DNA of 64,000 nucleotides from Paludibacterium purpuratum (lineage in GTDB: Bacteria; Pseudomonadota; Gammaproteobacteria; Burkholderiales; Chromobacteriaceae): the NCBI RefSeq assembly GCF_004363805.1, contig NZ_SNZP01000009.1, positions 1 through 64,000 on the forward strand. The letters are read 5' to 3'. A model generated the notes under the pieces. That model was not told the origin of the DNA. It saw nothing but the letters and a program-made list of their open reading frames with translations, and ran no database searches. The position numbers and the translations under genes were made by a program. Shown piece after piece: positions 1-64,000 of this stretch (the stretch's first letter is position 1; every line of letters begins with the position of its first letter).

Positions 1-122
1 CGAAGAAACCCGAAGGTTACTTTCTGTCTCTTGCAGTGCAAGTGTCGGCTCTTCCCGGCACTCACACCTATCGGTTGTTCTGTTTGTTAAAGAGCGGTGC
101 TGCGTTTGTTGCTGCAGCGAGG
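1..122 (-). other. 5' leader of a 16S-23S-5S rRNA operon (boxA region), partial
   Basis: Read on the minus strand, this stretch has the make-up of a proteobacterial pre-16S leader. A boxA antitermination element (GCTCTTTAACA) lies at 85-95 and is followed by the 'aacaaacagaacaaccgata' type leader seen ahead of 16S genes. A strong promoter sits directly upstream at 129-157. The mature 16S gene itself would begin to the left of base 1 and is not in the window. boxA recruits the Nus factors that keep RNA polymerase resistant to Rho on untranslated rRNA. The identification rests on boxA plus the promoter and its spacing; it would be confirmed by 16S sequence just outside the window. Confidence 0.8.
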
Positions 123-128
123 AGGCGA

Positions 129-157
129 ACTATACCCAGCCCCACTGGGGTCGTCAA
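129..157 (-). promoter_or_regulatory. Sigma-70 promoter of the rRNA operon
   Basis: On the minus strand a -35 TTGACG (152-157) and a -10 TATAGT (129-134) are separated by exactly 17 bp. The bases right after the -10 (tcgcctcctcgc) are GC-rich, like the discriminators of stringently controlled rRNA promoters. Transcription would start near 122 and run left into the boxA leader. The rnr terminator at 215-243 insulates it from upstream transcription. Confidence 0.82.
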
Positions 158-210
158 CCCCTTTCACCGGAGAAAATCATCACAATCCAGCAAACCCTTG
201 ATCGGCAAGA

Positions 211-243
211 GAATAAAAAAACAGACGGGCGCCGCCCGTCTGT
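211..243 (-). terminator. Rho-independent terminator of rnr
   Basis: A 10-bp GC-rich stem (221-230 pairing with 234-243, loop 231-233) is followed on the minus strand by a T-run (214-220). It lies 18 bp past the rnr stop codon and separates rnr from the rRNA promoter. Confidence 0.85.
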
Positions 244-260
244 TTTTTCTCCCACGGCGA

Positions 261-2483
261 TCATTTCGCCGGGCGCCGCCCCTTGGGCTTGCCCGTCGTT
301 TCTTCGGCCGCTTGCGGCTTATCCCGTACCAGTTGGAAGTCGATCTTGGAGCTTTCCAGATCGGCACGCACCACTTTGACCGTTAGCGGATCGCCCAACT
401 GATAGCGCATGCCGCTCTTCTCGCCGACGATGGCCTGGATGTCCTTGCGAAAATGGAAGTAATCCTTTCCGAGTTCGGAGATGTGCACCAGGCCCTCCAC
501 ATAGACATCGTCAAGCAAGACGAATACACCGAAGCTGGTCACGGCGTTGATCTTGCCGGTGAACACTTCGCCGACTTTGTCGCGCATATAGTAGGTCTTG
601 AGCCAGGATTCGACGTCGCGGCTGGCGTCGTCGGCCCGGCGCTCGGTCATCGAGCAATGCTCGCCCAGCAAGGGCCATTTGCCCGGCTTATAGATCTCGC
701 CCAGCAAAATAGCCTTGATGGTGCGGTGAACCAGCAGATCCGGATAGCGGCGGATCGGTGAAGTAAAGTGGGTGTAAGCGTCGTAAGCCAGACCGAAGTG
801 CCCCTCGTTATCCGGCGTGTAGACCGCCTGCTGCATCGAGCGCAACAACATGGTCTGCAGCATCAACGCATCCGGGCGCGGGCGTACCTTGTCGGCCAGC
901 TCGGCGTAATCCTTGGCGCTCGGGCGCTCACCGCCGCCCAGCGTCAGGCCGGCCAGGCGCAGGTAGGTGCGCAGGTTCTCCAGACGATCCTCCGTCGGTC
1001 CCTCATGCACACGATACAGACACTTGTGCTTATGCTCGTGAATGAACTCGGCGGCGCAGACGTTGGCGGCCAGCATGCATTCTTCGATCAGCCGGTGCGC
1101 ATTGTTGCGCACCACCGGAACGATGCGATCGATCTTACCGTCGTCATTGAAGACCATCTGGGTTTCGGTGGTGTCGAAATCGATGGCGCCCCGTTTCTCG
1201 CGCGCAGCCAACAATACCTTGAACAAGTCGTACAGAGTCTGCAACTGAGCCAACAACGGCGTCTGACCGCCCTCGCTCAACCACGTCCACACCTGGGTAT
1301 AGGTCAACCGCGCACGCGAGCGCATCACGGCGGGGTAAAAACGGTAGCTCTTGACCTGCCCCTTGGCATTGATCTGCATGTCGCACACCATGCACAACCG
1401 CTCGACGTCCGGATTGAGCGAGCAGATGCCGTTGGACAGCGCCTCCGGCAGCATCGGGATCACCCGGCGCGGGAAGTAGACCGAGGTACCGCGCTCATAC
1501 GCATCCTGATCCAACGCGTCGCCCGGCTGGACGTAATGGCTGACGTCCGCGATGGCCACCACCAGCCGGAACCCCTTGCCGATGCGCTCCGCGTAGACGG
1601 CATCATCGAAATCGCGCGCGGTTTCGCCGTCGATGGTCACCAACGGCAGATCGCGCAGGTCGACGCGATCTTTCAGATCGAGCTTACGCACCTTGGACGG
1701 GGTCTTCTTGGCCTGCATCTCGGCGGCGGGACTGAAGCTGTGCGGCAGCGCATGTTTGCGCAGCGCGATTTCGATTTCCATGCCCGGGTCGGCATAGTTG
1801 CCCAGGATTTCCAGCACGCGACCGATCGCCTGACGGTGGCTATCGGGCTGAATCAGGATTTCCGCCATCACCACCTGCCCGTGGCGCGCCCCACCCTCGC
1901 CGCCCTGTTCGATCAGGATATCCTGATTGATACGGCGATCTTCGGCCACGACAAACCAGACGCCGCGCTCCTCATAGACACGACCGACGACACGATTGAC
2001 CGCCCGTTCCAGCACCTCGGCGACACTACCCTCCTGCCGTCCACGCCGATCGGTGCCGGTAATGCGCACCATGACGCGATCGCCGTGCAGCACCTTGTGC
2101 ATTTCGCGTTCCGACAGAAAGATGTCGTCCCCCTCACCTTCTTCCGGCGAGGCGAATCCGTACCCGTCGCGATGGCCGACCACCTTACACTTGATCAGAT
2201 CCAGCTTATGGGAAATACAAACCGCACCCTTGCGGTTGATGATGATTTGGCCGGCGCGCTCCATGGCGGCCAGGCGCCGGTCGAAAAATTCCCGCTCGGC
2301 GCGTTTGATGGTAAGCATCTGGGCCAATTCGTCGGGAAATAAGGGCACCCCTTGCTCCGCCAAAATGGAGAGCAGATATTCGCGGCTCGGCAAGGGATTG
2401 GGATATTTAAGTTTTTCGCGCTCAAGATATGGGTCTTGTTGGCGAAGCGTCGGCGTTTTGGATTTTTTTTGTTTCGCGACCAT
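261..2483 (-). CDS. rnr: Ribonuclease R (3'-5' exoribonuclease, RNB family)
   Basis: RNase R degrades structured RNA processively from the 3' end and takes part in mRNA, rRNA and tmRNA-linked decay in the cytoplasm. The 740-residue product has the family order: N-terminal winged-helix and cold-shock/OB regions, a central RNB domain with the acidic signature RDFDDAVYA that binds the catalytic magnesium ions, a C-terminal S1 domain (GKINAVTSFGVFVLLDD) and a basic tail ending in KPKGRRPAK. I chose the ATG at 2483 because GAGG lies 6 bases upstream; an ATG six bases earlier has no room for a ribosome site. The gene is divergent from the tRNA-Leu pair and a tatatt -10-like element lies just upstream. 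Length and motifs are normal, so function is fairly certain. Confidence 0.96.
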   Translation of the reverse strand: MVAKQKKSKTPTLRQQDPYLEREKLKYPNPLPSREYLLSILAEQGVPLFPDELAQMLTIKRAEREFFDRRLAAMERAGQIIINRKGAVCISHKLDLIKCKVVGHRDGYGFASPEEGEGDDIFLSEREMHKVLHGDRVMVRITGTDRRGRQEGSVAEVLERAVNRVVGRVYEERGVWFVVAEDRRINQDILIEQGGEGGARHGQVVMAEILIQPDSHRQAIGRVLEILGNYADPGMEIEIALRKHALPHSFSPAAEMQAKKTPSKVRKLDLKDRVDLRDLPLVTIDGETARDFDDAVYAERIGKGFRLVVAIADVSHYVQPGDALDQDAYERGTSVYFPRRVIPMLPEALSNGICSLNPDVERLCMVCDMQINAKGQVKSYRFYPAVMRSRARLTYTQVWTWLSEGGQTPLLAQLQTLYDLFKVLLAAREKRGAIDFDTTETQMVFNDDGKIDRIVPVVRNNAHRLIEECMLAANVCAAEFIHEHKHKCLYRVHEGPTEDRLENLRTYLRLAGLTLGGGERPSAKDYAELADKVRPRPDALMLQTMLLRSMQQAVYTPDNEGHFGLAYDAYTHFTSPIRRYPDLLVHRTIKAILLGEIYKPGKWPLLGEHCSMTERRADDASRDVESWLKTYYMRDKVGEVFTGKINAVTSFGVFVLLDDVYVEGLVHISELGKDYFHFRKDIQAIVGEKSGMRYQLGDPLTVKVVRADLESSKIDFQLVRDKPQAAEETTGKPKGRRPAK

Positions 2484-2558
2484 TGACATCCTCTGTAAGC
2501 TCAATATAATTCGCACTTCGTTGCAGCGCGTGTCGCTGCGATGATACAGCATAAGCAG

Positions 2559-2645
2559 GCCCAGGTGGCGGAATTGGTAGACGCACTAGGTTCAGGTCCT
2601 AGCGGTGGCAACACTGTGGAAGTTCGAGTCTTCTCCTGGGCACCA
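2559..2645 (+). tRNA. tRNA-Leu (anticodon CAG), copy 1
   Basis: An 87-nt class II tRNA with encoded CCA. Acceptor stem GCCCAGG pairs with CCTGGGC, the D loop contains GGTAGA, the anticodon stem is CTAGG/CCTAG with loop TTCAGGT (anticodon CAG, reading CUG), a long variable arm is present and the T loop is TTCGAGT. A weak promoter (TTGCAG at 2521, GATACA at 2543) precedes it. The second copy follows after 50 bp, so the two are probably one transcript. Confidence 0.96.
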
Positions 2646-2695
2646 GCTGATTATAAATCGCCGGTGCCGTGCTGTAGAAAAAGTTGATTAGGTAA

Positions 2696-2782
2696 GCCCA
2701 GGTGGCGGAATTGGTAGACGCACTAGGTTCAGGTCCTAGCGGTGGCAACACTGTGGAAGTTCGAGTCTTCTCCTGGGCACCA
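2696..2782 (+). tRNA. tRNA-Leu (anticodon CAG), copy 2
   Basis: Identical in sequence to copy 1, again 87 nt with encoded CCA and anticodon CAG. It lies in tandem 50 bp downstream of copy 1 with no clear promoter of its own, and is closed by the terminator at 2792-2813. Tandem arrangement suggests co-transcription and processing by RNase P and 3' nucleases. Confidence 0.96.
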
Positions 2783-2791
2783 AAAAACGAT

Positions 2792-2813
2792 AACCCGCGC
2801 AAGCGGGTTTTTT
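2792..2813 (+). terminator. Terminator of the tandem tRNA-Leu unit
   Basis: Stem AACCCGC (2792-2798) and GCGGGTT (2803-2809) with a GCAA tetraloop, followed by a T-run. It lies 9 bases after the second tRNA. Confidence 0.85.
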
Positions 2814-2907
2814 GTTGTCCGCCGCCCCAAAGGCACCCAAGGCATGCGTTGCCTTTTCCTCGCCGCTGATTCATCCTCGTCGTTATATGCAACCACGAGG
2901 CTCCAAG

Positions 2908-3969
2908 ATGCCATCCCCCGCTCCCTTGAATGTCGCCCTGTCGGGCTACGGCTATGCCGGCAAGACCTTCCATGCGCCATTGATCGATGCCACGCCGGGA
3001 CTTGCCCTGCACACCATTGTCAGCCGCCGCGCGGACGCCGTACTCGCAGAACGCCCCGATTGCCGGGTCGTACCGGATTTGGCGCAGGCACTCGCCGACC
3101 CGTCCATCGACCTGGTCGTGATCGCCAGCCCGAACGAATTGCATTTCCCACAAGCACGCGATGCGCTGCTGGCCGGTAAGCACGTCGTGGTCGACAAGCC
3201 GTTCACCACGAAGCTTGACGAAGCGTTGCGACTTAATGCACTGGCCAGCGAAACACGCCAAGTGCTGTCGGTGTTTCATAATCGCCGTTGGGATTCGGAC
3301 TTCTTGGCACTAAGCGCATTACTGGCGGATGGCGCGCTCGGTCGCATCAGCCGCTTCGAATCGCGTTTCGATCGTTACCGCCCACAGACTCGGCAACGCT
3401 GGCGCGAGGAGGATCGGCCCGGCGCCGGGCTGTGGTACGACCTGGGAGCGCACTTGGTGGATCAGGTTTTGCACTTGTTCGGCCTGCCGCAAGCGGTTCA
3501 CGGCACACTGCTGCGCCAGCGCGAGGGGGCTCAGGTGGACGACTTCTTCGATGTGCGCCTGCGCTATGCCGACTTTGTCGCCGATCTACAGGCCAGCTGC
3601 TTGGCGCCAGGCGGCTCGCCCAGACTAACCGTGCACGGCAGCAAGGCCAGCTACGTCAAGCATGGCCTGGACACACAGGAAGGTGCGCTGAAACAAGGGA
3701 TTGCGCCGGACTCCCCCGGATTCGGCGCCGACGCCCAGCCGGCCGTGTTGTGGCTGGCCAATGGCGACACGCCGCAAGCGGTCTATCCGGTCACCGCCAG
3801 CGGCCAGTACGTTGCCTACTATGCCGCGGTGCGCGATGCCGTACTCGGCAAGGGACCGAATCCGGTCACCGCACTGGAGGCCGCCCGCGTGATCCAGGTC
3901 ATCGAGGCCGTGGCGCAGAGTCATCGCGAAAGTCGCGAGATTGCGCTATCGGCAGAGGCGCTGGCCTAG
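2908..3969 (+). CDS. Gfo/Idh/MocA family oxidoreductase, YdgJ-like
   Basis: A cytoplasmic NAD(P)-dependent sugar or inositol dehydrogenase of 353 residues. The N-terminal Rossmann fold starts with the nucleotide-binding motif [14 protein letters not shown]. The conserved EKP/DKP triad appears as VVVDKPFT, and [10 protein letters not shown] and [11 protein letters not shown] follow, all as in the E. coli YdgJ subgroup; members of the wider family oxidise scyllo-inositol or other cyclitols. The substrate here cannot be read from sequence. The ATG at 2908 has GAGG 7 bases upstream, which decides it over an earlier in-frame ATG at 2887. The stop overlaps the stop of pncB by 4 bp in convergent orientation. 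The gene is flanked by a tRNA terminator, so it must have its own promoter in about 90 bp of upstream DNA. Confidence 0.85.
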
Positions 3970-5180
3970 ACTTCCTGCGGCGGTTGATGATGGAACACCT
4001 GGCGCAGGTACGCCAGAAAGGTTTCGTCGCTGCACAAGGTCTTACCCGGAGAATCGGACAGCTTGGCTACCGGCTGGTCGTTGCAGTTGACCAGCTTCAT
4101 CACGATGTTGAGCGGCGTGAGCCCCATGTCGTTGGTCAGGTGGGTGCCGATACCAAAAGCCACTTGAATGCGTCCGGCAAAATATTCGTGCAAGGCCAGC
4201 GCGCGCTCGACGGTCAGCCCGTCGGAGAACACCAAGCGCTTGGTCAGTGGATTGATGCGCAATCCGCGGTAGTGCGCGATGGCTTTTTCGCCCCACAGAT
4301 ACGGATCGCCCGAGTCGTGTCGCAAACCATCGAACAACTTGGCGAAGTACAGATCGAAGTCGGCCAGAAAGGCATCCATGCCGACCACATCGGTCAACGC
4401 GATGCCTAGGTCGCCACGGAATTCGTGTACCCACCCTTCCAGCGCCGCCTTTTGGAAATCGCGCAAGCGCGTACCGAATGCCTGGTGCGCCTGCAGATAT
4501 TCGTGCGCCATGGTACCGATCGGCATCAGACCGAAGCGCATGGCCTGATAGACATTGGATGTCCCGCGAAAAGCCTCTGGCAGCGCCTGCTGCAAGGTAG
4601 CGACCACTTCGTCATGCCACGCGGCACTGTAGCGGCGCCGCAACCCGAAATCGGAAAAGGCGAAATCGCCGGTTGCATCGACCGCCACCGGGGCGGATCG
4701 CATCAATGCGATCTTGTCGGCCAGACGGCGCCGCCCTTCCTCCAGGATTTCCGTCTCACGCCCGGCGGATAGACGTCGGAAGTACAACTCATTGACGATA
4801 TAGAGCACGAAAATCTCGAACCCCATGACGTGCACCAGGGGGCCCTTGGTCTCGATCGTCAACGTATCACCCTCGATGCCGACCCGGATGAAACGACGCT
4901 GGAAACGAAAGACGTTGAGAAAATCGACGAAATCGCTCTTGATGTAACGCAGTCCACTAAGGAAATCCAACTCCTGCTGCGTGAACAGCATGTCGCACAG
5001 ATGATCTAGCTCGGCCTCCAGCTCGACTTTGAGCTCGGCCAGCGGGAAAACCGGATGATTGCGGCAAACGAAGGCGTACTCGGCGGTAGCACCGGGGTGT
5101 TGATGCAGCAGCGCCTGCCACATGGTGAACTTGTACAGATCGTTTTCCAGCAGACTGCGTACCACGAATTGCGATGACAT
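3966..5180 (-). CDS. pncB: Nicotinate phosphoribosyltransferase
   Basis: PncB joins nicotinate to PRPP (with ATP hydrolysis) to give nicotinate mononucleotide in the NAD salvage pathway. The 404-residue length is typical. Family marks visible are the N-terminal [16 protein letters not shown], the [11 protein letters not shown] block around the active-site region, [22 protein letters not shown] (His of the phospho-enzyme step lies in this region in the family) and the phosphate-binding LVFSDGLTV and [10 protein letters not shown] near the C-terminus. The ATG at 5180 has GGAG 7 bases upstream. The gene stands alone and is divergent from the third tRNA-Leu gene. Confidence 0.95.
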
Positions 5181-5233
5181 CCGGTATCTCCAAAGCCCGA
5201 CAGCGGTCGGCTCAATTTATCATGCCGCCTGGC

Positions 5234-5262
5234 TTGACACCATAGTACATTATGGATATAGT
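5234..5262 (+). promoter_or_regulatory. Sigma-70 promoter of the third tRNA-Leu gene
   Basis: A consensus -35 TTGACA (5234-5239) and a near-consensus -10 TATAGT (5257-5262) are separated by 17 bp. The transcript would begin about 28 bases ahead of the tRNA at 5297. It is the best promoter match in the window together with the rRNA promoter. Confidence 0.85.
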
Positions 5263-5296
5263 TTCCCTCCTCGGTTGCAGGCTAGTCTTGCACCAG

Positions 5297-5383
5297 GCCC
5301 AGGTGGCGGAATTGGTAGACGCACTAGGTTCAGGTCCTAGCGGTGGCAACACTGTGGAAGTTCGAGTCTTCTCCTGGGCACCA
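5297..5383 (+). tRNA. tRNA-Leu (anticodon CAG), copy 3
   Basis: The same 87-nt sequence as copies 1 and 2, with anticodon CAG and encoded CCA. It stands alone about 2.5 kb from the tandem pair, with its own consensus promoter and its own terminator. Confidence 0.96.
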
Positions 5384-5396
5384 AATTTCTAAAAAA

Positions 5397-5423
5397 CCCG
5401 TTGAGCTTCTCAACGGGTTTTTT
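5397..5423 (+). terminator. Terminator of the third tRNA-Leu gene
   Basis: Stem CCCGTTGAG (5397-5405) and CTCAACGGG (5409-5417), loop of 3, followed by a T-run at 5418-5423. Confidence 0.85.
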
Positions 5424-5440
5424 CATGGTGATTAGATATC

Positions 5441-5477
5441 AAAAAAACGGCCAAGCATTGAGCTTGGCCGTTTTTTT
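5441..5477 (-). terminator. Terminator of the hisZ-purA unit (bidirectional)
   Basis: Stem ACGGCCAAGC (5447-5456) and GCTTGGCCGT (5462-5471) with A-runs and T-runs on both sides, so it can stop transcription from either direction. It lies 15 bp past the purA stop. Confidence 0.85.
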
Positions 5478-5491
5478 GTCACCGGCGTCCG

Positions 5492-7974
<2,483 letters not shown>

Positions 7975-8231
7975 AGTTGTCTGAAACGCAATAAAAGGCG
8001 GGATGTCAGACCCGCCTTGTTGCCGGGACGCACGCAGACCTGGGTCTGACGCGAATACACCGGGAAAGTAGAGTTGGGTTGCAGCCGAACCGTGAACCGG
8101 TCTTTATCGGCTTGAGCCGGCAGCGCCAAGCGCTGCGGCTTCTGTGAATGACGCGGACACAAAAACGCCCACGCTCTTCAGGCAGTATTCTACGCACATC
8201 TGGCGGAATATGCTCATATAAAAACAAAACA
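7975..8231. other. Intergenic region between hflX and hisZ with a hairpin
   Basis: These 257 bp contain no ORF that I can support; the short minus-strand frames are arginine-rich and match nothing I know. A stem AAGGCGGG (7995-8002) with CCCGCCTT (8011-8018) followed on the minus strand by TTAT lies 20 bp ahead of hisZ and could end an hflX transcript or act as a leader hairpin. In many betaproteobacteria this gap is filled by hflK and hflC, which are not here. Confidence 0.5.
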
Positions 8232-9365
8232 TTACTGCCAGGACAAATCCTCGTCGACGACGATGACCTCGTCTTCCTGTGGGGAAAAGCGTTCGATGAG
8301 CGCGGCGCGCAGCAAATCCAAACCCTCGCCCGTCAGAGCGGAAACCCGCACGGCCACAGGCATTCCGTCCGCATCGCGCTCGATGGCCGGTGCCTGTCCC
8401 TTGAGGTCTATCTTGTTCCAAACGATCAACTGCGGCACATCGGCGGCGCCGATTTCCTGCAACACTTTGTCGACCTCCTCCAGTTGCATATCGCGCATCG
8501 GATTGGCGGCGTCGACGACATGCAGCAGCAAGTCGGCCTGTACCGTCTCCTCCAGCGTGGCGCGAAAAGCGGCAACCAGGGTGTGCGGCAGATTGCGGAT
8601 AAAGCCGACGGTGTCGGACAGTACCAGCGATACCGCAGGATTCAGATACAGTTTGCGGCTGGTGGTATCCAAGGTGGCGAACAACTGATCGGCGGCGTAG
8701 CTCTTCGCCTTGGTCAGGCTATTGAACAAGGTGGATTTGCCAGCGTTGGTATAGCCGACGATCGACAACGAAGGCACACCGGAACGCTGACGCCCGCGGC
8801 GTTGCGTGTTGCGTTGACGCTCGACGTGGCGCAGACGATCCTTGAGCAGTTTGACGCGATTGCCAAGCAGCCGGCGGTCGGTCTCCAACTGGGTTTCACC
8901 AGGGCCGCGCAGACCGATACCGCCCTTCTGCCGCTCCAAGTGGGTCCAGCCGCGAACCAGCCGGGTCGCCAAGTGAGATAGCTGCGCCAACTCGACCTGT
9001 AGCTTACCTTCGTGGCTGCGCGCCCGCTGGGCAAAGATATCCAGGATCAAGCTAGTGCGGTCGATCACCCGACATTGCAAAGCGCGCTCCAGGTTGCGCT
9101 CCTGAGCCGGCGACAACTGGTGATTGAAGATCACCACGTTGGCTTGGGCGGCACGCACCACGGCGGCGATTTCCTCGACCTTACCCTTGCCGGCAAACAG
9201 CGCCGCGTCGGGTCGTTGACGCTTGGCGGTCACGGTATCGGCCACAGCCACGCCGGCACTACCGACCAACTCCACACATTCGGCGACATCTTCGGCAAAA
9301 TCCGGCGTGCCAAAATCGAGACATACCAGCACGGCCTTATCGCCTGCTTCCGGACGATCAAACAC
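8232..9365 (-). CDS. hflX: GTPase HflX, ribosome-associated
   Basis: HflX is a TRAFAC-class GTPase that binds 50S subunits and splits stalled ribosomes under heat or antibiotic stress. The 377-residue protein has the N-terminal HflX domain (VADTVTAKRQRPDAALFAGKG), the GGIGLRGPGETQLE linker typical of the family and a G domain with G1 GYTNAGKST, G3 DTVGFIR and G4 NKID. It lies downstream of hfq, the usual neighbour, but a hairpin terminator at 9391-9437 separates the two. The usual downstream hflK and hflC are absent. Confidence 0.95.
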   Translation of the reverse strand: MFDRPEAGDKAVLVCLDFGTPDFAEDVAECVELVGSAGVAVADTVTAKRQRPDAALFAGKGKVEEIAAVVRAAQANVVIFNHQLSPAQERNLERALQCRVIDRTSLILDIFAQRARSHEGKLQVELAQLSHLATRLVRGWTHLERQKGGIGLRGPGETQLETDRRLLGNRVKLLKDRLRHVERQRNTQRRGRQRSGVPSLSIVGYTNAGKSTLFNSLTKAKSYAADQLFATLDTTSRKLYLNPAVSLVLSDTVGFIRNLPHTLVAAFRATLEETVQADLLLHVVDAANPMRDMQLEEVDKVLQEIGAADVPQLIVWNKIDLKGQAPAIERDADGMPVAVRVSALTGEGLDLLRAALIERFSPQEDEVIVVDEDLSWQ

Positions 9366-9390
9366 AATCAGCTTAGCCTTCTAGACAATT

Positions 9391-9437
9391 AAAAAGGGCC
9401 AACGCCACACCCCCTACGGAGTACGGAACGCCGGCCC
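9391..9437 (-). terminator. Hairpin between hfq and hflX, probable terminator or attenuator
   Basis: On the minus strand GGGCCGGCG (9429-9437) can pair with CGTTGGCCC (9396-9404) with two G-U pairs and is followed by TTTTTAATTG. It would stop or reduce transcription from hfq into hflX. The loop is long (24 nt), which lowers confidence. Confidence 0.6.
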
Positions 9438-9454
9438 CGGCTTGTCGGAAAGAG

Positions 9455-9715
9455 TTACTCTTCCGCTTGATCCAGTTTCTGGGCAGTGTAATGCTCATGC
9501 GGGATATTTACCGGACGAGCAGGTACCACCGTGGAAATGGCATGCTTATACACCATCTGGGTCACGGTGTTCTTTAGAAGAACCACGTACTGGTCAAAGG
9601 ATTCGATCTGCCCCTGCAATTTGATACCGTTTACCAGATAGATGGAAACCGGGACATGTTCCTTGCGCAGAGTATTCAGGAACGGGTCTTGTAACATTTG
9701 CCCTTTTGAGCTCAT
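9455..9715 (-). CDS. hfq: RNA chaperone Hfq
   Basis: Hfq is the hexameric Sm-like chaperone that pairs small RNAs with mRNAs. The 86-residue product has Sm1 ([20 protein letters not shown]) and the Sm2 motif [11 protein letters not shown] with the proximal-face Lys-His. The C-terminal tail is short and acidic (KLDQAEE), as in other betaproteobacteria. GGAG precedes the ATG. It lies between der and hflX on the same strand and is followed by a probable terminator. Confidence 0.97.
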
Positions 9716-9805
9716 TCGTTAATTCTCCGAAACGTCGATTGTTTTAATGATTGGCTGCCAAGCCCGGCTACACGCTTACGTTTTAGCAGAAATCATACCA
9801 GTGTA

Positions 9806-11224
9806 CTATTTTTTCACGTCTTTCATACGCTTATTGCGTGCCTGCTTTTCGGCCAGCTTGGTTTTGTATTTTGCCAATGCCGATAGCTTGGGCTTGTGCT
9901 TCGCATCGTCTTTATCGAACGGATTTTCACCCGTCTTAAACTGCACGCGCAACGGTGTGCCCTGAAGTTTGAACACTTTACGGAAAGTATGTTCCAGATA
10001 ACGGATGTAACTGTCCGGAATATGCTCCAGCGCATTACCGTGCACGACGATGATCGGCGGATTCATGCCGCCTTGGTGGGCATAGCGCATTTTCGGTCGA
10101 ACCGGGCCGACGCGCGGCGGCGCCTGACGCTCGATGGCGACTTCCAACACGCGGGTCAGCTTCGGCGTCGACAGCTTGGACATGGCGGCCTGATAGGCTT
10201 CGTCGATCGACTTGAACAAGTCGGCGATACCCCGCCCTTCCAGCGCCGAAATATGGTGGAACTTGGCGAAGTCCAGGAAACTCAACTTGCGGGCGATATC
10301 GCGCTTGATCGTCTCTTTCTTCTCGCCGTCGAGGTGATCCCACTTATTGACCGCCACCACCAACGCCCGACCCGCCTCGAGGGCAAAACCGGCGATGGTG
10401 GCATCGTGTTCGGAGATGTCCTGCTGCGCATCCAGCACCAGCACCGCCACGTTGGCATCTTCGATCGCCTTCATGGTCTTGACCACCGAGAACTTCTCGA
10501 TGGCCTCGTCGATCTTGGTGCGACGCCGCACGCCGGCGGTATCGATGATGGTGTAGTTGCGGCCGGCGCGCTCGAAATCGATATAGATACTATCGCGCGT
10601 GGTGCCCGGATGGTCGAAGGCAATGACGCGCTCTTCGCCCAGAATGGCGTTCACCAGCGTGGACTTGCCGACATTGGGGCGGCCGATCACGGCGAACTTC
10701 GGGTGACGCGCCTGGGCTTCTTCCTCTTCTTCCGGGAACGGTTCGAGCACGCGATCCATCAGTTCGCGCACGCCATCGCCATGGGCGGAGGAAATCGCCC
10801 AGGGCTCGCCGAGCGCCAACTCGTGGAATTCGGCCGTGGCGATCGACTGGTTGACGCCCTCGGCCTTGTTGACCACCAGGTGCACCGGTCGATCCAACTG
10901 GCGCAGCCGGTTGGCGATGATCTTATCCTGCGGAGTGATGCCGGTACGGCCATCCACCAGGAAAACGACGGCATCCGCCTCGTCGACGGCCTGCAGCGTC
11001 TGCTTGGCCATTTCGAACAGGATGCCCTCGTCCACCACGGGCTCGAAGCCGCCGGTGTCGATGACCAGGTAAGGTTTCCCGCCGACGCGGCCATGGCCGT
11101 AGTGCCGATCGCGGGTCAAACCCGGTTGATCGGCCACGAGGGCATCACGGCTGCGCGTCAGTCGGTTGAACAGGGTCGACTTGCCGACATTGGGGCGGCC
11201 GACCAAAGCAACGGTTGGTTTCAT
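9806..11224 (-). CDS. der: Ribosome biogenesis GTPase Der (EngA)
   Basis: Der has two tandem G domains and is needed for 50S subunit maturation. The 472-residue protein shows [14 protein letters not shown] at its very N-terminus and a second [15 protein letters not shown] after the linker near residue 180, with both DTxG and NKxD motifs (NKAE in the first, NKWD in the second). A KH-like domain follows, and the lysine-rich C-terminal tail is typical. It lies 11 bp downstream of bamB and closes the ndk-to-der gene row. Confidence 0.97.
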
Positions 11225-11235
11225 CTAGAACTGCA

Positions 11236-12375
11236 TTATCCAAGTGACAGCATCGCCAGGCGGCCGTTCGATCCTTTGACCAAGGCCGACGTACCAAGCG
11301 ATACGGGTTGCGCGGTCTGGCCGTCGGTACCGATACCGACACGGCCGACAATACTGCCGCTCTCGTTGGACAACAGATGCGCATATCCCTGCGCATCCAC
11401 CACCAACACAAAGCGGCCTAGCATGGCCGGACCCGACACACCACGGTATTTGAGCGCATCCTGTTTCCAGACATTGCGCCCCGTCTGGCGATCATACGCC
11501 AGCACCGAATCATTCTCATCGGTGACGTACACATTCCTCTCGTCCAGCGCAATCGCGCGGCTGGACGAGACTTCGCGCGCCCACATCAAGTTGCCGCTAC
11601 GGGCATCGAAGCAGGCGACGCGGCCCTGATAAGCGACGGCGCACACCTGCTGGTTTGCGTACTGAGGATGACTGACCACGTCGCTGACACGCTCAAGCTC
11701 GGTCGCGCCCTTGGGCGAGGCGACCACGCCCTCCCACAACACATTGCCCGTCTGCTGCGCCAACACCTGCAGCTTGCCGCCGGCAAGACCGGCCAGCACC
11801 GCATCGGAACCGACCGCGCTGAGCGAGCCGACATTACGCACAGTCAATTCGGGCTGGAAATGCGCCTGCGACCACAGTTGCTTGCCGTCTGCAATCTGGA
11901 AGCCGGTCAAGCGGTCGTCGTTGGTACGCACGATCGCCACCTGGCCGCCGACCGCGGGCGCTTCCAGCATGACGCTGGTCAGGCGCTGTTGCCACAACGT
12001 CTTGCCGCTGGCTCGATCGACCGCCAGTAGGTAGCCGTCGTCGGTGCCGACCAGCAGGATATTGCCTGCTACCCCGACACCGGCGGACAAGGTGCGCTTG
12101 AGATCGAGCCGCGCGGTCTCGCGTCCGGTATCGGCGTTGAAAGTACGGATGCCGCCTTCCGAATCCGCCACCAGCACCTCGCCACGGTCATACACCGGCA
12201 AAAAGCTACCCGGCGTGTCCGAGCGCAGCGACGCCGACCACTGAACCTTCAGCGACTGGATCGACTGAATGGCGGACAGTTCGGTCGGCGCAGGTCGCGA
12301 CGAAGCCTGAAACCAGCTGGCGCAACCGCCCAGCATCGAAGTGGACAACAACACCAACAGCAGACGTTGACGCAT
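11236..12375 (-). CDS. bamB: Outer membrane protein assembly lipoprotein BamB
   Basis: BamB is the beta-propeller lipoprotein of the BAM complex that inserts beta-barrel proteins into the outer membrane. The 379-residue product has a lipoprotein signal ending in the lipobox LGGC (Cys about residue 18 of the ATG-started protein) and repeated PQQ-type blades such as VGTDDGYLLAVDRASGKTLW and DENDSVLAYDRQTGRNVW. I chose the ATG at 12375, which has GGAGG 7 bases upstream; the start overlaps the intergenic end of the yfgM-like gene by position only. The bamB-der order is conserved in beta- and gammaproteobacteria. Confidence 0.94.
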   Translation of the reverse strand: MRQRLLLVLLSTSMLGGCASWFQASSRPAPTELSAIQSIQSLKVQWSASLRSDTPGSFLPVYDRGEVLVADSEGGIRTFNADTGRETARLDLKRTLSAGVGVAGNILLVGTDDGYLLAVDRASGKTLWQQRLTSVMLEAPAVGGQVAIVRTNDDRLTGFQIADGKQLWSQAHFQPELTVRNVGSLSAVGSDAVLAGLAGGKLQVLAQQTGNVLWEGVVASPKGATELERVSDVVSHPQYANQQVCAVAYQGRVACFDARSGNLMWAREVSSSRAIALDERNVYVTDENDSVLAYDRQTGRNVWKQDALKYRGVSGPAMLGRFVLVVDAQGYAHLLSNESGSIVGRVGIGTDGQTAQPVSLGTSALVKGSNGRLAMLSLG

Positions 12376-12378
12376 CAA

Positions 12379-13008
12379 TCAGCCTCCCAGGGCATCGAGT
12401 TTTGTCTGGACATATTCGCGGTTCGACGCATCGTTGCCCAGCTTGGCCAAGGCGGCCTTGTAGGCATCGCGTGCTGCGCCCTTATCGCCCTTCAGGGAGA
12501 ACACGTCGCCCTTGGCATCGAAATACAGAGCGTCAAAGGCCGGATCGTGCGCCAAGTTCAGTTGAGCGACGGCCGCATCGTACTGTTTCTGATCCATCAG
12601 CACGCTGGCCAGGCGCAATTGCGCCAGCGAGACCAACGCCGTTTCCTTGGCGTGCGTGGCGGCCCAGCTTAACTGCTCGCGGGCATAGGTCAGGTCGTTC
12701 TTGTCGAAGCCGGCCTTGGCTGCCAGGAACGCGGCGCGCACCGCGTAGGGCGACGTCGAATAGTCGGCTTCGATGCTAGCCGCACCTTGTTTGACTTTCG
12801 CCAGGTCTTGAGCGCCCATCGCCTGTTCCAGCGATACGAAAACCGCAGCCGACGCCTCGACCTGGCGGGCCTGGTACATGGCATAGGCTTTGTAGCCAAG
12901 ATAACCGATGGCCAGACAACCCACGCCGGTCACCAGCCATTTTCCCCACTGGTTCCAGTGAGCCTTCAACGAATCAATCTGTTCCTGTTCCTGCAAGTCG
13001 AACGCCAT
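12379..13008 (-). CDS. YfgM-family tetratricopeptide membrane protein
   Basis: A 209-residue protein with a short cytoplasmic N-terminus rich in Glu and Gln, one transmembrane helix (about residues 23-42, WLVTGVGCLAIGYLGYKAY) and a periplasmic TPR-like region. This is the YfgM family, an ancillary subunit of the SecYEG translocon thought to hand secreted proteins to periplasmic chaperones. GGAGG stands 7 bases ahead of the ATG at 13008. It sits between hisS and bamB, the family's conserved position. Confidence 0.88.
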   Translation of the reverse strand: MAFDLQEQEQIDSLKAHWNQWGKWLVTGVGCLAIGYLGYKAYAMYQARQVEASAAVFVSLEQAMGAQDLAKVKQGAASIEADYSTSPYAVRAAFLAAKAGFDKNDLTYAREQLSWAATHAKETALVSLAQLRLASVLMDQKQYDAAVAQLNLAHDPAFDALYFDAKGDVFSLKGDKGAARDAYKAALAKLGNDASNREYVQTKLDALGG

Positions 13009-13022
13009 CGCGCCCCTCCCCC

Positions 13023-14294
13023 TCAAGCTTTGAACGCGGCGATGGCGTCGGCCACCTCCGCAAAGGCCACGGTCCGCTGCTCCGCTTCACTACGCAGAGA
13101 TTTTACGATGGCCGTACCGTTGGCAATTTCGTTTTCGCCGACGATGACCGCATAGGCGGCGCCAGAACCATCGGCCTTCTTCATTTGCGACTTGAAACTG
13201 CCTTCGCCCAGATGTTGCATCACCGACACCCCGGCGGCGCGCAACTGCTTGGCGAGCTTCATGGCATACAACGACGCACCTTCGCCCTGCTGTACCAGGT
13301 AGACATCCACGCCGCTTGTCGCGGGAATGAGTCCCTTCTCCTGCAACAGTAACAGAATGCGCTCCATGCCCATACCGAAACCGATACCCGGGGTCGGCTT
13401 GCCGCCCAGATCTTCCACCAACCCATCGTAACGGCCGCCGGCGCATACCGTGCCCTGTGCGCCCAGTTCGCTGGTAACCCACTCGAACACCGACAAGTTG
13501 TAATAATCCAAACCGCGCACCAGGCGCGGATTTTCCGTATAGCGAATACCCACCGCGTCGAGCATGGCCTTCCAGCCCTGGTAATGCGCGCGCGATTCAG
13601 CCCCGAGATAGTCGATCAGGCGCGGCGCGGCATTACAGATCTCCTGCAAATCCGGGTTCTTGGTATCCAGTACGCGCAACGGATTGGTGTACAGACGACG
13701 CTTGCCGTCCTCGTCCAGGCGCTCGGCATGCTGCTCCAGATAGGCGATCAATGCCGTACGGTGCGCGCCGCGTTCCTCGCGATTGCCCAGCGTATTGATC
13801 TGCAACTCGACGTAGTCGGCAATGCCAAGCCGTTGCCACAGATCGGCTGTCATCAACAGGATTTCGGCGTCGATATCCGGACCGGGGAAACCCAGCACTT
13901 CGACACCAGTCTGGCTGAACTGGCGATAGCGTCCCTTCTGTGGACGTTCGTGCCGGAACATCGGCCCGGTGTACCACAGCCGCTGGGTAGCGTTGTACAG
14001 CAAATTGTGCTCGACAACGGCGCGCAACACGCCGGCGGTTCCCTCCGGGCGCAGCGTCAGGCTTTCGCCGTTGAGGCTGTCGGTGAAGGTGTACATTTCC
14101 TTTTCGACGATGTCGGTCACTTCGCCGATCGAGCGCACGAACAGCGGCGTAGTCTCCAGCATCGGCGTGCGGATGTGCTGATAGCCGTAGTCATTCAACA
14201 ACGTGCGCAAAACGGATTCGAGATACAGCCACTGCGGGGCGTCGGACGGCAGCACATCGTTCATGCCGCGAACCGCCTGGATTTTTTGTGCCAT
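13023..14294 (-). CDS. hisS: Histidyl-tRNA synthetase
   Basis: HisS charges tRNA-His in the cytoplasm. The 423-residue class II synthetase starts with [13 protein letters not shown], has motif 2 ([12 protein letters not shown]), the histidine-binding [13 protein letters not shown] (the HisA loop) and motif 3 ([11 protein letters not shown]), followed by the anticodon-binding domain. Length and motifs are complete. It lies between ispG and the yfgM-like gene, a widely conserved order. Confidence 0.97.
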
Positions 14295-14339
14295 TGTTTT
14301 CGATCTTTAGTTTATTCGTTTTAGCCGGCGCAAACCGGT

Positions 14340-15617
14340 TCATACCTGCCGGATCGGGATGGTCTTGCCGGCTGGAGCGGTTCGACGGCTGCCCCCCTCG
14401 CCGAAACGCGACTGCACGTACTGATCCACGATGCGGGTAAACGCTTCGGCAATATCGTCGCCCTTCAACGTGACATCCTTCTGTCCGTCGATATAGACCG
14501 GCGCCACCGGCACTTCACCCGTACCCGGCAGCGAAATGCCGATGTCGGCCAACTTGGACTCGCCCGGCCCATTGACCACGCAGCCCATCACCGCAACCTT
14601 CATTTCCTCCACACCCGGATACTGCAGGCGCCAGATCGGCATCTGTGCACGCAGATACGCCTGAATGCGTTCGGCCAGTTCCTGGAACAAGGTACTGGTG
14701 GTACGGCCGCAGCCCGGACAGGCGGTCACCAGCGGCGTGAACGACCGCAACCCCATGGTCTGCAGCAGCTCCTGCGCCACAACCACCTCGCGCGTGCGCG
14801 ACTCGCCCGGTGCCGGCGTCAGCGAAATTCGGATGGTGTCGCCGATACCTTCCTGCAGAAGAATGGCGAGCGCGGCGCTCGATGCCACGACACCCTTGGT
14901 GCCCATGCCGGCCTCGGTCAACCCCAAATGCAACGGAAAATCGCAACGACGGGCCAAATCGCGGTAAACGGCGATCAGATCCTGCACATGGCTAACCTTG
15001 CACGACAGCAGGATTTTGTCCGCCGACAGGCCAAGGTCAATGGCCTTCTCCGCGCTTTCCAACGCGGAAAGAATCAGCGCCTCGCGCATGACCTGATCGG
15101 CCGGCAGCGGCTGGCTCAGACGATTGTTGGCATCCATCAGGCGTGTAGCCAACGCGGCGTCCAGACTGCCCCAGTTGACGCCGATGCGTACCGGCTTGTC
15201 GAACTCGACCGCGGTGCGGATCATGAAGGCGAACTTATCGTCGCCTTTGGCGCCACGGCCGACATTACCCGGATTGATACGATACTTGGCCAACGCCCGT
15301 GCGCAATCGGGAAACTCGCGCAACAGCCGGTCGCCGTTGAAGTGGAAATCGCCCACCAACGGCACGCCGCAGCCGCGGCCATCCAGTCGCTGGCGGATTT
15401 CGGCCACCTTCGATGCCGCTTCGGGCGAGTTGACGGTAATACGCACCAACTCGGAACCGGCATCCGCCAGTTCGTACACCTGATCGGCGGTCGCCGCCGC
15501 ATCGGCGGTATCGGTGTTGGTCATCGACTGCACCACTACCGGCGCATCGGAGCCAACAAGAACATGCCCCACCCGTACCTGACGGGTGGGGCGGCGCGCG
15601 ATGATCACGCTATCCAT
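14340..15617 (-). CDS. ispG: 4-hydroxy-3-methylbut-2-en-1-yl diphosphate synthase
   Basis: IspG is the iron-sulphur enzyme that converts MEcPP to HMBPP in the methylerythritol phosphate route to isoprenoids. The 425-residue product has the TIM-barrel N-terminus ([25 protein letters not shown]) and the C-terminal cluster-binding cysteines in CPGCGRT and [10 protein letters not shown] use the ATG at 15617; a TTG two codons earlier is possible and neither has a strong ribosome site. It lies 18 bp downstream of rodZ, as in many proteobacteria. Confidence 0.96.
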
Positions 15618-15635
15618 AACCAAACTGCCCTGTCG

Positions 15636-16610
15636 CTATTTAAGTTCAACGTTTGCGGTCGTGCCGTGCGTATGTTCGGCCAGATCCACACCCTGGCCGT
15701 TATAGGTCAGCGTCACCTTGCCGGCATTGCCGACACGGACCTTTAGCGGCGGCACGCCGCTAACGTCCCGCGGCGCCCCCGGCACCACCATCGAATACAC
15801 CAGTTTGTTGCCATCCGCGTCAACCACGGCCACCCAGGACGGTTCGGTCACCGACACCGATACCCGGCCGGCACCAGCCGCCGAGGCCGGTTTTGCGGTC
15901 GGCGCCGAGGCAACGTGGCCGACCGCCTTGCTGGCATTTTGCTTGGCCGCGGCCTTGGCCGCCGCTTTGGCCTTGGCGCGAGCGGCGGCCGCGGAAGCGT
16001 CCACCGCGGCCGGCGCAGAGGCCGGCACGACCGCGGCCGGCGCGGAGGCCGCCTTGACAGCCAGCGGCGCGGATGCCGGTTTAGCCGACAATGCCGCGGA
16101 AGCCGGCGTCGGCACGGATGCCGCTGCGGCAAGATCGGAAGCCGTCTGCGGGCTCACCACCGGCGTCAGATCGGGCTGCGGCTCGCTACGATGGCCGAAG
16201 ATCCACAAGGCACTGGCGCCCAGCACCACACCGACCAAGCCCACCACCATCCAGGTACCGCCATTGATGCCGCCGCCGCGCTTGTCCTCCGACGGTTCGG
16301 GATGTTCGTCGCGGGCCAGATTGGCCACCTCGGTCGCCGCCGAAGGGAAATGCGAATCGAGCGCCTCCATCAACGGCGTCGGGTCGATTTCCAGAAAACG
16401 AGCATAATTGCGTACAAATCCACGCACGAACGTCGCACCCGGTAGGGCGCCGAAATCGTCGCGCTCAATGGCATCCAGCTGCCGCAGCGACAACTTAAGT
16501 CGCTCGGCCACTTCATTCAGAGACAACCCGGCGGCTTCGCGCCCCGCGCGCAAGGCCCTGCCAACGCTTACCGGATCCGGCTGATTATTCTGTTCGGATT
16601 GTTGTTCCAT
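15636..16610 (-). CDS. rodZ: Cytoskeletal protein RodZ
   Basis: RodZ links MreB filaments to the membrane for rod-shape maintenance. The 324-residue protein has an N-terminal helix-turn-helix of the HTH_25 type (LRAGREAAGLSLNEVAERLKLSLRQLDAIE), a single transmembrane helix (about residues 119-137), a long Ala/Pro/Ser/Lys-rich periplasmic linker with the repeated unit ASAP, and a C-terminal beta domain (PSWVAVVDADG). The linker is low-complexity and very GC-rich. It lies between pilF and ispG, three bp after the pilF stop region. Confidence 0.93.
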   Translation of the reverse strand: MEQQSEQNNQPDPVSVGRALRAGREAAGLSLNEVAERLKLSLRQLDAIERDDFGALPGATFVRGFVRNYARFLEIDPTPLMEALDSHFPSAATEVANLARDEHPEPSEDKRGGGINGGTWMVVGLVGVVLGASALWIFGHRSEPQPDLTPVVSPQTASDLAAAASVPTPASAALSAKPASAPLAVKAASAPAAVVPASAPAAVDASAAAARAKAKAAAKAAAKQNASKAVGHVASAPTAKPASAAGAGRVSVSVTEPSWVAVVDADGNKLVYSMVVPGAPRDVSGVPPLKVRVGNAGKVTLTYNGQGVDLAEHTHGTTANVELK

Positions 16611-16613
16611 CCA

Positions 16614-17351
16614 TCAGATCCCGCTCAACAACTGCTGTGTTTCCCTGGAGTCCGGAAAGCGAGCGCGCAACTCGCCAACATACGCCTCTTCCCGGACACG
16701 ATCCCCGGACAATCGAGCCAACCCGACCCCCAGCAGGAGATCTTCGGCTTCGAGCGGTCCGGCATGCTCAATCAGACGGCCAAAGTAATAAGACGCTAGT
16801 TCGACGCTCCCCTGTTTGGTGTACAAGGCCGCCAGTTGCCTCAGCGCCGGGGCATATGCCGGTTTGGCCCGTAGGGCCGACAGCCAGTGATCGATCGCTT
16901 GCTGCGCCTGATCTGCCATCAGGCTGCAGCGCCCTAAATTCAGATAAGCCGTCTCGCGCGACGTATAGCGCGGGTCGACCAACGCCCGCCTCAGATGCCT
17001 CGCGCCATCGTCCAGACGACCGCGTCGACAGAGAAACAGACCGAAATTGTTGTTGGCCTCGCCGTTTTCCGGCGCCAACGTCAAAGCCTGGCGGTAATCC
17101 CGCTCGGCCTCGTTGTCCCGCGACAACATCGCGTGGACGTGTGCCCGGGCAAGCCAGGCCGGTGCAAAATCCTCGCCAACCTGAACCGCTCGGTTGGCCG
17201 CATCCAGCGCGAAACCCGGCTGATTGGCTTTTGCATATTCGAAAGCCAGCTGAACATGCAGCGAGGCTAACTCATGAAGCGGCGCGGTGGCAAATGTCGC
17301 GGCGGGTAAAATCGCCAACAACCAAGCTCCTGCTCGCCGCCATTTTTTCAC
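16614..17351 (-). CDS. pilF: Type IV pilus biogenesis/stability protein PilF (PilW)
   Basis: PilF/PilW is the TPR pilotin that helps the PilQ secretin assemble in the outer membrane. The 245-residue protein has a secretion signal ([14 protein letters not shown]) and several TPR units, including [21 protein letters not shown] and [20 protein letters not shown] see no clear lipobox cysteine after the signal, unlike most PilF proteins. The GTG at 17351 overlaps the rlmN stop by 4 bp (GTGA), which implies coupled translation and sets the start. The rlmN-pilF-rodZ-ispG order is typical. Confidence 0.85.
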
Positions 17352-18442
17352 TCTGAGCCGCTCTCCGCAATCCGGATCCACTTTTCCTGGCGCCGGGTTT
17401 TGTCCTGCACCTGCCCAGCCAGCTGGCCACACGCGGCGTCGATATCGTCGCCGCGCGTCTTGCGCACCGTCACCACTCTCCCGGCATCCTGCAGAATTTC
17501 GCGGAAGGCGCGGATCGCATTATTGCTGGATCGGCCATAACCCGAATTCGGGAACGGATTGAACGGAATCAGGTTGAACTTGCACGGCACGTCGCGCACC
17601 AGTTGCAGCAATTGCCGGGCATGTTCGGGCCTGTCGTTGACCCCGTCAAGCATCACGTACTCGAAAGTAATGAAATCGCGCGGCGCAAACTCGAGATAAC
17701 GCCGACAAGCCGCCATCAACTCGGACAGCGGGTATTTTTTGTTGATCGGCACGATCTCGTCGCGGATGGCGTCGTTAGGCGCGTGCAGACTGACCGCCAG
17801 CGCCACCGGACAGGCCGCGGCCAGACGATCGATCTGCGGCACCAAACCGGAAGTCGAAAGGGTAACACGTCGGCGCGACAGACCATAGGCGTGGTCGTCG
17901 AGCATGATCTGCAAGGCGGACACCACATTGTCGAAATTGGCCAGCGGCTCGCCCATCCCCATCATCACCACGTTCGAGATCACGCGTTCGTTTTTCGGCG
18001 TCACGCCCATCGCCTTGTTGGCCCACCACAGCTGACCGATGATCTCGGCGGTGCTCAAGTTGCGGTTGAACCCTTGGCGGCCGGTGGAACAGAACTTGCA
18101 CTCGAGCGCACAACCCACCTGGGAAGACACGCACAAGGTTCCGCGGTCGTCTTCGGGAATGAACACGGTTTCCACGCCGTTCCCGGTACCGACATCCAGC
18201 AGCCACTTGCGGGTGCCATCACTGGCCTCCTGCGCGGCCATCAGGGACGGCACGCGCACCTCGGCCGACGCCAGCAGCTTGGCGCGCAGCGCCTTGGCGA
18301 TGTCGGTCATGGCGTCGAAGTCGTCCTCGCCCATCTGATGCATCCAATGCATAACCTGTTTGGCGCGGAAGGTTTTCTCCCCCATCGCGGCAAAATGTTC
18401 GGTCAGTTGGGCCAGATTGAAGTCGAGCAGGTTGGTTTTCAT
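17348..18442 (-). CDS. rlmN: 23S rRNA/tRNA adenine-C2 methyltransferase RlmN
   Basis: RlmN is a radical-SAM enzyme that methylates C2 of A2503 in 23S rRNA and A37 of some tRNAs. The 364-residue protein has the radical-SAM CxxxCxxC as CALECKFC inside [17 protein letters not shown], the [11 protein letters not shown] block that binds SAM, and the C-terminal region that carries the methylated Cys ([16 protein letters not shown]). The ATG at 18442 begins [10 protein letters not shown], the usual RlmN start. It overlaps pilF by 4 bp and follows ndk. Confidence 0.96.
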
Positions 18443-18461
18443 GCATTTCTCTACAGCGGAA

Positions 18462-18487
18462 ACGGCGGTCGCCATGGCAACCGCCGT
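18462..18487 (-). terminator. Hairpin between ndk and rlmN
   Basis: ACGGCGGT (18462-18469) pairs with ACCGCCGT (18480-18487) around a 10-nt loop. On the minus strand it is followed by only a short T stretch, so it is likely an attenuator or partial terminator between ndk and rlmN. Confidence 0.5.
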
Positions 18488-18493
18488 CTTAAA

Positions 18494-18919
18494 TCAACGG
18501 GAGCAGATCTCGGAAGCGGCGAAGAAATAGGCCACTTCGATGGCGGCGTTTTCAGCGCTATCGGATCCGTGAACGGCATTGGCGTCGATCGAATCGGCGA
18601 AGTCGGCGCGGATGGTACCGGCGTCGGCCTTCTTCGGATCGGTGGCACCCATCAGTTCGCGATTCTTCAGCACGGCGTTCTCGCCTTCCAGCACCTGGAT
18701 CATCACCGGGCCGGAAACCATGAAATCGACCAGATCCTTGAAGAACGGACGTTCCTTGTGCACGGCGTAGAAGCCTTCGGCCTCGACGCGCGACAGTTGC
18801 TTCATGCGTGCGGCGATGACCTTCAAGCCGGCGGATTCGAAACGATCGTAGATCTTGCCGATCACGTTTTTACCTACGGCATCCGGTTTAACGATGGACA
18901 GGGTGCGTTCAATTGCCAT
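18494..18919 (-). CDS. ndk: Nucleoside diphosphate kinase
   Basis: Ndk transfers the gamma phosphate of ATP to NDPs through a phospho-histidine. The 141-residue product starts [14 protein letters not shown] and has the active-site segment NAVHGSDS, where the His is the phospho-acceptor. The ATG at 18919 has GGGAGA 6 bases upstream, while the longer reading frame ahead of it has no support. It is the first gene of the row that runs down to der and is divergent from the SPOR gene. Confidence 0.97.
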
Positions 18920-19054
18920 ATAAATCTCCCAATTACCTTGATGACTGGCTAAACTGGCGACTTGTTTGTCGCCGGTGCGGGTTTTCGCCAAATTTACAGA
19001 ACCCGTTATATTACCAGCCTTTTTAGTCATTTGCCGCATAAAAAATTAAGCACA

Positions 19055-19885
19055 ATGAGCGAACCGCGCAGAGATCCGCCCCACTACGAAGACGACGAAG
19101 CGTCCGACTTTAGCGCCAAACTCAAGGTCAGACTGGCCATTGCCGCCGCGCTGGTCGGCCTTGCTCTGGCAGCGATTCCGCTACTCGACAGCCTGACTGG
19201 CAAAAAGGACAGCCCGGCAGACAACAGCGCCGGCAATATCGTTAGTTCGGCAGGGCTCAGCGTCGCCCCTCCCGTGCCAGCCAGCGCCCCGGTCGCCAGC
19301 GCGCCGGTCGTCGCCAGCAGCCAAGCGGTCGGTACCGCGCCACCGGCACCGGACATCAACCAAACACCTGGCATGACCGCAACGCCGCCGCTCTCCCTGC
19401 CGGCCGCGACCAACCCGCCCCCCGCCCAGCCGCCCGCCGCGCAGCATCGCCCACCGAGTGCGACCGCCACGCAGCAACCCGCGACGCCGCCACACGACAC
19501 TGTTCGGGCCTTCAAGCCGGGCAGCCCGCCCGCCATTGCCGGCAACCAGCCCTATCGTGCGCCGAGCACGGCAGGCACCGCACCGCCGACCGCCCGGCCC
19601 GCAACGCCGCCCCTCGTACAACCGATCGAACCGCAAGCCGCCTTGGCCGCCGCCCGTCCGCCCGGCAGCTCGATGGGCTATAACGTGCAGCTCGGCCTAT
19701 TCAACAACCTGGAAAACGCCCAGAAGCTGATCAACGAACTAAAGAGTAAGGGCATCGAAGTCCAAAGCGAAACGCGCGTGCATCTGGCGCCATTCCGCAC
19801 CAGGGCCGAAGCCGACCAGGCGATGGCGAAGCTACGCGCGCTCGGCTACGCGCCGATGCTCGGCGTGCCGGGCGGCGGACAATAA
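19055..19885 (+). CDS. SPOR-domain membrane protein
   Basis: A 276-residue bitopic protein: a charged cytoplasmic N-terminus, a transmembrane helix at about residues 26-46 (RLAIAAALVGLALAAIPLL), a long Pro/Ala/Thr-rich periplasmic linker and a C-terminal SPOR domain (YNVQLGLFNNLENAQKLINE to LRALGYAPMLG). SPOR domains bind denuded septal peptidoglycan, so a role in cell division or septal wall remodelling is likely; FtsN and DedD are relatives by architecture. The exact family member cannot be named. It is divergent from ndk and converges on the small ORF at 19937-20074. Confidence 0.85.
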   Translation: MSEPRRDPPHYEDDEASDFSAKLKVRLAIAAALVGLALAAIPLLDSLTGKKDSPADNSAGNIVSSAGLSVAPPVPASAPVASAPVVASSQAVGTAPPAPDINQTPGMTATPPLSLPAATNPPPAQPPAAQHRPPSATATQQPATPPHDTVRAFKPGSPPAIAGNQPYRAPSTAGTAPPTARPATPPLVQPIEPQAALAAARPPGSSMGYNVQLGLFNNLENAQKLINELKSKGIEVQSETRVHLAPFRTRAEADQAMAKLRALGYAPMLGVPGGGQ

Positions 19886-19915
19886 AAAATCCCGCAGCAA
19901 ACCACACTGCGGGAT
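19883..19915 (-). terminator. Terminator of the small acidic ORF
   Basis: ATCCCGCAG (19889-19897) pairs with CTGCGGGAT (19907-19915), and the minus strand continues in a T-run (TTTTTTATTG). The T-run is on the minus side, so the terminator serves the 45-codon minus-strand ORF; it may also stop the SPOR transcript. Confidence 0.75.
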
Positions 19916-19936
19916 CATTATCTCTATTAGGGGGGA

Positions 19937-20074
19937 TCAGACCGACAGATAACTGTCCTGATCCCACTCGTCGCGAATCGAATCTGCGAACGCCTCTCTC
20001 TCCATCGCACTCATCGTGTCGAGATTGTCTTTGGATGGAGCCAGCAGAGGCTCGTCAAACTCTTGTTCATCCAT
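19937..20074 (-). CDS. Small acidic protein of 45 residues, unknown function
   Basis: The ORF starts MDEQEFDEPLL and ends DQDSYLSV. It has 14 acidic and only 3 basic residues, no signal peptide and no transmembrane helix. Evidence that it is real: GGGAG stands at a suitable distance ahead of the ATG at 20074, codon choice is like that of neighbouring genes, and a good rho-independent terminator follows on the same strand at 19883-19915. I do not recognise a family. It lies alone between the SPOR gene and the glycosyltransferase relic. Proteolytic adaptor, anti-factor or peptide precursor are all open; nothing in the neighbourhood favours one of them. Confidence 0.6.
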   Translation of the reverse strand: MDEQEFDEPLLAPSKDNLDTMSAMEREAFADSIRDEWDQDSYLSV

Positions 20075-20199
20075 GTTGCAATCTCCCGTTCCATAAAAGG
20101 GGAATTTTGGTTATAGCAGAGCAAAATGAAAATTTCATGTCCGAACGCGCTGCCACCTGACCGAAAGAATGGAACGACACCAACAGCAATACACGTTAA

Positions 20200-20558
20200 C
20201 GACCCGATCCCCAACCCAACTGCCCGCGTCCGCTGAATATCGTCCTGCTCATCGACGGACTGCGCGGTGGTGGCGCCGAAAGGGCCGTGCTGGCACTGCT
20301 GGGCCAAGGCACGGCCGAACAAGCCAACGCCATCCTCAGACAGGCGGAGGCGCAGGCATCGCCGAACGCGTGATCATGCCCGGCTTCACCGACAACCCCT
20401 ATGCCTGGATGCGCGCAGCCCAAGCACTGGCCGCCGCGCTCCAACGCACGCTGGCCACGCCGCCACACATCGAGGCCGTCAACCTCGCCGCCTTCGAACA
20501 ACGACCAATCGTCGCGCGCTACTTGGCGCTAGCGGCAACGTCGCAATCCGCCGCCTGA
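20200..20558 (+). pseudogene. Remnant of a family 4 glycosyltransferase gene
   Basis: Two parts of a GT4-type glycosyltransferase survive in different frames. Frame one (from about 20233) reads LNIVLLIDGLRGGGAERAVL, the classic N-terminal acceptor-side motif, and runs to a stop near 20373. Frame two (about 20358-20558) reads GIAERVIMPGFTDNPYAWMR, then joins directly to ALAAALQRTLATPP and a C-terminal tail ending in ARYLALA. The central several hundred bases that should hold the donor-binding EGFGNVLVEA-type motif are missing, and no start codon is left in the first frame. So at least one frameshift and two internal deletions have destroyed the gene. Confidence 0.75.
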
Positions 20559-20575
20559 GCCGTTCCGCTTAATCG

Positions 20576-20887
20576 CTATCCGTTCTGCGCCACCGTCACG
20601 ATCACCGCATCCGACGTCGGCGCGAAACGATGGCGCAATCCGGGCGGAATCTCGATCATCTCGCCGACTTGCGCCGCCGCCTGCCCACCGGCGTCGTCCT
20701 CCAGCACCAGCGTACCGCTCAGACACAGCAGGTACTCGCTATGAGCATGCGACTCGAAAGCGTAACTACCCGGCACCAAATTGATCAGCAACAATTGCGA
20801 AGCGCGCACCGTCGCCAGCACATGATCGGTGTCCGGCTCTTGCAAGCGCCCCGCAGCCGGTAAGGTATGCAAAACAAACGCTGTCAT
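20576..20887 (-). CDS. Small cupin-domain protein
   Basis: A 103-residue single-domain cupin. Motif 1 is partly kept (GSYAFESHAHSEYLLCLSG, giving His, His and Glu as metal ligands) and motif 2 appears as GEMIEIPPGLRHRF with the final His. Proteins of this size bind a metal ion and can be sensors, dioxygenase-like enzymes or accessory factors. The ATG at 20887 has GGGAG 6 bases upstream; an ATG two codons earlier abuts that site. It follows the ndh gene by 41 bp on the same strand and is probably co-transcribed with it. Confidence 0.8.
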   Translation of the reverse strand: MTAFVLHTLPAAGRLQEPDTDHVLATVRASQLLLINLVPGSYAFESHAHSEYLLCLSGTLVLEDDAGGQAAAQVGEMIEIPPGLRHRFAPTSDAVIVTVAQNG

Positions 20888-20928
20888 CTTCATCTCCCGC
20901 GCCGATCCCTCGGCGCCTCCCTCCCGCC

Positions 20929-22227
20929 TCAATGCAGCTTGACCAGCGGGCGGGCACGCTTGACCAAGTAACGCGCCAGCGCCAGCAAGGCCGTGCGCGG
21001 CGCGCCCAACACGGCGCGGTGATGCAACAAATGCAGGCTCACGTACATGCAGCGCGCCAAGAGTCCTTCGACAAACCAGGAGGCGCCGAACAAATTGCCC
21101 ATCAGGTTGCCGACCGAGGTTTGCGTTCCCATCGACACCAGGGAACCATAGTCCCGGTAGACATACGGCACATCCGGCACCGGCCGCCCGCGCGTCCTGG
21201 CCAATAATGCGCGGTAGAGATAATCCGCCTCCTGATGCGCGCTTTGCGCACGCGGCGGTACCCACTTGCCGTCGGCGTACTCGCAGGCCGCACAATCGCC
21301 CAACGCCATGATATTCGGATACCCCTCGACCTGCAGGCGACGATTGACCAATAGTTGTCCGCCCTTTGACAACGGCAGATCGAGTGCGGCCAACCACGCC
21401 GGCGCCTTGATTCCAGCCGCCCAAACGACGATATCCGCCGGGTAGCGTTGCCCTTCGGCATCGACCACGCGATCCGCTTCGATATTCGTCACCCGACACT
21501 GGACGTGCACTGCGATATGCCTATCCGCCAGCAACCGCATCGCGGTATTCGACACGCGCGCAGGTAATGGCGACAAAATGCGCGGCGCCCCCTCCAACAG
21601 CGTAATACGCACATCGCGCAGCGGATCCAGTCGTGGGTAGCCGTAGCGCCCCTGCACTTCGCTTGCTTCGCGCAACTCGGCGGCCAATTCCACCCCGGTC
21701 GCTCCGCCGCCGATGATCACGATGCCGACCCCGGCCTCTGGATCGTGCGTTTTGCGCAAGTCGGCCAAGGTCAACAGCTTGAGCATTCGCAGACGGAAAT
21801 GTTCCGCATCGTGCGGCCCGTTGAGCGACAAGGTATGTTCGGCCGCGCCCGGCACGCCGAAATAATTCGAGACGCTGCCGACCGCCAGCACCAGGTCGTC
21901 ATAGACGATGCAGCGTTCCGGCAGGATGACCGCGCCGTCCTCGGCGCACGCCTCGCTCACCGTCACCTGCCGCGCGTGCCGATCCAGTGCGGTCATGGAA
22001 CCGAAGACAAAGGTGAAACCATTGTCATGGGCCAACATCGAGTAGGACAGGCCTTCCTGGTGAATATCCAAAGTGCCGGCGGCCACCTCGTGCAACGACG
22101 GCTTCCAGACATGAAACAAATTGGCGTCGATCAGCGTAACCCGGCGCGGTCCGAGCTTACGCCCCAGCTTGCAGGCGAGCTCCAGCCCGCCGGCCCCGCC
22201 GCCGACAATGACGATTCGATTGGGCAT
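20929..22227 (-). CDS. ndh: Type II NADH dehydrogenase (NDH-2)
   Basis: NDH-2 is a peripheral membrane flavoenzyme that passes electrons from NADH to quinone without pumping protons. The 432-residue protein has an FAD-binding GGGAGGLELA near its N-terminus, a second Rossmann motif for NADH (IIGGGATGVELAAEL) and the FAD-contact block YPNIMALGDCAAC, followed by the quinone-site segment RAQSAHQEADYL. The C-terminus is basic and amphipathic, consistent with membrane attachment. The ATG at 22227 is used; a GTG three codons earlier is possible. The cupin gene lies directly downstream. Confidence 0.92.
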   Translation of the reverse strand: MPNRIVIVGGGAGGLELACKLGRKLGPRRVTLIDANLFHVWKPSLHEVAAGTLDIHQEGLSYSMLAHDNGFTFVFGSMTALDRHARQVTVSEACAEDGAVILPERCIVYDDLVLAVGSVSNYFGVPGAAEHTLSLNGPHDAEHFRLRMLKLLTLADLRKTHDPEAGVGIVIIGGGATGVELAAELREASEVQGRYGYPRLDPLRDVRITLLEGAPRILSPLPARVSNTAMRLLADRHIAVHVQCRVTNIEADRVVDAEGQRYPADIVVWAAGIKAPAWLAALDLPLSKGGQLLVNRRLQVEGYPNIMALGDCAACEYADGKWVPPRAQSAHQEADYLYRALLARTRGRPVPDVPYVYRDYGSLVSMGTQTSVGNLMGNLFGASWFVEGLLARCMYVSLHLLHHRAVLGAPRTALLALARYLVKRARPLVKLH

Positions 22228-22543
22228 GACAGACACTTTCCGCCCACAAGGGGCGCAAAATTAAAGGATCCTCTGCATAGCCGGCAAGTCGCATGCACGG
22301 CTGTCCAGAACCGCCTCGTCGCCCATCGATAAACCGTCCACAGGTTCGCAGAATCCATCGCCACTGGCAATCGACGCCCACGCCACAAAAAACCGCGACA
22401 CGCACCGAAACGACGCATTGATCGCACCGATCGACAAAGATGTCACATGCGCCAAAGCGGAACGAGCCCAATGCGACGATTTACTTGCACAAACGGCACC
22501 CTCGCGTAGACGATAAGCATAAACCCACAAAAATACCGTACTC

Positions 22544-23770
22544 ATGCCCCATCCACATTTATCAATACAAGATGCCCGCCACCTGCATCTGGCGGCCCAG
22601 GGTTTGCTGCGCGCGCCGCGCCGCAAAGCCGGCAAAGCCGACGTCCTCGCGGCGATTCAGCGCATGGCGCTATTGCAAATCGATACCATCAGCGTGGTGG
22701 CGCGCAGTCCCTACCTGGTGCTCTACAGCCGCTTGGGCAGCTACGACCCGGCCTGGCTCGATGCCTGGCTGGCCGAAGGCGCGTTGTTCGAATATTGGGC
22801 ACACGAAGCCTGCTTCGTGCCGGCCGACGACTACCGTCTACTGCGTCATCGCATGCTCGACCCGTCCGCCATGGGCTGGAAATACCCCGAACGCTGGCTC
22901 GGGCAGCATCGGCAGGAAATCGAGGCCTTACTGGACTATGTGCGCGAACACGGGCCGGTACGCTCGGCCGACTTTGCGCGCCAACATGGTAAAGGCAATG
23001 GCTGGTGGGATTGGAAACCGGAAAAGCGCCACCTGGAAGTATTGTTCACGCTCGGGCGTCTGATGGTCAAAGAGCGACGGAACTTCCAACGTGTTTACGA
23101 CCTGGCCGAACGCGTACGCCCCGGCTGGGACGATGCGCGCGATCTGCCGGACACCGACGACGCCCGGCGCATCATGGTGCGCAATAGCTGCCGGGCGCTC
23201 GGCGTGGTCAAGGCCGGTTGGATCGCCGACTACTACCGGCTAAAGCGCGGCCGCTACGATGCGCTGTTGCATGAGATGGCCGACCTGGGCGAACTGATCC
23301 CGGTGCGTATCGAGGGCTGGAAACACGATGCCTTCGTCCACGCCGATCTGCAAAACGAGTTGGTCCAGGCACAAGCCGGCAAACTCACCGCCGGCACGAC
23401 GGCCATTCTGTCGCCGTTCGACCCGGTGGTCTGGGATCGCAAACGTGCCTTGGAACTGTTCGGCTTCGACTACCGCATCGAATGCTACACGCCGGCGCCC
23501 AAGCGCCAGTACGGCTACTTCGTGTTGCCGATCTTGCAGCGCGGCAAGCTGGTCGGCCGGCTGGACGCCAAGGCACATCGGCAGCAGGGACAATTCGAAA
23601 TCAAGGCGCTCTATCTGGAGCCCGGCGTGCGCCCGAGTGCGCGACTGGCCAACGACCTGGCCACGACCTTGGTCAAGCTGGCCGCCTGGCACGGCACACC
23701 GATGCTGCAATGGGGAAAACTGCCGCCGGCGCTGGCCGAACTGCCCGCCTTAAGCCGCGAAACAGTGTGA
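22544..23770 (+). CDS. ycaQ: YcaQ/AlkZ-like winged-helix DNA glycosylase
   Basis: The 408-residue protein belongs to the HTH_42 family whose members unhook DNA interstrand crosslinks or remove bulky alkylated bases. The catalytic Gln-x-Asp of the YcaQ subgroup is visible as QID (residues 45-47) in LLQIDTISVVARSPYLVLYSR. Further family marks are WAHEACFVP and FVHADLQ, SPFDPVVWDRKR and WGKLP. Length equals that of E. coli YcaQ (about 410). It stands alone, in convergent orientation with the chorismatase gene 10 bp away. No strong ribosome site precedes the ATG at 22544. Confidence 0.88.
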   Translation: MPHPHLSIQDARHLHLAAQGLLRAPRRKAGKADVLAAIQRMALLQIDTISVVARSPYLVLYSRLGSYDPAWLDAWLAEGALFEYWAHEACFVPADDYRLLRHRMLDPSAMGWKYPERWLGQHRQEIEALLDYVREHGPVRSADFARQHGKGNGWWDWKPEKRHLEVLFTLGRLMVKERRNFQRVYDLAERVRPGWDDARDLPDTDDARRIMVRNSCRALGVVKAGWIADYYRLKRGRYDALLHEMADLGELIPVRIEGWKHDAFVHADLQNELVQAQAGKLTAGTTAILSPFDPVVWDRKRALELFGFDYRIECYTPAPKRQYGYFVLPILQRGKLVGRLDAKAHRQQGQFEIKALYLEPGVRPSARLANDLATTLVKLAAWHGTPMLQWGKLPPALAELPALSRETV

Positions 23771-23780
23771 ATACACCGGC

Positions 23781-24800
23781 TCAAGCCAGCGGATGGCAGG
23801 CCTGCGCCTCGATTTCCATCAGCAGATCGTGGCGGCAAACATCCGCCTGCACGTAGACGGCTTGAAGCGTCGGGCCGACCGCCTCGACCAGCGCCTGGCG
23901 CACCAGCGGATAATCCGCCGCATGGCGCACGTAGACGCGATAACAGAGCCGCGACAGCGAAAAACCATCGGCGCCAAGCCGCCGGTTGGCCTCGTCGACC
24001 AGCACGCCGATATTGACCATGGTCTCGCGCGTCTGCGCCGCCACATCCCCGACATGAACCGTCTCATGCCCGACGATGCTGGCGGTACCGGAGATGAACA
24101 GCCACGCCTGCCCCTCCAGGCGCGCCAGCGCCGCCCGAGTGAAGGTTGGACTCTTCGGCCCGTACTGGGAGGGGTAGACGAAGGCACTCACCTGCCGCGG
24201 ATTTTCGATCGCGTCGGCAGGCGTCCGGGCAGCCAGGAAAGCAATGGAAAGCGGGCCCGGCCCCACGCCCAGCGCACAGGCGGCAGGGCTGCTGTCGACC
24301 GGTCGCTCGAAAGCGCCGAAAGCCTGATGGCGGCCAATATTGAACTGCCGGTAGCGTTCCAGGCTATGCTCGACCCGGTTGATTTCCGGCACGTAATTCC
24401 AGACGCGCCACAAGTGCGGGCGATCTTCTTCTGCCAGTAAGGCGAATATCTGCCGGTAAGCCGTTTCGGCCGCTGCCGACAACGGCGTACCCGACGCGGG
24501 CGTAAACGCAGCCTCGTCGAGTTCGACCACCCCAAACAATAGCGATGGCGTGGCACTGTAACGAATATCTCCGTAACGGCCGCGTCGACAGGACGTGGCG
24601 GCAAACCAATACTCGTACAGCGTGGGCGCACCGGCCGGGAGGCGCGGCGTGCGAACCGACTGCCGCGGCCAGCCGTCGACAGCGGCGCATGGCGCGCCGA
24701 CGGCGCTCATGCCCAGCAGCGTGGGTTCGGGGAAAGATAGATCCGGTACGGATAACGCGGTCTCCGACAAGCAGAACCGCAAACGATCAGCAGCATTCAT
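23781..24800 (-). CDS. Chorismatase (FkbO/Hyg5/XanB2 family), probable hydroxybenzoate supplier
   Basis: Chorismatases hydrolyse chorismate to pyruvate plus a dihydroxycyclohexadiene carboxylate or a 3-/4-hydroxybenzoate; XanB2 of Xanthomonas makes the 3-hydroxybenzoate starter of xanthomonadin. The 339-residue length fits. Family blocks seen are LWRVWNYVPEIN, ERYRQFNIGRHQAF, SAFVYPSQYGPKSPTFTRA and LFISGTASIVGHETVHVGD; the C-terminal RidA-like half ends with LLMEIEAQACH, where one Glu should be the catalytic acid. It lies next to an aryl-polyene gene set that has an acyl-AMP ligase but no ammonia lyase, so a 3-hydroxybenzoate starter is a natural inference. Which isomer is made cannot be read here. 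Confidence 0.87.
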   Translation of the reverse strand: MNAADRLRFCLSETALSVPDLSFPEPTLLGMSAVGAPCAAVDGWPRQSVRTPRLPAGAPTLYEYWFAATSCRRGRYGDIRYSATPSLLFGVVELDEAAFTPASGTPLSAAAETAYRQIFALLAEEDRPHLWRVWNYVPEINRVEHSLERYRQFNIGRHQAFGAFERPVDSSPAACALGVGPGPLSIAFLAARTPADAIENPRQVSAFVYPSQYGPKSPTFTRAALARLEGQAWLFISGTASIVGHETVHVGDVAAQTRETMVNIGVLVDEANRRLGADGFSLSRLCYRVYVRHAADYPLVRQALVEAVGPTLQAVYVQADVCRHDLLMEIEAQACHPLA

Positions 24801-24834
24801 AAAACGACATACAAAGTTGATGGAGCAGTCCCGG

Positions 24835-25518
24835 TCACATACTCAGACCGAGTCCGCGGGCAGCATGGGCTTTCAGGCCGGTCGCCAAGGCGGTGACGAT
24901 GCCCAGCACAGTACCGGCCAGCACGTCCAACGCGACATGCTGTTTAATAGCCATGGTGGAATAGGCGATGGCCACGCACCAGACGACATTCAATACCTGC
25001 GACATCGTTCCCACCTGCAGGAAACGCAAGCGCCAATAAAGCCAGAAGCAGGAAAACACCGCAGTGGCGACATGCAGCGACGGGCAGGCGTTGCCCGCCG
25101 TGTCGACCTGTTTCAAAAACGCCACGCTCGGATATTGCGTCCAGTCGATATGCGCCGGCGGCACCGCATTGGGCCATAAATAGAATACGGCCAGGCCGAT
25201 CAGGCAAGGCACGAGCACTCGCAAACCATAGCGAGCGATCTCGCCGGTCGACAGCATCAGGATGGGCGGCAGCGAGACATATAACCAAAGCGACAGATAA
25301 ATCGGCAGCGCAACGGGCTGGAAGCCGATGGCATCGTCAAGCCATGTCGTGGGAATGATACTGACCGGCGCGGCCGGGTGCTTGAGCAAAAACAGATAAG
25401 CGACGAAAAAGCACAGGGTGAACCCCATCGTGCCAAACATCTTGAACCAGAAATGGGTCGCAACCGTTGTCCAAAATCCCATTCCCTCACGACGGCGAAT
25501 GATTGCCCCTTCGTTCAA
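24835..25518 (-). CDS. PAP2-superfamily membrane phosphatase
   Basis: A 227-residue integral membrane protein with about five or six transmembrane segments. The PAP2 phosphatase motifs are present in part: GNACPSLHVATA (motif 2, with the catalytic His) and STMAIKQHVALDVLAG (motif 3, His and Asp kept, but Thr in place of the usual Arg). Relatives dephosphorylate phosphatidate, undecaprenyl diphosphate or work on sphingolipid-like head groups. The TTG at 25518 has AAGGAG 5 bases upstream and looks a better start than the first ATG in frame. It lies 34 bp downstream-to-upstream with the chorismatase gene on the same strand, so the two are likely one operon divergent from the polyene genes. Confidence 0.78.
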   Translation of the reverse strand: MNEGAIIRRREGMGFWTTVATHFWFKMFGTMGFTLCFFVAYLFLLKHPAAPVSIIPTTWLDDAIGFQPVALPIYLSLWLYVSLPPILMLSTGEIARYGLRVLVPCLIGLAVFYLWPNAVPPAHIDWTQYPSVAFLKQVDTAGNACPSLHVATAVFSCFWLYWRLRFLQVGTMSQVLNVVWCVAIAYSTMAIKQHVALDVLAGTVLGIVTALATGLKAHAARGLGLSM

Positions 25519-25741
25519 ATCGACTCCTTCAATCCGATATCGCACTGTACCTCTGGGCAGCCCTGTTGCTATAATTTTGCCCTTTTCGTCAAGGAACTTC
25601 CGGCGAACCCGCCATCGGGCACGAAAACCCGCGCGGACGGAAGCATGCCTGTTTCAGACGGAACGTGATCATACCGGAAAGTAGATTACGTTGGCGATTG
25701 CCGATACATCTTCATTAACATTTAGCGCGAAACTGCAAACC

Positions 25742-26032
25742 ATGTCACTTCAATCCACTGCACAAACCGCACCGGACCTGGCCCTCGAACGAGAAATGGC
25801 GGGACTCATCGTGACGGCGCTGAACCTGGACATCGCGGCGGAAGCTATCGAGCCGACGGAACCGCTGTATGGCGACAAACTGGGCATCGACTCCATCGAC
25901 ATTCTGGAGATCGCCCTGGTCATGTCGAAGCAGTACGGCGTGCAAATGAAGGCCGACAGCGAAGACAACGCCCGGATTTTCGGCTCGCTGCGCGCCCTGG
26001 CGAGCTATATCGGCGAGCACCGCGCGAAATGA
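25742..26032 (+). CDS. Acyl carrier protein, aryl-polyene cluster (ApeE/F or XanC type)
   Basis: A 96-residue carrier protein with the phosphopantetheine site in KLGIDSIDILEIAL (Ser of DSID). It would carry the aryl starter or the growing polyene. The ATG at 25742 gives the usual carrier length; a TTG 17 codons earlier is possible. Its last codons overlap the next gene by 4 bp, opening a tightly coupled row of about eleven forward genes. A second carrier protein lies at 38259-38537, as in other aryl-polyene clusters. Confidence 0.9.
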   Translation: MSLQSTAQTAPDLALEREMAGLIVTALNLDIAAEAIEPTEPLYGDKLGIDSIDILEIALVMSKQYGVQMKADSEDNARIFGSLRALASYIGEHRAK

Positions 26033-26712
26033 TGCCGCTTTGGCGCAAGCTGCGCCCGGCCCTGTTGGCGGGCGCCTTCGCCGTCTACGTGTTGTTGAGC
26101 TACCTGGCCTCCTCCACCAATCATCCGCCGCTTCTGGCAGTGATCGTGGGGTCGCTCCCACTGGCGGCAGGCATCGTCGCCGCCTGCTGGCAGTCGCCGT
26201 TTCGCTGGCCGGCGATGTTGGCCTGCCTCGCGGCGGGCATCGCCATCGCGCTGAACATCGACCGGCTGATAGGCCATGCGGCTTGGCTCTATTTCATTCA
26301 GCATCTCGGCGCCATGCTATCGCTCGGCGTCCTGTTCGGCGGCACCTTGCGCAGCCACGAAGGCGCACTGTGCTCCCGCATCGCCAAGCTCGCCATCGCC
26401 GAGGAGCTCGACGCCCGCTACCTGCATTACACTTGGCGCGTCACCCTGGTCTGGACCCTCTATTTCGCTGTCAGCGCGATCGTATCCGTTGCGCTGTTCT
26501 GCCTGGCTCCGCTCGCGGCCTGGGCCTTCTTCGCCACGGTGTTGACGCCGATTTCGCTGGGCATCATGTTCGGCGGCGAGTTCCTGATCCGACTGCGCAC
26601 CCTGCCGGATAGACCGCACTTCAGCATCGCCCAGACGATCCGCTCGTACCGCCAGTACATGCAACAGCGTAAATCGTCCGCCGCGACGCCAATCTCACAG
26701 CACATCGAATAG
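26029..26712 (+). CDS. COG4648-type multi-pass membrane protein of aryl-polyene clusters
   Basis: A 227-residue protein with about five to six hydrophobic helices, including LLAGAFAVYVLLSYLA, LAVIVGSLPLAAGIVAA and LAAWAFFATVLTPISLGIMF, and a conserved central GTLRSHEGALCSRIAKLA. Proteins of this type occur in nearly all aryl-polyene clusters between a carrier protein and the acyl-AMP ligase; databases often mislabel them as ketosynthase. The biochemical role is not known to me; membrane anchoring of the synthase complex is a possibility only. Confidence 0.75.
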   Translation: MMPLWRKLRPALLAGAFAVYVLLSYLASSTNHPPLLAVIVGSLPLAAGIVAACWQSPFRWPAMLACLAAGIAIALNIDRLIGHAAWLYFIQHLGAMLSLGVLFGGTLRSHEGALCSRIAKLAIAEELDARYLHYTWRVTLVWTLYFAVSAIVSVALFCLAPLAAWAFFATVLTPISLGIMFGGEFLIRLRTLPDRPHFSIAQTIRSYRQYMQQRKSSAATPISQHIE

Positions 26713-26719
26713 CGTCATC

Positions 26720-28069
26720 ATGAGTTCGTTACCCTTGCTTCCAGCGACCGACCCCCAGGCGCCCTTCGCCCTCTATCGCGGCGCCGTCGTCTCCAGAGAA
26801 TGCTTTCAGTCGCAAGTGATGGCGCTTGCCGCCGCCTTGCCGGCCAGCGAACGCGTCCTCAACCTGTGCAGCGACCGATACTGGTTCGCCGTGTCGCTGT
26901 TCGCCGCTATCGCACGCGGCATCATGACGGTATTGCCCAACTCGGCCGCGCCGGAGCATCTGGCCGCCGTCGCCGCAGAACAACCCGGCCTGCTGCTACT
27001 CGGCGATCAGGATGCCGCGCCGGCCGACCACCTGCCGTATTTCCGCGTCGACACCGCGGCATCGAACAGCGCGATCTCGGCCGACCTGCCGCTCATCCCG
27101 TTCGACCGGCTGGTGGCCTGCGTCTACACCTCTGGGTCGACCGGCACGCCGAAACCGCATTACAAGGCCTTCGGCCGGCTGCGACTGGGCATACTGGCCG
27201 GCGCGGAACGCATCTGGGAAGCGGCCGGCGGCCCCTGTTCCGTGGTGGGCACGGTACCGATCCGACACATGTACGGTCTGGAGTCCAGCGTGCTGTTGCC
27301 GATCTTCGGCGGCGGGCGCATGTCGACCCACATCCCGTTCTTTCCGTTGGACATCGCCGCGAGCCTGGCCGAAATGGCCGCGCCGCGCCTGTTGGTGATT
27401 ACCCCATTCCATCTGCGCAAGCTGCTCGAAGCCGACATCGCGCTGCCGCCGGTCGCGGCGGTGCTATCCGCCACCGCCCCGTTGTCGGCCGAACTGGCCC
27501 AAGACACCGAGGTGCGCCTGGGCTGTCCGGTCATCGAGATTTACGGTTCGACCGAGACCGGGCAACTGGCCACCCGCCAACCTTGCCGGGAGACCGTTTG
27601 GCACAATCTCGGCGACATCACCCTCGCCGTCCGCGACGGCGAGACCTGGGCACAGGGCACGGTCTACCAGACGCCGCAGATGCTCAACGACACTGTCGAG
27701 TTGCTCTCCCCCTCGTCGTTCAGACTGGTCGACCGTAAGGCCAACATGGTCAACGTCGCCGGCAAACGCAGCTCGCTGAGCTTTCTCAACGCCACGCTCG
27801 CCGCACTGCCTGGCGTCGAAGACGGCGTCTTCTGCATCCCCGAGCGTCACGGCGCCCAGGACGTGGAACGGCTGGCGGCCTTCGTGGTGGCGCCGACCCT
27901 GAACCGGGAAACCCTCCTGGCCGGCCTGCGCGCCCACATCGACCCGGTATTCCTGCCGCGCCCGATCGTCTTCGTGGACTCGCTGCCGCGCGATGGCAAC
28001 GGCAAGATCCTGGCACGCACGCTGGATACCCTGATCCAGCAGCACATCCTCGACCGGAACACGCCATGA
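26720..28069 (+). CDS. Acyl-AMP ligase loading the aryl starter (ApeH/XanA2 type)
   Basis: A 449-residue adenylate-forming enzyme. The ATP-binding A3 loop is VYTSGSTGTPK (about 135-145), A5 is IYGSTETGQ, and the C-terminal domain carries the catalytic lysine region DGNGKIL. ApeH activates 4-hydroxycinnamate and XanA2 activates 3-hydroxybenzoate for transfer to a carrier protein. With a chorismatase and no ammonia lyase nearby, 3- or 4-hydroxybenzoate is the likely substrate. It is shorter than free acyl-CoA ligases, as is usual for this group. It overlaps the next gene by 4 bp. Confidence 0.88.
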   Translation: MSSLPLLPATDPQAPFALYRGAVVSRECFQSQVMALAAALPASERVLNLCSDRYWFAVSLFAAIARGIMTVLPNSAAPEHLAAVAAEQPGLLLLGDQDAAPADHLPYFRVDTAASNSAISADLPLIPFDRLVACVYTSGSTGTPKPHYKAFGRLRLGILAGAERIWEAAGGPCSVVGTVPIRHMYGLESSVLLPIFGGGRMSTHIPFFPLDIAASLAEMAAPRLLVITPFHLRKLLEADIALPPVAAVLSATAPLSAELAQDTEVRLGCPVIEIYGSTETGQLATRQPCRETVWHNLGDITLAVRDGETWAQGTVYQTPQMLNDTVELLSPSSFRLVDRKANMVNVAGKRSSLSFLNATLAALPGVEDGVFCIPERHGAQDVERLAAFVVAPTLNRETLLAGLRAHIDPVFLPRPIVFVDSLPRDGNGKILARTLDTLIQQHILDRNTP

Positions 28070-28362
28070 CGACTCTGGCACTGTCTATCCCCGCCGATCA
28101 CCCAGCCTTCGCCGGTCACTTCCCCGGCCGGCCCATCGTACCGGGTGTCGTGCTGCTCGACCTGGCGCAGCTCGCCATCGCCGAGGCCATAGGCCAGGAG
28201 CCCATGGGCCTGGCGGTCGCCAAGTTCCATAGCCCGGTCGGACCGGACACGGCGCTGCAACTCGATGTCGAGGTGGTCGGCTGCGCCGTCCGCTTCGAAA
28301 TCCGCGCAGGCGAGCGCAAGGTGGCCGACGGCAAGTTCCTATTGCCGGAGGCCGCGCCATGA
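28066..28362 (+). CDS. Hotdog-fold 3-hydroxyacyl-ACP dehydratase (ApeI type)
   Basis: A 98-residue single hotdog domain with the FabZ-like catalytic segment HPAFAGHFPGRPIVPGVVLL, where the His of GHFPG is the expected base. In aryl-polyene synthesis two dehydratases, ApeI and ApeP, act in each elongation cycle to leave double bonds; the partner here is at 35749-36195. Start and stop overlap neighbours by 4 bp each (ATGA). Confidence 0.87.
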   Translation: MTTLALSIPADHPAFAGHFPGRPIVPGVVLLDLAQLAIAEAIGQEPMGLAVAKFHSPVGPDTALQLDVEVVGCAVRFEIRAGERKVADGKFLLPEAAP

Positions 28363-29285
28363 GCCATTCGAACAGCCCCCCCGAATCGGCCGATTCCCCT
28401 GCCTGGCTACACCACAAGGAGCGCGGCAACGTCTTCTGGCTAAGCGTCATGAGCACCCTGTCGCTGCGATTGGGCCGACGACTATCGCGCGTGGTGCTGG
28501 CCGGCATCGCCCTGTATTTCGTGCTGTTCGGCGGCAAAGCTCGGCGCGCGTCGAAAGACTACCTGGCCCGTTGCCTCGGACGCCCGGCAAGCTGGCTCGA
28601 CCGCTACCGCCATGTCCTGGCCTTCGCCAGCACCATCCACGACCGCATCTATCTGCTGCGCGACCGCTTCGATACTTTCCGGATTTCGCTCGACGGTGCC
28701 GACACCCTGCACCGGCATCACGACGCGGGTCAGGGCTTGCTGCTGTTCGGTGCGCACCTGGGCAGTTTCGAAGTGCTGCGCGCCATGGCACGCCATCGGC
28801 CGGACCTGTCCGTCAGCATGGCGATGTACCCGGAGAATGCGCAAAGAATCAACCGCGCCCTGTCGGCGATCAACCCGAACGCCATGCAGGACATCATCCC
28901 GCTGGGCTCGCTCGGCGCCATGCTGGCCGTGCACCGCCGCTTACAGGAAGGCGCGTTGGTCGGCATCTTGGCCGACCGCGCCGTCGGGCCGGATCAATAC
29001 GTCACTCTGCCGTTTCTCGGCGCGCCGGCCCGCTTCCCGACCGGCCCCTTCCGCATGGCACTCATGTTGGGCCATCCGGTCTATTTCATGGCCGGCCTCT
29101 ATCTGGGCGGCAACCGTTACCGAGTTCATTTTGAAATGCTGACCGACGGCGCCGACCTCGCCGGCCTCGAACGCGATGCCGCCATCGAGACCCTGCTCGG
29201 CAAATACGTGGCGGCGCTGGAGCGCCAATGCCGCGCCCAGCCTTTCAACTGGTTCAATTTTTACGATTTTTGGGAAGAAGCCTAA
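28359..29285 (+). CDS. LpxL/HtrB-like acyltransferase of the polyene cluster
   Basis: A 308-residue inner-membrane acyltransferase of the lysophospholipid/lipid A type. It has an N-terminal hydrophobic segment (VVLAGIALYFVLFGG) and the family H-x4-(D/E) motif as HLGSFE in LLFGAHLGSFEVLRAM, followed by ILADRAVG and FPTGPFRMAL. In aryl-polyene clusters such enzymes are thought to attach the polyene or a fatty chain to a glycerophosphate or sugar lipid carrier. It overlaps the dehydratase gene by 4 bp and precedes the LolA-like gene by 7 bp. Confidence 0.85.
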   Translation: MSHSNSPPESADSPAWLHHKERGNVFWLSVMSTLSLRLGRRLSRVVLAGIALYFVLFGGKARRASKDYLARCLGRPASWLDRYRHVLAFASTIHDRIYLLRDRFDTFRISLDGADTLHRHHDAGQGLLLFGAHLGSFEVLRAMARHRPDLSVSMAMYPENAQRINRALSAINPNAMQDIIPLGSLGAMLAVHRRLQEGALVGILADRAVGPDQYVTLPFLGAPARFPTGPFRMALMLGHPVYFMAGLYLGGNRYRVHFEMLTDGADLAGLERDAAIETLLGKYVAALERQCRAQPFNWFNFYDFWEEA

Positions 29286-29292
29286 ACAAACC

Positions 29293-29883
29293 ATGCACGC
29301 AAACCGAATCGCCAAATCTTTTGCCGGGCTACTACTGCTGTTGCTGGCCATGACCGCCGCCCATGCCGCCGACTGGGGCATGCAGGATCTGATGCAGATG
29401 CTGAGCCAGAAAAAGACCGGCAGCGCCACCTTCGTCGAAAAGAAAACCCTGGCCGTGCTGAGCCAGCCGCTGGAATCGTCCGGCGAATTGTCCTTCACCG
29501 CTCCGGACCGATTGGAAAAGCGCACCCTCAAGCCCAAGCCCGAATCGATGGTGCTGGTGGGCGATAAGCTGACGCTGGAACGCAGCGACGGCCGCAAGAT
29601 GACCGTATCGCTCAACGACCGCCCCGAAGTGGCGGCCTTCGTCGAGAGCATCCGCGCCACCCTCTCCGGCGACCGCGGCGCGCTTGAGCGCTTCTACAAC
29701 GTCACCCTGTCCGGCACCGCCGGAGAATGGCAACTGACACTGGTGCCGATCCAGCCGCGCATGCAAAAGATCATCAGCCAGATCCGCATCGCGGGTAGCC
29801 GCGCGCAGGTCAAGACCATCGCCTTCCTGCAAGCTGACGGCGACCGCTCCGACATGACCATCACCAGCGCCAACTCGCGATGA
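29293..29883 (+). CDS. LolA-like periplasmic carrier protein
   Basis: A 196-residue protein with a cleavable signal peptide (FAGLLLLLLAMTAAHAA, cut near residue 27) and a LolA-type fold suggested by alternating strands such as SATFVEKKTLAVLSQPLESS and GELSFTAPDRLEKRTL. LolA relatives in these clusters are believed to carry the lipidic polyene across the periplasm. It is directly coupled (4-bp overlap) to the MMPL exporter gene, which supports a joint transport role. Confidence 0.83.
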   Translation: MHANRIAKSFAGLLLLLLAMTAAHAADWGMQDLMQMLSQKKTGSATFVEKKTLAVLSQPLESSGELSFTAPDRLEKRTLKPKPESMVLVGDKLTLERSDGRKMTVSLNDRPEVAAFVESIRATLSGDRGALERFYNVTLSGTAGEWQLTLVPIQPRMQKIISQIRIAGSRAQVKTIAFLQADGDRSDMTITSANSR

Positions 29884-32219
29884 AATCACCGCGTCGGACC
29901 CTGCTGCTCGCCGTCTGGGCGTTGTCGATGCTGGCCGCCGTACTGGTGATCGCCCAGACCCGCTTCATCGCCGACCTGTCGGCCTTCATGCCCAAGGCGC
30001 CCAGTACCCGGCAGCAGATGCTGCTCGATCAGCTGCGCGACGGCGCGATCGCCCGCATCGTCCTTTTGGGCATCGAAGGCGGCGACAATGCCGAGCGCGC
30101 CCGGCTGTCGCGCGGCCTGGTCGACAAGCTCGCCGGCAACCCGCTGTTCTCCTCGATACAGAATGGCGATGCCGCCACCGCAGAACGCGATCAGCGCTAT
30201 TATTTCGACAACCGCTACTTGCTCAGCCCGGCGATCGATTCGCAGCGCTTCAGCGCGGCCGGCATGCATCAAGCCGTTGGCGACTTGATCGACGATATGT
30301 CCGGCGACGCCGGCTTGATCGTCAAACAGATTCTGCCGCGCGACCCGACCGGCGAAACGCTGCGCATCATCGACCAATTCGGCGGCGAAACACCGCCGCG
30401 CACCGACAATGGCATCTGGGTGTCGCGCGACGGCCAACGCGCCGTATTGATGGTGCAACTCACCGACTCGGGCTTGAATACCGACGCCCAGGCCCATGCG
30501 CTCGACACCATCCGCATGGCCTTCGATTCGCTACCAGGCCATCCGGCCGCCACTCGGCTGAAGATGAGCGGCACCAGTGTGTTGTCCGTCTCGGCGCGCA
30601 ACACCATTCAGGGCGAAGTCGGTCGTCTGGCCGTTGTCGGCACCGTGCTGGTGGTCTGTCTGCTGCTATTGATCTACCGCTCGGTGGTGCTGCTGCTACT
30701 GGGCCTGGTGCCGGTCGTCTCGGGCGCACTGGTCGGCATCGCCGCGGTCAGCCTCGGTTTCGGCCATGTACACGGGCTGACGCTGGGCTTCGGCACCACG
30801 CTGATCGGCGAGGCGGTCGACTACTCGATTTATCTATTCATGCAACGCGAAAACGGCAGTCACCCGGCCGGCTTCTGGCGCACGATCCGCTTGGGTGTGC
30901 TGACCTCGATCGCCGGCTTTGCCGCTTTGCTGTGCTCCAGCTTCCCCGGCCTATCGCAGTTGGGCCTGTACTCGATCAGCGGCCTGGTCACCGCCGCGCT
31001 GGTCACGCGCTACGTATTGCCCGTGCTCATGCCGGCCAACGCCCGCCTGAACGACCTGACCCCTATCGGTCTGCGACTACAACAGGCACTGGACTTCCTG
31101 ATGCGTATGCGCTGGCTGATGGTCGCCGCCGGTGCTTTGGCCGCGCTGGTGCTGGTCGTCAACCATCAAAGCCTCTGGAACCGCCAGCTGTCGGCGCTCA
31201 GTCCGATCTCCAAGGCGCAAAGTGCGCTCGACCTTCAACTGCGTGGCGACCTGGGCGGCAACGATATGCGCTACGTGGCAAGTTTCACCGCGCCGAACCA
31301 GGAAAGCGCGCTCGCCGAGGCGGAACGCGTCGACGCCGTGCTGCGCCCCTTGCAGCGCAATCAGGTTATCTGCGGCTTCCATTCGCCAAGCCAGATCCTG
31401 CCAAGCCTGGCCGCCCAGCGCGCACGCCAGGCCGCCTTGCCCGATGAGGCGCAGGCGCGCGGCAATCTGCAGCTTGGGCTCGCCGGCCTGCCGTTGTCGG
31501 CCGACAAACTCGACGGTTTCTTGACCGATCTGCGCGCAGCACGCCGCCAACCGCTACTGACGCGTGCCTCGCTCGCCGGCACCTCGTCCGGCATGCTGCT
31601 CGATTCGATGCTGATCAAGCGCACGAGCGGGTTTTTGGTGCTGATGCCGCTCAGCCCTTGCGGACAAGGCACGACCGACGACCGTCTCGACCTGAACCGC
31701 GTGAGCGCGGCCCTCGATGCCAACGGGCTCGGCCAAGTCACGGTGATCGATCTGTTGGAAGAAACCACCGGCATCTTCGACAGCTACACCCACGAGGCGC
31801 TGCTGCTGTCGTCGCTGGGCTGCCTGACCATCCTGCTACTACTGAGCCTTGCCTGCGGCCCGCGCCGCGCGATGCGCGTCGCGCTACCGCTGGCTTGCGC
31901 CGTACTGTGCGTGGTGGCGCTCCTACACGCCGGCGGTGTGCAATTGACGATCCTGCACCTAGTCGGGCTGTTGCTGGTCGTGGCCATCGGCTCCAATTAC
32001 GCACTGTTCTTCGTCAGCGACAGCGGCGGAGATCAACGCAAGATGGAAACTTCACTGGTCATCGCCAACCTGGCCACCGTCATGAGCTTCGGGCTCTTGG
32101 GCACGTCGAGCGTGCCGGTGCTGTCTTACATCGGCTCCACCGTGGCCATTGGCACCCTACTGGCGCTGGTCTTTTCCGCCGGGCTAACACGGATTCGCTC
32201 CCATGCGCGTCATCCATGA
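29880..32219 (+). CDS. MMPL/RND-family exporter of the polyene cluster
   Basis: A 779-residue inner-membrane transporter with two repeats, each of one transmembrane helix, a large periplasmic loop and five more helices. Transmembrane stretches include VGTVLVVCLLLLIYRSVVLL and LLSSLGCLTILLLLSLAC, and each half has a conserved region such as FGTTLIGEAVDYSIYLFM and GLLLVVAIGSNYALFFV, where an Asp in the first half (VDYS) is the usual proton-coupling residue. In xanthomonadin and aryl-polyene clusters the exporter moves the pigment to the outer membrane. Overlaps of 4 bp before and 17 bp after show tight coupling. Confidence 0.9.
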   Translation: MKSPRRTLLLAVWALSMLAAVLVIAQTRFIADLSAFMPKAPSTRQQMLLDQLRDGAIARIVLLGIEGGDNAERARLSRGLVDKLAGNPLFSSIQNGDAATAERDQRYYFDNRYLLSPAIDSQRFSAAGMHQAVGDLIDDMSGDAGLIVKQILPRDPTGETLRIIDQFGGETPPRTDNGIWVSRDGQRAVLMVQLTDSGLNTDAQAHALDTIRMAFDSLPGHPAATRLKMSGTSVLSVSARNTIQGEVGRLAVVGTVLVVCLLLLIYRSVVLLLLGLVPVVSGALVGIAAVSLGFGHVHGLTLGFGTTLIGEAVDYSIYLFMQRENGSHPAGFWRTIRLGVLTSIAGFAALLCSSFPGLSQLGLYSISGLVTAALVTRYVLPVLMPANARLNDLTPIGLRLQQALDFLMRMRWLMVAAGALAALVLVVNHQSLWNRQLSALSPISKAQSALDLQLRGDLGGNDMRYVASFTAPNQESALAEAERVDAVLRPLQRNQVICGFHSPSQILPSLAAQRARQAALPDEAQARGNLQLGLAGLPLSADKLDGFLTDLRAARRQPLLTRASLAGTSSGMLLDSMLIKRTSGFLVLMPLSPCGQGTTDDRLDLNRVSAALDANGLGQVTVIDLLEETTGIFDSYTHEALLLSSLGCLTILLLLSLACGPRRAMRVALPLACAVLCVVALLHAGGVQLTILHLVGLLLVVAIGSNYALFFVSDSGGDQRKMETSLVIANLATVMSFGLLGTSSVPVLSYIGSTVAIGTLLALVFSAGLTRIRSHARHP

Positions 32220-32883
32220 CTTAGCACACCCAGGCCAGCGGGCGACGCAGCTTTTGGTGCTGCTGCCGCCCGCCAAGGCGCGCCTCGAGGACCTGATCGA
32301 GCAAGGTTTCGTCGCCGCGGTACGCGCGCGGCAATTGCCGCTGGACATCGCGCTAGCCGAAGTCGGCTACCAACAAGTGATGGCGCAAAGCGTGGCATCC
32401 GACCTGCGCCGGCAATTGATTGCGCCCGCCAAAGCGCTGGGCTATACCGGCATTTGGCTGGCGGGTATTTCACTTGGCGGTTTCAATGCACTCGACTACG
32501 CCGCCTCGCACGCCGACGATCTGACCGGCATCAAGCTGATCGCCCCCTACCCCGGCACCGCCGACATTCTCAACGAGCTGGCGGCCGCGGGCGGGCCCGA
32601 GGCCTGGGCGCGCGACCCGGACGGCTCGCGTGCCGACGAGCGGCGCTGGTGGCACTGGCTATGGCGCGAATCGCAGCGCGGCGAGGCCGGTCTGCCGATC
32701 TGGCTCGGCCTCGGTCGAGCCGATCGTTTCGCCCGCGGTCAAGACATGCTGGCCACACTGACACCCGACGCGCGCCTGCGGCGCATCGACGGCGACCATA
32801 GTTGGCCGGTATGGCAAACCCTATGGCAGCATTGGTTGGATGACGGGCCTTTCGCCACCAGGGCCATGGAGCGCACACCGTGA
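32203..32883 (+). CDS. Alpha/beta-hydrolase within the polyene cluster
   Basis: A 226-residue soluble protein with the nucleophile elbow GISLGGFN (Ser nucleophile) and a C-terminal DGDHSWPVW, where the His is the expected third residue of the triad. An esterase or thioesterase acting on a polyene intermediate or on the final ester is plausible. The gene starts 17 bp inside the exporter gene and ends in a GTGA overlap with the deacetylase gene, so it is part of the operon. Function beyond the fold is inference. Confidence 0.75.
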   Translation: MRVIHDLAHPGQRATQLLVLLPPAKARLEDLIEQGFVAAVRARQLPLDIALAEVGYQQVMAQSVASDLRRQLIAPAKALGYTGIWLAGISLGGFNALDYAASHADDLTGIKLIAPYPGTADILNELAAAGGPEAWARDPDGSRADERRWWHWLWRESQRGEAGLPIWLGLGRADRFARGQDMLATLTPDARLRRIDGDHSWPVWQTLWQHWLDDGPFATRAMERTP

Positions 32884-33686
32884 TACGTTGGCAACTCTCC
32901 CCTTTCCTGCGGCTATGCCTGGCGCTGCACCTCTTGGCGCTGGCCGGGCTTTTCGCCCGCCCCTCGGCCTGGCCCTGGATCGCGGGCGCGCTCTTCGCGC
33001 TGCATGGCGTCATCGCCGCGGCCGGCCTGCTGCCGCGCTGCCGCCTGCTGGGCCGTAACCTGACACGGCTTCCGCACAGCGCCGCCGCGCGCGGCGAAGT
33101 CGCCATCACCATCGACGACGGCCCCGACCCGACAGTCACCCCCCAGGTGCTGGCCATTTTGCGTCGACACGGCGCGCGCGCCACCTTCTTCTGCATCGGC
33201 GAACAGGCAACACGCTATGCCGAGCTGTGTCATCAGGCCATTCGCGAAGGTCATGACATCGAGAACCATGGCCAACGCCATCGCAAGCACACCTCGCTGT
33301 TCGGCCCCGCCGGCTGGCGGCGAGAAGTCGGCGAAGGCCGAGCCACGCTCGCCGCCATTACCGGTCGTCAGCCGCGCTTTTACCGGGCGGTCGCCGGCCT
33401 GCGAAATCCCTTCCTCGACCCCTATTTACAACGATCCGGCCAGTTTCTTGCGAGCTGGACACGTCGAGGTTATGATACGCGGAACCCTAATCCCGATGCG
33501 GTTTTCGCCAAACTGACCTGCAATCTCGCGGCTGGAGATATCCTCCTGCTGCATGACGGCAACGCCGCTCGCACCCCCGATGGCCAGCCTGTGATTCTGG
33601 AAGTTCTACCGCGTATTCTGGATGAATTGGCTCTGCGCCGACTGAAACCCGTCACACTGCGTCAGGCTTGCGAAGATGCCCGATGA
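32880..33686 (+). CDS. NodB-type polysaccharide deacetylase family protein
   Basis: A 268-residue protein with two N-terminal hydrophobic segments (about residues 10-50) and a NodB homology domain. The catalytic motif 1 is intact (ITIDDGPDPTVTP). Motif 2, normally H(S/T)xxH, reads NHGQRHRKH, so two His remain for metal binding with altered spacing. Motif 3, usually RPPxG, is changed to RAVAGL. Motif 5 LLLHDGN is present. Such enzymes remove N-acetyl groups from hexosamines; in this place a sugar-linked polyene lipid could be the substrate. It starts with GTG overlapping the hydrolase stop. Confidence 0.75.
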   Translation: MIRWQLSPFLRLCLALHLLALAGLFARPSAWPWIAGALFALHGVIAAAGLLPRCRLLGRNLTRLPHSAAARGEVAITIDDGPDPTVTPQVLAILRRHGARATFFCIGEQATRYAELCHQAIREGHDIENHGQRHRKHTSLFGPAGWRREVGEGRATLAAITGRQPRFYRAVAGLRNPFLDPYLQRSGQFLASWTRRGYDTRNPNPDAVFAKLTCNLAAGDILLLHDGNAARTPDGQPVILEVLPRILDELALRRLKPVTLRQACEDAR

Positions 33687-33767
33687 CACGTTGCCGGTTA
33701 CCGTTGTTCGAAGCCTTGGATCGTGGCCCGCCGACGCCACGCCGTATCGACCTGCCATAAAGTCTTT

Positions 33768-34961
33768 ATGCTAGCTCTCAAACTCAGTGCCTATACCCTG
33801 ACCAGCGCGCTTGGCGCCGGCATCCTTCCCCACATAGACGCCCTGCGCCGTCAGCGTGGCGGCATCGTCCGCCAACATTGGGAAACCGTCGATTTCGAAT
33901 TCTGTATGGGCGAGGTCGCCGGCGTCGACGCCTTCGCTCTCCGCCCCGACCTGGCGCGCTTCGATTGCCGCAACAACCGCCTGGCGCAGTACGCTCTGGA
34001 GCAGGATGGCTTCGCCGACCGGGTACGCGCCGCCATCGACCGTTACGGTGCCGACCGGGTCGCCGTGATCCTCGGCTCCAGCACCTCGGGCATTCTCAGC
34101 TCCGAAGTCGCCTACCGTCACCGCGATCCGGCCAGCGGCCGACTGCCCGCCGAGCACCGCTACCGAGAAACCCACAACGCCTATTCGGTCGCCGACTTCG
34201 TGCGCCACTATTTCGGCCTGTCCGGTCCGGCCAGTGTCATTTCCACCGCCTGCTCGTCCAGCGCCAAAGTCTTCGGCGCGGCGCAACGCATGATCGAACT
34301 GGGCCTAGTGGACGCGGCACTGGTCGGCGGCATCGACACACTGTGCTTGACCACCATCTACGGCTTCTCCTCGTTGCAACTGGTCTCGCCCAATCCGTGT
34401 AAACCTTTCGACGCCCAGCGCGACGGCATCTCGATCGGCGAAGGCGCCGCCTATGCGCTGTTGGAGCGGCCCGATAGCAAGGCTACCGGCGGCATTCTGC
34501 TCACCGGCGTCGGCGAAACCAGCGATGCCTACCACATGTCCTCGCCGCATCCAGAAGGACTAGGCGCGCGCGCGGCCATGACCGCGGCCCTCGAACAAGC
34601 CGGTCTACAACCGGACGACATCGACTACATCAACCTGCACGGCACCGCGACGCCGAGCAACGACGCCGCCGAAGACGCGGCGGTCGATGCCGTGTTCGGT
34701 CGCGCCACGCCGTGCAGCTCGACCAAGGGCCACACCGGCCACACGCTGGGGGCGGCGGGCGGCATCGAGGCCATCATCTGCGCGCTGGCGCTCGACGGCG
34801 GCTTCATGCCCGGCGGCGTCGGCACCGAGGCACGCGACCCTCGCCTCCACTGCAACTACCTGCTGCAGACGGTCGAACGCCCCCTGCGCCACGTACTCAG
34901 CAATTCGTTCGGTTTCGGCGGCAGCAACTGCAGCCTGATTTTCTCTCGGGAGGCAGTATGA
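33768..34961 (+). CDS. 3-oxoacyl-ACP synthase, catalytic ketosynthase (ApeO type)
   Basis: A 397-residue FabF-like condensing enzyme. The catalytic triad is complete: Cys162 in STACSSSAK, His291 in LHGTATPSND and His325 in GHTGHTLGAAG, with Lys320 before it. It would extend the polyene by malonyl-ACP condensation together with the chain-length-factor-like partner encoded directly downstream, whose ATG overlaps its stop (ATGA). I use the ATG at 33768; an in-frame GTG at 33723 would add 15 residues without similarity to the family. An 81-bp gap precedes it, the widest in the forward row. Confidence 0.9.
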   Translation: MLALKLSAYTLTSALGAGILPHIDALRRQRGGIVRQHWETVDFEFCMGEVAGVDAFALRPDLARFDCRNNRLAQYALEQDGFADRVRAAIDRYGADRVAVILGSSTSGILSSEVAYRHRDPASGRLPAEHRYRETHNAYSVADFVRHYFGLSGPASVISTACSSSAKVFGAAQRMIELGLVDAALVGGIDTLCLTTIYGFSSLQLVSPNPCKPFDAQRDGISIGEGAAYALLERPDSKATGGILLTGVGETSDAYHMSSPHPEGLGARAAMTAALEQAGLQPDDIDYINLHGTATPSNDAAEDAAVDAVFGRATPCSSTKGHTGHTLGAAGGIEAIICALALDGGFMPGGVGTEARDPRLHCNYLLQTVERPLRHVLSNSFGFGGSNCSLIFSREAV

Positions 34962-35752
34962 GCATGGCACCCCTTTACATCGACGGCGTCAGCATCCTCG
35001 GGCCGGGACTGGCCAACTGGGAAGAGGCCGCCCGCATCCTCTGCGGCGAGCAGCCGATCGAATTGGCGCCGATCGTCGTCGCGGCGCCGGCATTATTACC
35101 GCCGACAGAGCGTCGCCGCGCCGGTATGGCCATCAAGCTGTCGATGGCTGTCGGCCTTGCCGCGGCCGATGCCGCCGGCATCGACCCGGCTTCGCTCGCC
35201 AACGTTTTTTCCTCGACGGGCGGCGATTGCGAAAACTGTCACAACATTCTGGAAACCCTGGCGTCGAGCGATCGCATGATCTCCCCGACCCGCTTTCATA
35301 ATTCGGTGCACAACGCGGCGGCCGGCTACTGGAGCATCGCCACCCACTGTACGGCCGCCTCCACCAGCCTCGCAGCCTACGACGCCACCTTCGGCGCAGG
35401 CCTGCTCGAAGCCGCCACCCAGGCGCTGGCCAGCGGCAAACCTTGCCTGCTCATTGCCTTCGATACCGCCTATCCGGAACCGCTTTACGCCTTGCGACCG
35501 ATTCCGTATCCGTTCGGTATCGGCATGGTGCTCAACCCCGCGCGTAGCGCCGCGAGCCTTGCCTCGCTACGCCTGGCGTTGACTCGCGATCCGGTCGAGC
35601 CGATGGACGACGCGCAACTGGAACATATTCGTCAACAGATTCCCGCCGCGCGCGGTCTGCCCTTACTGCGCGCCTTGGCGACCGGCACGGCCGGCCGCGT
35701 GGTGCTCGACTATCTCGACGACACGCGCCTGGCGCTCGAGGTCGGCGCATGA
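34958..35752 (+). CDS. Beta-ketoacyl synthase chain-length-factor-like protein (ApeC type)
   Basis: A 264-residue short ketosynthase-like protein of the Ketoacyl-synt_2 kind. It keeps a Cys at the usual position (Cys131 in HCTAASTSLAAYD) but ends before the two histidine motifs, so it cannot be a complete condensing enzyme. In aryl-polyene systems ApeC pairs with ApeO as a heterodimer that sets chain length. Coupled translation with the ketosynthase gene upstream and the dehydratase gene downstream (4 bp overlaps) supports this pairing. Confidence 0.87.
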   Translation: MSMAPLYIDGVSILGPGLANWEEAARILCGEQPIELAPIVVAAPALLPPTERRRAGMAIKLSMAVGLAAADAAGIDPASLANVFSSTGGDCENCHNILETLASSDRMISPTRFHNSVHNAAAGYWSIATHCTAASTSLAAYDATFGAGLLEAATQALASGKPCLLIAFDTAYPEPLYALRPIPYPFGIGMVLNPARSAASLASLRLALTRDPVEPMDDAQLEHIRQQIPAARGLPLLRALATGTAGRVVLDYLDDTRLALEVGA

Positions 35753-36195
35753 TCGACCGGGATTGGATCGCCGCGCGCATCCCGCACCATGGCGACATGT
35801 GCCTGCTGCATGCGGTTCGAGAATGGGACGATCAACACATTGTCTGCGCGGCCGTGAGCCATCTGGCCAGGGAGAACCCACTGCGCGCGAACGGCCGGCT
35901 GGGCATTGCCAACGCCATCGAATACGCGGCGCAGGCCATGGCGGTTCACGGCGCGCTGTTGAATGGCGCGAACGAGGCCCCCAAGGCGGGCTTTCTCGCC
36001 AGCGTGCGCGACGTGCGCTGGCATCGGCCGCGCCTGGACGATATCGGGCAGCCGCTGACCATCCGCGCCACCCGCCTGTCCGGCAACGACGTCAGTGTGC
36101 TGTATCAATTTGAAATCCATGCCGGCGAATTATTGGCAAGCGGCCGGGTCAGCGCCATCTTGGACGCCGCCGCCCTTGCCGGCAAAACCCTGTAA
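35749..36195 (+). CDS. Hotdog-fold dehydratase (ApeP type)
   Basis: A 148-residue hotdog protein. The N-terminal IPHHGDMCLLHAVREW corresponds to the ApeP/FabA-like motif IPHRGPMLLLD, and GIANAIEYAAQAMAVHG holds the conserved acidic residue helix. It is the second dehydratase expected in aryl-polyene synthesis, complementary to the small one at 28066-28362. The ATG overlaps the preceding stop by 4 bp. Confidence 0.87.
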   Translation: MIDRDWIAARIPHHGDMCLLHAVREWDDQHIVCAAVSHLARENPLRANGRLGIANAIEYAAQAMAVHGALLNGANEAPKAGFLASVRDVRWHRPRLDDIGQPLTIRATRLSGNDVSVLYQFEIHAGELLASGRVSAILDAAALAGKTL

Positions 36196-36209
36196 GAGTC
36201 CGACCTCCG

Positions 36210-36929
36210 ATGAAACGAGCATTGATCACCGGCGGTAGCGGCGCCATCGGCGCCGCCATCTGCCGACGTCTAGCCCACGATGGCTTTCATGTCATCGTCC
36301 ATGCCAATCGCCAACTCGCCGCCGCCACGGCGCTCTGCGCCGAATTGGCCGCAGAGGGCCTGTCGGCCGAAGCCGTACAATTCGATGTCGCCGACGCCGA
36401 GGCCACGCGCCAGAGCCTGGAAAACCTGCTGGCGGCCGGCGCCATCCAAGTGGTGGTCAACAACGCCGGCATCCACGACGATGCCGTCTTCCCCGGTATG
36501 CGGCCGGATCAATGGCATCGCGTCATCGACGTCTCGCTGCATGGATTTTTCAATGTCACCCAACCGCTGACCATGCCGATGATCCGCACCCGTTGGGGGC
36601 GCATCATCAATCTGTCCTCGGTCGCCGCACTGACCGGCAACCGCGGACAGACCAACTACGCCGCGGCAAAGGGGGCGCTGCATGGCGCCACCAAATCGCT
36701 GGCCATCGAACTGGCCAGCCGCGGCATCACCGTCAACGCCATTGCGCCGGGCATCATCGAATCGGATATGACCAAAGACACCTTCGGTGCGGAGCAGGTG
36801 GCACGCATGGTGCCGATGAACCGTGTGGGAAAACCGGAGGAAGTGGCAAGCCTGGTGGCCTTCTTGGCATCGAAAGAAGCCAGCTACATCACCGGCCAGA
36901 TCATTTCGATCAACGGCGGGATGATCTAA
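36210..36929 (+). CDS. 3-oxoacyl-ACP reductase (FabG-like, ApeQ type)
   Basis: A 239-residue short-chain dehydrogenase. It has the cofactor motif TGGSGAIGAAI, NNAGIHDD, catalytic Ser in NLSSVAAL and the YAAAK catalytic Tyr-Lys. It would reduce the 3-keto group after each condensation with NADPH. Last gene of the forward row; it converges on the second ketosynthase gene, with a REP-like palindrome between them. Confidence 0.92.
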   Translation: MKRALITGGSGAIGAAICRRLAHDGFHVIVHANRQLAAATALCAELAAEGLSAEAVQFDVADAEATRQSLENLLAAGAIQVVVNNAGIHDDAVFPGMRPDQWHRVIDVSLHGFFNVTQPLTMPMIRTRWGRIINLSSVAALTGNRGQTNYAAAKGALHGATKSLAIELASRGITVNAIAPGIIESDMTKDTFGAEQVARMVPMNRVGKPEEVASLVAFLASKEASYITGQIISINGGMI

Positions 36930-36938
36930 GAACGGCCG

Positions 36939-37000
36939 TAGGAGCAGCTTCCGCCGCGATTGGCCGCCGCAAGTAAATCGCGGCTAAAGCCGCTCCCACG
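36939..37000. repeat. REP-like inverted repeat between convergent genes
   Basis: Two copies of a REP-type sequence face each other: GTAGGAGCAGCTTCCGCCGCGAT at 36939-36961 and, inverted, ATCGCGGCTAAAGCCGCTCCCAC at 36978-37000. The second is a near-perfect palindromic REP of the GTGGGAGCGGCTTTAGCCGCGAT class known from Pseudomonas and Xanthomonas relatives. The pair can fold into one long hairpin and probably ends both convergent transcripts. Confidence 0.75.
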
Positions 37001-37007
37001 AGACAAG

Positions 37008-38258
37008 TCAACACCGTCGAGCCACCAGCGACACATTGCTGCCGCCGAAAGCGAAAGAGTTGGACATGATGGCCGACACCTCGCAACCGTGGCGCGCCGT
37101 CAGAGGAATGAAATCCAGATCGCAGCGCGGATCCGGCGTATCCAACGTAGCCGTCGGCGGCAGCGAACCGCTATTCATCGCCATCATACTGAGGACGAAT
37201 TCGAGAATACCGCTGGCGCCGATCAGGTGGCCATGCATCGATTTGGTGGAGCTGACTGCCAGACGCGTGGCGGCTTGGCCGAACACCGTTCGGATCGATT
37301 GCGCCTCGACCACGTCGCCGGCATCGGTGGCGGTGCCATGGGCATTCAGATACTGGATCTGTTCCGGTTCGAGCCCGGCCTGGGCCAACGCCTGACGCAT
37401 CGCCACCACCTGCTCCTCGCTCGACGGCGCGGTCAGATGCGCGGCGTCGCTACTGCAGCCATAACCGCAAAGCTCGCCAAACGCCGCGCGCTGCCGAATA
37501 GCCGCGCGCGCCTCGCTTTCCAGCACGATGGCCGCCGCGCCCTCGCCGAGCACGAACCCGCTGCGGTTCAGCGCGAATGGGCGGCAACTGCGCGCCGGAT
37601 CGGCAGCGTCGGGTTTGGCCATCACGCGCAAGGCGTTCCACGCCAACATCGCCCCCGGCGTCAACATGGCTTCGGTACCGACCACCACGGCGGCATCCAG
37701 ATAACCGTCGCGGATTGCCCGGAACGCCTCGCCGATCGCCACCGCGGAAGATGCGCAAGCCACCGAGTAGGTATTGCTCGGGCCGCGCAAGCCGTACTGC
37801 ATCGACACCGTCGCGGCGGCGGCATTGGCCATCATGCGCGGTACCGACAACGGATGCACCACGGTCGGACTACGATTGCCTTGGCCGTTTTGCAAAGTGT
37901 TATGCAGACGCGTATACAACGCGTCCACCGTTTGCGCCCCGCCAAAGCCGATGCCGACATAGACGCCGAAACGACGCGCACCGTCCGGGGAGGCCGCGAC
38001 GCCGGCATCGGCCAGCGCCTCTTTGGCGGCCACCAACGCGAATTGCGTCGCCCGATCGAGCTGCGCGTGGCAATTATCGAGCAACGAACGGGGATCGACC
38101 GCGGCCGGTGCAACCAGCACCTGCGGCAGCCACTTCGCGATCTCCGGCGTCGCCGGGCCGATCGCGCACCGTCCGGCCAACGCGGCGGCGAACGTGCTCA
38201 GCCGGTCGGCACCCAGGGGGCTGATGGCCCCCATGCCAGTGATCAGTACCTTGGTCAA
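37008..38258 (-). CDS. 3-oxoacyl-ACP synthase II-like ketosynthase (ApeR type)
   Basis: A 416-residue condensing enzyme with a complete triad: Cys168 in SVACASSAVA, His307 in NAHGTATDAGD and His344 in SMHGHLIGASG with Lys339 before it. In aryl-polyene clusters a second ketosynthase (ApeR) beside ApeO/ApeC is regular, probably for the first condensation on the aryl starter. The start codon directly follows the stop of the carrier-protein gene, so the two form a small operon on the opposite strand to the rest of the cluster. Confidence 0.9.
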   Translation of the reverse strand: MTKVLITGMGAISPLGADRLSTFAAALAGRCAIGPATPEIAKWLPQVLVAPAAVDPRSLLDNCHAQLDRATQFALVAAKEALADAGVAASPDGARRFGVYVGIGFGGAQTVDALYTRLHNTLQNGQGNRSPTVVHPLSVPRMMANAAAATVSMQYGLRGPSNTYSVACASSAVAIGEAFRAIRDGYLDAAVVVGTEAMLTPGAMLAWNALRVMAKPDAADPARSCRPFALNRSGFVLGEGAAAIVLESEARAAIRQRAAFGELCGYGCSSDAAHLTAPSSEEQVVAMRQALAQAGLEPEQIQYLNAHGTATDAGDVVEAQSIRTVFGQAATRLAVSSTKSMHGHLIGASGILEFVLSMMAMNSGSLPPTATLDTPDPRCDLDFIPLTARHGCEVSAIMSNSFAFGGSNVSLVARRC

Positions 38259-38537
38259 TTATTTGCTCGCTTGCAGATCGGACTCGGGCAATTCGCCGTT
38301 ATCATGCGCGCGGATGGCGCTTTCGATATCGGCCAACATGGCGGAAAAACTCATTTGCGCGTAGCGCATCGGATCGGGCAATTGAAACCCACAGCGATCT
38401 TCGATCTCAAACAGCATTTCCACCATATCGAGCGAGTCCAATTTCAAGTCGGAAACTTGCAGATCGGGCTTGTCAAACAGGGCAGTATCTTTGCCTTTAT
38501 TGTCTATCAGGTAGTTTTTAACGATATCTTCTAGCAT
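38259..38537 (-). CDS. Second acyl carrier protein of the polyene cluster
   Basis: A 92-residue carrier protein with the phosphopantetheine site LKLDSLDMVEML. GGA stands 6 bases ahead of the ATG at 38537. It is first in a two-gene operon with the ketosynthase and is divergent from the acyltransferase gene. A TATAAT (complement at 38581-38586) about 45 bases upstream is a fair -10 element. One of the two carriers in the cluster probably holds the starter and the other the extender, as shown for ApeE and ApeF. Confidence 0.9.
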   Translation of the reverse strand: MLEDIVKNYLIDNKGKDTALFDKPDLQVSDLKLDSLDMVEMLFEIEDRCGFQLPDPMRYAQMSFSAMLADIESAIRAHDNGELPESDLQASK

Positions 38538-38731
38538 GTAAATTCCAGCAGGAGTACGGGGGCCTATCACAATTTAAGGTATTATAAAGTAAAATTGTGC
38601 AAAAATGGTTGATGATGGTCTAGCTATACGCCCGGTTTGCACCCCGGTCGAATAGACTGTCGTCTTATCCCGAAACATAGAATGTCATTGGCTTTTCCCG
38701 CCATGCCGTGGTTGCCCGAAATCGAAATTTA

Positions 38732-39484
38732 ATGCTGAACCACATTCATCGCGTTCACCAGATTGTCTTGTTTTACACCATGCTGCTCTGGCTGGGTTCC
38801 ATGTTGCTTCTGGGCAACCTGTTGGCTCTCCCTCTTGTGGTCGCCCCCCGGTCGCTGCGCGAACCGCTGGTGCGCGGGACGATCAGCCTGATCTGCCGCA
38901 CCTTTCTCGACGGCGCACAAGCCTGCGGGCTGATGCGGCTCGACCTGTCGGCGCTCGATACGCTCAACGGGCGCACGCACCTACTGCTGGTTCCCAACCA
39001 TCCCAGCATGATCGACGCCTTTCTGGTGCTGTCGCGCGTGCGCCAGGCAGTATGCCTGATGAAAGCCAGCATCAGCGGCAACCTGTTCCTCGGCGCGGGC
39101 GCCCATTTGGCCGGTTACGTCTCGAACCGCCATCCCGGGCGAATGTTCCGCCAAGCCATCGACAGCGTCGCGGAGGGCAAATTGCTGATGATCTTCCCCG
39201 AAGGCACCCGGACTGTCCATCAGCCGATCAACGACCTGCAGGGCTCGGTGGCCCTGATCGCCAAAAAAGCCCGCGTACCGCTGCAAACCATCCTGATCAC
39301 CACCAATTCGCCTTATTTGAGCAAGGGCTGGAAAATATGGCGACCGCCGGTCTTTCCGCTGATTTACCGCGCCGTGCCGGGTGAACAGTTCGATGCCGAC
39401 GAAAAGCTGGAACTGACCGCGGCCAGACTCCAACAATACTTCGAATCGTCGATGACCCGCTCCATCGACCCCGACTTACGGTAA
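38732..39484 (+). CDS. 1-acyl-glycerol-3-phosphate acyltransferase-like protein
   Basis: A 250-residue PlsC-type acyltransferase. It has an N-terminal membrane segment (IVLFYTMLLWLGSMLLLGN), the catalytic NHPSMID (the H-x4-D motif) and the substrate-binding FPEGTRT. It would acylate a lysophospholipid-like acceptor with a fatty chain or with the polyene. The ATG at 38732 lacks a strong ribosome site; a GTG at 38708 is an alternative. It heads a three-gene forward row with the glycosyltransferase and methyltransferase. Confidence 0.85.
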   Translation: MLNHIHRVHQIVLFYTMLLWLGSMLLLGNLLALPLVVAPRSLREPLVRGTISLICRTFLDGAQACGLMRLDLSALDTLNGRTHLLLVPNHPSMIDAFLVLSRVRQAVCLMKASISGNLFLGAGAHLAGYVSNRHPGRMFRQAIDSVAEGKLLMIFPEGTRTVHQPINDLQGSVALIAKKARVPLQTILITTNSPYLSKGWKIWRPPVFPLIYRAVPGEQFDADEKLELTAARLQQYFESSMTRSIDPDLR

Positions 39485-39581
39485 GGGCAAGGATGCAAAG
39501 CCCGCGCCTTGACCGCGCGCCGTCTAATCGGCTATGTTCCGCAAACTCGCATTTCAGCCGGGTAAGAATGATCTCGGCGCC

Positions 39582-40355
39582 ATGACACGAATGAATAGCC
39601 CTTCCTCGACACATCTGGTTTTAATTCCCAGCTACAACCCCGGCCCCAAGGTCATTGAAACCGTACGCGCCGCCCGACACCACTGGCAGCCGGTATGGGT
39701 GGTGGTCGATGGCAGCACCGATGGCTCGGCCCAAGCACTCGAAGCGCTGGCGCAGCAAGACCCCGGTCTGCGAGTCCTGGTTCTGCCGGAAAACCGCGGC
39801 AAAGGCGCCGCCGTCCTATACGGCATCGAACAGGCAGCCAGCCTTGGCTTCAGTCACGCATTGTGCATGGACTCCGATGGCCAGCACCCGGCCGACCGTA
39901 TCCCCGACTTCATGGCCAGCTCCCAGCAGCATCCCGACGCCATGGTGCTCGGCGTGCCGGTGTTCGACGCCAGTGCGCCGTCGCTGCGCGTCAAGGGCCG
40001 CAAGATTTCCAACTGGTGGGCCAACCTGGAAACGCTTGGCATGGGAATTGGCGATTCGCTGTTCGGCTTCCGCGTTTATCCGATCGCCCCACTGCGGCAA
40101 GTGATGCATCGCCAACGCTGGATGCGCCGTTTCGACTTCGACCCGGAAGCGGTGGTACGGCTGTGCTGGCACGGGGTACGCCCCGTCAACATGCAGGCAC
40201 CGGTCAAGTACTTCCAACCCGAGGAAGGCGGTGTATCCCATTTCAACTATTGGCGCGACAACCGTCTGCTGACCTGGATGCACATTCGCCTGATGCTGGG
40301 CTTCGTTCTGCGTCTGCCGCGGCTACTCTGCCGCCGCCTCAACGGAAAGCATTGA
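39582..40355 (+). CDS. Family 2 glycosyltransferase of the polyene cluster
   Basis: A 257-residue GT-A enzyme. It has the N-terminal LVLIPSYNPG, VVVDGSTDGS, NRGKGAAVLYGIE and the metal-binding CMDSDGQHP; the acceptor side ends with QRWMRRFDFDPEAVVRL. The short form resembles polyprenyl-phosphate or lipid glycosyltransferases. In aryl-polyene clusters such genes are taken to glycosylate the polyene lipid. It lies 98 bp after the acyltransferase and 4 bp before the methyltransferase. Confidence 0.87.
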   Translation: MTRMNSPSSTHLVLIPSYNPGPKVIETVRAARHHWQPVWVVVDGSTDGSAQALEALAQQDPGLRVLVLPENRGKGAAVLYGIEQAASLGFSHALCMDSDGQHPADRIPDFMASSQQHPDAMVLGVPVFDASAPSLRVKGRKISNWWANLETLGMGIGDSLFGFRVYPIAPLRQVMHRQRWMRRFDFDPEAVVRLCWHGVRPVNMQAPVKYFQPEEGGVSHFNYWRDNRLLTWMHIRLMLGFVLRLPRLLCRRLNGKH

Positions 40356-40358
40356 ACC

Positions 40359-41237
40359 GTGTCCGTCCCGGCCATGATCGCCCACCTACTGCTAGAGCAG
40401 TTGCCTCGCGAGCCGTTGCTGCGAGTGCCGGAATCCGATGCCGTCATGGAAGCGCCGGCGCAGGTGGAAGCCTTTGCCGAAAGCGGCCGCGACCAAGGCA
40501 TCCTGGCCTACGTTTATCTCTTTCACGCGGCGCTGTCGCTGCCGGTCATCCGGCCGGGCGACCTGGTGTTGGATCTGGCCTGCGGCCCGGCCAACCAGTT
40601 GGCGCAAATTGCCCGACTGAACCCCGAGAGCCGATTTATCGGCTTGGACGCCTCCCCGCGCATGCTCGATCTGGCACGCGACACCCTGGCCCGCCAAGGC
40701 GTCGACAACGTCACGCCGAGCTATGGCGACGTCACCTGCCTCAATAACCTGGGGCCGGCATCCGTCGACACGGTGCTATGCACCATGTCGCTGCACCACC
40801 TGCCGGACACCGAGGCGCTCGCTCAGACCATGCGTGAAATCCACCGCGTCCTGAAGCCCGGCGGCGGCTTGTTCCTGGCCGACTTTGGCCGCCTGAAGCG
40901 ACAAGCGACCCAGCGTCACTTTGCCTACGACCGTATCGAGCAACAATCCCAACTCTTTACCGCCGACTTTCTCCACTCCATGCGCGCGGCGTTCAGCCTC
41001 GACGAATTGCGCACGGCCATTGAAGACGCCGGCCTCGCCGCGCATGGCTACCACACCGCCCTGGCGCCATTCATGATGATCTTCCGCAGCCAGCCGCGTC
41101 GTGTGGTCGACCGTTCGCTCACGCTACGCCTGCAACAGGCTTATCGCCGGCTCGATCGCGGCGCTCGGCGCGACTTCGACAACCTGGCGCGCTGGTTCGG
41201 CCTCGGTGGCCTCTCGCTCCCCTGCCCCGTTCGCTGA
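40359..41237 (+). CDS. SAM-dependent methyltransferase of the polyene cluster
   Basis: A 292-residue class I methyltransferase: motif I VLDLACGPANQLAQ, GLDASPRMLDLA, and the Methyltransf_11-like LCTMSLHHLPD and VLKPGGGLFLADFG. Aryl polyenes often carry a ring or O-methyl group, so methylation of the aryl head is a likely role. It starts with GTG at 40359; an ATG at 40374 is a second choice. Last gene I assign to the pigment cluster. Confidence 0.83.
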   Translation: MSVPAMIAHLLLEQLPREPLLRVPESDAVMEAPAQVEAFAESGRDQGILAYVYLFHAALSLPVIRPGDLVLDLACGPANQLAQIARLNPESRFIGLDASPRMLDLARDTLARQGVDNVTPSYGDVTCLNNLGPASVDTVLCTMSLHHLPDTEALAQTMREIHRVLKPGGGLFLADFGRLKRQATQRHFAYDRIEQQSQLFTADFLHSMRAAFSLDELRTAIEDAGLAAHGYHTALAPFMMIFRSQPRRVVDRSLTLRLQQAYRRLDRGARRDFDNLARWFGLGGLSLPCPVR

Positions 41238-41322
41238 CCGCGCGTCTGCCTCTTTGGCGCTTGCCTTGAAGTACCGGCAGTTCGTCCTTCTCTTTTAATT
41301 TCAAATGCATTATAAACAAAAA

Positions 41323-41349
41323 ATGCCAAACGCATATTTCGTTTGGCAT
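41323..41349. repeat. Perfect 10-bp inverted repeat ahead of the RhiA-like gene
   Basis: ATGCCAAACG (41323-41332) and CGTTTGGCAT (41340-41349) with a 7-nt AT-rich loop. The T-run is on the minus-strand side, so for the forward methyltransferase transcript it is a poor terminator. It lies 40 bp ahead of the next start codon and could be an operator, an mRNA 5' hairpin, or a stop for antisense transcription. Confidence 0.6.
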
Positions 41350-41389
41350 GACCATCTACGCGAACCACCCTCAGGGAAAAGGACAGATC

Positions 41390-42103
41390 ATGAGCAATAG
41401 CAGCTTCACGCTCTGGTGCGTCAATAACTCGAATAACGCCGGCAACGTCTGCGTCTACCAAGACAGCGGCAACGTCGCAGCCACCGGCACCGGTACGCTC
41501 GACACCCTGGCCTGGATGGTGACTGGCGCCAACCCCGGCATCCAAATCCAATTCATCTGGAACACCGCCTACGATCTGGTCTGGTTCGACAACGACCCGA
41601 CACCCAGCCAGCAGATCTTGCCGACAAGCACCGGCAATCAAGCCACATTGAGCAAAAACAGCTACGGCTACCTGTTCTCGCCCACCACCACCGGTACAGC
41701 GGGGCAGCTGACCGTCAGAACAGACACCAGCATCCCGGCGGTCAACAACGTGATCACCGGCATCGGTATGGACGGCGCCGGCACTTTCGGCTACCCGGCA
41801 CTGCCGAATGTCGGCTACGGCTTCACCCCGGCCAGCACCGCTAATTTGTCCTACTGGATCAGCTTCGGTTACAGCGGAAAAGTCAATCAATCGATCACTG
41901 TCGCCAGCATGAACAACCCGCAGCAAATCACCTTCCCATACGGCGTAACCACCATGACGGCGACTTACCAGATCGACGGTACCTGGAGCGTCAGCACCGG
42001 TGCGCCGGTCAACGCCATGACGACCGAGGCCTTTGCCACCAGCGCCGAGGACAGCCCGACGCAACAGGTGCTGGTTTATCGGCCGGGTGTCGGCCTGAGC
42101 TGA
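41390..42103 (+). CDS. RhiA-like beta-rich protein, paralogue 1
   Basis: A 237-residue protein rich in Asn, Thr, Ser, Gly and aromatic residues, without a signal peptide. Blocks such as VNNSNNAGNVCVYQ, LAWMVTGANPGIQIQF, YDLVW, GIGMDGAGTF and the C-terminal IDGTWSVS recall the RhiA family, first known as an abundant rhizosphere-expressed protein of Rhizobium leguminosarum under quorum control. The role of this family is unknown. AAGGA stands 7 bases ahead of the ATG at 41390. It shares the N-terminal and C-terminal pattern with the reverse-strand gene at 42517-43194. The family call is from memory and moderate. Confidence 0.6.
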   Translation: MSNSSFTLWCVNNSNNAGNVCVYQDSGNVAATGTGTLDTLAWMVTGANPGIQIQFIWNTAYDLVWFDNDPTPSQQILPTSTGNQATLSKNSYGYLFSPTTTGTAGQLTVRTDTSIPAVNNVITGIGMDGAGTFGYPALPNVGYGFTPASTANLSYWISFGYSGKVNQSITVASMNNPQQITFPYGVTTMTATYQIDGTWSVSTGAPVNAMTTEAFATSAEDSPTQQVLVYRPGVGLS

Positions 42104-42174
42104 AGCGCATGCGCCAAGGGCGGAAACGATGACGCCCACCTCCGAGCCACGGAGGTGGGCGCCGGCTTACCGCA

Positions 42175-42423
42175 TCAATAACTGAGCATCAACGTTCCGG
42201 CGGGGGGCTGAACCCCCGCCGTGGTATTAGTGACACTGATGGTTCCGCCATTGACCGCCACGGAAACATGCGCATTCACGCCCAGCGCGAACGGCACCGC
42301 TGCGCCGCCGTTGAGCGAATAGGTACCGGTGCCCGCGGCCGGGGCGATGATGTTCAGGGTGCCGGCAATGATGCCAGCGCCGAAATTGGCCGTCTGGCCA
42401 ACATTCAGATAAAGGGTAGGCAT
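42175..42423 (-). CDS. Small beta-rich protein, unknown function
   Basis: An 82-residue protein (PTLYLNVGQTANFG to PAGTLMLSY) made of alternating hydrophobic and Gly/Thr/Ala residues, suggesting a compact beta sandwich. No signal peptide or transmembrane helix is seen. GGAG lies 7 bases ahead of the ATG at 42423. It follows the second RhiA-like gene by 93 bp on the same strand and is probably co-transcribed. I do not recognise the family. Confidence 0.7.
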   Translation of the reverse strand: MPTLYLNVGQTANFGAGIIAGTLNIIAPAAGTGTYSLNGGAAVPFALGVNAHVSVAVNGGTISVTNTTAGVQPPAGTLMLSY

Positions 42424-42516
42424 ACAGAATCTCCTAACTGAGGGAACGGCAATCGGTCGTGCCGCCAGCCCGGGCCAACGATGCGATCGTCGGGTCAGCG
42501 GCAAACGGCGCGGTGA

Positions 42517-43194
42517 TTACATCGGGCTGACGGTCCAGGTGCCATCCACGTTGTAAACCACATTGAAGGTGGTGTGACCGGTGGTGGTGTCGCACGAAGC
42601 GGCCTGGTTCGATGCCGACGAGAAATTGATCACCTGGCCGGCGGAATAGCTGCCGGTCTGCACGTAGAAGATCAGTACCGGCTGGCAATCGACGAACTGG
42701 TTCGGCTGTGCCACAACGAAGTTGGACAAGGTCGCGGGGCCGCCGGCGGCGTTCTGGATCGCGGTACCGATGTTGAAGTTGCCGGTGGTATTGGGGTTGT
42801 AGGTCGGCGCAACGATGCGGAAAGCGCCACCCTGCACGCCAGCCAACGAATAGGCCGGGCTCAGCCCCAGCGGATCGACGCTCAGGTTGGTGGCGTCGTT
42901 GGTGCCGGTGCCGGTCGCCGGCGCCAGGTTGATCGGCTGGCTGGCGGTGGTGCCGCCCGACACATGGCCGACCGTCGGCGTCGCGTATTGCGTCTGTGCG
43001 CCGGCGAAATACTGCACATTCATTTCGAACGTCAAGATCGAACCGGAAGTGGCATAAGGCTGCAATACCGAGTTGTACAGGCTATTGGAATAGATAGTCG
43101 GACCACCGCTATAAACCGCCGGCGCCTGGAAGAAGAAGAAATCCTGATTGGTTTGCGAGTTATTGGTTACATTAATCGTATAAACTGTGCTCAT
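42517..43194 (-). CDS. RhiA-like beta-rich protein, paralogue 2
   Basis: A 225-residue protein that begins STVYTINVTNNSQTNQDFFFFQ and ends with YNVDGTWTVSPM. The start and end patterns (NNS near the N-terminus, a phenylalanine/tyrosine-rich strand, DGTWSV/TVS at the C-terminus) match the forward paralogue at 41390-42103, so the two are likely diverged copies. The ATG at 43194 has GGGAG 6 bases upstream. No signal peptide. High Asn/Thr/Gln content is typical of secreted or surface proteins but the export route is not apparent. Confidence 0.6.
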   Translation of the reverse strand: MSTVYTINVTNNSQTNQDFFFFQAPAVYSGGPTIYSNSLYNSVLQPYATSGSILTFEMNVQYFAGAQTQYATPTVGHVSGGTTASQPINLAPATGTGTNDATNLSVDPLGLSPAYSLAGVQGGAFRIVAPTYNPNTTGNFNIGTAIQNAAGGPATLSNFVVAQPNQFVDCQPVLIFYVQTGSYSAGQVINFSSASNQAASCDTTTGHTTFNVVYNVDGTWTVSPM

Positions 43195-43756
43195 CATCAA
43201 CTCCCTATTATTTAACAGAAAATTTGACACAAAAGACGATCATTTTAAAAAGCACACAATGCAATGACGGCGTAAAAATCTAATACCATCACCGCTATCG
43301 TCGCGCTAACCAACAATAGGTGCTTCCCGCCGGCAATCTCAATTACGTGTCATAACATGACAAAAAACTAAAACAAGGCACGGCCGCCTTGCTCACGAGC
43401 ATTGCCAACCAGCAAAGGCATGACCTCTAAAAACACAACACCCATATTTCACTTCATAACAAACATATTCAAAAAAATAGCCGCATCTCGCACAAAAAAA
43501 CAGCCCAGCTGCGCTGTTTTTCGTGCATGGCGGCCTTTTATAAGACATAAACCAACTCAATAATATATATAAAAATAAATAATATTTTTATATAAATTTA
43601 TGGTTGCAGCATAATAACATGTGATGCAACATGAAAAAAAAGACCCATATTGGGTCAACAACGAACATCCTGAACGCCAGCAGACAGATCGACACCCAGC
43701 CGATGAACCGCTCATCGGATAGAGAAAACATTATTTCGGTTCGAAGAGGTGCGACC
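43195..43756. other. AT-rich intergenic region between paralogue 2 and the FHA gene
   Basis: 562 bp without a supportable gene; the longer in-frame extension of the FHA ORF into it is not supported by a ribosome site. It is markedly more AT-rich than the rest, with a run of TA/ATA at about 43558-43605. A hairpin ACAGC...GCTGT with T-run lies at 43500-43520. It must hold the divergent promoters; no consensus pair was convincing. Confidence 0.5.
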
Positions 43757-44752
43757 ATGGCGATTCTGAAACACAGTCATACCGGGGAAGCATGTTTGCT
43801 GCGCGCCAACCACATCTTTGGCAGAGATGCCAAGCACTGCGACACCTTGCTCGACACACCCTATGCCTCGCGGATCCATGCCCATATCCGCTGGCACGGC
43901 ACCGAATGGGTACTACAGGAGTGCAGCCGCAATGGCACCCGGGTATCCGGCTCGCTATTGCGCGTCGGCGAGCGCATCAAGCTGCATGTCGGCGATCTGA
44001 TCCAGTTCGGTCACGAACGCGAAGCGTGGCGCATCGACGACCTACACGATCCGGTCGATACACTGTGGCCCATCAGCGGCCAGGCGAAACCGATTGCCCT
44101 GGCGGATCATCAGGCACTGCCGTCCTCATCCGCCACCCCGGCCTACCTGCTACGCGCCCCCGACGAAAGCTGGCAGCTCTACACAGTTGACGGTAAGCGA
44201 CCGCTGGCCGACGGCGACGAAATTGCCTGCGGAGACCTAGCCTGGCGACTGGTGCTGGCCCCGCGTTCGGACACCATGCAGCTGGCGCTGCCGCTCGAAA
44301 GCCTGCACGCGCTACAACGTATCGACTTCATGGTCAGCCAGGACGAGGAACATGTGCGCGCTTGGCTACATACAGCGATGCAAACGCTCGATCTTGGCGA
44401 ACGCGCACACCACTACTGCTTGGCGACCCTGGCACGGGCGCGCTTCGCTGCGCAGCAGTCCGGACACAGCGCCGCCACGCAGGGTTGGATCGAGCTGGCG
44501 CAACTGGCCCGCATGCTGGGGCAGCCCGCCATGCACATCAATGTGCAAATTCACCGCGCACGCATGCAACTGGCCGCGCTGCAACGACCGGAAGCCGAGC
44601 AGTTGTTGGAGCGGCGACGCGGCGCCGTGCGCTTCGGCGCCCTACCCTTCAGGGTCTTTCGCGGCGACACGCTCGAATGCCAATGGCTGCCGGCCGACCA
44701 TCCTGCGCCGTACGCGCACGGCAGCGCTATCCAGGAGACTCGACCGCGGTGA
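43757..44752 (+). CDS. FHA-domain protein coupled to a Ser/Thr kinase
   Basis: A 331-residue cytoplasmic protein. The FHA domain lies at about residues 1-90 with the phospho-threonine-binding pattern GR (22-23), SRIHAHI (38-44) and SRNGTRVSG (57-65). A second, weaker FHA-like half or beta region follows (YLLRAPDESWQLYTVDG), then an alpha-helical C-terminus with LGERAHHYCLATLARARFAA that looks like a DNA-binding or regulatory helical region. AGAGGT stands 6 bases ahead of the ATG at 43757. Its stop overlaps the kinase start (GTGA), so it is a probable substrate or scaffold of the kinase. Confidence 0.83.
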   Translation: MAILKHSHTGEACLLRANHIFGRDAKHCDTLLDTPYASRIHAHIRWHGTEWVLQECSRNGTRVSGSLLRVGERIKLHVGDLIQFGHEREAWRIDDLHDPVDTLWPISGQAKPIALADHQALPSSSATPAYLLRAPDESWQLYTVDGKRPLADGDEIACGDLAWRLVLAPRSDTMQLALPLESLHALQRIDFMVSQDEEHVRAWLHTAMQTLDLGERAHHYCLATLARARFAAQQSGHSAATQGWIELAQLARMLGQPAMHINVQIHRARMQLAALQRPEAEQLLERRRGAVRFGALPFRVFRGDTLECQWLPADHPAPYAHGSAIQETRPR

Positions 44753-46305
44753 AGACGTGGGTAAAACCGATGAACGGCACCGTATCCGACTGCCTCGCCC
44801 GCCAAGCCGCCATCTGTCCTTTGCCGATCGATCCCGCGCCGCGCGCGGACGAACTGTTGACCGGCACGAACAGTCACCGACATTACCGGCTGTGCCAACG
44901 CCTCGGCGAAGGCGGGCACGGCACCGTCTATCTGGCGCAACAACTGGAAACCGGGCAAACCGTCGCCATCAAACTATTGCGCGACGACCCGCGCCTGCCG
45001 ATGGCCGAACGCCAGAGCCTGCGCGCCCGTTTCCGACGCGAAACCCTGCTATGCGAACGCCAAGTGCACCCGCATGTCGTCGCCTTCCTCGACAAAGGGG
45101 AAACGCCGCATGGCCAACTGTATACCGTGTTCGAATACGTGCCGGGTCGGACATTGCACGATGTACTGGCCACCCACGGCGCCTTGCCGATCGAGCTGAC
45201 CATTCAGTTGATGGCCCAAGTGCTCGACGGACTGGATCACGCACACCGGCAAGGCATCGTCCATCGCGACCTCAAGCCACGCAACATCATGGTCGCCATG
45301 GTGGGCGGCATCGCGCACGCCAAGATTCTCGATTTCGGTATCGGCGCCTTGCTGCCGGATGTGCGCACCGACAGCGACCCCGCCCTGACCCGTACCGGCG
45401 AGCTGCTCGGCTCGCCCCGCTACTGCTCGCCGGAACAGCTGCGCAGCGAACCGCCCACGCTGAAAAGCGACCTTTACGCCTGGGGGCTGGTGGTCATCGA
45501 ATGCTTGACCGGCAAAGCGGTGATGCAGGGGCGCAGCGTGGCGGACATTCTGTACCAGCAGCTCAGCCCGGTCGACGTCGCCCTACCGCCCGAGATCGCC
45601 TGGCACCCGCTGGGGCGGGTTCTACGCTCGGCATTGCACAAGGATCCGCGCCAGCGCGCCGCCTCGGCCGCCGAGCTGCTGGCACAACTGCGGACGGTGA
45701 AACCGCGTCAAACCGGGCGCCGAGCGCATCTGTCGGCCATGTACGACTGGCTGTCGCCCAGCATGCCGGCGGCCAACGATGGCCCGGCATCCGCCGTGCT
45801 GTGCTGCCAAGTCACCCCCATCGCCGAGCGGGAGAACGTGCCGCCGTCGCTTCAGGCGGCCCACGACACCCTGCTGGATACTTGGCTCGCCTGCTGCACC
45901 GACATTGCCATGCAGCATGGCGGCAAATTGAGCGGGACCCTGGACGATGTGCTGCTCTTCACCTTCGAGGCCCAGTCTTCGCCTTGCCTGGCCGCAGCCA
46001 ATGCCGCGCTGGCCATGCGCGGCCAGCAGGCCGACGACAGCCAGATCGCGCTGACCCTGGCCATTCATGCCGGCTTCACCGTCAGCCAAAGCCGCACCGT
46101 CGCACGCACCGTCATCAGGCTGCAGCGCATGGCCCTGCCCGGCACCATCCTGCTCAGCCACAGCGCTCGGCACCGCCTGAAGACGCTGGCGCGCGTGGCC
46201 CGTACCGACAAACGATTGGTCGAAGCCCCGGGCCAGGCACCCTTGCCGGCGTTCCGACTGCTGTCCATCGACAGCCGCGCGGCAGCGCGGCAAGATAGCG
46301 CCTGA
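44749..46305 (+). CDS. Serine/threonine protein kinase with a degenerate cyclase-like C-terminus
   Basis: A 518-residue protein. The Hanks kinase domain (about 46-315) has the G-loop GEGGHGTV (53-60), Lys75 in VAIK, the catalytic HRDLKPRN (172-179), DFG (195-197) and SPEQ (227-230), so it should be active. The last 180 residues resemble a class III nucleotidyl cyclase homology domain (HGGKLSGTLDDVLLFTFEA, VIRLQRMALPGTILLS) but lack the paired metal-binding aspartates in the usual places, so a regulatory role is more likely than cAMP synthesis. No transmembrane helix is seen, unlike PknB types. The GTG at 44749 overlaps the FHA stop; a downstream ATG at 44770 is possible. Confidence 0.87.
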   Translation: MKTWVKPMNGTVSDCLARQAAICPLPIDPAPRADELLTGTNSHRHYRLCQRLGEGGHGTVYLAQQLETGQTVAIKLLRDDPRLPMAERQSLRARFRRETLLCERQVHPHVVAFLDKGETPHGQLYTVFEYVPGRTLHDVLATHGALPIELTIQLMAQVLDGLDHAHRQGIVHRDLKPRNIMVAMVGGIAHAKILDFGIGALLPDVRTDSDPALTRTGELLGSPRYCSPEQLRSEPPTLKSDLYAWGLVVIECLTGKAVMQGRSVADILYQQLSPVDVALPPEIAWHPLGRVLRSALHKDPRQRAASAAELLAQLRTVKPRQTGRRAHLSAMYDWLSPSMPAANDGPASAVLCCQVTPIAERENVPPSLQAAHDTLLDTWLACCTDIAMQHGGKLSGTLDDVLLFTFEAQSSPCLAAANAALAMRGQQADDSQIALTLAIHAGFTVSQSRTVARTVIRLQRMALPGTILLSHSARHRLKTLARVARTDKRLVEAPGQAPLPAFRLLSIDSRAAARQDSA

Positions 46306-46431
46306 TCAAAAGCGGGCACTCGGCGCACACAGCCCCTATCGTGCCACGCCCCGATCGACTGTCCGACGGATCTTGCGTTGCGGATGATTCGCCGGAATTC
46401 GTTCCTCCAAATGTCACCCACCGTGAAAAGG

Positions 46432-46683
46432 ATGACTACTTTGCATATCGTCATACGTCCCCTCGTCCCCTTGTTTCTATTTTCCGGGTTAAGCGTCGCC
46501 GCAGAGACAACCAGTTGGGAAGTCCCCCTAACGGTGCCTAAGACTTTCTGCGAAAAAGCCCAGGACAGACCAAGCTGCCTGGCCGCGCACCGAGCGCTGA
46601 ACAAACAAAACTTTGACGATTTCGCCCAGCAAGCAAGGCAATTGACCAGAACCGCCGCCAGCAGCATGACAAATACGCAATAA
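46432..46683 (+). CDS. Small exported protein, unknown function
   Basis: An 83-residue protein with a signal peptide (HIVIRPLVPLFLFSGLSVAAE, cut after AAE region) and a mature part with two Cys (TFCEKAQDRPSCLAAHRALN) that could form a disulphide in the periplasm. AAAAGGA stands directly before the ATG at 46432, but is better spaced for a TTG three codons later (46441). It follows the kinase gene by 126 bp. I do not recognise the family; being a partner of the FHA-kinase pair is only positional inference. Confidence 0.6.
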   Translation: MTTLHIVIRPLVPLFLFSGLSVAAETTSWEVPLTVPKTFCEKAQDRPSCLAAHRALNKQNFDDFAQQARQLTRTAASSMTNTQ

Positions 46684-46709
46684 AAGCCGCCTGAGATTTA
46701 AAAATAAAA

Positions 46710-46734
46710 AAAGCCCTGACACGTCAGGGCTTTT
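46710..46734. terminator. Bidirectional terminator between convergent genes
   Basis: GCCCTGA (46713-46719) pairs with TCAGGGC (46724-46730), with T-runs on both strands. It ends the small exported-protein transcript from the left and the antiporter transcript from the right. Confidence 0.88.
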
Positions 46735-46755
46735 AGTGTGTAGGCACAGAGGATG

Positions 46756-48078
46756 CTAATCCGCCGCTTCCAGTTGCGGCGCGGTCGACACCTCCGACGC
46801 CTCGGCCTTGCCGTCGCTACGCACCGACAACAGGAACAGCGCCAGCGCCACGACCAAGGTCAGGGCCAATTGCACCTGCGTCCCGCCGGCAATGGCGACG
46901 AAGCAGAACAGCATGCCCAGAATCGACGCCGCCATCAGCATGGGGCCCTTCTTCTCACGGCGCTTGAGCAGATAGAGAATCGAATAGAAATACGGGAACA
47001 GGACGAATAACGAAGCCAGCACCGCGGTGGTACCGAAGATCGATACCAAGTTCTGTTTCAACACGATGGCCACGATCATGGCGGCGGTCATGATGGCGGC
47101 TTCGATCACGATGCCCTTGGCCGGTACGCCGCGCGGATTGGTTTCGGCGAAGATCTTAGGCAAGGTGCCGTCCTTGCCGGCACGTGCGGCCGCCTCGGCG
47201 ACGATCAGAATCCACGAGCAAAGCGAAGCGAAGCACAGCACCGATTCGGCCGCGGCCACCAACGGTCCGAGCTTGGGCGAGAACAGCTCGCTCACCGCCA
47301 GCACCCAAGGCGCAGGCGTATTGGCCAGCACCTTCATCGAGAACAGACCGCCGATCACGGTACACGACAGGAAGTAGATCACGCAAACCAGCCCCACGCC
47401 GAGCATGGTCGCCAGCGGCACCGTGCGCGTCGGGTTCTTGACCAAGCCGCTGTTGACGCTGGCGGTCTCGACCCCCAGGAAGCTCCACAGGCACACCAAG
47501 ATGCCGGAGAATATGGCGGACAGCTCGCCAGTACCGGAAACGTTCCAATTGGCGGCAAACAGCGTCGGGCTAAACGACAGCCAGCCATACGAGCCTACCG
47601 ACACGATCTGCAGCGCGATCATCACCACGCCTAGGGTGGCCAAACGCGCCACCCAACCGATCCCCATCATGGCGATGAACGCCAGGATCCAGGTTTCGAC
47701 GATGATGCTGATCGAGGCAATGAGCGGATCTTGCAGCGCCGGGAACAGCATGCTGAAGTAAGCAATGGAGGTTGCCGCCACGGCTAGATTACCGGTCAGA
47801 TTGGCCAGGACGTAGAAGATCTGCGTCTGCCGCCCCAGTACCGGCGAAACCTTGGAAGCATAGGCGACCACCCCGCCTTCGGCCGGATCGACGATCGCCA
47901 GCCGGGAAAAGACCAGCGCCAGCGATACCGCGCCGACAATGGAGATCAGCCAACTGATCATGCCGATCGTACCGATCGATGCCATATAGGCTGGCACCAT
48001 GGAAATCCCCGACCCTAGCATATTGGCCATGACGAGGAACGTCGCTAATCCGACGCCAATCTTATACTCTGACTTCAT
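46756..48078 (-). CDS. Basic amino acid/polyamine antiporter of the CadB/PotE type
   Basis: A 440-residue inner-membrane transporter of the APC superfamily with about 12 transmembrane helices. It follows E. coli CadB and PotE closely in pattern: NMLGSGISMVPA near the N-terminus, GGVVAYASKVSPVLG, AANWN, LWSFLGVETASVNSG and VKNPTRTVPLATMLG. CadB exchanges lysine for cadaverine, PotE ornithine for putrescine; the pair here is unknown, since no decarboxylase gene is adjacent. GGGAG lies 5 bases ahead of the ATG at 48078, which decides against the longer frame. A TTTGGCAA-N18-TTGCCAAA inverted repeat lies about 100 bp upstream. Confidence 0.85.
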   Translation of the reverse strand: MKSEYKIGVGLATFLVMANMLGSGISMVPAYMASIGTIGMISWLISIVGAVSLALVFSRLAIVDPAEGGVVAYASKVSPVLGRQTQIFYVLANLTGNLAVAATSIAYFSMLFPALQDPLIASISIIVETWILAFIAMMGIGWVARLATLGVVMIALQIVSVGSYGWLSFSPTLFAANWNVSGTGELSAIFSGILVCLWSFLGVETASVNSGLVKNPTRTVPLATMLGVGLVCVIYFLSCTVIGGLFSMKVLANTPAPWVLAVSELFSPKLGPLVAAAESVLCFASLCSWILIVAEAAARAGKDGTLPKIFAETNPRGVPAKGIVIEAAIMTAAMIVAIVLKQNLVSIFGTTAVLASLFVLFPYFYSILYLLKRREKKGPMLMAASILGMLFCFVAIAGGTQVQLALTLVVALALFLLSVRSDGKAEASEVSTAPQLEAAD

Positions 48079-48736
48079 ACTTACTCCCATTGCGAAGTGA
48101 TAGTGCAAAAAATATTTAATTTCCCGTCTGATGGCATCGATGGATATCATCGCCAAATAACGGTTTTTTATTTAGAAATTTTGGCAACACTTATGCCTGG
48201 CGTTTTTGCCAAACACGTAACGCTATTTTTTAATTGGGCGGAAACTATATAAGCCGATTGCTGCCTGTCATCGCGCGAGAAACCAAGTCATGCGCAGTGC
48301 GGCGCCCGCCAAGCCTGTGGGAGAAAGCGGTGTCTTTAAAGGAAATAGACGGCTCTTAACGAGCATTCATGACGCTGAGCGCTTTTTGGTCGTATAAATA
48401 TCGAATGACGTGCCATTTAAAAAAATGGTTCATCGATTTCAGACGACTTAGGTTGACCTGAAAGTCAACCCGCCAACCAGCATGGGGGTAGTAAAACAAT
48501 GCGAGGTTGTTTCCAATTAACCAACTTCCTCGAGGAAAATATTATCCCAGCCCTAATCGTTTTACAAGGCCATCATAAAATTTCTGTCAGAATAATGTTT
48601 TACTGAAACTCGCAAGAGAAAAAGCACCGGATCGGTCTTTGTGTGACTGCCCGTTTGTCGAACAACGAAAACGGCATGAACAACCCGACCCCGAGACCGG
48701 GATCGGGCCGCATGCCTTCGATAGCCTTGGGGGCTT
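48079..48736. other. Long AT-rich intergenic region with inverted repeat
   Basis: 658 bp with no gene that I can support. An inverted repeat TTTGGCAA (48180-48187) and TTGCCAAA (48206-48213) lies about 100 bp ahead of the antiporter start and looks like an operator. The segment 48680-48710 is the cheV terminator. The middle part (about 48290-48650) is AT-rich and holds only short stop-interrupted frames; a small RNA is possible but not shown. Confidence 0.5.
48684..48707 (-). terminator. Probable terminator of cheV
   Basis: CCCGACCCCG (48684-48693) and CGGGATCGGG (48698-48707) form a GC-rich stem with one mismatch. On the minus strand TTGTT follows, a weak T stretch. It lies 30 bp past the cheV stop. 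Confidence 0.6.
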
Positions 48737-49684
48737 CTAGCGCGACAGATACGGCATCAGCGTTTCAGCCAATACCATCGGGTCGAATTTCGCGACGTAA
48801 CCGTTGACCCCGGCACTGGCGCCCATCGCCCGGCTCGCGCTGGACGACAGAGAGGAGTGCATGATCACGGGGATATCCTTGAAGCGCGCGTCGGCCTTGA
48901 TCATGCGCGTTAACGTATAGCCATCCATTTCCGGCATTTCGGCATCGACCAGGATCACCTTGAGACTGTCGTGCAAGCCTTCGCCCTCTTCGAAACGCCG
49001 GTTCGCCAGCAAGTTCAGGCGCTCCCAGGCCTCGCGGCCATTGTTGGCTTGCTGGAACTTGACCGACATCTTCTCCAGCACCATCGTGATTTCCTTGCGG
49101 GCGATGACCGAATCGTCGCAGAAGAACACATACTGGTGTTCGGCGATGGACGCCTTGGGCATATCGGGAATAACCGACTCGCCGGTAACGCGGGTCAGGA
49201 TCTGCTCGACATCCAGGATGGACACCAGACTGCCATCGTCCATTTCGGTCACCGCCGTGATCAAACCTGACTGCTCGGCACTACCGTCGGACATCATGAT
49301 GCGCTCGGGCGAGCGAATCTTCTCCCAATCGACTTGGATGATACGATCGACGGAATCGACCAGAAAAGCATACGAGCCGCGATTGAACTCGGTCACGACC
49401 ATGGTTTGATAGCGACGATCGCTCGCATCGGCGCGGATGAACTTGGCGAGTGTCAACACCGGGATGATATGCCCGCGCATCGACAGAACCCCCTCGACGC
49501 CTTCCGGCATATTGGGCGTTTTGGTGATAGCCGGTGTCTGAGCCACTTCACGCACTTTGAACACATTGATGCCGAATATTTCTCGCGTTCCGAGCGAGAA
49601 CAGCAAGATTTCCATGCCCCCTCGCCCCTCCCGCCCAACGTGGGAATCCATCGGAGAGAAAAGGGAAGCTTCTTTTGCTTGCAC
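48737..49684 (-). CDS. cheV: Chemotaxis coupling protein CheV
   Basis: CheV joins a CheW-like coupling domain to a response-regulator receiver and adapts the receptor-CheA array. The 315-residue protein has the CheW part at about 20-165 (EIFGINVFKVREVAQTP, SMRGHIIPVLTLA) and the receiver at about 190-315 with the phospho-acceptor in LVDAEMPEMDGYTL and the Lys of AKFDP. GGAGGT lies 6 bases ahead of a GTG at 49684; an ATG at 49690 abuts it. It stands alone between a long intergenic region and the exopolysaccharide operon. Flagellar or pilus chemotaxis genes are not in the window. Confidence 0.92.
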   Translation of the reverse strand: MQAKEASLFSPMDSHVGREGRGGMEILLFSLGTREIFGINVFKVREVAQTPAITKTPNMPEGVEGVLSMRGHIIPVLTLAKFIRADASDRRYQTMVVTEFNRGSYAFLVDSVDRIIQVDWEKIRSPERIMMSDGSAEQSGLITAVTEMDDGSLVSILDVEQILTRVTGESVIPDMPKASIAEHQYVFFCDDSVIARKEITMVLEKMSVKFQQANNGREAWERLNLLANRRFEEGEGLHDSLKVILVDAEMPEMDGYTLTRMIKADARFKDIPVIMHSSLSSSASRAMGASAGVNGYVAKFDPMVLAETLMPYLSR

Positions 49685-49805
49685 GGACATACCTCCGCAG
49701 GGTTGCGACCGAAACACGGAAGATACTCTTATCCGGCCCGAACCAGCAATGCTGTCAGACTAGGGTGAGTCAACAAACCCTAGCGCCTACCCTATGAATA
49801 GCCCG

Positions 49806-50930
49806 TTAATCGGCACGTTGCACAGCTGAATCCGCGCGGACGAGCTGTCGGTAAAGCGTGGCGGTGCGTTCGGCGATAGCGCACCAATCGAATCGTTCCC
49901 TGGCCCACTGCGCCCAATACGATCGATCGAGGTTAGGCGACGCCGTTCGCTGGCGGATACGCTGCGCCAGCGTCGCGACGTCGCCCAACGGAAAGTAGCA
50001 CGCCGCGGGCAATTCGAGCTCGGTATGCGCGTCGATATCGCTCACCAGAAACGGCGCGCCCAGGCTCATGGCCTCCAGCAAGGCAATCGGCAGCCCTTCG
50101 TGCGACGACGGCAGCACGAACAGGCCACACTGGGCATACAACTGCAGCAATTGCGCCGGCATCTGCCGCCCGACAAAGCGCACCTTGCCCGTGGCGCGCG
50201 CCAGCACCGACGAGGAATACGCATCCTCATGATCCGCCGCGCCGACGAACACCAGCTTCCAACCAGGTAAATCGGCTTGCACAAAAGCATCGATCAAATC
50301 GTGATGGCGTTTTTCCGGCACGAAGCGGCCGACATGCAAAATAAACTGCCCGGGCGGCAGATCGAACGGCCGAAGCCGCTCCGGCTCAATCGCATGGTCG
50401 GGAAAAGCGCTGACGCCATTGGGCAGCCACACGCTCTTCGCGCCATAACGTCGGTCGACGAAGCGCTGGATAGAGTGGGAGATGACGATGACCTGGTGGG
50501 CATAACGTACCGCCAGCGCTTCGGCGGCGCGCAGATAGCAGCGCGCCAGCCACCCCCACTTCTGGCGCTGGTAGTCGCAGCCGTGGTGCGTCATCACCAC
50601 CCGCATCCCCAAAAGCCTCGCCATCGGCACAAAGAACGACGGTCCGATCGCTTGGAAATGGATCACGCGATGGCCTTCGAAAAAGGCCGCCCACACCGAG
50701 AGGAAGGTGTGCACCAGCGTCTCGGTCGACTTTCCGGTCGGACACCAGATGCGCCGCAATCGCACACCTTGCCAACACGGCTGGTGGAGATGACGCATAT
50801 AGGGCGAGCGCGCATAGACGGTGACCGCCACACCTTGTTGCACCAAAAGCGGCGACAACGATTCGACATGCTTTTCCACGCCGCCTTGCACTTGCGGGAA
50901 ACCGCGCAGACCGACAATCGCCACCTTCAT
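49806..50930 (-). CDS. GT4 family glycosyltransferase, exopolysaccharide operon
   Basis: A 374-residue GT-B enzyme. N-terminus KVAIVGLRGFPQVQGGVEKHVE has the acceptor-side glycine loop, and the donor-binding half has HVGRFVPEKRHHDLID and SSHEGLPIALLEAMSLGAP, where the two Glu form the E-x7-E motif. It transfers a nucleotide-sugar-derived residue to the lipid-linked repeat unit at the cytoplasmic face. The ATG at 50930 overlaps the preceding stop by 4 bp. Last gene of the operon. Confidence 0.88.
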   Translation of the reverse strand: MKVAIVGLRGFPQVQGGVEKHVESLSPLLVQQGVAVTVYARSPYMRHLHQPCWQGVRLRRIWCPTGKSTETLVHTFLSVWAAFFEGHRVIHFQAIGPSFFVPMARLLGMRVVMTHHGCDYQRQKWGWLARCYLRAAEALAVRYAHQVIVISHSIQRFVDRRYGAKSVWLPNGVSAFPDHAIEPERLRPFDLPPGQFILHVGRFVPEKRHHDLIDAFVQADLPGWKLVFVGAADHEDAYSSSVLARATGKVRFVGRQMPAQLLQLYAQCGLFVLPSSHEGLPIALLEAMSLGAPFLVSDIDAHTELELPAACYFPLGDVATLAQRIRQRTASPNLDRSYWAQWARERFDWCAIAERTATLYRQLVRADSAVQRAD

Positions 50931-52087
50931 GCCCGACCGCCTTGCCGCGCCCCGGAGGCGGCCAAACAAGCGGTCAGACCGGCGACAAAGCGCTCGGCCA
51001 TGCGATCGACCGAGTAATGGTCGGCGCTACCACGCGAACCGTCGCCAAGCCGCCGCAACCATTCCCGATCCTCGATCAGGCAAGCGAGTTGATCGGCAAA
51101 GTCGCCCGTCTCCCCCTTGCAGGCCAAGCCATTCTCGCCATGCCGCAGAAAAGCGATTTCCGGGCCATGTTTGGCATCGCGCCGGGTCATGAGCGGTATG
51201 CCCGCGACAAAGGCGTCGAGGATGTTCAGGCCGATGGCGCCAGGACAAAGCGAAACGCGCGCCAAACGGAACAAGGCGGCTTTTTGCACGCCGTACTGCA
51301 CGCCTAGCGCGCGCGCCCAAGGCCTCGCCGCGCAAAAGGCCTCGACCTGGCCGCGTAGCGCGCCGTCGCCCGCCACCAACAAGCGGAAGGCGGGATGGCG
51401 CCGATGCACGCGCTCGCAGGCCTCGAACAGCACGTCGAGCCGCTTGTCCTGATAGAGCGAGCCGCAATACAAAGCGACGAAATGCGCCTCGCTCAAACCA
51501 AACACCGCGCGCAAAGCGTCGAGCCTGGCATCGTCGACCGCCGCCAGGTCGGCGGCAAATGCCTGGTTATCGATGGCATTGTCCAGCACGGTAATACGCT
51601 CGCGGTCGAAACCGGCATCCAATAGCAGCGTTTCAGTCAGCGAGGTATAGGCGAACCACCAGTCGGGCCAGGACAAAGTCAGCGACTTCCACTTGGCGCG
51701 CAAGCCATTGGGCGCACGGCTTTGAAAATCCCGCCCATGCCCCCAGAACGCCACTTTCGGGCCAAAACCCAGCGCGCGACGCAACATCCACCAATAATTG
51801 GCCAACAGCCGATTCTCGTGCATGAACACCAATAAGTCGGAGCCGCGTGCCGCCCGCGGCATCGGTTGCCAGCACAAGTCTTTTTTCTCTTCGATCGGGA
51901 AATAACGGTTGCGCACCGGCGTCGCCCACGACAGTTCGCCGGTATCGCGCTTTCGAATTTCGTCGCGATAGGGCTGGCCGTGCACCAGCACCAACTCGAT
52001 GCCGCGAGCCTGGCACCGCTCGCGCATCAGTTCGAATAGCCGAACGCGGTAATGGAACAAGCGGTACTGGAAAATCGTGACTTTCAT
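50927..52087 (-). CDS. Glycosyltransferase family 4-like protein, exopolysaccharide operon
   Basis: A 386-residue GT-B-like protein beginning KVTIFQYRLFHYRVRLFELM. The donor-binding half shows ALYCGSLYQDKRLDVLFEA, LVAGDGALRGQVE and CPGAIGLNILDAFVAGIPLMT, the GT4 pattern with the first Glu of E-x7-E changed. So it is likely a glycosyltransferase but with a variant donor site. The ATG at 52087 is used; a TTG six codons earlier has no better signal. It overlaps the next gene by 4 bp. Confidence 0.82.
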   Translation of the reverse strand: MKVTIFQYRLFHYRVRLFELMRERCQARGIELVLVHGQPYRDEIRKRDTGELSWATPVRNRYFPIEEKKDLCWQPMPRAARGSDLLVFMHENRLLANYWWMLRRALGFGPKVAFWGHGRDFQSRAPNGLRAKWKSLTLSWPDWWFAYTSLTETLLLDAGFDRERITVLDNAIDNQAFAADLAAVDDARLDALRAVFGLSEAHFVALYCGSLYQDKRLDVLFEACERVHRRHPAFRLLVAGDGALRGQVEAFCAARPWARALGVQYGVQKAALFRLARVSLCPGAIGLNILDAFVAGIPLMTRRDAKHGPEIAFLRHGENGLACKGETGDFADQLACLIEDREWLRRLGDGSRGSADHYSVDRMAERFVAGLTACLAASGARQGGRA

Positions 52088-52101
52088 GTCCGCGCATCCT
52101 T

Positions 52102-53376
52102 TCAATACACCAACAGCATCGGATCTTGAAAATGGTTGCTGAGCGTGTCGGGCTGGTCATCCGACGTCAAATCGGCAACATTGCGCATACTGCCGTCCAA
52201 CAGAGCCAGGCGGCGCACCTTGCCGGCCATCAGCGACGTTCGACTGTCATGCTCGCCCCAGACGATGCGCGCGTAGCGCTGCTGCCCGCGCATCAGACTG
52301 CAATCCCCTAGCGCATCGCCGACCGTGCAAACGCCGAGCGTTGTCCCGCCAAGCCAAGTACGCAGCGTGCGATAGGCCACGCCCAAGGCGTTGAGCTCCC
52401 CGGTGTTTTTGTCCGGCAGGGTCGAGCCCATCGACGAGCTGTCGTGAGCGAACCAGTAGGTGCGCGCCACCCCGCCCTGCAGCGCGGCCAGCACCTGCTT
52501 GGCCATGTGCCGGGCCGCCTCGGTATCGCCATAGACCACGCTTAGCGGGCCAGTCGGCTCGCGCGGCCGAACGTTGTATCCGGACTGCGCCACCATCATG
52601 CCGGTCTCGGTGTCCCAGATCGGTTTATCGCCGATGCCGTTTTGCTTCATCGCCGCGCGCACGCGACCGAGCAGGCTCCGATAATCGGCCACGCTTTGGT
52701 GCGCCAGATAAAAATGAAAGCCGATCACATCGCAGTACTTCCCCCCGCCTAGAGCCAGAAAGTATTGCAACCGCGCCGGGCCGGTTTCGCCGTCCATGGC
52801 CGGACAGATCACCTTGGCCGCCGGCGCATTCTTGCGCACCGCTTCTTGCACGCGCAGGGTCATTTCGACCAATTGCGCGGTACTGCCCGAGTAGAACCCC
52901 GGCGAAATCGCGCGAACGACTTCGGGCACGCGCGGCTCGTTCATCACCTCATAAGCACCGATCCGATCGCGATAGCGGTTGACCACTTGGCTCACATAGT
53001 CCGACCAATCGTTCATGTTTTTGGGCGGCGCGGCGGCACCGAATCCCATATTGCCGATCTCCCACGGACGCGACGAAGCCCAGAACGGCGTCTGGCCCAA
53101 GGTGTGGATCACATCCAACTTGCGTGCGCCGGCGGCGGCCACCAGGCCATCCATGCGGGAAAAATCGAACTGCCCGCGAACAGGCTCGATGTCGCGCCAA
53201 ATCGTGCCGGCATTGCCCCAAATACGCACACCATCGAAAGCCTTGGCTTCGATGTGTGCATAGGAGGACAGGTAGAGCAGGTGCTGGCCAAGAAAGGGGT
53301 CGCCGTCCGCATAGCCGGCCAGCAGCAGCGACCCGGCGCCCAATAGGCTTAAGCAAGTTCTAACATGAGGCATCAT
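52102..53376 (-). CDS. Exported glycoside hydrolase (clan GH-A, GH39-like), exopolysaccharide operon
   Basis: A 424-residue protein with an N-terminal signal peptide (CLSLLGAGSLLLAGYADG) and a (beta/alpha)8 barrel. The acid/base Glu147 sits in YEVMNEPRVPEV, the nucleophile is likely Glu257 in KPIWDTETGM, the pattern of GH39 and related families. In exopolysaccharide operons such periplasmic hydrolases trim the polymer, free blocked assembly lines or act in release from biofilm. It overlaps the acetyltransferase gene by 17 bp. The exact GH family is uncertain. Confidence 0.8.
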   Translation of the reverse strand: MMPHVRTCLSLLGAGSLLLAGYADGDPFLGQHLLYLSSYAHIEAKAFDGVRIWGNAGTIWRDIEPVRGQFDFSRMDGLVAAAGARKLDVIHTLGQTPFWASSRPWEIGNMGFGAAAPPKNMNDWSDYVSQVVNRYRDRIGAYEVMNEPRVPEVVRAISPGFYSGSTAQLVEMTLRVQEAVRKNAPAAKVICPAMDGETGPARLQYFLALGGGKYCDVIGFHFYLAHQSVADYRSLLGRVRAAMKQNGIGDKPIWDTETGMMVAQSGYNVRPREPTGPLSVVYGDTEAARHMAKQVLAALQGGVARTYWFAHDSSSMGSTLPDKNTGELNALGVAYRTLRTWLGGTTLGVCTVGDALGDCSLMRGQQRYARIVWGEHDSRTSLMAGKVRRLALLDGSMRNVADLTSDDQPDTLSNHFQDPMLLVY

Positions 53377-53935
53377 CGGTTCCCCGAATCAGCAGCCCAT
53401 CCGAATCGCGGCCGGAAATCACGCGTGCCGGAATGCCGCCTAGCGTGTATCCCCCATCGGGGAAGCTATGGTTGACGACTGCATTGGCGCCGATCACCGT
53501 GTTGTCGCCGATGACAATGCGCCCGAACAGCTTGGCCCCCGGACCGATATAGCAGTTATCCCCAATCACCGGGACCTGATCCAGGGTGCCGGCCTGGGTG
53601 CCGATGCTGGTGCAGACATGCAATCGGCAGTTGGCGCCGACCCGGGCGAAGGCATTGACGACGATGGTGCCGCGATGAGGCAGCGCCAGCCCCGGGCCGA
53701 AAACATTCGGCGGAATCGAATAGCCCAGCAAGCGTCCCAGGCAACGCATGCGCCATTCGGCCCACAGTTGCTGCCAACGTGGCCGACCGCAGTTTCGATA
53801 GAACTCCACGCGACGCAAAAGCCTCTGAAAACGCCACCGGTCGTTGAACCAGCGATTTTTCCAGGTATTGTCCAGGCCGAGCGCACAGCGATCGGCCCGG
53901 AGGTAATACTGGTAGTCGTCACGAGAACAGATCAT
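53360..53935 (-). CDS. Serine O-acetyltransferase-like hexapeptide transferase
   Basis: A 191-residue left-handed beta-helix acetyltransferase. The hexapeptide repeats run through IVVNAFARVGANCRLH, IGDNCYIGPGAKLFG and IVIGDNTVIGANAVVNHSF and end with the GIPARVI cap. The pattern, including LPHRGTIVVN and TSIGTQ, matches the CysE-like group that acetylates sugars of capsular polysaccharides with acetyl-CoA. AAGG lies 6 bases ahead of the ATG at 53935, 19 bp after the polymerase stop; a longer frame would overlap it. Confidence 0.82.
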   Translation of the reverse strand: MICSRDDYQYYLRADRCALGLDNTWKNRWFNDRWRFQRLLRRVEFYRNCGRPRWQQLWAEWRMRCLGRLLGYSIPPNVFGPGLALPHRGTIVVNAFARVGANCRLHVCTSIGTQAGTLDQVPVIGDNCYIGPGAKLFGRIVIGDNTVIGANAVVNHSFPDGGYTLGGIPARVISGRDSDGLLIRGTDDASC

Positions 53936-53954
53936 GGCAAACCTTATGTACGGG

Positions 53955-55241
53955 TTAGGCGGGTGGTCGATCCGCATGAAGCCGCGCAAGTGCCGCCACG
54001 CGGATGAACGAAGCCATCAGCATCAGATTGAGCAGTTGGGTCGTTCGAAACAAAACACTTTCGGTGTTGCTCAGCACCAGGATGAACACGACAAAACCGA
54101 GATGGAACAAGAACTCGCGGCTGGCGCGCACCCCTGGCGCCAGCAGATTGCGCCAATACGCCAGGAAAAATAGCGTGAGCCCAACCAGCCCGAGATACCC
54201 CAGGTCGTTGTACAGGTCGATATAGCTGTTGTGCGCTTGATCGACATATCCGCCGGGAAAGGCCCAGGCGATATAGCCCGCGACGCTGCCGATACCGTTC
54301 CAGAAGCCACCGTAACCGCCGCCCAGCCAAGGGTTGTGATAGCGGCTGTTGTCCAGCACCAGCGTCCACAACTGGGTTCGGCCGGTCAGATTGCTGGACT
54401 TCCCCATCAAAGCCAGCAAGTCGTCGGGCAAGCTATCGTTAAGCGGCAACATGCCGGCTGCGAGCGGCACATAGGCCAGCGCCAGCAGCAACAGCAGCCC
54501 CCCCAGCACCCAGGGCTGCGCCGCGCGCCGCGCGCATGTCCAACGATAAATCCAGGCAACGCCCTGGACGGTCAGGGCGATGAGCACCGCCATCTGGCAA
54601 GAAGCGCTGCGCGATAGCGCCATGCCGAGCATGGCGGCGAGCGCCAGCGGCAGCCAGTAGCGCATCCGCAGTTGCCCGATCAAGGCGGTCAGACAGAGCA
54701 AAGCCAGCGCACAAACCTGGCCGAACTCGTTCTTGTGCGAGGTCGCGCCACGCCAGCCGATCGGCGTGATACCCACCCCCGGGTCGAGCAACACGACGCC
54801 AAACGACAGGCCGAGCAGACAGAACACCGGGCCTGCGCACAGCCACGAAAAATCGTCACCCTCGCCCTCTGCGACACCGACCGCGGCATAGCCGATCCAA
54901 ATCACCAAGGCCAGCAGCAGCGCCCGCTTGAACGAAATCAGCGCCACCGCCGACCAGAGCGAAGAAACCAGGCAATAGAGCAAAAATAACGCCAGCACCG
55001 GCATGCCGCGGTCGCGCATCCAGGACAGGCGCGGGCGACCTTCGGACTGTCGCAGCCCCGGCAAGGCGCATAGGCCCAACAAGAGCCAAATACCTTGCCG
55101 CAGCGCACTCCCGCCCCCAGTCGTTTGGCTCGCGCCAAGCTGAACCAGCCCGAACGAAGAGATGAACAGCGCGATCCGGAACGACCAACGCGCCCAGGGA
55201 AACGGCAGCGCGCCACGCGCCTTGGCGCTACTTGTACTCAC
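53955..55241 (-). CDS. O-antigen ligase/Wzy-type polymerase, exopolysaccharide operon
   Basis: A 428-residue multi-pass protein with about 11 hydrophobic segments and the large periplasmic loop typical of Wzy_C/WaaL proteins (ALMGKSSNLTGRTQLWTLVLD, HNPWLGGGYGGFW and QAHNSYIDLYNDLGYLG; the RxxLW and H-N-x-Y motifs are conserved in the family). It would join repeat units into polymer. The GTG at 55241 begins 14 bp inside the previous gene. Confidence 0.85.
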   Translation of the reverse strand: MSTSSAKARGALPFPWARWSFRIALFISSFGLVQLGASQTTGGGSALRQGIWLLLGLCALPGLRQSEGRPRLSWMRDRGMPVLALFLLYCLVSSLWSAVALISFKRALLLALVIWIGYAAVGVAEGEGDDFSWLCAGPVFCLLGLSFGVVLLDPGVGITPIGWRGATSHKNEFGQVCALALLCLTALIGQLRMRYWLPLALAAMLGMALSRSASCQMAVLIALTVQGVAWIYRWTCARRAAQPWVLGGLLLLLALAYVPLAAGMLPLNDSLPDDLLALMGKSSNLTGRTQLWTLVLDNSRYHNPWLGGGYGGFWNGIGSVAGYIAWAFPGGYVDQAHNSYIDLYNDLGYLGLVGLTLFFLAYWRNLLAPGVRASREFLFHLGFVVFILVLSNTESVLFRTTQLLNLMLMASFIRVAALARLHADRPPA

Positions 55242-56157
55242 GGTAAACGCCAAACAGCAGGCCATAAGCCAAGCCGACGGCAATCGCCCCTTGCCGCCAC
55301 GATTTCAACCTGCGGGCTCTCGGCCACAGCGGCGCGCGCACCAGATCCAGGCATAGCTTGGCCGCCAGATAGATCGTCTTGAGCACCAGCATCGGGGGCG
55401 AGTGCGGCGTCATGCCGCGTCGCGCCAAACTGGCCTCCACCGACCCGATACGGAAACTGCGCTTGAGCAACCAGCGTGGATTGGTGCGCGCGAGCGGCAC
55501 GCTCTCGGACACCGCGGCTTCATCGCACCAGACTGCCCGCTGGCAGCTGGGATAGAGCGCGCGGAAAAAAGCGTAGTCCTCCCCGCCGCTCAGACCTAGC
55601 CGCGGATCGAAACGCAGTGGGCTCGCCACCAGCAAAGACCCGCGGATCAACACATTGCCGGTGCGCGCCTCCAATAGCGGCACCGCGGTGCCAGTCGCAT
55701 GACGGGGGCGGTCGAAGAACCCGCCCTCGGTCAGCCAGCGCGGCGCATCGGGATGAAAAACAGGTAGCACAGGTGCAAATACCAACCCAGCGGCATAGCG
55801 CATGGCCACGGCCATTAAATTGCTCAACCAATCCACCGCCGGTAGCTCATCGTCGTCGATCAAGGCAATGAAGTCGGCATTGCAGGCATTCAGACCGGCA
55901 TTGCGCGCCAGGGCGATGTTGCACCGAGGCTCGGCCACATAACATAGCGCCACCGGCGCATCCTGTGCCGAGGCCCGCTCGACGACTTGGCGCGCGCTGC
56001 CATCCGGATCGTTGTCGACCACGATCAGCCGAACGCGCAGGCCGCTCAGCCGCTGAGCCTGGATGGCTTCGATCAGCTGCGCCAATAGGACGGGACGACG
56101 GTAGGTGCACACCACGACATCGATGCGCGACTCAGAGGGTCTCTGCCACAAATGCAT
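55228..56157 (-). CDS. Family 2 glycosyltransferase, exopolysaccharide operon
   Basis: A 309-residue GT-A enzyme: VVVCTYRRPVLL at the N-terminus, VVDNDPDGS, ARNAGLNAC and the metal-binding ALIDDDELP. Downstream, GLSGGEDYAFFRAL is the acceptor-side ED motif. Two hydrophobic stretches near the C-terminus suggest membrane contact. It overlaps the flippase gene by 26 bp. Confidence 0.87.
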   Translation of the reverse strand: MHLWQRPSESRIDVVVCTYRRPVLLAQLIEAIQAQRLSGLRVRLIVVDNDPDGSARQVVERASAQDAPVALCYVAEPRCNIALARNAGLNACNADFIALIDDDELPAVDWLSNLMAVAMRYAAGLVFAPVLPVFHPDAPRWLTEGGFFDRPRHATGTAVPLLEARTGNVLIRGSLLVASPLRFDPRLGLSGGEDYAFFRALYPSCQRAVWCDEAAVSESVPLARTNPRWLLKRSFRIGSVEASLARRGMTPHSPPMLVLKTIYLAAKLCLDLVRAPLWPRARRLKSWRQGAIAVGLAYGLLFGVYREYK

Positions 56158-57382
56158 GGGTCTTCTCGCGTAGACAAAAATAGATCGCCGCTTCAGCCAC
56201 GATCAGGCCCAACGGGCAGATCAGCGGACTGTCGAGCAACCACGGCGACGGTAACAACAGCAGATAAAACACCAGGCAACCGACCACACCGGAGCGGAAC
56301 ACCAGGCGAAACCCCGCCGCGTTGGCCAAGCGCGCAGTCATGCGCACGGTACGAAGCCATTGCACGGCAAAATAACCGGCCCAAGCCCAGACATATTGCA
56401 GCCAGACCGTGCCGCGCAAATAAGTTGGCAGATAACGCGGCGCCACCCCACCCGCGAGGCACAACAGCGAGGCATAGACCAGCACCAGCACCATGGCCAT
56501 GGCGTTTTGCCGACGGATAATGTCCGCCTTTTCACCGAGTGCGCCGGCATTCTCCAAGCGAGCGAACAGCGGGCGGTAATAACTCGACCACCCCTGGATC
56601 ATCAACCCGACCGGCGTGAACGCCAGCCGGGAAGCCGCCAGCATGGCGACCGCTTTGTGACCTTGCGTGCTGGCCAAGTAAAACCAATAGCCGTTGCTGA
56701 ACAGCCAGGTCACCAGTACACCGGGTAGCGCCCAACGCGCGCAGTGCCAAACTTCGAGCCAAAACCCCCGGTTGGCGACGGCGAAGGGTGGCGCGCCGCT
56801 CGGCGCTGCCGTGTGTACCCGATGGCGCAAGCCAATCAATGCCGGTAGGGAAATCGCCAGCAAAACACCCTCGAGTCCGAACCGGCCGATAATGACCGCC
56901 AGCGCCAGCCCCACTGACGCCAGCACAAAATAGGCGCCGTCAAGCCTCAACAGATTCGCCAGATCGCCGTCCAACAGCCAACCGGCGCGCTGGACATCGC
57001 GGTATAGCAGCAGACAAAAGCACAGTGCGATGGTCGGCCCCGGCAGAGACGATGCCGCATCGCTATGGAACCCTGCCTGATAGCCCAGCAACAGAACACT
57101 GCCCAAAAGACCCAGCGCCAGGCCGCCGCCCACCCCCAGGCCGAGCATGCGCCGCACCACTTGCTCGGCCATGCGGCTCGATAAGGTCGCCATCGGCTGC
57201 AGCAGCAAGGCGTTGAGCAGGCTGGTCAGCAACATATACGCATTGATGATCAGCACGAAGGCGGCGTAATCGTTCCGTTGTCCTTGCTGCATGACCGCAA
57301 GCGACGCCATGAAACCTGTACCGCTGACCAGTCCCTGACACAGGAAGGACAGGGCCGGCTTCGGTAGCCTATCGAGTCGCAT
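56132..57382 (-). CDS. Wzx-type polysaccharide flippase
   Basis: A 416-residue integral membrane protein with about 12 transmembrane helices, similar in layout to MATE/MVF-fold Wzx flippases that move undecaprenyl-linked repeat units to the periplasm. No short motif is diagnostic; the call rests on topology, length and place between kinase and glycosyltransferase genes. ATG at 57382 or a GTG three codons before are equal choices. Confidence 0.78.
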   Translation of the reverse strand: MRLDRLPKPALSFLCQGLVSGTGFMASLAVMQQGQRNDYAAFVLIINAYMLLTSLLNALLLQPMATLSSRMAEQVVRRMLGLGVGGGLALGLLGSVLLLGYQAGFHSDAASSLPGPTIALCFCLLLYRDVQRAGWLLDGDLANLLRLDGAYFVLASVGLALAVIIGRFGLEGVLLAISLPALIGLRHRVHTAAPSGAPPFAVANRGFWLEVWHCARWALPGVLVTWLFSNGYWFYLASTQGHKAVAMLAASRLAFTPVGLMIQGWSSYYRPLFARLENAGALGEKADIIRRQNAMAMVLVLVYASLLCLAGGVAPRYLPTYLRGTVWLQYVWAWAGYFAVQWLRTVRMTARLANAAGFRLVFRSGVVGCLVFYLLLLPSPWLLDSPLICPLGLIVAEAAIYFCLREKTHAFVAETL

Positions 57383-57416
57383 CGTCCTCACGGTTGCGCA
57401 CCGAATGGCGGCAAGG

Positions 57417-58283
57417 TCAACGGTGCAACACCGAGCCCAGCACCTCGGAGCCCAGCTGTTGCAGCGCGTCGCATAGCAGCGTCAGGCCTTCCAGTGCCGT
57501 GGCATCGGCCTCGACCGAAAGCAGCGTCCCGCCGGCGCGTGCGGCGACCAGCAAAACATCCGAGGCACGGTCGAATGCCGGCGTATCGACGATGATCACT
57601 TGATACTGTTCGCTCAAAGCGCGCAGCAGCCCCTCGAAACCGCTACGCGACAGCAGCTCCTGCGGATTGGGCGGCAAAGCCCCGCTTTCCAGGACCGACA
57701 GATCGCACAGTTCGTCCAGTCGAGTAATGACCTCGATGCCGGCACGCTGGCTGAGCAACTCCGACAACCCCGGTTGGCCGGCCTGGCCGAACAGATCGGA
57801 ACGTGTCTCCCGGCGCAGGTTGGCGTCGATCAGCAAAGTTCGCTCTCCCAATTGTGAAAACACGATGGCCAGGTTGGCCGCCAGGCATCGGTCGAGGCTG
57901 GCCTGATTCGGCTGCGCGATGGCCAACGCCTTGTGCCCTTGTCCGAACCAGCGTAACAACAGCTGACTGCGCAAGTTGCGCAAGGCTTCGACCTCGGCCG
58001 AGAACGGCCGGAAGGCGGCGAACAACTTGGCGCTGAACGACAAATCGTCGGCGGAGAAATAGGGGAAGGCGAATTGGATCGCGAGCGCCTGATCGATATC
58101 GCTTTGTGCGACAAAGCCCAGACTGAGCGCCGCCTCGCCAAAGCGCAGGCCGCTTTCACGCTGCAGGCGCAGGACTTTTTCGGCCTGCGACGGTGTCAAC
58201 CTGCCGCGATCCAGCAGCCATTGCCCGATGGTGCCGCTTTGCTCGTCGACCTCGATACGACGACTCAGATGCTGATTCATCAT
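57417..58283 (-). CDS. EpsG-like chain-length tyrosine kinase homologue, P-loop lost
   Basis: A 288-residue homologue of the BY-kinase EpsG/CpsD that partners the chain-length protein. An N-terminal MshEN-like region (IGQWLLDRGRLTPSQAEKVL, LRFGEAALSLGF) precedes the kinase fold. Walker A-prime (LLIDANLR, 151-157) and Walker B (VIIVDTP, 229-235) are kept, but the Walker A site, normally an SPGxGEGRS-type loop, reads AIAQPNQASLDRC (121-133) with no glycine-rich loop, Lys or Ser/Thr at the phosphate position. The C-terminus (GSEVLGSVLHR) has no tyrosine cluster. It should not bind ATP normally and may be a structural pseudokinase. It overlaps the chain-length gene by 4 bp. Confidence 0.87.
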   Translation of the reverse strand: MMNQHLSRRIEVDEQSGTIGQWLLDRGRLTPSQAEKVLRLQRESGLRFGEAALSLGFVAQSDIDQALAIQFAFPYFSADDLSFSAKLFAAFRPFSAEVEALRNLRSQLLLRWFGQGHKALAIAQPNQASLDRCLAANLAIVFSQLGERTLLIDANLRRETRSDLFGQAGQPGLSELLSQRAGIEVITRLDELCDLSVLESGALPPNPQELLSRSGFEGLLRALSEQYQVIIVDTPAFDRASDVLLVAARAGGTLLSVEADATALEGLTLLCDALQQLGSEVLGSVLHR

Positions 58284-59683
58284 GCGCGTGCGCTCGTAAT
58301 GGATTTAAGCCAGGAGGCAAGGGATGCCCGGCGCCCGTCGATGGGCGGCGGGGTGTAATCGATCACCGACAGCACCGACAAGCCCGGCAGCTTTGCCAAA
58401 TCGGCGGCTCCCCGTACTCGGCGATCCCGCATTTCAACCAACAAGGCGCACCCGATTGCCAGTAAGCCGCCGACCAGTAGCGCTGCGGCTAGGCTTGGCA
58501 GCGGCCTCGGCCAAGAGGGGCGGATCGGCACCGTCGCCGACTTGAGCAGATAAAGATTGGTTTGACTGACATGGCTGGCCAGACTGGTATCAGAAAATCG
58601 CTGCAGCACTTGGCTATAGGCGCGCTGCGCGCCCTCCGCCTCTTTTTGCAGCACATTCAGTTTGGTCGCTTGTTCCTTTTGCGCCAGCACCCGGCTTTTT
58701 TCGTGCGCGATGGCGCCTTGCAGGCCATTTTGCCGTGCAGCGGCGTTCTGCGTCGCCTGCTGCAGACTGGCGACGGATTGCTGGGTCATTCGCGCCAACT
58801 GCTGCCGATTGGCATCGCGCTCGGCCTGTGCCTGGCGGTATTGCGGATGGTTCGGTCCGAGCGATTCGGACAGCGAGCGAAGCTTGACTTCCGACTGGGC
58901 CAACAACGCCTTCTGCTGTTGAATCAACGGATTATTCTGCACGTCCGGCGCCAGCTGGCTGCCGCCGGCGCGGGCATGCGCATCGAAGGTCTCGACTTGC
59001 GCCGTCGCCAACTGCGTGGACAACTCATTGAGCCGGCGCTCGTCCAGATCGAGGTGTTGGTCAAGGTCGGTCAAAATGCCGGACTGGCGTTGAAAGGCCG
59101 CCAGCCGTAGCTGCGCTCTTTCCAGACTTTCCTGCAATGGCAGCAGTTGCTGCTGAAACACAAGGTTTTGCTGCTGTGCCGCCGAGGTCTGCATATCGGT
59201 CAGTACCGCCATATAGGCACTGGCAAATCCATTGGCCAATTCGGCGGCGGCGGCCGGATCCGCCGCGGTATAGCTGATGGTGAGCAAGCTGCTTTCGCGG
59301 CCGGGTTGCACGTCGAGCTTTTTGAGCAGTTGTTCGGCCAGCCAGTCGCGTAGCGACCCCCTGCCCTCGGTGTCCCGGCTGAAGTCGGCAATCGCTTGTG
59401 GCCGTTTATCCAGGCCCAGCGTATCGATCACCTTCAGCGCGGTTCGCTGGCTCGCGGCGATTTCCGACTGAGTCTGCAGATAGCCGGGAATCAAATAGGC
59501 GGCGACCGGGCTACCGGTCAGCGGGTCGGAGGCCTTTTCGTCCACCGCCAGTACCGAACGCGCCGTCCATTGCTTGGGCAGCACTAAAACCAACGCCATG
59601 GTCAGCACCAACACCGCGGTGAAGACCCATACGGCGATCCGGCGCCGCGCGCTCATCGTCCTCAACAGCCATTCAACGCTCAT
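58280..59683 (-). CDS. Chain-length determinant protein (EpsF/Wzc N-terminal type)
   Basis: A 467-residue inner-membrane polysaccharide co-polymerase. It has a first transmembrane helix (about 19-38, VWVFTAVLVLTMALVLVL), a long periplasmic coiled coil rich in Gln and Leu, a second helix near 400-425 (LPSLAAALLVGGLLAIGCALL) and the Wzz Pro-rich segment ATVPIRPSWPRPLP before it. It sets polymer length together with the kinase homologue and the outer-membrane export protein. AAGGGA stands 7 bases ahead of the ATG at 59683. Confidence 0.88.
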   Translation of the reverse strand: MSVEWLLRTMSARRRIAVWVFTAVLVLTMALVLVLPKQWTARSVLAVDEKASDPLTGSPVAAYLIPGYLQTQSEIAASQRTALKVIDTLGLDKRPQAIADFSRDTEGRGSLRDWLAEQLLKKLDVQPGRESSLLTISYTAADPAAAAELANGFASAYMAVLTDMQTSAAQQQNLVFQQQLLPLQESLERAQLRLAAFQRQSGILTDLDQHLDLDERRLNELSTQLATAQVETFDAHARAGGSQLAPDVQNNPLIQQQKALLAQSEVKLRSLSESLGPNHPQYRQAQAERDANRQQLARMTQQSVASLQQATQNAAARQNGLQGAIAHEKSRVLAQKEQATKLNVLQKEAEGAQRAYSQVLQRFSDTSLASHVSQTNLYLLKSATVPIRPSWPRPLPSLAAALLVGGLLAIGCALLVEMRDRRVRGAADLAKLPGLSVLSVIDYTPPPIDGRRASLASWLKSITSARA

Positions 59684-59706
59684 CGCTTGGTCCCTTGCCT
59701 CGATGC

Positions 59707-60513
59707 TTAAAACCAACTCTCGCCCACATCGACCACATCACCCTCCTGCAACGGATCGCTTGCGCTGGCCTCCTGCGCCCGCGTCTGCCCGCCCGGGTCG
59801 ACACGGTGGATGGTCAACGCCCGTGGCGCGGCCTTGGCGGTCAAACCGCCCGCCACCGCGATCGCCTGCTGGACGGTCATCTTGGCTTCGCGGCGATAGG
59901 CCCCGGGACGATTGACTTCGCCGCTGACGAAGACCAAAGCGCGCGGCGCATAGACCACATCGCCACTCGATAGCAGGATCGTGCGCAGGGCCTGAACCGG
60001 CTCGGCGACCAACTGGCTCAACGACAAAACCTGGCGCTGTTGGTCGTGTATCACCACCACGGTATCGCCGCCGGAGGGGCCGATGCCGCCGACTTGCGCA
60101 ATGACCGAGAGCAGGTCGGTGGGACGGTCGAGCACCACCGAACCGGGATGATTGAACTCGCCGATCACCGAGATCTGCCGACTACGAAATTGGCTGACCA
60201 CCAGCGTGACCTGGGGGCGACCAACATAGCCGCCCTCGGCCAGTCGCTCGGCGATCAAACGCTCGGCTTCGTCACCCGACAAATCGGCGAGATGCAGGCG
60301 TCCAAGCAACGGAAAATTAAGGTCGCCGCGACTCGACAACATGGCCTCGACGGTCAGATCTGGGCTGTTGTAAACCGAGACCTTGACGATGTCGCCCGGC
60401 CCCAGCCGGTACTCCCCGGCATTGCCCGCCCACCCCGCCAGGCAAAGCACGCAGAACAAGGCCGGCAGCAAGCCTCGTCGCACAAAAATCAGAAAACGCC
60501 GTGTCTTCGTCAT
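59707..60513 (-). CDS. Polysaccharide export protein (EpsE/Wza type)
   Basis: A 268-residue periplasmic/outer-membrane export protein. After a signal peptide (LLPALFCVLCLAGWAG) comes the poly_export domain (YRLGPGDIVKVSVYNSPDLT) and two SLBB domains (ISVIGEFNHPGSVVL, VFVSGEVNRPGAYRREAKM). There is no clear lipobox, so it may lack the lipid anchor of Wza. The ATG at 60513 is used; ATGs at 60519 and 60531 are alternatives. It lies between the phosphotransferase and chain-length genes. Confidence 0.88.
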   Translation of the reverse strand: MTKTRRFLIFVRRGLLPALFCVLCLAGWAGNAGEYRLGPGDIVKVSVYNSPDLTVEAMLSSRGDLNFPLLGRLHLADLSGDEAERLIAERLAEGGYVGRPQVTLVVSQFRSRQISVIGEFNHPGSVVLDRPTDLLSVIAQVGGIGPSGGDTVVVIHDQQRQVLSLSQLVAEPVQALRTILLSSGDVVYAPRALVFVSGEVNRPGAYRREAKMTVQQAIAVAGGLTAKAAPRALTIHRVDPGGQTRAQEASASDPLQEGDVVDVGESWF

Positions 60514-60556
60514 GGTCATTCCATCGTTCATCGGCCGCGCCCATCGGCCGGTGTCG

Positions 60557-62002
60557 TCAATAGGCGTTCGGATCCTTGAGCACCAACCTGGCCGTGCGCA
60601 ACACGATCTTGAGATCGAGCCAGACCGACCAGTTGCGGATGTATTCCAGATCCATGTCGATACGGCGCCGCATCTGCTCGACCGTCGCGGTCTCGCCTCG
60701 ACAGCCATTGATCTGCGCCCAACCGGTAATACCGGGCTTGACCTTGTGCCGAAACATGTAGCCCTTGATCAAGCGTCGGTACAGCTCGTTGTGGGCATTA
60801 GCATGCGGCCGTGGGCCGACAATGCTCATCTGTCCTTTGAGTACATTGAAAAACTGCGGCAGCTCATCCAGCGAGGTTTTGCGCAGAAACGCGCCGATGC
60901 GGGTCAACCGTCGATCGCCCTTCACCGCTTGGGCAATCCGGTCGCCGTCTTCCATGACCGTCATCGAGCGGAATTTGTAGACATCGATGCTTTTGCCATC
61001 GACACCGTAACGGCGTTGCACAAACAGTATCGGGCCGGGCGAGGTCAGCTTGACCGCCATGGCGACGGCCAGCATCAACGGCCAGATCAGCGTCAGAATA
61101 CCGAGCGACAGCAGTAGATCCTCGGCGCGCTTGATCGGTCCGAACAGGCCGAGGAACGGCGACTCGCGCACGCCCAGCACCGGGATCCCCGCGACGTGGT
61201 CGAGGCGGGCCTGGATCAGATCGCACATCGCCATGTCCGGCACGAAATAGACCGACACGGTGCTGTCCTTCAACATGTCCAACATCTCCACGATGCGCGT
61301 CTGTCGAGTCATCGGCAGCGCGACATAAATGCGATCGATCCGATGTTGCGCAATGATCTGCAATAGGCCCGCCAGCTCGCCCAGCACCTCGTCCGCCACC
61401 GTCGGCGACAGTCGTTCGACTTTGCGGTCGTCGACATAGCCGACAAACGCCAGGCGCAGTTGCACTTCGCTACGCAGCCGTGCGGCCAAGGTCTGCCCAA
61501 GCTCGTTGGCGCCGACGATCAAGACTCGACGCATCGCGCCGCGGTACGACGGCGACCGGAGGAAAAAACAGCGGAAACAGAAGTGGGTCAGCAAGATCAC
61601 CATGGGCGTGATCAAGAGCCAGCTCAGAATGAAATGCTCGGGGAAACGCCATCCGGCCAATTTGCACACGGCCTCGGTGAACAGCGCCAACAGCCCCCAG
61701 GAAGTGGCGAACCGCATCACGCCTAGCGATCGATCGCGCGACTCGGCCAACAATAAATAAGTGTTGTCCAGCAGCATCACCCCCGCCATGAACCCCAAAA
61801 TCGCCACCAATAGCAGGGGGCCGCTGCGCTGGAGATGCAGATAGCCGCCCTGTGCGTACAGCACCATCACCACGATAAACGGATCGACCAGGGACTTGAT
61901 CAGACTCATCACGGGATACGCATCCAGCAACCCACCCAGTCGATCATGCGACATGCGTATCCTGACTTCGGAATGAGGAGAAACCCCGACTTCATTCGGC
62001 AT
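60557..62002 (-). CDS. Undecaprenyl-phosphate glucose (sugar) phosphotransferase
   Basis: A 481-residue polyisoprenyl-phosphate hexose-1-phosphate transferase of the WcaJ/EpsB type that starts each repeat unit by loading a sugar phosphate on undecaprenyl phosphate. It has four N-terminal transmembrane helices, a Rossmann-like middle (RVLIVGANELGQTLAARL), a fifth re-entrant helix (LLSLGILTLIWPLMLAVAMAV) and the catalytic C-terminal domain with KFRSMTVMEDGD, RKTSLDELPQFFNVLKG and KPGITGWAQING. AGAGG stands 7 bases ahead of the ATG at 62002. Confidence 0.92.
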   Translation of the reverse strand: MPNEVGVSPHSEVRIRMSHDRLGGLLDAYPVMSLIKSLVDPFIVVMVLYAQGGYLHLQRSGPLLLVAILGFMAGVMLLDNTYLLLAESRDRSLGVMRFATSWGLLALFTEAVCKLAGWRFPEHFILSWLLITPMVILLTHFCFRCFFLRSPSYRGAMRRVLIVGANELGQTLAARLRSEVQLRLAFVGYVDDRKVERLSPTVADEVLGELAGLLQIIAQHRIDRIYVALPMTRQTRIVEMLDMLKDSTVSVYFVPDMAMCDLIQARLDHVAGIPVLGVRESPFLGLFGPIKRAEDLLLSLGILTLIWPLMLAVAMAVKLTSPGPILFVQRRYGVDGKSIDVYKFRSMTVMEDGDRIAQAVKGDRRLTRIGAFLRKTSLDELPQFFNVLKGQMSIVGPRPHANAHNELYRRLIKGYMFRHKVKPGITGWAQINGCRGETATVEQMRRRIDMDLEYIRNWSVWLDLKIVLRTARLVLKDPNAY

Positions 62003-62050
62003 GACCAATCCTCTCGTTCGCGGCAATCGTCGTCATGGGCTCGATTGCCG

Positions 62051-63226
62051 TCAGAAATAGAGCCTGACCGTGGCACCCAACTGGTTATCGACATAGCTGT
62101 CGACGTCCGATTGCGATGAGCGCACCGCACGCGACACATAAGGCGTTATCTCCACGGCGCGGTCCGGTCGAAACACCAGCGATACCCGCAACATGCGCGT
62201 GCGCTCGCAGCCGATCGGTGTGGCGTCGTATTGGCGTTTTTCATCGCGCCACTCAACGTTCATTGAGGTTTTCTCACTGATTGTGTCGCTCAGGCGCAGA
62301 TAACGATTGCGGTGGATCGTCGGCGTTCGAGAACGCCCCGGGTCATCGAAATCGCGTTCGATGCCCAAAGAAATCGCGACCTTGCCGCTGGCGAGCCAGC
62401 GCCACGCCAACGCACCGATCCCGCGAGACACCGCCGCCTCCCCCGCGACACTCGCCCCCACCCGACCGGCGCGTCCGCTTAATTGGCTCTTGGCACTCAA
62501 TGGCCAAACCAGATCGAAGCGCAGATAGCGCAGCCGATATGCGTCGCTCCCCGCCCCGGCCGCCGGATCGGCGACCGGGTTCACCCGCCGCTGCTCCACA
62601 TGCACCCCGAACACACTGCCGCGCGGGGTCGACCAGCTCGCACCGAACGTCGCCGACCTCAGGTCATCGTCATAGTTTGTCTGCGCCGAATGGCGCTCGC
62701 GGGTCAGGCCCGACTCGCCATCCAGCCCCAGCCATGCGTTAGGCGCCCAGAGCGCCCGCACACGCAAGGTTCGATCGCGCACTTCGTCTTGCGCCACACC
62801 GGGCGCATAACCGGCATCGACGCGGTCATTGCGATCGGACAGATTCAACAGCCCCGACCACTGCTCGCCCACCGCCCAGTCCCAGCCGAGGTCGTGCTGC
62901 CAACTTGAATAGTTGAAATTCCGGTAATCGCTGTACTGGTTGCGGTTGAATTGACCATCAATGCGCCACGTCTGCCGCGAGTGCCGCGTCTCGGCATGCC
63001 ATCCCATCCCAGCGGATCGAATCCAATCGCCCCGGCCTTTGTCGCCATAGCCCAATGGCACGCTCTGACCCGGCCCAAGCAGCAGTACGTTGTCGTCGAA
63101 GCGCAAACCGGCCGAGGCGAACAGACGGATGCCGTCGGTCGGGGCATAGGCCGCCTTGGCCACAGACCCGACCGTCCCCAGACACAACAACAGCACAGTC
63201 GCTTTACTTGGCCGCAAAGCACGCAC
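62051..63226 (-). CDS. EpsL-type outer-membrane beta-barrel, exopolysaccharide operon
   Basis: A 391-residue protein with a signal peptide (VLLLCLGTVGSVAKAAYA) and alternating amphipathic strands that end in the aromatic C-terminus ATVRLYF, a BAM-recognised outer-membrane signature. Segments such as LFASAGLRFDDNVLLLG and VRDRTLRVRALWAPNAWLG fit the PEP-CTERM-associated EpsL family found beside EpsB/E/F/G genes. Its role is probably polymer passage or anchoring. It starts with GTG, 11 bp past the small PEP-CTERM-like gene. Confidence 0.82.
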   Translation of the reverse strand: MRALRPSKATVLLLCLGTVGSVAKAAYAPTDGIRLFASAGLRFDDNVLLLGPGQSVPLGYGDKGRGDWIRSAGMGWHAETRHSRQTWRIDGQFNRNQYSDYRNFNYSSWQHDLGWDWAVGEQWSGLLNLSDRNDRVDAGYAPGVAQDEVRDRTLRVRALWAPNAWLGLDGESGLTRERHSAQTNYDDDLRSATFGASWSTPRGSVFGVHVEQRRVNPVADPAAGAGSDAYRLRYLRFDLVWPLSAKSQLSGRAGRVGASVAGEAAVSRGIGALAWRWLASGKVAISLGIERDFDDPGRSRTPTIHRNRYLRLSDTISEKTSMNVEWRDEKRQYDATPIGCERTRMLRVSLVFRPDRAVEITPYVSRAVRSSQSDVDSYVDNQLGATVRLYF

Positions 63227-63237
63227 ACCGACCCGGC

Positions 63238-63438
63238 CTACAAGCCGAGAAACTTGCGGCTACGGCGCATGATCAACGGCACCACCAGCCCCACCGCCAA
63301 AGTCAGCAAGGTCGATGTCTCAGCCGCCGGGGCCGTGTCGAGCACGACCCGCGCGGCACGGGCGCCGGGCTCGGCTGCCTGCGACGCACAGGCAGCAATC
63401 AAAATCCAACAAGCCAATCCGTATAGCTTCGCCACCAT
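63238..63438 (-). CDS. Small exported protein with a PEP-CTERM-like sorting tail
   Basis: A 66-residue protein: signal peptide (LYGLACWILIAACASQAA), about 20 mature residues, then AAETSTLLTLAVGLVVPLIM followed by the basic end RRSRKFLGL. This tripartite tail has the plan of a PEP-CTERM sorting signal (motif, hydrophobic helix, Arg-rich end), with the STL that follows PEP still present but PEP itself replaced by AET. GGAG lies 7 bases ahead of the ATG at 63438. It is the first gene of the exopolysaccharide operon. Confidence 0.7.
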   Translation of the reverse strand: MVAKLYGLACWILIAACASQAAEPGARAARVVLDTAPAAETSTLLTLAVGLVVPLIMRRSRKFLGL

Positions 63439-63746
63439 CTTCAATCTCCTTCGCGTAGCCAAAGCTTCACCATCGACATCGAGCGCTACGCAACGTAAGG
63501 ACAAATGGATAAACCGAACTCGCCGGACAAGGTTGGATCGGTACAGCGGAGGCATGGGGCTCATGCCCATACCGCCGCGCTGTCGCGATAGCCACCGGCG
63601 CCAGAGACCAGCTCACACCCGTGAATGGGATGACGTAGAACGGCGCCTGCGAAGATGTGTAGAAGGATCGCCCTCGACAGAGGGCGCACCTGTATGATTG
63701 GTCGGGCACAGAATCTACGTGCCGCCCATGTTTTACCCGTTTGACA
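63439..63746. other. Upstream region of the exopolysaccharide operon
   Basis: 308 bp without a supportable gene; short frames on both strands are arginine-rich and look like shadows. The promoter of the leftward exopolysaccharide operon must lie here. An AT-rich segment around 63735-63770 holds the minus-strand sequence gtatattttaatgtcaaa, a possible -10 region, but I found no convincing -35 partner. Confidence 0.45.
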
Positions 63747-63992
63747 TTAAAATATACTGCCCTTTATGCCCATATCGGCTACACTCGCAGGGTCTATACA
63801 CCGATAATGCGTCTCATTCTTCTTGCCGCAAAATATGGCGGCAGACGACAAACCCCGCCTAGCTGCTGCGTAAATACCGCCGTTTCGGCGGGCGACAAGC
63901 GGAAGCGTAAAACGCCCCTGATCGAAATAACGGCCGGCACAGCCAAAGGTCGTGGACAGCACGATCGCCACCAGAATGGCCCCATAAAACAT
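63747..63992 (-). CDS. Short ORF at the window edge, uncertain
   Basis: An 81-codon frame starting FYGAILVAIVLSTTFGCAGRYF. The first 20 residues could be a lipoprotein signal with Cys18 as the lipobox residue (TFGC), but the rest is basic, has no recognisable family, and another frame here reads SPAETAVFTQQLGGVCRLPP with equal plausibility. The start is 8 bp from the window edge, so no ribosome site can be judged and the frame could belong to a longer gene. Confidence 0.25.
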   Translation of the reverse strand: MFYGAILVAIVLSTTFGCAGRYFDQGRFTLPLVARRNGGIYAAARRGLSSAAIFCGKKNETHYRCIDPASVADMGIKGSIF

Positions 63993-64000
63993 AATGATAT

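Follow-up and report, generated by a model that had tools for sequence, protein, structure and literature searches.

A run of polyene genes at positions 23781-41237 of the window, the 64,000-nucleotide stretch of DNA analysed here, from a relative of Vogesella and Pseudogulbenkiania, begins with a chorismatase gene and raises the question of which aromatic head group the resulting pigment would carry. We put the probability that this region is a xanthomonadin/arcuflavin-type aryl-polyene cluster with its own starter enzyme at roughly 85%. As judged from sequence, its most likely product would be a yellow polyene started by 3-hydroxybenzoate, probably methylated and lipid-anchored.

Gene content of the cluster

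All genes named in a preliminary description of this DNA were found within 23781-41237 with open frames, including both of the carrier proteins it had counted, the second of which lies on the minus strand, and four further genes can be added, for a PAP2 protein, a membrane protein, an esterase-like protein and a polysaccharide deacetylase. The first two genes, both on the minus strand, encode an FkbO/Hyg5-family chorismatase (23781-24800; PF21168, E 1.9e-37), predicted to convert chorismate to 3-hydroxybenzoate, and a PAP2-superfamily membrane protein (24835-25545; PF01569), a probable lipid phosphatase that is syntenic in 15 relatives and whose gene is present in 16 of 16 orthologous clusters examined, the chorismatase-free one included. 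The plus strand then carries acyl carrier protein 1 (25742-26032; PF00550; NF006617 above its cut-off; GIDSI motif; start picked by eye), a membrane protein in the ArcU/ApeG position (26029-26712), judged by eye and by its conserved position, for which family searches gave no significant match, and an aryl acyl-AMP ligase in the ArcT/XanA2/ApeH role (26720-28069; PF00501 and PF13193; motifs YTSGSTG, YGSTETG and GNGK). These are followed by a FabZ/FabA-like hotdog dehydratase in the ArcS/ApeI role (28066-28362; PF07977; FabZ structures), a lipid A-type acyltransferase (ArcR role; 28359-29285; PF03279) and a LolA-like periplasmic carrier (ArcQ role; 29293-29883; PF19574 and PF03548; start set by eye) with a signal-like N terminus, whose best NCBIfam model, LolA2_flexi, scores below its cut-off. 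Next come an MMPL/RND exporter (ArcP role; 29880-32219; PF03176), an alpha/beta-hydrolase or esterase-like protein in the ArcO position (32203-32883; PF00756 at its cut-off), possibly a release or transfer enzyme, and the polysaccharide deacetylase (ArcN role; 32880-33686; PF01522).

Ketosynthase 1 (ArcK/ApeO role; 33768-34961, plus strand; Cys-His-His; NF006618 above its cut-off) and the adjoining chain-length-factor-like half ketosynthase (ArcJ/ApeC role; 34958-35752, plus strand; PF13723) have as their best PDB matches 6qsp_A and 6qsp_B, the paired chains of a single solved complex, which we take to be Xenorhabdus ApeO:ApeC. The dehydratase that follows (ArcI role; 35749-36195, plus strand) gave no match in single-sequence searches at 1e-3, and the ApeP-like model PF22817 scored it below its cut-off (E 0.02). 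Its assignment is drawn from profile evidence, as PF22817 is matched at 0.1 or below by 9 of the 23 members of its family (best 9.4e-5) and the family profile matches 6qsr_B only (E 8e-9), a chain of what is presumably the Xenorhabdus ApeI:ApeP complex. Beyond a FabG-type ketoreductase (ArcH role; 36210-36929, plus strand; PF13561; NF004200 above its cut-off) lies a minus-strand pair found mainly in Chromobacteriaceae clusters: a FabF-like ketosynthase 2 (37008-38258; PF00109 and PF02801; FabF structures; Cys-His-His motifs) and, directly upstream of it, acyl carrier protein 2 (38259-38537; PF00550 above its cut-off, E 7.9e-5; LDSLD motif), which is conserved together with it. The cluster closes, on the plus strand, with a glycerophosphate-type acyltransferase (ArcD role; 38708-39484; PF01553), a family 2 glycosyltransferase (ArcE role; 39534-40355; PF00535) and a SAM methyltransferase (ArcM role; 40359-41237; PF13649).

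The AMP ligase, carrier protein, ketoreductase, LolA and RND/MMPL export genes are those expected of an aryl-polyene type II PKS, and the ApeO/ApeC pair of ketosynthase and half ketosynthase, recognised by its PDB matches, and the two ApeI/ApeP hotdog dehydratases are present as in clusters of that class. Linkage of a chorismatase to the polyene genes, seen in the window and in 14 of 16 orthologous clusters, is a feature of the xanthomonadin/arcuflavin subtype.

Conservation of the chorismatase with the cluster

Across 61 genomes of the family, ligase and chorismatase occur together in 16, the ligase alone in 2, the chorismatase alone in 2 and neither in 41, a co-occurrence far above chance by a Fisher test that ignores shared ancestry (p ~1e-10), and the two genes are found together in 14 of the 16 orthologous clusters. 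In 74 of 80 named chorismatase loci the fetched stretch contained one or more of 15 cluster genes; the other six had none, three of these having flanks of the full 10 kb. A plasmid search with the chorismatase as query returned 15 records, each below 60% identity.

Residues of the chorismatase

A PDB search with the chorismatase matched Hyg5 and FkbO chains, and TIGR04444 scored it at 224.9 bits, under the model's 325-bit cut-off. When aligned with these two references, its G238, C322 and E329 correspond to G240, C327 and E334 of Hyg5, the Hyg5-type diagnostic residues being those named in PMC7170507, whereas FkbO has Ala, Ala and Glu at the same three sites. Of 27 sequences, those of the window and of relatives collected by whole-protein search, every one has all three, and the same residues occur in Azoarcus sp. 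Aa7, at a locus (L133) whose synteny is like that of arcB and for which Gly and Cys had been part of the retrieval pattern. Judged against Hyg5, the enzyme thus has the Gly, the Cys and the catalytic Glu of the 3-hydroxybenzoate type (CH-II/CH-III). It shares the enzyme family and the catalytic Glu with both Hyg5 and FkbO, but has Ala176 where both have Gly and so lacks the third-site Gly (Hyg5 173, a position derived by offset from Nat-hyg5 Gly-164) of the strict CH-II (Hyg5) type. Because Ala176 replaces this Gly, membership of the Hyg5 type is incomplete; the site is Ala in 106 of 107 aligned sequences and Thr in the other, L061. Given Ala176, the chorismatase may yield some 4-hydroxybenzoate besides. 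XanB2 is reported to make some 4-hydroxybenzoate as well.

Congeners in which no chorismatase was found

Two congeners bear on the role of the chorismatase. In G002 neither protein nor family searches found the enzyme, though the whole cluster is present at the same chromosomal site with all frames open, and UbiC is kept. In G001, where no chorismatase was found either, the polyene cluster is a different one. In G002, examined for decay or changed selection, pN was lower than pS in the 18 genes compared. The pap2 and acp rows of G003 were set aside because the matches started ahead of an in-frame stop and were truncated there; both of these frames are in fact open. Changes private to G002 at otherwise invariant sites numbered 11 in the ligase (14 in G003, 0-4 in the others), 7 in the half ketosynthase (8 in G003), none in ketosynthase 1, 11 in the ketoreductase (6 in G003, 5 in the window) and 15 in the MMPL exporter (11 in G003, 9 in the window). 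G002 therefore has the highest count in two of five genes with usable rows; this comparison leaves out the G003 pap2 and acp rows, all pap2 rows and the G016 ks1 row, a paralogue. These counts give no clear sign of relaxed constraint in G002, which is not proof of its absence.

Tentatively, and at rather less than even odds, we suggest that the starter gene behaves as a plug-in part in this genus, G002 having lost the chorismatase while keeping a working cluster that now uses 4-hydroxybenzoate from UbiC. Close relatives would therefore differ in whether their polyenes are 3- or 4-hydroxyphenyl ones, with enzymes that are nearly identical. Two versions of the cluster at the same place in the chromosome, one with the starter enzyme and the other lacking it, offer a natural comparison for head-group control in aryl polyenes.

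Alternative head groups and products

The same observations can be turned against the chorismatase, namely by supposing that the head is 4-hydroxybenzoate from UbiC also in the window's strain, and that the chorismatase serves mainly for diffusible 3-hydroxybenzoate or a minor starter. UbiC is encoded in the window's genome, so that 4-hydroxybenzoate is available too, a search of 15 relatives found UbiC in 14, and both congeners point the same way, G002 with its whole open-frame cluster and G001 with its different one. We nevertheless consider this unlikely, as the chorismatase adjoins the cluster in most orthologous clusters, co-occurs strongly with the ligase and keeps the 3-hydroxybenzoate residues, and as the sole relative without a UbiC match, G041, has both cluster and chorismatase. 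The ligase need not discriminate between these acids, because Azoarcus ArcT, according to the excerpted text of PMC3949708, activated not only 3-HBA but benzoates altered at position 4 as well. Pigment remaining in a chorismatase mutant, which the preliminary description would have taken as a refutation, is not a clean criterion either: in the part of PMC3691225 available, deletion of the Lysobacter homologue cut pigment by ~90%, so the mutant kept some. That the enzyme instead follows FkbO, whose superfamily it shares, and makes a dihydroxycyclohexadiene carboxylate destined for some other product, with the gene's location being accidental, seems to us extremely improbable; Gly238 and Cys322, both Ala in FkbO, set it apart and lead us to reject FkbO-type chemistry, and its linkage to the cluster is conserved.

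4-Hydroxycinnamate, against which 3-hydroxybenzoate was originally contrasted, is the starter of flexirubins. No source of it was seen, because the only aromatic ammonia-lyase of the genome (PF00221) is HutH by curated cut-off and sits in a hut-like setting, and we reject a flexirubin-type tyrosine ammonia-lyase route on this ground. For E. coli-type aryl polyenes that contrast was mistaken, as their predicted starter, in the excerpt of PMC8253772, is 4-hydroxybenzoate from UbiC. At the other end of the molecule, an ester like arcuflavin, joining the polyene to a dialkylresorcinol, would fit the match in content to the arcuflavin loci, a second KASIII-like gene at G000:C8, and the darC and darJ genes (ACP and KS) described for the Azoarcus dar locus in the available portion of PMC3949708, which the ACP2-KS2 pair might recall. 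However, no darA or darB gene was recognised within the cluster, nor any KASIII-like gene there, and the one extra KASIII fits the general model PRK07515 and has an Rrf2-like regulator and an ABC solute-binding protein as its neighbours, with no darA-like gene near it recognised by eye in the 3.3 kb inspected. Such an ester is not supported, and we rate it as very unlikely.

Proposed pathway for a 3-hydroxybenzoate-headed polyene

From gene content, open frames, key residues, synteny and co-occurrence, all directly observed, we infer each reaction and the product as follows. The 3-hydroxybenzoate made from chorismate by the chorismatase would be loaded onto a carrier protein by the AMP ligase and extended with malonyl units by the KS1-half-KS pair, the ketoreductase and both dehydratases producing the conjugated polyene, while ACP2 and KS2 probably form a pair for starter handling or priming. 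Methylation of the head or the acid is probably the task of the methyltransferase, and the acyltransferases, glycosyltransferase, deacetylase, esterase-like and PAP2 proteins would join the polyene to a lipid or amino-sugar anchor, in keeping with the sugar and acyl decoration suggested by the gene content. The MMPL exporter and LolA would then move the product toward the outer membrane, where it would act as a yellow shield against light and oxidation.

Comparison with known systems

A 3-hydroxybenzoate-headed, membrane-targeted aryl polyene, as originally proposed, remains the best reading in light of the residues, synteny and co-occurrence, but its betaproteobacterial setting is not unusual, as the accessible text on Azoarcus BH72 (PMC3949708) makes clear. 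Arcuflavin of that strain comes from much the same gene set with a tested chorismatase, and the published table, as excerpted, agrees with our cluster in gene content and order. Shared with arcA-X of this betaproteobacterium are the chorismatase, ligase, ACP, two dehydratases, KR, KS and half KS, as well as two acyltransferases, LolA, exporter, deacetylase, glycosyltransferase and methyltransferase (PMC3949708, in part). In the same account, Azoarcus BH72 has two unlinked loci with a halogenase gene and dialkylresorcinol genes, whereas here a single locus carries a PAP2 gene and the ACP2-KS2 pair, the Azoarcus dar locus having its own ACP and KS.

The Xanthomonas/Lysobacter xanthomonadin cluster (XanB2, XanA2, ORF1-17), compared by description, likewise has a chorismatase-fed 3-hydroxybenzoate starter and a KS with a half KS. 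Xanthomonas brominates its xanthomonadin; Trp_halogenase (PF04820) had 0 matches in the window's genome, and a brominated product is unlikely. The Lysobacter cluster, as far as PMC3691225 was available, is likewise without a halogenase gene. Xanthomonas clusters have one carrier protein in the excerpt of PMC8253772, in contrast to the two here, a single one being usual and not defining. Two carrier proteins, three KS-type proteins, relatives of ApeO/C and ApeP, LolA and an RND-type exporter are shared with the E. coli/Xenorhabdus APE clusters (ApeA-R); the E. coli gene table, as excerpted, has no chorismatase, the predicted starter there being 4-hydroxybenzoate from UbiC.

Because arcuflavin of the same kind was shown in Azoarcus in 2014, we count this cluster, mostly an ordinary case, among systems already known from other betaproteobacteria. 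It shows a complete xanthomonadin-type cluster, contained in a single locus, in the Chromobacteriaceae; this and the G002 comparison apart, it bears out in another family a pathway that was already known.

Gene content and setting of the cluster

The stretch 23781-41237 holds 20 genes. At its left end, a chorismatase and a PAP2 gene form a pair on the minus strand, followed by a main run on the plus strand that encodes, in order, the carrier protein ACP1, a membrane protein, an AMP ligase, a FabZ-like dehydratase, an acyltransferase, LolA, MMPL, an esterase-like protein, a deacetylase, the ketosynthase KS1, a chain-length-factor-like half KS, an ApeP-like dehydratase (DH2) and a ketoreductase (KR). 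After KR come a second carrier protein and ketosynthase (ACP2-KS2) as a pair on the minus strand, and then an acyltransferase, a glycosyltransferase and a methyltransferase on the plus strand. The gene list of the preliminary description was thus borne out, including its two carrier proteins. The observation is sound, and the system belongs to a kind already known, with chemistry that we infer. The betaproteobacterial setting proposed there is also right, since the relatives of this 4.04 Mb genome (window on contig C9) that have the cluster in common with it include Vogesella oryzae and Pseudogulbenkiania subflava, both members of Chromobacteriaceae, Neisseriales, Betaproteobacteria.

The best PDB match of both KS1 and half KS is 6qsp, with one chain each; we take 6qsp and 6qsr to be aryl-polyene complexes of Xenorhabdus. 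As its family match is limited to the N-terminal KS domain, half KS should not be a full ketosynthase, judging from sequence; a Cys lies near the usual place in all 12 aligned relatives. DH2 is the weakest identification in the cluster: searches of Pfam, NCBIfam and PDB with the single sequence gave nothing at 1e-3, and its ApeP-like match has an E value of 0.02. Of 23 family members aligned, themselves a selection from the fetched loci, nine have an ApeP-like match at 0.1 or better, and the family profile gave a sole PDB match at 0.01, to 6qsr_B (E 8e-9).

Elsewhere in the window, proteins of ~240 residues encoded at 41348-42103 (+) and 42517-43230 (-) share the short C-terminal motif YxxDGTWxVS and gave no Pfam matches. 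The region 43631-46305 encodes an FHA-domain protein and then one whose motifs, by eye, resemble those of serine/threonine kinases. Three tRNA-Leu(cag) genes lie within 2559-5383, one of them 2.5 kb from the other two, which are close neighbours.

Association of ligase and chorismatase

Among 61 family genomes, the window's own included, the ligase (E 1e-60 or better) occurs in 18, the chorismatase (1e-10 or better) in 18, both in 16 and neither in 41 (Fisher p 1.06e-10, shared ancestry ignored). The ligase occurs without the chorismatase in the congeners G001 and G002, and the chorismatase without the ligase in G038 and G022. In G038, the match is a fragment with an internal stop (locus L028), likely a relic of a lost cluster. 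The G022 assembly is 84% complete, its match lies near a contig end, and the 19 kb examined there showed no other cluster gene. Chorismatase and PAP2 lie beside the cluster in 14 of the 16 genomes whose ligase has at least 70% identity, the exceptions being G002 and G016, the latter having a chorismatase in a second cluster.

G016 and G007 each carry two clusters. In G016 (L046, L047), a PAP2-bearing cluster lacks matches to chorismatase, KS1, half KS, DH2 and KR, and a second, fuller, chorismatase-bearing cluster lies on another contig. In G007 (L034, L141, L142), two polyene clusters lie ~100 kb apart, of which the chorismatase-bearing one gave no match to the esterase-like protein, the deacetylase, DH2 or KR, while its second acyltransferase matched only in short pieces.

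Outside the family, one or more of 15 cluster genes occurred in the fetched stretch of 74 of 80 named chorismatase loci, the best 80 of at least 581 relatives from the chorismatase alignment. The stretches of L088, L089, L101, L106, L121 and L126 held none, with full 10 kb flanks in L088, L089 and L121. KS2 was found in four of the 80 loci (three at 40-43%), within stretches that do not always reach that far, and therefore looks typical of this family's clusters. In the family's orthologous clusters, ACP2 is present at 69-87% identity where the fetched stretch reaches it, in some partially; a metagenome locus (L060) has it at 67%.

In the window, KR and KS2 converge across an 80-base gap in which two REP-like units of 23 bases, inverted relative to each other, lie at 36939-36998 (2 matches vs 0 expected). 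Both congeners examined, G002 and G003, have at this place a gene that the window lacks, recognised visually and from its weak similarity to the first dehydratase as a third hotdog-like gene.

In the surveyed literature, antiSMASH arylpolyene labels appear for Vogesella oryzagri, whose colour is given as creamy white (PMC12282012), and for Chromobacterium subtsugae and C. sphagni (PMC11890870); the label in PMC12823646 concerns Pantoea. Literature mentioning both chorismatase and aryl polyenes included work on Xanthomonas and Azoarcus, and in a narrow sample of open-licence literature the chorismatase of this cluster was not described for Chromobacteriaceae.

A congener cluster without chorismatase

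In G002, the 18 cluster genes compared are all open frames with 71-85% identity, and ACP2 is likewise open (87%). pN is below pS in 18 of 18 genes compared. In KR and MMPL, G002 has more private changes than the other genomes compared. Neither protein search nor family search found a chorismatase in G002, where UbiC (chorismate lyase) is present. PAP2 directly adjoins an alkZ-like gene (L045 15500-17700); in the window and G003, the chorismatase stands between these two genes. Although G002 is a draft of ~160 contigs, an assembly gap here is unlikely, as the site lies inside a contig. Loss of the chorismatase is the simplest reading, given that the window, G003 and most cluster-bearing relatives have it at that site. 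Only the question of the head group, which G002 brings into sharper focus, has interest beyond this system.

Predicted product of the chorismatase and its place in metabolism

The window chorismatase aligned with Hyg5, the type making 3-hydroxybenzoate (5ag3, 5a3k), over residues 62-332 and with the other type, FkbO (4bps), over residues 17-333. The diagnostic positions, located by offset, are G173, G240, C327 and E334 in Hyg5, A176, G238, C322 and E329 in the window, and G, A, A and E in FkbO. All four window residues are invariant among the window and 26 relatives from a whole-protein search. Across all 107 sequences aligned, G238 never varies, whereas C322 and E329 are each conserved in 106 (one gap, in the contig-end sequence L126) and A176 in 106 (Thr in L061). 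Eighty of these, among which L057-L059 repeat genomes of the first 27, were fetched by DNA patterns containing the Gly and Cys and thus give no independent support for those two sites.

The same residues occur in the chorismatase of Azoarcus sp. Aa7 (L133), in a locus with arcB-locus gene order, and PMC3949708 reports that ArcB of Azoarcus BH72 produced 3-hydroxybenzoate in vitro, that 4-hydroxybenzoate also arose without enzyme, and that the reaction of a chorismatase is not accurately predictable from sequence alignment alone. Together, the window residues and the Azoarcus parallel suggest that 3-hydroxybenzoate is the likely product of the window enzyme, which may also release 4-hydroxybenzoate as a side product.

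As to other starter sources, the window's genome gave no Trp_halogenase matches and has one aromatic ammonia-lyase, a HutH above the curated cut-off with urocanase-like and formimidoylglutamase-like neighbours (by eye). UbiC was also found, so ubiquinone synthesis should not require the window chorismatase. Among 15 relatives searched, only G041 had no UbiC match; since it has the chorismatase, its 4-hydroxybenzoate supply might depend on this enzyme, as reported for Xanthomonas. The window chorismatase would in this respect differ from XanB2 of Xanthomonas, which is reportedly needed for ubiquinone, as recounted in PMC3949708.
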